DNA of 24,352 nt, taken from Saccoglossus kowalevskii (lineage: Eukaryota; Hemichordata; Enteropneusta; Harrimaniidae). Positions 1 through 24,352 of the stretch are shown in pieces (the stretch's first letter is position 1; every line of letters starts with the position of its first letter). The DNA lies in assembly GCF_000003605.2 (NCBI RefSeq), contig NW_003140813.1, positions 1,041,595-1,065,946 of the forward strand, in the 5' to 3' direction. The notes below the pieces were generated by a model. It was given only the letters and a program-made list of their open reading frames with translations. It made no database searches and had not been told where the DNA came from. The translations under genes were made by a program, and so were the position numbers.

Positions 1-430
1 CAAGAGGTAATATGGTCACCTTTATTGACTAGTAGAAGTAAATTTACATATTGGTTTAATTTCACAATTTATTTGAACTGAATGATTAAAGATTTATAGA
101 ACACTGGAGTAAAATACTATATCCACTTTCATTTTGCAAGACATTTTCTTAAGCTGAGAAAAATTAAAATATGTAGCAGTGACCACCTTCCTGGAGTCTT
201 CAAGACACAAGTGGTGCAGCAACTGTCGCAAAATGGAAGCACCCCTAAGTAAGTGCCAGATTTCATTTTGTAAATTGGGTAAAATCAAGAAAATCAAATT
301 TTCAGTCATACAGAAATGTGAAATTTTTCAAGAACTTCACAGTGCCTTAGTTTTTCACTGGCCAAAACATTCCAAACAGAGTTTGAAAAGCATTTGAAAA
401 TACAATTGTATAAACAGATTTATGTAAAGT

Positions 431-496
431 ATTGCGGGACAGTTTGTGTTCAATTAATTGTTCTGCACAAGAATTGTGCATTAACTGTCCCACAAT
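431..496. repeat. Nested inverted repeats, possible RNA stem-loop
   Basis: The outer arms ATTGCGGGACAGTT (431-444) and AACTGTCCCACAAT (483-496) pair at 13 of 14 positions. Inside are the self-complementary CAATTAATTG (451-460) and a perfect 7-bp hairpin TGCACAA-GAA-TTGTGCA (464-480). No coding potential is evident. It could be a short mobile remnant or a structured end of the UBTF transcript. Confidence 0.6.
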
Positions 497-639
497 GCAC
501 TGTGATAGTCTATTCATAAACAAGCTGATCTATGGGGTACCTATATACAAAAACTGGCTGCCCATTGCAACAAAAATACACAAATCGCAATATTGCATAG
601 TCCAGTATTATAGTACCTATTTTCACTGAAAAAAAACTA

Positions 640-645
640 TTTATT
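640..645 (-). promoter_or_regulatory. Candidate polyadenylation signal AATAAA
   Basis: AATAAA on the minus strand about 1.06 kb past the UBTF stop. It is the first exact match I see downstream of the stop. A second exact match lies at 26-21. The usage of either is not shown by sequence alone. Confidence 0.4.
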
Positions 646-1701
646 TCAGTTGTTTGAAAAGCATGATCGTGTGATTTTGACTGACACTGCAGCTATCTTG
701 AACATACAAGGTCACTGAGCTTAAATACTTATCAAAGGATTTTTTTCCCTGCCCTGTGGTGGCGCTCTTTCTTATCTTGTGATACATATGCTCTGAGTGA
801 TTGCATTATTTAACCCTCACACTGGAGCAGTGACATTCACTTTACAGAATGATAGCAGCAGGGTAAACAAATCCTTTTAGTTTTCATGACATTAGTGCTG
901 TAAATGTTGATTGACAACATATTGAGGACGATTTTTAAAATTCACAACATTTCAAATTTTATAAAAGTTATCAGTATTTACTAATCATTCAACATTACTT
1001 TAAAAGTAGTGATATTAAAGATAAACACTTTCTTTTGAAGAAACACACACAAGTTATAAACATCTGAATATTTGGGAAAAATTCTCTAACTGCAGTATTT
1101 CATAGTGCATACTAAATCTTCATGAAGAAATTAATAGCATTCAGAAAGCTAAAAATGCAAGTAGTTTTTAGCATTTGGAAACTTATGAAAGCAGTTATTA
1201 GCATTTGAAAAGCTATGAAAACAGTTACTAACAGTATTCAGAAAGCTAAACAAACATATACAAGTAGTTTTTAGCATTCAGAAACTTACGAAAGCAGTTA
1301 TTAGCAGCTTTGGAAAGATATAATCATGATATTAAACCAACGTAGAATACATAGTAACCATGGGAACCTGATTTTCATAAAATGGTATTGGCTAGAAATC
1401 CATCAATCATGGCTTGAGAACCCGAGTACTGATTTCAATATCTAATTGTGATGTCCAATACAATTTCCCCAACTGTCAGATAAAAATTGAATAAATACAA
1501 GATTTGAAAATACTTAAAAAGTGCATCGCCAAATAATCTGAAAAGTTGAAGCAAGCACAAAAAAATATGAGCAAAGCACAGCCTGATTGGACACAGGTTT
1601 TATAAATTTAAGTAAATCCATCTGGATAACTTTGTAATTGAGCCAGAAAACCAAAATAATTAAACAAATGTGGCTACAGAAACTGAATACCTTATATAAT
1701 G
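646..1701 (-). other. UBTF: Probable UBTF 3' UTR
   Basis: AT-rich non-coding sequence directly after the stop codon on the minus strand, with no further ORF. The lower limit is a guess from the AATAAA at 645-640. A second AATAAA at 26-21 could extend the UTR to the window edge, in which case the hairpin at 431-496 would also be transcribed. The UTR contains a tandem repeat of about 97 bp. Confidence 0.5.
1139..1315. repeat. Degenerate tandem repeat, period about 97 bp
   Basis: ATTCAGAAAGCTA occurs at 1139 and again at 1236, each followed by AAGTAGTTTTTAGCATT and then GCAGTTATTAGCA. Shorter sub-repeats (GCAGTTATTAGCA, ACAGTTACTAACA) recur inside each unit. It lies in the presumed 3' UTR. Confidence 0.6.
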
Positions 1702-2175
1702 TTATTCTTCTTCTGATGACGAATCTGATGCAGAACCGGATTCACTCTCAGTCCCACTGTCACTCTCACCCTCGCCTGAAGTTTCCGATTCACTTGATTC
1801 GGCTTGTTTGCCTTGTCGTTTTCTTGGTGCAGTCTGTGGTTTTGCTTGAGGTTTAGATCTGGCAGTCGTTTTTGGTTGTGGTTCTTCCTCTTCTTCGGAT
1901 TCTTCTGACGAGGATTCTTCACTTCCAGATTCACTAGATGCTGAATCACTATCAGATTCACTCTCTTCTTGATTCGCTACAGGTGTTGCTTTCTGTACCA
2001 CTGCAGCTTTAGGCTTAACTGCCGCTGATGCTTCAGATGCCTCACTTTCACTACCACTACTGGCACTTGAAGACCCCTCCTCTTCAGATTCACTCCCAGA
2101 TTCACTTTCAGAATCTGCATCATTATCAGATTCACTTGCAGATTCTGAATCACTTTCACTTGCAGATTCTTGTAC
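1702..2175 (-). CDS. UBTF: UBTF window exon 15: acidic Ser/Asp/Glu tail and stop
   Basis: 474 nt including the TAA stop (residues 505-661), starting in phase 0 after ACTATTAG. The tail alternates Ser with Asp/Glu (SESDSESASESD near its start, SDSSSEEE at its end), which gives many consensus CK2 sites. Two stretches break the acidity: residues 556-573 (AVKPKAAVVQKATPVANQ) and 603-628 (Pro/Lys/Arg-rich, including APRKRQGKQ). The vertebrate tail is acidic with little basic interruption. Other reading frames here give long spurious ORFs because the codons are biased. Confidence 0.95.
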   Translation of the reverse strand, partial: VQESASESDSESASESDNDADSESESGSESEEEGSSSASSGSESEASEASAAVKPKAAVVQKATPVANQEESESDSDSASSESGSEESSSEESEEEEEPQPKTTARSKPQAKPQTAPRKRQGKQAESSESETSGEGESDSGTESESGSASDSSSEEE

Positions 2176-5100
2176 CTAATAGTAACACAAACAAACTTTG
2201 ATGAATCAACCGGTCACTGGTAGCATAGTGGTTGTCGCATCAGACTCATGATCGGTAGACCCAAGTTTAAATCCTACCTTAATATCAAAAGGGTCAACCC
2301 CTACCCTTGGTGAGTGTGCCACAGTCTCAATGAAAAGGCCAATTCCACTGGCCGAGATTCATTCACTAACAAATGCGACTTTGGGGGAACCTTGGCTAAG
2401 GTTCGCAGATGCTTGTGTTCGACCGAGCCTGGTTGACGCCAGGATAGCGCATTAAATTACCATTTGATAGGAAGATGGCCGCACAGCCCTGTTATGTAGT
2501 CCCAAACATAGATACGACTTCTGTGGCAAAAATGCACTATGTGTCAGCACTAGCACTTGCAATTTACACATACAAAAAAAAAAGTCTGAAGAGACAACAA
2601 TGACATTCAATGTCCGGAACTGTCGCCTGGCACCAAAAATATTTAAAAAAAAAAAAAACTTTGATGAATCACTGCACTTCTTGTATCAAGAGAACAAGAA
2701 CCCATTACCATCATCTGACCCGATGATTGAATCATTTATTTGCGAGTAAAATAAGATTACCTTAGCTTTCACAGCAACTTTTCTTCGGCCCTTCTTTAGT
2801 TCGGACAATTCCTTATATCTTTTTAACTCTTCTTGCGTAAGACTCTAAAAACAGTTAGCAGAGAGAGGTTAAATCTTTTAGAATTATAATAACAAGTAAT
2901 AACATGTATAGCGATACAAATATTGATAACTGCATATAGCTTTCAGAAAGGTAATAACTGACGCTAATACAAGTTTACCATTTCCATTACTGCCATTAAC
3001 ATAGTATAAAATGACATACTGTGCGTTGACTAAATTATAGTCAAAAAAAAATGTCAAATCAATTTAGTTACAAAATTTGATTTTTTGCAAATACAAGACA
3101 AAAATTCTGCCATGTGTGAATACTGACATACATTATCCTGTTTACCCAGAATGCTTTGTACAGCTGTCCAAAAAAAGACTAATTGCAGCCTGTTTTTTAA
3201 ATACAATTTTTTCAATAAAAAATACAAACCTTTTCAAATTTATCACGTAGTTCTTCAAATTTTTTAAACAATTTATCTCTCTTCAGTTTGTATTTCTTTT
3301 TTTCTTGGTCAGGCATCATTTTCCATCTTCTTGCAATTTCTTGTATCCTAGATTTGTTTTCCAGATGCCTTAATTCCTCACTCTGTAACATTTCTCTTGT
3401 ATACAAAGCATATCCGTTGCTACAAAAACAAAACAATATCACAGGTTTGTGTGAAGTAACAGAAGAATAATGACTTTTATGTAGCTTATATAATTCAGAT
3501 TTCTGGATATACTACATAAGGTAATATGACTTAAAATACTGGAAAAGCTGCTCAGATAATTTTAATGAGCTTGCACAAAAATCAACTACATGTATTTGTT
3601 TGATTAAAATATAATTAAAGCGAGAGAATCGTCACCTGTGCATGCGACAAATAGCTCTAGCGTATCATTGTTTGCAAACAAGCGCCTAACTATGAGCCTT
3701 TAACATGCATAATAGTTGCTTGGGACTTAATTCCCACATGTGCACAGGTGATGACCCCTCCCCTTTAAGGGTAATAAATTTGAAAACAATTATCATCACA
3801 CTTATAAAATAATGCTTTGTAATGACATTTATGTTACTTCCCCAAAGTTTACCCATCATTTTACTTTGTTTTTACTGATTACTACTTACGGTGGGGGTTT
3901 CTTGGGTTCTTCAGCCAGTATCTTCTTGTCTATTTCCTCAAGTCTCTATAAAGAAAATGACATACTAAGTGTTGACCATAAGTTTACGGTTACATTTGAA
4001 ACAATATGACTACTCCTGCGAATATATATTCAAATAATACAAGTAAGGCAATAAAACTTACCTCAATGTTCTTCTTTTGTTTGGCAGCTTCCTTCTGCCA
4101 TGGTAATTTAGAAGCTTTATCAAGCCTTGCCCATTGGTCTTTCAAGGCTTCATTTGCTTTCCCTACAGTCACCTAATCAAATGTAATTATAAAAATGTAA
4201 AATCTATAACTGGTGTTGTAAGATCACAATAGACCATTTTTCGTTCACTACGAGAATAACGCGTTATGGTGTCAAACATCGCGTGGGATTCCATGCTTAA
4301 TAATGTGCTGTACATATTTGATGATAAACAATTTTGATTAAGTGAGGGTGTTCGAAAGCAATATTCCTCTGACGAAGATCGGCCGGTCGATGTGAGCTAC
4401 GAAATAAAGAAATTTGAGTTCAAAATCAAATCATTTGATTCTTGCGGCAGATGTTCGACGCGCGTCTTTCATGCATCTAGCGGGATCTCGCAGTTGAACG
4501 TAAAATCACCTATTGACTGATTATCTACTTTGATTCAAAACATTGTCACGTACCAGCAGACTTTTGGCCACATTATTTTTATGTGTATATGTCAGTACTA
4601 TAGAAAACATTTCCAAATAGGAATGAATATGCAACAATACACCAATTTCAAGTACCACACATGTAAAAAGAAAGAAATTTAATTTTTCACAAAGAAGTAG
4701 CTTACTTTGTTTTTCTGAACATATTCTTCTGTTTTACTTTCTATCCACAGTTCTTCAGGTGTTTTAGGCAAGACTTGATTCCTTCTAATTCCGACCCTTC
4801 TCTTTTGTGTTTCCTTTAGATACTCAGGGTGTTCTTTCCTGGTGAACAAATATGCAAATCACTTAATTAAAATGCAGTTTTCAAACTAATCAGTTCGACC
4901 AGCTTGCAAAAGTAAACAAAACTGAAAACGGTTATCGATTTAAACACATTTTTAGCTTTAAAATGGATGCTGGATTTACTCAGCCATCATCAATTGGATC
5001 AAGAAAATCAAGAATACATGTGCATATGTGTGATGTGATGCATGAACATGATTCATCTCAGAAATCTCTCTAGAACAACAATATCTGAAATAAAATGGCT

Positions 5101-8100
5101 ACCAGTCAGCCATTTTGAATCAAACCTGATAAACAAAATGATAAGTGCCCTAATATGCACTGTGTTTGAAGAAATCTGTTCGTGCACAATGCCCAGTTCT
5201 GGAAAGGAATTTTCTAGCACTAAAATGGTTGCCACATCACTCACTATCTTGAATTGGATAGCAAGACAAAAAAAATCAAGTGTACATGTATCCAAAGAAC
5301 GCAAACGCAAGCATGAATGTGATCAGTATAGCCAGTCAGCCATAATCAGCACTAAAATGGCTGCTATTCGGCCATCTTTAATAAGATCACAAAAAATGCA
5401 CTTACATATGTATCTCAAGACATATGTATGCACAGGGGTGAAATTATAACGTTCAACAGAGACTTGGGATTTATTTGCTCTATTAGATGCACCTCCAGTA
5501 AATGCACATGTGTCATTTACTGTATGCTACGTCACTAAAATATCAAAGACTTGCTTCTCTCATTTGCAAATGTGTTTTTAAAAATACTCATTGATACAAG
5601 GAACTTATTAATTTCCAGGGGAAATTGATTTTTAACCCAATGCAGGAAGTATTTTTTTTTAATTGAAGTGATGAAAAAATGAAAATTGAACAAAATATTT
5701 AACCACCTAAAAATGTGTACTTTTGCAGCAGTGAGTTGAAGAATGTACAAATGAGAACTGAATATGAAATTACATTATTACAATTACCGTTAAAATCCTT
5801 TTATAAACCGCATACCAAATAGTAACCGCACCCCCAATTTCAGCTTCAGTGTTAAAGAGTTCTCAACAAAAATTGAAAACATGAAAAGTACCTATTACTA
5901 ACCACACCCCCAATTCAACAAGACTGTGACTGACTTTGTTTCAACCAGCTGGTACATTGTTCCTAATCCTATTCATTTGTTTTGACAACGTGCCTAAAAA
6001 TATTCACACCTCTTTATTGTTCAGTAGTGTTAGGATGTCAAACACGCAGTGAAACTGCTTTTGTTCTTGCGACAACTTTTGTCAATACTCCATATGAATA
6101 TGTCTGTGTGTCGCAAGTTTTCGACAATGAGCTGTTATCACCAGAAAAACTGATAAATTCTTTTTCAATGCTCAGTTTATCTTCCGAAAACAACTAATTT
6201 CTTGATTGATCTGTCATTAACATATTTAAATGACTAAGGTAATTTGAACACATGGGCACCATCCAGCATTTTGATTGGTTAATTAGCAACCTGACGTATC
6301 CAGTCAAGCAACGTGTTGTGTGCATTCAAACTACATGGCGGATGTTGTAGCACATCGATCGTTTACATGTGACCAAAATAATTCGCTTACGGTGAAACTA
6401 AGTTGAATTTTACTTGCATTTGATAACAATTCAATGTATTTATTTTTCGTGCGTTATTATAATCACTACTGAGTAATAATCAACAATTTCAACACTTCGA
6501 AAACAAGTAAGTTATTCACTTGTGAGCCGAAGCATGGCCGGATTGAGTTACCGTTGGTACCGTACTTTTTTAGTGCCATACCATGATCATTTTCTTCTGA
6601 GCAATGCATTAATGTTTGTTTTTATTTGAAGCTCCTGTCAGAATATACTTTCTGTTACGAAGAAAATTACAAAAATAAATGCATATTACATTAAATATAC
6701 TGAGTATTTTTTTTTCATGTGAACAGTTTTTGTGTGACGTGACGCTTATCGCTCTTCCCTGACATCTAAATTGGGGTTACGCTTATATTCAAAAGATTGT
6801 ACGGTGTATTGTTTGTTTTGTGCAAGTGATGTGGGGAAAAAATGACCACGCCCATTTAGTGATTGCAATATGTATGTAATAGAAACCGCACCCCGAACTT
6901 GAGCTGTTGATCCAAATTTTGTATTTGATACATTGTAATATAAACCGCGGCTTATATTAGGATTTTAACGGTATGTTTCTCAGTGGGGTTTGTGAACTGC
7001 AAAACCCAGGAGAATTGCTAAAAACTTCAAAATAGTGATATTAAATGCCAGTGAAAAAATAAATTGTTTAACATTAATGTACATCAAATTAACTTACACA
7101 AATTCATTCATTTGCTTTTCATATTGAGATTTCATGTCTGCTTCCTTCTTCTTGTACTTCTCCTGATGACAAAACAAAAAACATGATTAATTTGTAGATT
7201 ACCACTACGCTGGTTAACATTAATAATTGCCAGTGGGTTAGGAAGATACAAAAAGTTACTTTCGCTATTTTGACTGAAGGAGGATTCAGCGAATATAACT
7301 GTTTTCTCTATATTACATGTATTATTCAACTTGTCAAAAATCAGTGAAAATAAATTCCATAAAAAACGCTCAAAAAGTCTTTTCAGCGATAATAAAGTAT
7401 TTTACAGTAACACACAACCATAGTACATACGACTCCGAGTTGCGTTGTTTTGTTTGAAATACCACTGGTGATACAGTACATCAGAATATACATGCTAAAC
7501 TTTATTATATGTCTGCTATGACAGTACAAAGTATACTATGCACACAAAAGTGTGACGGTCTAGACAAGTCAACACTTGAATCAACTAGCTCTAAGAAAAT
7601 GCAATATCAGGTTTGAATCTTCTACACATGCATGTGTGCCCCTTCTAAGCTGACAAGATGTGCCAATCAGTTTGTGCTAATTTACTGGCCATTACTGGCG
7701 CAAAAGAAAACCATACATTGATATAGCGACTTTGGGAAAAGTCTCACTATAGTTATAGAATGTGTCAAACAAAATATGAAATATGAAATTATCGATATAC
7801 AGTTACATACAATTTTAGTTTTTGTCTTGAGGAACAATCTCCCCAGCAGTAAACAAGTTGACTTACATTTCGACTCAATAATCCTACAAAATCCGTCATG
7901 TTGGGGTACACTGTTTCAATAGGTGATTTTCCGTACAATTGCAAGATCTCGCGAGATGCATGAAAGACGCGCGTCGAACGTCTGTCGCAAAAATCAAACG
8001 ATTTGATTTTGAACTCGAATTTCAATATTTCGTAGCTCACATCGACGGCGGATCTTTGACAGAGGAATATTGCTTTCGAATACCCTCACTTAATGGAAAT

Positions 8101-11049
8101 TGTCTATCATCAAATGTGTACAGCACATTATTAAGCATGGAAATGCCCCCCAAAATATTTTCATGTTTGTCAAATCCCATGCGATGTTTGACACCACTTC
8201 GCCGCTATGACCTTTGTCCTGTTTTTACGTTTGATTTCACGCATAACGCGTGATTCTCACAGTGAATGGAAAATTATGTATTAAAAACATACCTGCTTTT
8301 TCTCTGGTAATTCTCTGTATTTCTGCATTAATGTCTGATTTGCTTCTTTCATGGACATACCAGGATGGTCTTTTAAAAATTTCTCTTTTCTTTCGTTGCA
8401 GAAAAGAAAAATGGCAGAAATGGGTTTTTTTGGTCTGTCCGGATACTTATTAAAAAAAAAAAAAAAAAAAAAAATTAGAATAGCAAAAAGCAAAGACAGT
8501 TATATTCTTAAATCACATAGTGGCAAAAATATTTTGCTGATATTACATTAACTACGGTACTTCAATAATAAAACAAATAACAGATGAACAGATTGGTTCA
8601 TTTTGTAAGTGTGACTAGTCCCCCTTCAACAAATTTGGCAAAAAAATAGCTACCAACTCGAGAGATATCAAAGGAAGCTTAGAAAGAAAGAAGACACATG
8701 GACACATTGGAGACACATTAAAATTAATTAAATATTTAAGATTTGCTTTCAAACAAGAAGCTTGGCAACTAATTTTTTCTGCTATTTGAGATGCATAACA
8801 TAAAAAAAAAAAAGGTTTTTAGTCTAATTACGGTAGTTCCAGACCACCTATGCAATGAATTTAAATATCTGAAATGGGCTAATAATAGATAATCAATATG
8901 CAAGTTTATTAAACTAATCATGTCTGTGGATTACTTCAATGAACTAAATGAATTATTATACAAATTAAGCAGTTATTATGCATAGATTTAGGTCTGTTTG
9001 TTGTTTCAGGATGCACATGTACAATGTTTCATTATAATGTGATGATGATGATTAACTAAATTAGTGGAAAGTCGAAAAGTTAATTATTATGCAAATTAGG
9101 TAATTATTATAGATTTATATAAACCTAAAACTAATTTGATCATAACATTGTGTTAGAGTACATATGTACCAAGAATCATTGAGTTAAGATACATGTAAGT
9201 ACTGTCACAGACCCTCTCTATGTTTTATTGCAATGTGATTAGAACCAAAAATTATGATTTGATTTTACCCAAAAACTGAGTGCGTCTGGAGTATTAATGT
9301 ACCAAGTTTCATTGAAATGGAATAATTAGTACATGTGATATCAGTGTAAAAGCTGAAAATTGGCTAATTATGCAAATTAGGTAATTAATATGCACTGATT
9401 TTAACCAAAAACTAATCAGGTCTGTGCATTGCCCTAGAACATCAATGAACCAAGATTCATTGAAATGGGATAATTAGTACTTGTGATATTAGTGTAAAAG
9501 CCAAAAATTAACTAAAATGGCCATCATTCAGCTATTGTTAAGCAGATCATGAAACAAATGCACATATCTATTTGTGACATGATGTACCATGTGTGAGGTT
9601 TGAACTTGATCAATCCAGACAAGTCTCGGATACGGATCCAGAACTGAATTCTTTAAACAAAATTAATGCCATTCGGCCATTTCGAATTTCATCCGGAAAA
9701 AAAATGACGTGCATTAGGGTCATATTATGTTTAATGTATGTACCAAATTTGAACAAAATCCGTCCATGCATAACTGAGATCCAGGTCCGGAATGGTGAAA
9801 ACGTGCGATTTCAATGCATTTTCGGCCTTAAAGCGGCCGCCATTTGGCTATCGTTAATGAGATCATGAAACAAATGCATACATATTTGTGACATGATGTA
9901 CCTTATGTGTATGAAGTTTGAACTCGATCAATCCAGGCATGTCTCAGATACGGATCCAGAACTGAATTCTTTAAAACAAAATGGCCGTCAGTCGGCCATT
10001 TCAAACCAGATCCCAAAAAAATGATGTGCATCAAGGTCCTATTTTGTTTAATGTATGTACCAAATTTGAACAAAATCCGTCCATGCATAACTGAGATCCG
10101 GGTCCGGAATGCCGAAAATGTGCGATTTTGATGCATTTTCGGCCTTAAAATGGCATATGTTCCATATAATGTGTGATGTATGAGTGAAGTTTGAACTTAA
10201 TCGGTCCATGCATGTTCGAGATACAGGTGATCACGGACGCATGGACGCACACAGGCCAAAACACAAGTCTAATTACTTGAAATAGCAAAAGCTGAAAAAT
10301 TATTAATTATGCAAATTAGGTAATTAATATTTCACATATTTGATGGTGCATCGTTCTATGTATCTATGCAAGTTTCATTGAAATGTAATGATTAGTACCT
10401 GAGATATAGTGGAAAAGCCAAAAATTGACTAATCATTATGCAAAGTAGGTTAATTATATGCATGGATTTTTACCCAAATCACATCTATATACCAGGTTTC
10501 ATCGAAATCTAATAAATAATGTTTCAGATATCAGTGGAACAGTCAGGAAACGGCTAAAAATTGAGCGGGTCTGTGCATTGTTCTGGAGCATCAAAATTCA
10601 TTGAAATGGAATAATTAGTACAGTGATATCAGTGTAAAAGTTGAAAATTGGCTAATTATGCTAATTAGATAATTAATATTTTACATATCTGTCGTTGCAT
10701 GTCATATGTATCTATGTAAGTTTCATTGAAATTTGATGATTAGTATCTGAGATATCAGTGAAAAAGCATTATGCAAATTAGGTTAATTATATGCATTGAT
10801 TTTTACCCAAAACTAATCACATCTGTGCATTAGTCCAGAGCATCTGTGTACCAAGTTTCATCAACATCTAATGAATGGCTCTTTAGATATCAGTAGAACA
10901 GTCAAGGAACAGCTAAAAATTAGCTAATTATCATGCAAATCAGGTAATTAATATGTATAGATTTCAACCAAAACCTAATCAAATCTGTGCATTAGCCAAG
11001 AGCATCTATACACCAACCAACATACGTTCTTGAGATATCAGTGGAACAG

Positions 11050-11080
<31 letters not shown>

Positions 11081-14000
11081 CAGACAGGGTAACCACAAGG
11101 ACTCCCATAGTGTGCTTCGCACACGGGGGTCACCCATCCACGCTGCATAAATGCACCCCCCATCCAAGGTGAATAAACACACCCCATTCTAAAGTGAATA
11201 AACACACCCCATTCTGAGGTGAATAAATGCACCTCATCTGAAGTATATTACCCAGCTTCACCTACCTTTATTTGCAGATTGCCATTGTTATCTGATTGAA
11301 GTCTGGGTTGTTTCGATTTATCCTCTTTCAGTAACTTCTCACGTTCTTCTTCTGGCAGTTTCTAAGATCAAAAAAGAAAACAAATTCATGGGAAATTGCA
11401 AAAGTCAAAAGGTTGGCAATGTCAAGGGGTTACCGGGGGGGGGGGGGGGGATTCTTTTGCTGGCAACCAACCACAATGCAGGTGTAATCTTTTAGCTCAC
11501 ATTTTTTGGATTCCATTTTTTTTTTTTAAGTGATAAATGCTTGAAATAAGTGGATTATAAGAGTAATATTCAGGAGATGATTTGTGTTGGAAGGGGTTTG
11601 AAAGATTGGGCTAATTCTGTGATCACTTATGAGATGAAATCTTTTTTTAATACAAACTTATTAAATTAAATTGCAGATCAAATTCTATTCAAGAAAATTA
11701 ATTTGAAGTTATTTCACCCCTTAATTTTCATTATCCCTCCCCAGATTTCAAATGGAACATCCCATTGGCAGTCAAAGATGCTGCTCCTGGAATCAAATTT
11801 TGTTGTAGTCTTTGAACAAGAAAGGAACAAGTCTATATTTTGGAAAGGTTACTTCACTACTACTAAATGTACACTTACCTCTAAATATTCTTCATATTTG
11901 ATGGCAAATTCTTTCTTGGCCTAAAGAAAAACAAAAATTAACCCATTAAAAATGAAGACAAACCAAGCACTTTACAAAAATGCAAACATGCTTACATGAA
12001 ATAAAGTGTAAACTAGATTTAAACAGCATTCATGAAGACAAAACTTCATACCCTTAATAAAACATCATTGGTGAAAATTTGTTAGAATTTTTTTGGTGAA
12101 ATTTATTTTTCATGTAAAAATAAAAGATTTACATAACTGCATTAGAGACAATACATGTTCGCAATTAGTCATTTATTTCACAAACATAACTGTTATCCTA
12201 TTGGAATTTGCAACTCATTGTGACAAGACTGGACATGCCAACCATGGGAGCCGAACCCACAATCAAATATTTCTTGCAATGAATAACAATAAAACAAATT
12301 TACTATGTTTGTCTTCCTGTGCATTATTCTTTCATGAACAGAAAAAAATTAAAAACATTTAGTCAAAAGCTGTATTGCGCAGTTAGGACAGTATTTATAA
12401 CATAGTATAATTTGAAGCCAAACTGAAGGGATAAAGTGAGAAGAAAAAAAATTTGACAAAAACAAACGTGTCACAATGTCACTCAAAACCAAACAAAAAA
12501 ATCTTTGCCATAAAAAATTATCATCACTTCCTCGGACCCTTTAACACCAACACGAGAATCTCCTACAAATTGGTTTGATACGAGATATTATCACAAATAT
12601 ACGTAGCTTCAAAATTCCGTCAACCAAGCATTGAAATTTTTCTTTCTCTTATTATGCTACATCTGCATCATACAACTAGTATTTCTGATGAATGAATTAA
12701 AATAAAACAAAAACAGAAATACCTAATTTTTCAGATGCACGTCAAAGAAGCCACAACACGAAATCGAATCCAGAGAATGAATCAGTTTTCAACTAATACC
12801 CAGAATTCATCAGTTTTCAGAACATAACTGGAAGGAAATTGGCTTAATCCAATTAGAAAGCCAAGAGCATTGTCAAGCAAGCAAGTCACGCAGAAACACG
12901 CCGAGTTCAATATTCCCAGTGATATTAATACAGTAAGCACAATAGAGCAACGACCAGGAAAAGGAATTTCACAACGTACCTAAAGTCTAGCGTATCCGTT
13001 ACAATGTGATTAAACAAATAACTCAAAAGCTACATTAAAAGTCTTCTTTTAAGTAATATTTACATTCCATGGCTTTTAAATAGCAGCCCACCATTAAGAA
13101 CTGTTCTTTTCAAATCTAATTACACGCTTAATAATGTACAGCAAAATAGCAAAGTGGAAATTTCTCAAACAAAATAAATGTCACGCGCTCGTCAACTAAT
13201 ATATTAATTATTATTAATGAAGCATATATTATCACATTTATTGCTATAGATACGCAAACATCCAGCATGACAAAAATGACGTTTTGGATTCATGTTGATG
13301 GTTGCCATAGTTACTATGTCACCAATAACCTGTAATATTTAACTTCACATTAAATGTCAATTAGGAACTAATGTGGATTGATACTGTGATTGCATTCTAC
13401 AAGTAACAAGACTTTCCAGTTATATTGCAATGTAATGGAAAATCAGAATTACTTTCTGGTATCAGTGTATCTTTTTTTACCGTCATTTTCAACTGCTAAC
13501 TGTAAATTACCACCAATGTTTTCTAAACATCTCCGAATGAAGATCAAAATGTATAGAAAATATCAAATTCACTGCAAAATTAACAGCTATATGTACCGGT
13601 AAACGGGAAAAAAAATTTTTTTTATTGATTTGTTGATAACAAAAAAAATGGCACAGATAAATAAATTTAATATATTTGATTATTTTGAAGCATAAGTTTG
13701 TATTTGTATAGTAACATGTATTTGTTTATTGTATCTTTGTTCTGTTAAGCATATTTGATTAATTTTTATGTTCATAATACTGGGAATTTTGTCTATTTTG
13801 TTGTGAGAATTGTCCTTTGTTGCTTTCCGGTTAGACCCTGTAACATACAAATCACTTACAGCAAAAATTATACGAAATAGTACATACAATTCAACAACAA
13901 ACACTAGATATAGCTATGAATTATGAAAAATACCTATAACAAGACAACATATTTCCTCAAGTTGCATTTAAATTGTTCTGAGTCTAAGTCTTGACCTCTG

Positions 14001-17000
14001 TTAATTTAGTGACCATCTCCAGCGACAATTCACCAAATGATTTTAAATATAAAAGCTGTTTTTTGTTTTTGTTTTGATGGATAATTAGTGATAAAGCGAA
14101 TTAAAATTTTACAATTAAATAACTTTATATTTAACTTTATTATCAAGCCTGGATAAAAAGATTGCATCAAAAAATTATTATTATATTTAAAATCCCATCA
14201 AAACATTTTTACTTAAAATGCGAGCATGAAAGCAAATACCATACGCATAAATGTCAAACGTTGTCAATTCGGTTGTTGTAGTACAATGATTGATTAGCAG
14301 TATATATTTCCATATGTATATTATATCAAGAATCCAATTAAAGGCACCACCAGAGTATCTCTCGTCGCAAGGACACCACCGAGCCCCGAGAAAGTAGCAT
14401 TGCTACATCGCAATTTCATCACTTTCTTCAAGACGTTAACAATATTTTTTTATTTCTCAAATTACAAAATAGGAGAGACAGCAAATTAGAAACATTCACA
14501 CCAAAAAACGTTCATGAGAAGCATTTACTATGAGAATTATTCACAGCTAAAACATTCACTTTATAAAGAACATTCAATTTAAAACAAGCAGCCTGTCGGC
14601 TGAGATAACTCCACTGTTAGCAATGCACATTTCATTTAAAGAACAGAAGATATCATTAGAAAATGAACAATACGTGGAATTCAAAAATATCACTTTTCAC
14701 CAAAAATGACAAAAATAATCATCAAAATTAGCTAATTGAAGATATCACCACGAAATCTGAAAGAGGTCCACATGTAATACCTATATATGTAATATCAAAG
14801 CAATCGGATTTGCGTTTTTTACAAGAAGTCGACAATATCACTTTTTATCAAAAATGACAAAAATATTCACCAAAATTAGAGAATTGAAGATATCATCATG
14901 AAATGAACAAATCTACCCAAGGTACATATACACCAAGTATCAAAGCATTCAGGCTTATAGTTTTCAAAAAGAAGTCGAAAAAGTAAAACATTGACACGAA
15001 CAACAACGACGGAGACGGACAATCACTCATATGATGAGCTTCCCTCGACAAAGTCGACAAAATTCTAAATTTCGAAAAACATAATTTTGTTCTAGCAGTT
15101 GATTCACACATATACGCAACTATATATTGCATTCCAAACATTATTTTATGAAAATAATGCAATTATTCCTGGTATTAAAGCAAGCTGTTCTTCAACAAAC
15201 ATTGCGAAAATTATTTCATAAATATCAGAGTGTATTGACACAACTGATTTAGCTTAGACTAAAGTAAATACATACATGTATGGGGTCAAGAGATATATTG
15301 AGTAAATATTGCTCATTATAATCCAAATTAATACATGCAGATTGCAAATGATATTGATACATAAACCACCTGAATTATTGCGGATAATACTCTTTGAATC
15401 AATACATACTGGCAGGAACTGATTAGGGTTTACATGCATGTGATAAGTGACAAAATAAGAGATCTCAAAATCGCAAGACTAATCTATATTTCTAGATTTT
15501 TAAGTATCTACAAGAAAAACCTGATTAGTGTTAATTTCAGATTATTTTTGAAAGTTCCACATGTTTTGCGTTTTAGAATGCGACAATAAATCTTGCTCAT
15601 TTCTATCCATGCAATCTAACTTTCTGAAGCGTCCTCTGAATTTGTTAGATATGTAGGGGTTTCGACTACTGTTTTTACTGGTGATGGTTTCAAGGCAGAG
15701 AAAATGCCTGGATGTTTGCTACCGAGAATATGAATTGATATTTGAGGATTTGGAGACTGAAGAGTTTATTATGAAACTTATCAGAACTATGAACCTCATT
15801 TCACTCTATGGCTACGATTGGTCAGTGTGTATGTCTGTCTAATCCAGCAAAACGCTGATCTAAACAGGCACAAATCAAAGAATATAACTTTGCACACTTG
15901 CAATATAACCAAATGAACACTTTACACTTGCATTCCATTGATATGAACACTATGATCACACTACATGAACACCATAAACACTTGAAAAACCACCAAATAA
16001 CAAGTCATTGAAAATGACACAGTCCCCGTTAAGTTCTCTTTGTGCTCGTCATATTAAAGCGGAGGGGTTGTCGCGAGCGTGTCCTTGAAACTTGAGTTCC
16101 CAGTGGCGTATACAACAGATTGTTTATTTACATCAAAACACTTGTTTCGTGTCATAGTAATACCGGTATAGCCAAAATAAAAACAGCCGTTATTCAGCCA
16201 TCTTTGATCTGATTATGAAACACACTGATATGTATGATGTATGTGCCAAATACGAACGAAAATGATACATAAATTATGGAAATATAGTAGTAAGGCCAAA
16301 AAGTCAGATGGCTGTCAATCGGCATCCTTGACCAGATTTTGAAACAAATTGTCATGGACATGCATCCTAACATGTATAAAGTACATGTATGTGCCAAATT
16401 TGAATGAAAACTGACAGAGCACGTCCAAGATACCGCATAAAAAAACAAAAACAAGATGTCTGCCAGTCGACCATCTTTGATCCAATTGCGAAATAAATCG
16501 TCATGGACATGTATCCTAACATGTATAATCTATGTACCAAGTTTGAATGACAACTGACAAAGCATGTCCAAAATACAACATTTTCAAAAAACAAGATGGC
16601 TGCCAGTCGGACATTTTGAATGGAATCGCTAAACCACTGCATGTGCATATGTCCCACAAAAGGTACTAGGCACATGCAAAGAATGAACGGAATCGGTCCA
16701 CAGGATTCTGCAATATGACGTTGGATAGACTGACGCACAGACAGACAGACACACACACGGACGGTCGGACTCAGGAACTCACAGACGGTCGGGGACATGT
16801 ATCCTAACATGTATGATCTATGTACTAAATTTGAATGAAAACTGACAAAGCATGTCCAAAATACGACATTTTCAAAAAACAAGATGGCTGCCAGTCGGCC
16901 ATCTTTGATCCAATTGTGAAATAAATCATCATGGACATGTATCCTAACATGTATAATCTATGTACCAAGTTTGAATGAAAACTGGCAAAGCATGTCCAAA

Positions 17001-20000
17001 ATACAACATTTTCAAAAAACAAGATGGCTGCCAGTCGGCCATTTTAAATCGAATCGCTAAACCACTGCATGTGCATATGTCCCACATAAAGTACTAGGCA
17101 CATGCAAAGAATGAACGGAATCGGTCCAAGGGATTCTGAGATATGACTCCGGACGGACGCACGGACACACAGACGCGCGGACGGACGGAGACCGAATTAT
17201 AAGTCCCCGTTTTCGGACTTCGTCCGAACGGGGACTAAAAATGGTGCACACTGTAGACACAGCCACATTAATACTCAGAACCTACGTTGTCATATTGCAA
17301 ACTGAACACTTACAATGCAACCAACGGCATGGCGCCCTTATATATAAGCGAAATGTTCAGTCCTATCTCCCAAACCTACAAGCATAGTACACGTTCCTCT
17401 TTTAACATAATTTATGCATTTCTAAATGGAAAACATTCATGGGCCAGAGGACATTTCGGTATAGAGGGGTAATCCTATGGAATAACTTACCACCCCATAT
17501 TAGAAATTCAGCCTCATTAGTCATTTTTTAAGAAAACTTACAAAATATATCTTAGTGTAAAAATTTGTTGTAAATGGCTCAAACCTATAAGTGTGTATAT
17601 TGTGTTTCTACAGAGGGCCCAATGAAAATTTCGTTATTGTATTTCGGCTTACCCTCTTTAAATAAAGTGTTAAATAAATAAATACATCTATTTGAACAGT
17701 TGTAATCAAAGTCAAATAAAAACTATGCACACAGTACACTGTAGCAATACAGCCTGGTTAAAGGCAACAAAGCTATGATCCCACTGCATGAACACAAACA
17801 GTAGAAAAACAGCCAAATGAATATGTTGCACATTTGCAATAAATATGTATTAACACCATACACATTTTCAATAAAATGAAATTAAAACTTCGCACACTGA
17901 TCAACGCATCAGATGAAACTGAAATATCAAATTCAAAATTTGATGTGTCGAAAAAACATGCAGTTCTCTGATTGGTCTGATAGTTCGGTGTTAGGGTTGG
18001 GTAGCCAATCAGACAATATTATTATACACTCATTGAGTCAAAAATTGGGCTGAATCAATTAAGAGTAGAACTGAATAAATAATCTTAAACTTACAGCATT
18101 GGATCTTTCTTGATAAAGATCTTTTTCTTGTTGTGATAATGTCTTCCATCGCTTACTGCATTCTACCATCCTTTCATTACTGGGTATATGTGACAAATGT
18201 TCATTCATAAGTATACTACAAAACAAACTATATCCATTCCTAGAAGTCAAAGAATAAAGTAATCATCAGCATCTTGTATATTAAAGCAGGAGGGTGTCAC
18301 CTGTGCAGAAATTAAGTCTTAATCGATGATAACACACGCTAAAACGCAAAGGCTCATGCGTAGACGTTTGTTTGTAAACAATGACACGCTATGGCCATCT
18401 TACGCATGCACAGGTGATGGCTCCCCCACTTTAATACTTTGATGAAATTATGTGATGTTGGTCTCAAACCACCAGTCAGATTACTGTTATAATGGACCTA
18501 AAATGAACGAGATGATAATGTCCCTTGTCAGCATACACGCAACCTCTCTGTCAAGAGATTCAGTAAACCTGCCATTTCACCGTTAAAAAATCAAAACTTG
18601 TCCATTTGTCGGCAATTTACATCTGTGAATATCACAAAACTGATTGTTCATCAAATTTATAATGCTTACATACACATTATTTTCTTGAAAACAGTTAAGA
18701 TTCAAGAGGAGATAAGATAAAGTAAAAGTTCATCATGAATAAATTTCTCCATCAGTGCTATGCAACAGTGACAGAACTAGTTGAACACTGCAAGTACCTA
18801 CAATCTACTAACAGTCACACAACCACTTGAAACACAGATACAGGAAACTAGCAAAACTTACGGTGGAGGTCTGTCAGGTTTTCCGTCTGATTTGTCTTTA
18901 ATTTTCTGTTCTGCTTTTGTTAATATTGATTTAAAAACTTTTGGTTCATAATCAGGATGAGTCCTCTGGTATTCCACAACAGCTTTCTGAAATGATACAA
19001 AATACACACAATGTTATCAAATCTCAATGTTAAACTTGGATGACAATTCATATCCGGGTAGAAAAGCAAATTAAAATCGTGTGAATATGGGAGATTGTCA
19101 TACATTCTCTTTCATTGGACTGCCTCCATGAAAATAAACTATTCCGGGAGACACATGACAATGCAATCAGTCAAAACACACTTGTTCGAGGATTTGGAGA
19201 CTGAAGAGTTTATTATGAAACTTATCAGAACTATGAACCTCATTTCACTCTATGGCTACGATTGGTCAGTGTGTATGTCTGTCTAATCCAGCAAAACACT
19301 GATCTAAACAGGCACAAATCAAAGAATATAACTTTGCACACTTGCAATATAACCAAATGAACACCTTACACTTGCATTGCATTGATATGAAACACTATGA
19401 TCACACTACATGAACACCATAAACACTTGAAAAACAGCAAAAATGAAAATGTTACACATTGTGGATACAGCTACATTAATACTCTGAACTATGTTGTCAT
19501 ATTGCAAACCGAACGCTCACAATACAAATATATGAACAGTTGTAACACCATGAACACATGCTGTATAAACCCTGTGAACAGTAGCACTACAGCCAAATAA
19601 ACACTTTGCAACACTTGTAAAATGCCGTTACCATACCTCATATTGTTTAAATTCCTCGATTGCACCTCTGATGAAGACCATTTTTTTCTTGTCAGTCATG
19701 CTTTTCCATTGTCCCTTTAACAGATCTTCAATCTCTTTTTTACTCATCTAAAAATGCAATTACCAAAATTATTATTACGAAAAAATATATGCAGATTTAC
19801 CTTGTGAGAGGTGACAATAATCGACTTCGGCACACATACTATTTTTAAAAAATGTGGACCCACTGTAGGAAATGCACTTTTAACGTTGCATCATCTCGTC
19901 CCAAAATAAAAAAAATTAATTGTACATGTCCCCTCTCTAGATAACTATAAGCATCCTTAGGAGGGAATACTGTAAATGCATTAATTATTCACTGGGTTTT

Positions 20001-22906
20001 AATTTCGCTATTTTTGCTGTCAAGTACAATCCACAAAATAGCTGAAAATAAACGATTTTACTGAATACAATTAAATTGGGAAGCATTGGAGGATAGAAGC
20101 AAGGTTAGAGTTATTCCCCAAATCAATTATGATCGTCGTTAAGGATACAATATAGGGTAGTTATTTCATATTCAAAACATGCTGAGAGTGTCAAATACAA
20201 TCCCTATTTTCAAGGTTGAGTACTCAAGTTGTAGGAGAGTACCCTTCCCTCTTGTGTATTGACAAATAATCAACGTTTTTGCAGCAAATAAAAGTAAGTA
20301 AATATAAATAGAAAATAATGAAAACCAATTTTTAAGAAGACAAAGATTCAGTTTTACTCAAGAATGGAAGCAGAAAATAATTCCTACCTTTGGATTTGAA
20401 TTGATTGCACTCTCAACTCGTTTATTCTGGAAAATCTGGTAGGGTGTCATGGATTTCTTTACTGGTGCTACAGCTTTTTTAGCACGTGGTGCTGTGGCTG
20501 CTACAAAATCTGGATGGTTGTCCCTGCAATATATATTGAAGATGTGTTACATGAGAACGGTAAAACGCATACATTCTAGTCTCTCAAACATAAATGTATT
20601 TTCATAAAATTATTTTTGTTTTCATCACACAAAGTCTAATACTGAATACTGTAAAAGGGATAATTATTCACTGGGTTTTAATTTAGCTTATTTCGCTGAC
20701 TGGAAAAGGCGCTAAATTAAAACCCAGCGAATATGTAAAATTTAGCATAGAACACATTATCTAAATGACGAAACCGTGAATTTAAAACCCACTGAATATG
20801 CCTGAAATGGTAAATCAGTGAAATTTAAACCCAGTGAAAATTAGTCATTTTACAGTACCCTGCTCAGTAGTACACATTAGGGCACATACATATCATGTTT
20901 AGAAAGATGACTCTGCAATGTGTTCAACACACCGTGTCTATACACCGATTAGGCTAACACAGGTGAACTGTGCCCATACGCTAGTTACTTTGCCTAATAC
21001 CTTGTTTAGGCAGAACACAGGGGATGCTGTACCTGTTACCAAGTTCACCAAGAAGATGGGGCCATATCAGTTATCAAGCTGAGGGGGAACACTGAGAGGA
21101 GGCGGCTGTACGAGTTTCAGGAGAGCCCCGAGATTTGGGTTGTACTGTGAATTCATGACAACCAATCTCAATCATTAATTAATTAAAGAAAGCTTACAAA
21201 GAACTCCTGTGTGCTGAGAGTATTGGAGACGCATTAAAATTAATTCAAAACTAATTTTTGTCTGCTATTTGAGATGTATAACATGAAAAAAATGTGATTT
21301 ACATTATCAAAATTTATAATACATACAGAAAATGCATTTGATTTTTCATCAATGGTTTTAGTCTAAGTAGTTCCAGAACACCTCTACGATGGATTCAATT
21401 TAAATCCGATTTTTTTAGATATCAGAAATGGGCTAATAAATGATCAATATGCATGTTTTATCAACATTAAACTAATCATGTCTGAGTACCTCAATAAACC
21501 AAATGAATTATTATCAGGGATGAGAATGAGAATTTTAATTTTCAGCTGAAAGTAAAGTAGCCGGGGTCCGAAACTTCACTCTAGTTAGGTTGTAAAATCT
21601 GAAAACAAATTTTGGCCCATCGTATCCATGGCAACAGCCAAAAAACTTATTTTTTGAATACCTTCACGCCAATTCTATCTCGCCCTACAATTCTAGGATT
21701 AAAATGCACGGACATACAGCTCATTCTACTCAGCTTGAGTGTGGGCAAACATTTACTGTATATTTTCATTAGCGAGAAAATTGACCCCAAATTTATTACC
21801 TCCTACCAGTCTTGTAATAGCAGTGTTTAAATAATCATGCTTTTTATTTTGGCTACGTTGCGCACTAGTAAGAGATCACCGGCGCCTACATTGTTACATC
21901 GTATCGACATAATCCCAATGCAACTTTGAATGAACTGTAAATGCTGCCTTCATTCTGGAAAATACTATCGCCAAAACGGCTGGAAATAATAAATGTAACA
22001 GCAGAATATGTCCTAGTAATGAGGAAAGTGACTTCTAAAAGACTGAATTTTTTTTTGCAAACTTCGTATACAGGGCTCCATTTAGTTATGAACTGACGTT
22101 AGCTTCACGTCCATGTCCTACCATGGAAACAGCCGAAAACATGTTGCTTGTTTTTTGAGCGGAACGGATCGACAACCAGCCTACCAGCTTGTTCAGTTAC
22201 CACTTCATTTTTCTTCCCGATTTTAACCCAAAACTGAGCGGGTCTGTGCATTGTTCTGGAGCATCAATGTACCAAAATTCATTGAAATGGAATAATTAGT
22301 ACAGTGATATCAGAGTTAAAGTTGAAAATTGGCTAATTAGGTAATTAATATTTTACATATCTGTCTTTGCATGTCCTATGTAAGTTTCATTGAAATTTGA
22401 TGATTAGTATCCGAGATATCAGTGGAAAAGCATTATGCAAATTAGGTTAATTATATGCATTGATTTTTACCCAAAACTAATCACATCTGTGCATTAGTCC
22501 AGAGCATCTATGTATCAAGTTTCATCAACATCTAATGAATGGCTCTTTAGATATCAGTAGAACAGTCAAGGAACAGCTAAAAATTAGCTAACTATCATGC
22601 AAATCAGGTAATTAATATGCATGGATTTCAACCCAAACCTAATCAAATCTGTGCATTAGCACACAGCATTTATGCACCAAATTTCATTAAAAACCAACAT
22701 ACGATTCTTGAGATATCAGTGGGACAGACAGACACACACACACACACATACACACACATACAGGCAGGCAGGGTAACTGCAAAGACTCCCATTGTGTGCT
22801 TAATAGCACACGGGAGTCAATTAACAATTAATTAAACTCACCTGAATGTCTGCATCTCTACTTCAAATGATTTCATGTCTTCTTCGTACTTCTTTACATA
22901 TTTGCC
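1702..22906 (-). CDS. UBTF: Nucleolar transcription factor 1 (UBF), 5'-partial, 15 exons
   Basis: Spliced CDS = complement of 1702-2175, 2761-2844, 3230-3419, 3890-3945, 4062-4172, 4706-4838, 7098-7162, 8293-8445, 11266-11361, 11879-11920, 18095-18239, 18862-18986, 19637-19747, 20388-20523, 22842-22906. The total is 1,986 nt, or 661 residues plus stop. Every junction is GT-AG and phases agree throughout. Domains: end of HMG box 1 (1-22), box 2 (about 44-110), box 3 (142-208), box 4 (243-312), box 5 (338-395), box 6 (410-476), acidic tail (505-661). The box order, the PPPNGY starts of boxes 3 and 6, the LPEEE linker and the acidic tail match vertebrate UBF. Known family role: a nucleolar architectural factor that bends rDNA promoter DNA and recruits SL1/Pol I. 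The N-terminal dimerisation region and the first half of box 1 are outside the window. Human UBF is about 764 residues, so roughly 100-150 residues are missing here. Confidence 0.95.
2209..2655 (+). mobile_element. tRNA-derived SINE with target-site duplication
   Basis: The head resembles a tRNA. It has an A box TAGCATAGTGG at 2221-2231, an anticodon-like loop CTCATGA centred on CAT (2247-2249, Met-like), and a degenerate B box AGTTTAAATCC at 2264-2274. An unrelated body of about 300 bp follows, with A-rich tracts at about 2573-2583 and 2645-2658. The element is flanked by identical 16-mers AAACTTTGATGAATCA at 2193-2208 and 2656-2671, the mark of target-primed insertion. It is antisense to UBTF and fills most of the last intron. 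I cannot name the SINE family. Confidence 0.85.
2761..2844 (-). CDS. UBTF: UBTF window exon 14: basic segment before the acidic tail
   Basis: 84 nt (residues 477-504), phase 0 at both ends, flanked by TTTTAG and GTAATC. It encodes SLTQEELKRYKELSELKKGR, then a Lys-rich end. The vertebrate counterpart follows box 6 as LSPQDRAAYKEYISNKRKS, so the match is by position and character rather than strong identity. Confidence 0.9.
3230..3419 (-). CDS. UBTF: UBTF window exon 13: HMG box 6
   Basis: 190 nt (residues 413-476), phase 2 in and phase 0 out, flanked by TTGTAG and GTTTGT. It starts NGYALYTREMLQSEELRHLE, then RIQEIARRWKMMPDQEKKKY, ending in a strongly basic and acidic helix. It parallels box 3, which also begins NGY after a split Pro codon. 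Confidence 0.96.
3619..3764. mobile_element. 146-bp MITE with TTAA target duplication, copy 1
   Basis: Flanked by TTAA at 3615-3618 and 3765-3768. The terminal inverted repeats share TCACCTGTGCA (left, 3632-3642) with TGCACAGGTGA (right, 3741-3751). The interior is related in inverse orientation to the 18285-18430 copy, for example GTATCATTGTTTGCAAACA. TTAA duplication is typical of the piggyBac superfamily. No transposase is encoded. Confidence 0.75.
3890..3945 (-). CDS. UBTF: UBTF window exon 12: linker between boxes 5 and 6
   Basis: 56 nt (residues 395-412 plus two bases), phase 0 in and phase 2 out, flanked by TATAG and GTAAGT. It encodes RLEEIDKKILAEEPKKPP, then CC of a Pro codon split by the intron. 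The vertebrate counterpart ends EPKKPPMNGY. The intron to the previous exon is only 116 nt. Confidence 0.93.
4062..4172 (-). CDS. UBTF: UBTF window exon 11: core of HMG box 5
   Basis: 111 nt, 37 codons (residues 358-394), phase 0 at both ends, flanked by GATTAG and GTAAGT. It encodes VTVGKANEALKDQWARLDKA and then SKLPWQKEAAKQKKNIE. It is the same size and phase as the box 2 core exon at 19637-19747 and has the same central QW. Confidence 0.95.
4236..4516 (+). repeat. Dispersed repeat, copy 1 (inverted relative to 7917-8275)
   Basis: From ATTTTTCGTTCACTACGAG to AAAATCACCTATTGA. It matches the reverse complement of 7917-8275 over most of its length, with shared blocks such as GACGCGCGTCTTTCATGCAT and CGAAAGCAATATTCCTCTG. 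Relative to the other copy it lacks about 50 bp and 30 bp near its left end. It is rich in CpG compared with the surrounding intron. Confidence 0.8.
4706..4838 (-). CDS. UBTF: UBTF window exon 10: box 4-5 linker and start of HMG box 5
   Basis: 133 nt (residues 313-357), phase 2 in and phase 0 out, flanked by CACCAG and GTAAGC. It encodes KEHPEYLKETQKRRVGIRRN, then LPKTPEELWIESKTEEYVQK. HPEY and TPEELW mirror HPDF and TPYQIF of the box 2 exon. Confidence 0.95.
4955..5400. repeat. Degenerate repeat modules with ATGGC...GCCAT motif, locus 1
   Basis: Diverged modules, each opening near AAAATGGCT-n-CAGCCATTTTGAAT (5093-5117) or AAAATGGCTGCTATTCGGCC (5355-5374) and containing GCATATGTG or TGTGATG stretches. 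They resemble the better preserved arrays at 9505-10170 and 16180-17060. The 135-codon open frame through this locus (5042-5449) is a by-product of the repeat. Confidence 0.55.
5787..6971. mobile_element. 1,185-bp DNA transposon relic with terminal inverted repeats
   Basis: The left end CCGTTAAAATCC-n-TATAAACCGC (5787-5811) pairs with the right end GCGGCTTATA-n-GGATTTTAACGG (6947-6971). Both are bordered by TA (5785-5786, 6972-6973), as for Tc1/mariner-like insertion. Sub-terminal ACCGCACCCC-type motifs recur near 5826, 5904 and 6886. An open frame at 5982-6197 and a plus-strand ATGGCGGATG about 70 nt after GATTGG are the only gene-like parts. No transposase is recognisable, so it is non-autonomous. 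Confidence 0.7.
5982..6197 (+). pseudogene. 71-codon open frame inside the 5787-6971 element, unidentified
   Basis: The second half, residues 20-71 (CQTRSETAFVLATTFVNTPY onward, ending LSLSSENN), has balanced, protein-like composition, while the start looks arbitrary. It may be the remains of an element-encoded protein or a captured host exon. I do not recognise it, and it may be chance. Confidence 0.2.
7098..7162 (-). CDS. UBTF: UBTF window exon 9: C-terminal helix of HMG box 4
   Basis: 65 nt (residues 292-312 plus two bases), phase 0 in and phase 2 out, flanked by CATCAG and GTAAGT. It encodes EKYKKKEADMKSQYEKQMNE and then F plus a split Val codon. Length and phase are identical to the box 1 exon at 22842-22906. 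Confidence 0.94.
7867..7899 (-). other. Possible alternative first exon, 11 codons, repeat-derived
   Basis: Minus-strand ATG at 7899-7897 opens MTDFVGLLSRN and ends at a strong donor, AAAT then GTAAGT (7866-7861). It is in phase 0, as is the start of the next UBTF exon (7162). Splicing would therefore give an in-frame short protein of boxes 5 and 6 plus tail. There is no transcript evidence in sequence alone, and a chance donor is possible. Confidence 0.25.
7917..8275 (-). repeat. Dispersed repeat, copy 2 (inverted relative to 4236-4516)
   Basis: The reverse complement of copy 1, and longer. It ends 17 nt from the splice donor of the HMG box 4 exon. The plus strand has an accidental open frame (7939-8253) that is not preserved in the other copy, so I do not treat it as a gene. 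Past the shared part, on the minus strand, lies a possible first exon (7899-7867). Confidence 0.8.
7947..7956. promoter_or_regulatory. TCTCGCGAGA promoter-type palindrome
   Basis: A perfect TCTCGCGAGA. In mammals this motif marks many CpG-island promoters and is bound by BANP; Kaiso (ZBTB33) has also been linked to it. Beside it is GACGCGCGTC (7966-7975). On the minus strand it lies about 50 nt upstream of an ATG at 7899. The copy at 4236-4516 carries a degraded version, so only this copy keeps the motif. Confidence 0.45.
8293..8445 (-). CDS. UBTF: UBTF window exon 8: HMG box 4, helices 1 and 2
   Basis: 153 nt (residues 241-291), phase 0 at both ends. It begins YPDRPKKPISAIFLFCNERK and ends YRELPEKKQ. 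KKPISAIFLF corresponds to vertebrate KRPVSAMFIF. The acceptor follows a 23-base T tract on the minus strand (8474-8452). Confidence 0.96.
8452..8474 (+). repeat. Poly-A tract of 23 (T23 in the UBTF transcript)
   Basis: On the minus strand it forms the polypyrimidine tract directly before the AATAAG acceptor of the HMG box 4 exon. Confidence 0.9.
9505..10250 (+). repeat. Tandem duplication, unit 315 bp, with ATGGC...GCCAT motif, locus 2
   Basis: GATCATGAAACAAATGCA starts at 9546 and again at 9861, each followed by the same series of motifs (ATACGGATCCAGAACTGAAT, CAAATTTGAACAAAATCCGT, CATTTTCGGCCTTAAA). Each 315-bp unit contains two diverged half-units. The array runs into GGACGCATGGACGCACACAG. 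Open frames here on both strands come from the repeat. Confidence 0.75.
11051..11080. repeat. (CA)n(TA)n microsatellite
   Basis: A CA tract at 11051-11068 runs straight into a TA tract to 11080, just before the terminal hairpin of the long repeat. The counterpart tract in the other copy is at about 22724-22761. Confidence 0.9.
11100..11131. repeat. Terminal hairpin of long repeat, copy 1
   Basis: GACTCCC (11100-11106) and GTGTGC (11110-11115), loop TTC, GCACAC (11119-11124), GGGGGTC (11125-11131). The same structure, with GGGAGTC, ends copy 2 at 22784-22818. Confidence 0.75.
11144..11243. repeat. 25-bp minisatellite, about four copies
   Basis: GTGAATAA starts at 11169, 11194 and 11219, a regular 25-bp period, with a diverged unit before 11169. 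The body is ACACACCCCATTCT. It ends about 21 nt from the splice donor of the 11266-11361 exon. Confidence 0.85.
11266..11361 (-). CDS. UBTF: UBTF window exon 7: linker between HMG boxes 3 and 4
   Basis: 96 nt (residues 209-240), phase 0 at both ends, flanked by TCTTAG and GTAGGT. It starts KLPEEEREKLLKED, equivalent to the vertebrate LPEEEQQRVLGEE segment, and continues into a polar linker ending NLQIK. Confidence 0.93.
11435..11450 (+). repeat. Poly-G tract of 16
   Basis: Sixteen uninterrupted G on the plus strand, C16 on the coding strand of UBTF, about 72 nt upstream of the acceptor at 11363-11362. It is unusual in otherwise AT-rich introns. Confidence 0.95.
11451..11878. other. Intron sequence, nothing recognised
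   Basis: AT-rich intron between the 96-nt and 42-nt exons. The open frame at 11703-11924 on the plus strand overlaps the true minus-strand exon and shows no family features. Confidence 0.6.
11879..11920 (-). CDS. UBTF: UBTF window exon 6: 42-nt exon at end of box 3
   Basis: A 14-codon micro-exon, AKKEFAIKYEEYLE (residues 195-208), phase 0 at both ends, with TCTTTAG and GTAAGT splice sites. It sits between a 6.17-kb intron (11921-18094) and a 517-nt intron, and completes the last helix of box 3. Confidence 0.93.
11921..14330. other. First part of the 6.17-kb intron, no clear feature
   Basis: AT-rich, with only short unconvincing ORFs. A tRNA B-box-like GGGTTCGGCTCCC appears on the minus strand near 12257-12245 without an A box, so a SINE remnant is only possible. 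A 10-bp inverted pair GTTTTGATGG / CCATCAAAAC sits near 14070 and 14204. Confidence 0.5.
14343..15072. repeat. Repeat with 148-bp direct repeats
   Basis: AATATCACTTTT at about 14686 and 14834 begins two units 148 bp apart that share CAAAAATGACAAAAAT and ATTGAAGATATCA. A third, weaker unit follows after AAAGAAGTCGA. The array ends in ACGACGGAGACGGAC and a short hairpin CTCAT-ATG-ATGAG (about 15026-15038). This layout, units of about 145 bp then GGAGACGGAC then a hairpin, recalls the 16-17 kb element. Confidence 0.6.
15073..15741. other. Intron sequence, nothing recognised
   Basis: No conserved coding or repeat structure found by eye. ORFs here are short and have low-complexity composition. 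Confidence 0.5.
16021..17236. mobile_element. 1.2-kb element with terminal 10-mers, 140-bp modules and 3' hairpin
   Basis: Starts AGTCCCCGTT (16021-16030) and ends AACGGGGACT (17227-17236). A second AGTCCCCGTT at 17202-17211 pairs with that end to form a hairpin through CGGAC-TTC-GTCCG. The interior holds 140-bp modules opening CAAGATGGCTGCCAGTCGG (16452, 16592, 16881, 17021). A larger duplication of about 429 bp covers 16452-16880 and then 16881-17200. It is inserted in repeat R1; copy B at 19184 shows the unoccupied site. The hairpin followed by CTAA is Helitron-like, but the terminal inversion is not, so the class is open. Confidence 0.65.
17321..17688 (+). pseudogene. LINE (non-LTR retrotransposon) 3' end, truncated
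   Basis: Frame 1 reads TNGMAPLYISEMFSP...STRSSF. After a frameshift another frame reads FRYRGVILWNNLPPHIRNSA, the C-terminal signature of CR1/L2/Jockey-type reverse transcriptase ORFs (usually SFSYRGA-LWNSLP--LR). A non-coding tail follows with AATAAA and TAAATAAATAAATA at about 17673-17686. It is 5'-truncated, frameshifted, and inserted into repeat R1. Confidence 0.75.
18095..18239 (-). CDS. UBTF: UBTF window exon 5: HMG box 3
   Basis: 145 nt, completing the split Pro codon and ending in phase 0, flanked by TTCTAG and GTAAGT. It encodes NGYSLFCSILMNEHLSHIPS, then NERMVECSKRW and SQQEKDLYQERSNA (residues 147-194). ERMV-C--RWK-LSQ-EKD-Y is the clearest UBF box 3 signature in the window. Confidence 0.97.
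18285..18430. mobile_element. 146-bp MITE with TTAA target duplication, copy 2
   Basis: Flanked by TTAA at 18281-18284 and 18431-18434, and exactly the same length as the 3619-3764 copy but in the opposite orientation. The termini contain GTCACCTGTGCA and TGCACAGGTGATGG. It lies in the intron upstream of the HMG box 3 exon, about 45 nt from the acceptor. Confidence 0.78.
18862..18986 (-). CDS. UBTF: UBTF window exon 4: end of box 2 and linker to box 3
   Basis: 125 nt, phase 0 in, ending with CC of a Pro codon split by the intron, flanked by TTTCAG and GTAAGT. Residues 105-146 begin KAVVEYQRTHPDYEP, continue ILTKAEQKIKDKSDGKP and end DRPPP. The LTKAE...KDK...DG linker matches vertebrate UBF closely. 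Confidence 0.95.
19184..19620 (+). repeat. Dispersed repeat R1, copy B (uninterrupted)
   Basis: Begins TTCGAGGATTTGGAGACTGA and continues through many degenerate TGAACAC motifs to about 19620, 16 nt from the splice donor of the 19637-19747 exon. It is nearly identical to the first 280 bp of copy A. The 5' part is open (LFEDLETEEF...DWSVCMSV) in copies A and B, but a stop in copy C and the overall identity argue against selection on protein. Confidence 0.8.
19637..19747 (-). CDS. UBTF: UBTF window exon 3: core of HMG box 2 (UBF2-type cassette position)
   Basis: 111 nt, exactly 37 codons, phase 0 at both ends, flanked by TTTTAG and GTATGG. Residues 68-104 begin MSKKEIEDLLKGQW and end FKQYE, giving helices 2 and 3 of box 2. 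Vertebrate UBF2 lacks 37 residues of box 2 through exon skipping. This exon has the same length and, by my recall of the human sequence, the same place, so skipping it here would keep the frame. Confidence 0.95.
19970..20062. mobile_element. Short TA-flanked MITE relative of 20649-20855
   Basis: The left end CTGTAAATGCATTAATTATT continues CACTGGGTTTTAATTTCGCT, matching the left end of the 20649 element. The right end, near GAAAATAAACGATTTTACTG, looks like a worn inverse terminus. Limits are approximate. Confidence 0.5.
20388..20523 (-). CDS. UBTF: UBTF window exon 2: box 1-2 linker and start of HMG box 2
   Basis: 136 nt, phase 2 in and phase 0 out, flanked by TTGCAG and GTAGGA. Residues 22-67 run from RDNHPDF through an Ala/Lys/Pro linker into KKSMTPYQIFQNKR, the first helix of box 2. 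TPYQIF corresponds to the vertebrate TPQQLW region. Confidence 0.92.
20649..20855. mobile_element. 207-bp MITE with long terminal inverted repeats and TA duplication
   Basis: Left CTGTAAAAGGGATAATTATT then CACTGGGTTTTAATTT; right AAATTTAAACCCAGTG then AAAATTAGTCATTTTACAG. Both are bordered by TA (20647-20648, 20856-20857). Internal motifs repeat the ACCCAGYGAATATG theme. It is non-coding. Confidence 0.75.
20858..21189. other. Intron with a GC-richer stretch of unknown origin
   Basis: About 21000-21125 is less AT-rich and codon-like (for example AGGAGGCGGCTGTACGAGTT), but all frames are stopped. It may be a decayed gene or element fragment. I do not recognise it. Confidence 0.3.
21520..22215. 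mobile_element. Possible insertion of about 700 bp within the long repeat
   Basis: It has no match in the collinear copy at 8617-11131. It contains an imperfect direct repeat: CCATGGCAACAGCCAAAAAA near 21627 and CCATGGAAACAGCCGAAAAC near 22120, each followed by TTTTTTGA. No ORF of note and no clear termini. It could instead be ancestral sequence lost from copy 1. Confidence 0.4.
22784..22818. repeat. Terminal hairpin of long repeat, copy 2
   Basis: GACTCCC (22784-22790), GTGTGC (22794-22799), GCACAC (22806-22811), GGGAGTC (22812-22818). The arms differ from copy 1 by a compensated base pair, which suggests the fold rather than the sequence is kept. Confidence 0.75.
22842..22906 (-). CDS. UBTF: UBTF window exon 1: C-terminal helix of HMG box 1
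   Basis: 65 nt, starting in phase 0 after TTTTAG and ending with AG of a split Arg codon before GTGAGT. It encodes residues 1-21, GKYVKKYEEDMKSF... to TF, a basic/acidic helix matching the last helix of vertebrate UBF box 1. The first two helices of box 1 must lie in an exon upstream of the window. Its size and phase equal those of the 7098-7162 exon in box 4. Confidence 0.9.
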
Positions 22907-23661
22907 CTAAAATCAACAATATACAATTTATTAAATATTATGCTGGAATAATAGATATCCTTTGAACTAAAGATATTGTGTACAGCCAAATAGGGTGAGC
23001 ATACCAACTCAAGTAAAGCACCAGTTATTGATCGGTTGAGAGAACATAGCAAGAGTCTTTTTAAGAGATTTAACATCCCATGAAATTTCTGTTCCAGTAA
23101 GTTTTCAACTCAGTTTGATTCAATCTAGAGGTTTTACAATCACAAAATAGTCCTTCAAACTTGGTAACTCTGATTTGAAGTACTGAGATTTGAGAAATGA
23201 TGTACATGTACATGTACTGGTTACAAAGTTGGATATGCACATGTTGGTGACCATGCTTGTCATGAAGGATTTATAAAATAGGAATACGAGGAAAATGCAA
23301 CTAGGATATCCATGCACAGTGAAGTGTAGTGATGAAGATCTTGTGTCGCTCCAACACATTTCTAACCAGTGAATTAAAACACAATCAACACTTGGAAAGG
23401 TATCATTGCACAAGCTATAACAGAAATGTGCGAGATCATCTCCATATGCAGAAACGCAAAGCGAACATAATATGCGCTTTGCGATTGGTCAATTGCCATT
23501 AGACCCACTCTCTGCTCCAGAACTAGTCGACAGTTGACTAACAACTTAGAGCAACTGGTTTGCACAAACTGCAATAAAGGTTGCAGTGCCATGTGGTGCA
23601 GGTCCTGTTGACCTATTTGCTTGAAGACCCTGGCCATTAAAGAGTAAAAGTTTAATATAAA
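22907..23661. other. Intron upstream of the box 1 exon, no exon found
   Basis: I looked on the minus strand for the missing first half of HMG box 1 and saw none. A perfect 9-bp inverted repeat CGCAAAGCG / CGCTTTGCG is at 23455-23463 and 23475-23483. A perfect 16-bp palindrome, GTACATGTACATGTAC, is at 23202-23217. The minus-strand open frames at 23120-23637 are not recognisable proteins. Confidence 0.5.
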
Positions 23662-23850
23662 TGTTCGAGGATTTGGAGACTGAATAGTTTATTTAAAAAC
23701 TTATCAGAACTATGAACCTCATTTCACTCTATGGCTACGATTGGTCAGTGTGTATGTCTGTTTAATCCAGCAAAACGCTGATCTAAACAGGCACAAGTCA
23801 AAGAATATAACTTTGCACACTTGCAATATGGCCAAATGAACACTTAACTT
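23662..23850 (+). repeat. Dispersed repeat R1, copy C (5' part only)
   Basis: TGTTCGAGGATTTGGAGACT to CCAAATGAACACTTA, closely matching copies A and B. It then stops, without the long TGAACAC-rich part. A substitution creates TAG in the frame that is open in the other copies. Confidence 0.85.
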
Positions 23851-23920
23851 AAAACTCACTTAATATACATGATTGGGCTTCCGCTTGGGGTAAATTATTA
23901 CAACAAAGTTTTTAAATTGA

Positions 23921-24096
23921 TATGCCACTTTCTTGACCCCGAAAGGTCACACATGCTGGTACTTTTGTTGGTACAACAGCATCCCAAATGTACACAACTT
24001 GGGCACTTTAATTTGTAGTTAATTATTTTTATTATTATTGATATATCAACGAAAGTACCAGGATGTGTGACCTTTAGAGGTCATGAAAGTAACCTA
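23921..24096. mobile_element. Foldback element, two 53-nt arms
   Basis: Left arm 23921-23973 and right arm 24044-24096 are reverse complements with about nine mismatches, around a 70-nt AT-rich loop. Shared cores are AAAGGTCACACAT and CTGGTACTTT. Each arm also contains an inner GACC...GGTC palindrome. It looks like a small MITE. No target duplication was identified. Confidence 0.65.
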
Positions 24097-24207
24097 TTAG
24101 TTTGTTTAGCCACTTGGTGAAAATTTAAGTATTTACAAGTATTGTCAATTTGTTATGTTTAATTTACTTTTAAGTGAGATATGACATGATATACAAGTTA
24201 TTGAATA

Positions 24208-24352
24208 ATGAAAATTTTCTTAGAATTGACTCTGAAATTAGTCTTAGTCATTGGTGACAAGAGCAACAAATTACCACAAGAGTTCAAAGGTTATCTAGCT
24301 GCAATCACAGACCCTGAAGAGAAGAGACACATATTTCACAATTTAGGAGGGT
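24208..24352 (+). CDS. Unidentified partial ORF running off the window
   Basis: ATG at 24208 opens 48 codons without a stop to the window end: MKIFLELTLKLVLVIGDKSN, then KLPQEFKGYL and ITDPEEKRHIFHNLGG. Composition and codon pattern look protein-like, and an acceptor-like TTTTCTTAG precedes 24224. The opening LVLVIGD and the LP-x2-FK-x2-L spacing resemble the start of VPS29, but its metal-binding Asp-x-His region is absent. It is opposite in strand to UBTF. It could be an exon, a pseudogene or chance. Confidence 0.3.
   Translation, partial: MKIFLELTLKLVLVIGDKSNKLPQEFKGYLAAITDPEEKRHIFHNLGG

Follow-up and report, generated by a model that had tools for sequence, protein, structure and literature searches.

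UBF (UBTF) is the protein that opens ribosomal-RNA genes. TFAM and other two-box HMG proteins likewise possess tandem HMG boxes, but two only. According to a passage of PMC10435976, the three N-terminal boxes of UBTF fold about 140 bp of DNA into a single 360-degree loop when they act as a dimer, and the UBTF2 form lacks a central 37-residue piece of box 2; a section of PMC8863233 places coding exon 7 of the mouse gene, which is differentially spliced, at that piece. A part of PMC9438803 suggests a possible contact of the three C-terminal boxes with Top2a. The same part uses the HMG_box_5 domain to mark UBF and gives 29% as the share of organisms in its tree that have HMG box 5, with a clustering in Metazoa. 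The leukaemia duplications described in a section of PMC10220021 hit human exon 13, at the link of helices 2 and 3 in box 4, and an excerpt of PMC10244165 gives an exon13-exon13 transcript for one patient and calls the duplications in frame.

The window, the whole stretch of 24,352 nt of Saccoglossus kowalevskii DNA that was analysed, contains on its minus strand, from position 22906 to 1702, 15 exons that join into a single open frame, 661 residues long and closed by a stop codon (Table 1). The gene model was drawn from the genomic DNA of one genome with splice-corrected exons, and throughout the gene the acceptors are AG (15 of 15) and the donors GT (14 of 14). The joined frame comprises the end of box 1, boxes 2 to 6 in order and an acidic C-terminal tail; the last coding exon, which had no match in the Pfam search, holds 36 Glu, 8 Asp and 47 Ser among its 157 residues. 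As was found by the search of solved structures, box 3 matches 1v64 (E 7.7e-26), box 6 matches 1v63 (E 7.9e-12, and 2.2e-12 in a second search), box 5 matches 1l8y (E 7e-5), and box 4 matches 1k99 (E 1.2e-12) and 1wgf (E 3.7e-11) together with HMGB1 (2.7e-13). The entries 1v64, 1v63, 1l8y, 1k99 and 1wgf are annotated as upstream binding factor 1 or nucleolar transcription factor 1; we take 1k99 and 1l8y to be human boxes 1 and 5, and 1v64, 1wgf and 1v63 to be mouse boxes 3, 4 and 6. Box 5 passes Pfam HMG_box_5 (PF14887) with 33.3 bits against a cut-off of 25 (E 4.8e-8), and box 6 falls slightly below the PF00505 cut-off (24.7 against 25.4). Judged by its sequence, the gene is a UBF/UBTF orthologue and an ordinary member of the family, with a predicted rDNA/Pol I role by homology. 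It resembles mammalian UBF/UBTF in box order, acidic tail and the HMG_box_5 domain, and differs from it in that boxes 3 to 6 of the window show 35-49% identity to the solved mammalian boxes. This distance, together with the small number of genes taken to be SOX genes that was seen in the genome (a lower bound), suggests an animal outside the vertebrates.

Table 1. Coding exons of the UBF/UBTF gene in the window, in the order of translation (positions are those of the window; A, first half; B, second half).
Exon	Content	Positions	Strand	Length, phase and remarks
A1b	end of HMG box 1	22842..22906	-	65 nt, phase 0-2; 9/28 residues identical to end of 1k99
A2a	linker plus helix 1 of box 2	20388..20523	-	136 nt, phase 2-0
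A2b	remainder of box 2	19637..19747	-	111 nt = 37 aa, phase 0-0
A3a	linker ahead of box 3	18862..18986	-	125 nt, phase 0-2; ends within Pro codon
A3b	box 3	18095..18239	-	145 nt, phase 2-0
Lk1	C-terminal helix of box 3	11879..11920	-	42 nt, phase 0-0; i5 precedes
Lk2	linker joining the halves	11266..11361	-	96 nt, phase 0-0
B1a	most of box 4	8293..8445	-	153 nt, phase 0-0; counterpart of predicted box-1 first exon
B1b	end of box 4	7098..7162	-	65 nt, phase 0-2
B2a	linker plus helix 1 of box 5	4706..4838	-	133 nt, phase 2-0
B2b	remainder of box 5	4062..4172	-	111 nt = 37 aa, phase 0-0; twin of A2b
B3a	linker ahead of box 6	3890..3945	-	56 nt, phase 0-2; ends within Pro codon
B3b	box 6	3230..3419	-	190 nt, phase 2-0; partner is A3b + Lk1 (187 nt)
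C1	segment past box 6	2761..2844	-	84 nt, phase 0-0
Last coding exon	Ser/Glu-rich acidic tail	1702..2175	-	TAA stop at end

The splice donor after the box-6 exon (GTTTGT, 3224-3229) is weak; the join made there is backed by the frame and by the 1v63 alignment, which runs across the junction. The introns hold several repeats. A 207-nt interspersed repeat occurs three times (15741-15947, 19185-19391 and 23664-23870; the later copies are 98% and 86% identical to the first), and two of its three copies sit within introns of the UBF gene. A 300-nt repeat, 96% identical between its copies, lies in two introns (10712-11011 and 22376-22675) and adjoins CA-rich microsatellites. An inverted repeat of about 228 nt (4289-4516 and 7916-8142, 90-92% complementary) flanks the exons 4706-4838 and 7098-7162.

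The window does not contain the start of box 1, and the N-terminal dimerisation domain would lie upstream, in or beyond a stretch of 9,882 N bases that directly adjoins the end of the window (position 24352). The first exon of box 1 was found neither by tblastn with box 4 in the 12,277 readable bases among the 22,159 upstream bases to the contig end nor by a genome-wide search with box 1 of 1k99. It is probably located in the N stretch beside the window.

Two exons of the window can be set beside the mammalian reports. The box-2 exon 19637-19747 (37 residues, phase 0-0) has the same length as the box-2 piece that is missing from mammalian UBTF2 in the passage of PMC10435976, and the symmetric box-4 exon 8293-8445, ending at the helix 2/3 link, is like human exon 13 as described in the sections of PMC10220021 and PMC10244165. 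Since both exons fit these accounts, the two features, a 37-residue box-2 exon and an in-frame box-4 exon, appear to be conserved from Saccoglossus to mammals.

The earlier note on this DNA had proposed that boxes 1-2-3 and 4-5-6 go back to one three-box, multi-exon segment duplicated in tandem. All ten of the exon lengths and phases it gave for the two halves are correct on the splice-corrected exons, and in both halves the proline codon ahead of Asn-Gly-Tyr is indeed split after CC. The parallel between the exon series stands as well, but the 190-nt exon of box 6 corresponds to more than the 145-nt exon of box 3: an extra intron, i5, present in the first half only (between 18095 and 11920), divides the partner into 145 + 42 = 187 nt. 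The next intron, i6 (phase 0), is common to both halves and extends the match beyond the series given in that note. Among the residue echoes that it listed, HPDF/HPEY, TPYQIF/TPEELW, the central QW, PPPNGY and QEK lie in register, and DMKS is one codon off. In the ungapped alignment of the 65-nt exons (9/28 residues identical) DMKS has an offset of 9 in one half and 8 in the other, and its register is restored in the Smith-Waterman (SW) and MAFFT alignments of the halves solely through compensating gaps. Being out of register, it was dropped as evidence for a duplication.

The two halves were aligned as proteins without intron data, both starting at the box-1/4 intron i0, which was left out of the count of coincidences because the alignment is anchored there in both halves. 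The SW score of half against half is 213, while 1,000 shuffles gave a mean of 55.9 and a maximum of 94 (z 18.3). In both the SW and the MAFFT alignments, all five second-half introns counted (i1, i2, i3, i4 and i6) fall at the exact residue and phase of the first-half introns. In an alignment of boxes 2 to 6, with box 1 left out, i3, i4 and i6 share a column in partner boxes, and i2 lies in columns 35 and 36, though it is exact in both pairwise alignments. No intron in that alignment is shared between non-partner boxes; therefore, the intron pattern repeats per three boxes and not per box. Intron i6 owes its placement to the gap-free alignment that continues from box 3/6, because its surroundings together with the linker that follows, when scored alone, do not exceed shuffles (682 of 1,000 scored as high). 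The linker exons 11266-11361 and 2761-2844 likewise resemble each other no more than shuffled sequences do (890 of 1,000 shuffles reached their score); the introns that follow them (11266|8445 and 2761|2175) are both phase 0.

It is very probable that the two halves of UBF are tandem copies of one intron-bearing three-box segment. The proposal of the earlier note is thus supported by several things seen directly, namely the exon structure, the exact coincidence of introns, the similarity of the two halves as proteins in register, and box trees that are compatible with the expected pairs and reject a 123/456 division.

The note had predicted that the boxes would pair 1/4, 2/5 and 3/6. This holds firmly for 3/6 and moderately for 1/4; the 2/5 pair is weak, with box 2 scoring higher with other boxes. 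The comparison of boxes 3 and 6 gives z from 14.1 to 20.6 in four species combinations, and that of boxes 1 and 4 gives 19.2 with box 4 of the window and 13.9 with mouse box 4. For boxes 2 and 5 the values are 4.9 (13/57 residues identical) and 6.5, and box 2 of the window outscores this match with box 1 (16.9), SMARCE1 (14.5), box 4 (14.0), SOX2 (12.9) and NHP1 (10.3). HMGB1 box B gives the top score both for box 5 (z 6.0 in the window, 7.8 in the mammal) and for box 4 (21.0 in the window, 22.1 in the mouse), for which box 1 comes next. Genome searches gave a similar picture. The best match outside its own exon was the box-3 exon for the box-6 part of the second-half query (E 0.05, 12 candidates scored) and the box-6 exon for the box-3 part of the first-half query (E 0.0076, 11 candidates scored). 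Mammalian box 1 (1k99) retrieved the box-4 exon with E 4e-8, the next match having 0.015. Boxes 2 and 5 did not retrieve each other among those 12 and 11 scored candidates, and the box-2 part of the query matched genes that we take to be SOX genes (E 0.016 and 0.036). In Pfam, HMG_box_5 was hit by only two of the five boxes, box 5 (E 4.8e-8) and, below the cut-off, box 2 (E 0.0013).

The phylogenetic analysis used three data sets, and the box trees are weak because the boxes are short. Tree 1 (17 taxa, 74 columns, TFAM boxes included) joined 3 and 6 with a support of 90 and left boxes 2 and 5 on one side of a split (76); boxes 1 and 4 did not form a clade, and TFAM box A was placed beside box 1 (32) and TFAM box B beside 3/6 (76). 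With the two TFAM boxes removed (tree 2; 15 taxa, 73 columns), the best tree held all three pairs, 3/6 with 99, 2/5 with 76 and 1/4 with 48, the latter being the best support for a 1/4 clade in any tree. Tree 3 (16 taxa, 78 columns), to which a provisional mammalian box 2 sequence was added, grouped that mammalian box 2 with box 5 at 93, with box 2 of the window joining at 84, and 3/6 at 99; 1/4 was again not a clade. The tree with all pairs was not rejected in any of the three data sets (AU p 0.46, 0.64 and 0.17), whereas the 123/456 split was rejected in all of them (AU p 0.0027, 0.0006 and 2.4e-5). A convincing TFAM gene was not found in the Saccoglossus genome (best E 0.145), and a link of TFAM to the boxes was dropped, there being no clear TFAM gene in the genome for a comparison of introns.

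These results bear on another order of box origin, in which, for example, box 1 gave rise to box 2, duplications involved one or two boxes, and only some pairs, in particular 3/6, are direct copies. Indeed, box 1 is the nearest partner of box 2 by score (z 16.9), none of the three data sets rejects a tree in which 1 and 2 are sister boxes (AU p 0.38, 0.31 and 0.053), and 2/5 fail to retrieve each other in the genome searches. At the same time, the series i1 to i4 continues uninterrupted across the linkers and boxes 1 to 3, and does so in both halves, which is hard to obtain by piecemeal copying, and the AU test puts the (2,3)(5,6) tree between borderline and rejected (p 0.054, 0.019 and 0.002). 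An origin of this kind seems quite unlikely.

The intron coincidence could also be explained by boxes that were added singly and by introns inserted later and independently at matching places, for instance at proto-splice sites. Intron gain at AG sites occurs generally, two of the five second-half introns follow AG, and i5, being present in one half only, demonstrates that gain or loss did happen. The probability of five exact matches in five is 1.4e-11 if each of 555 sites is equally likely to receive an intron, 2.3e-10 once the phases are fixed and still 1.1e-6 if the eligible sites are restricted to the 60 after AG; all five landed within 3 nt in 3 of 2,000,000 draws (1.5e-6). Favoured insertion sites do not explain the matches, because three of the five second-half introns are not after AG; i4 is preceded by ACC in both halves. 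Together with the similarity of the halves in register (z 18.3), these values make independent insertion highly improbable.

That the likeness is a by-product of the common HMG fold and of an old HMG-family intron has a negligible probability: four other HMG-box genes of this genome do seem to have a phase-0 intron close to i0 of box 4, one codon away, but i0 is excluded from the test, and the remaining shared introns lie at different box positions and match between partner boxes only.

The four genes with this apparent intron (L007, L008, L013 and L014, presumably HMG20-like, TOX-like and WDHD1-like) have it at a common box position, one codon downstream of i0 of UBF. The intron may be an old one of the HMG family from which i0 could have been inherited, a further reason for leaving i0 out of the count. 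A second multi-HMG-box gene was also detected (L012, G000:C557:202500-209000, positions 1-4344, minus strand). Its single long open frame, of which the locus covers 1,448 aa (another reading gave 1,499 aa), contains five stretches of HMG box (PF00505, E 3.4e-29), and these boxes are not interrupted by any intron.

If the tandem duplication of a three-box segment is accepted, the ancestor would have had three HMG boxes with introns already at their present positions, and its duplication in tandem would have produced the six boxes. Unequal crossing-over or a similar event between introns may have been the mechanism. As both introns that would close the copied block on its 3' side are of phase 0, the reading frame could survive at the join; afterwards i5 would have been gained in the first half or lost from the second. 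The duplication presumably predates the split of the Saccoglossus kowalevskii lineage from mammals, because both have the same boxes in the same order. Other genes have arisen by tandem intragenic duplication of sets of exons, which is a common process; the present case is like them in the copied block with parallel exon lengths and phases and differs in its unit, three divergent HMG boxes, each with its own intron signature.

Concerning function, the copied unit may correspond approximately to the unit that suffices for DNA looping, because the passage of PMC10435976 assigns one full loop to a dimer of the three N-terminal boxes, and the second copy would then have been free for other roles, such as the contact with Top2a that is suggested in the part of PMC9438803. 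A more specific reading is rather doubtful and is offered tentatively: a dimer of the three-box ancestor might already have made a full loop, the six-box form might have arisen when the whole segment was copied, the second copy might then have been freed from bending DNA to contact other proteins, and the box-5 exon 4062-4172 might be the twin of the exon skipped in UBTF2 and perhaps be skipped itself in some animals. The twinning with the box-2 exon skipped in mammals would follow because the copied segment carried its introns.

Among the matches listed in a search of open-access literature, a scope outside which most subscription papers fall, there was no description of a three-box duplication in UBF. 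A section of PMC10220021 states that only mammalian UBTF has box 4; its presence in an animal so distant from mammals argues against this. The duplication also predicts that box 5 has the twin of the regulated UBTF2 exon, and the evolutionary unit would match the three-box unit that is reported to loop DNA as a dimer. The clean intron record of this gene points to a simple way in which a core factor of ribosomal-RNA genes came by its six boxes.
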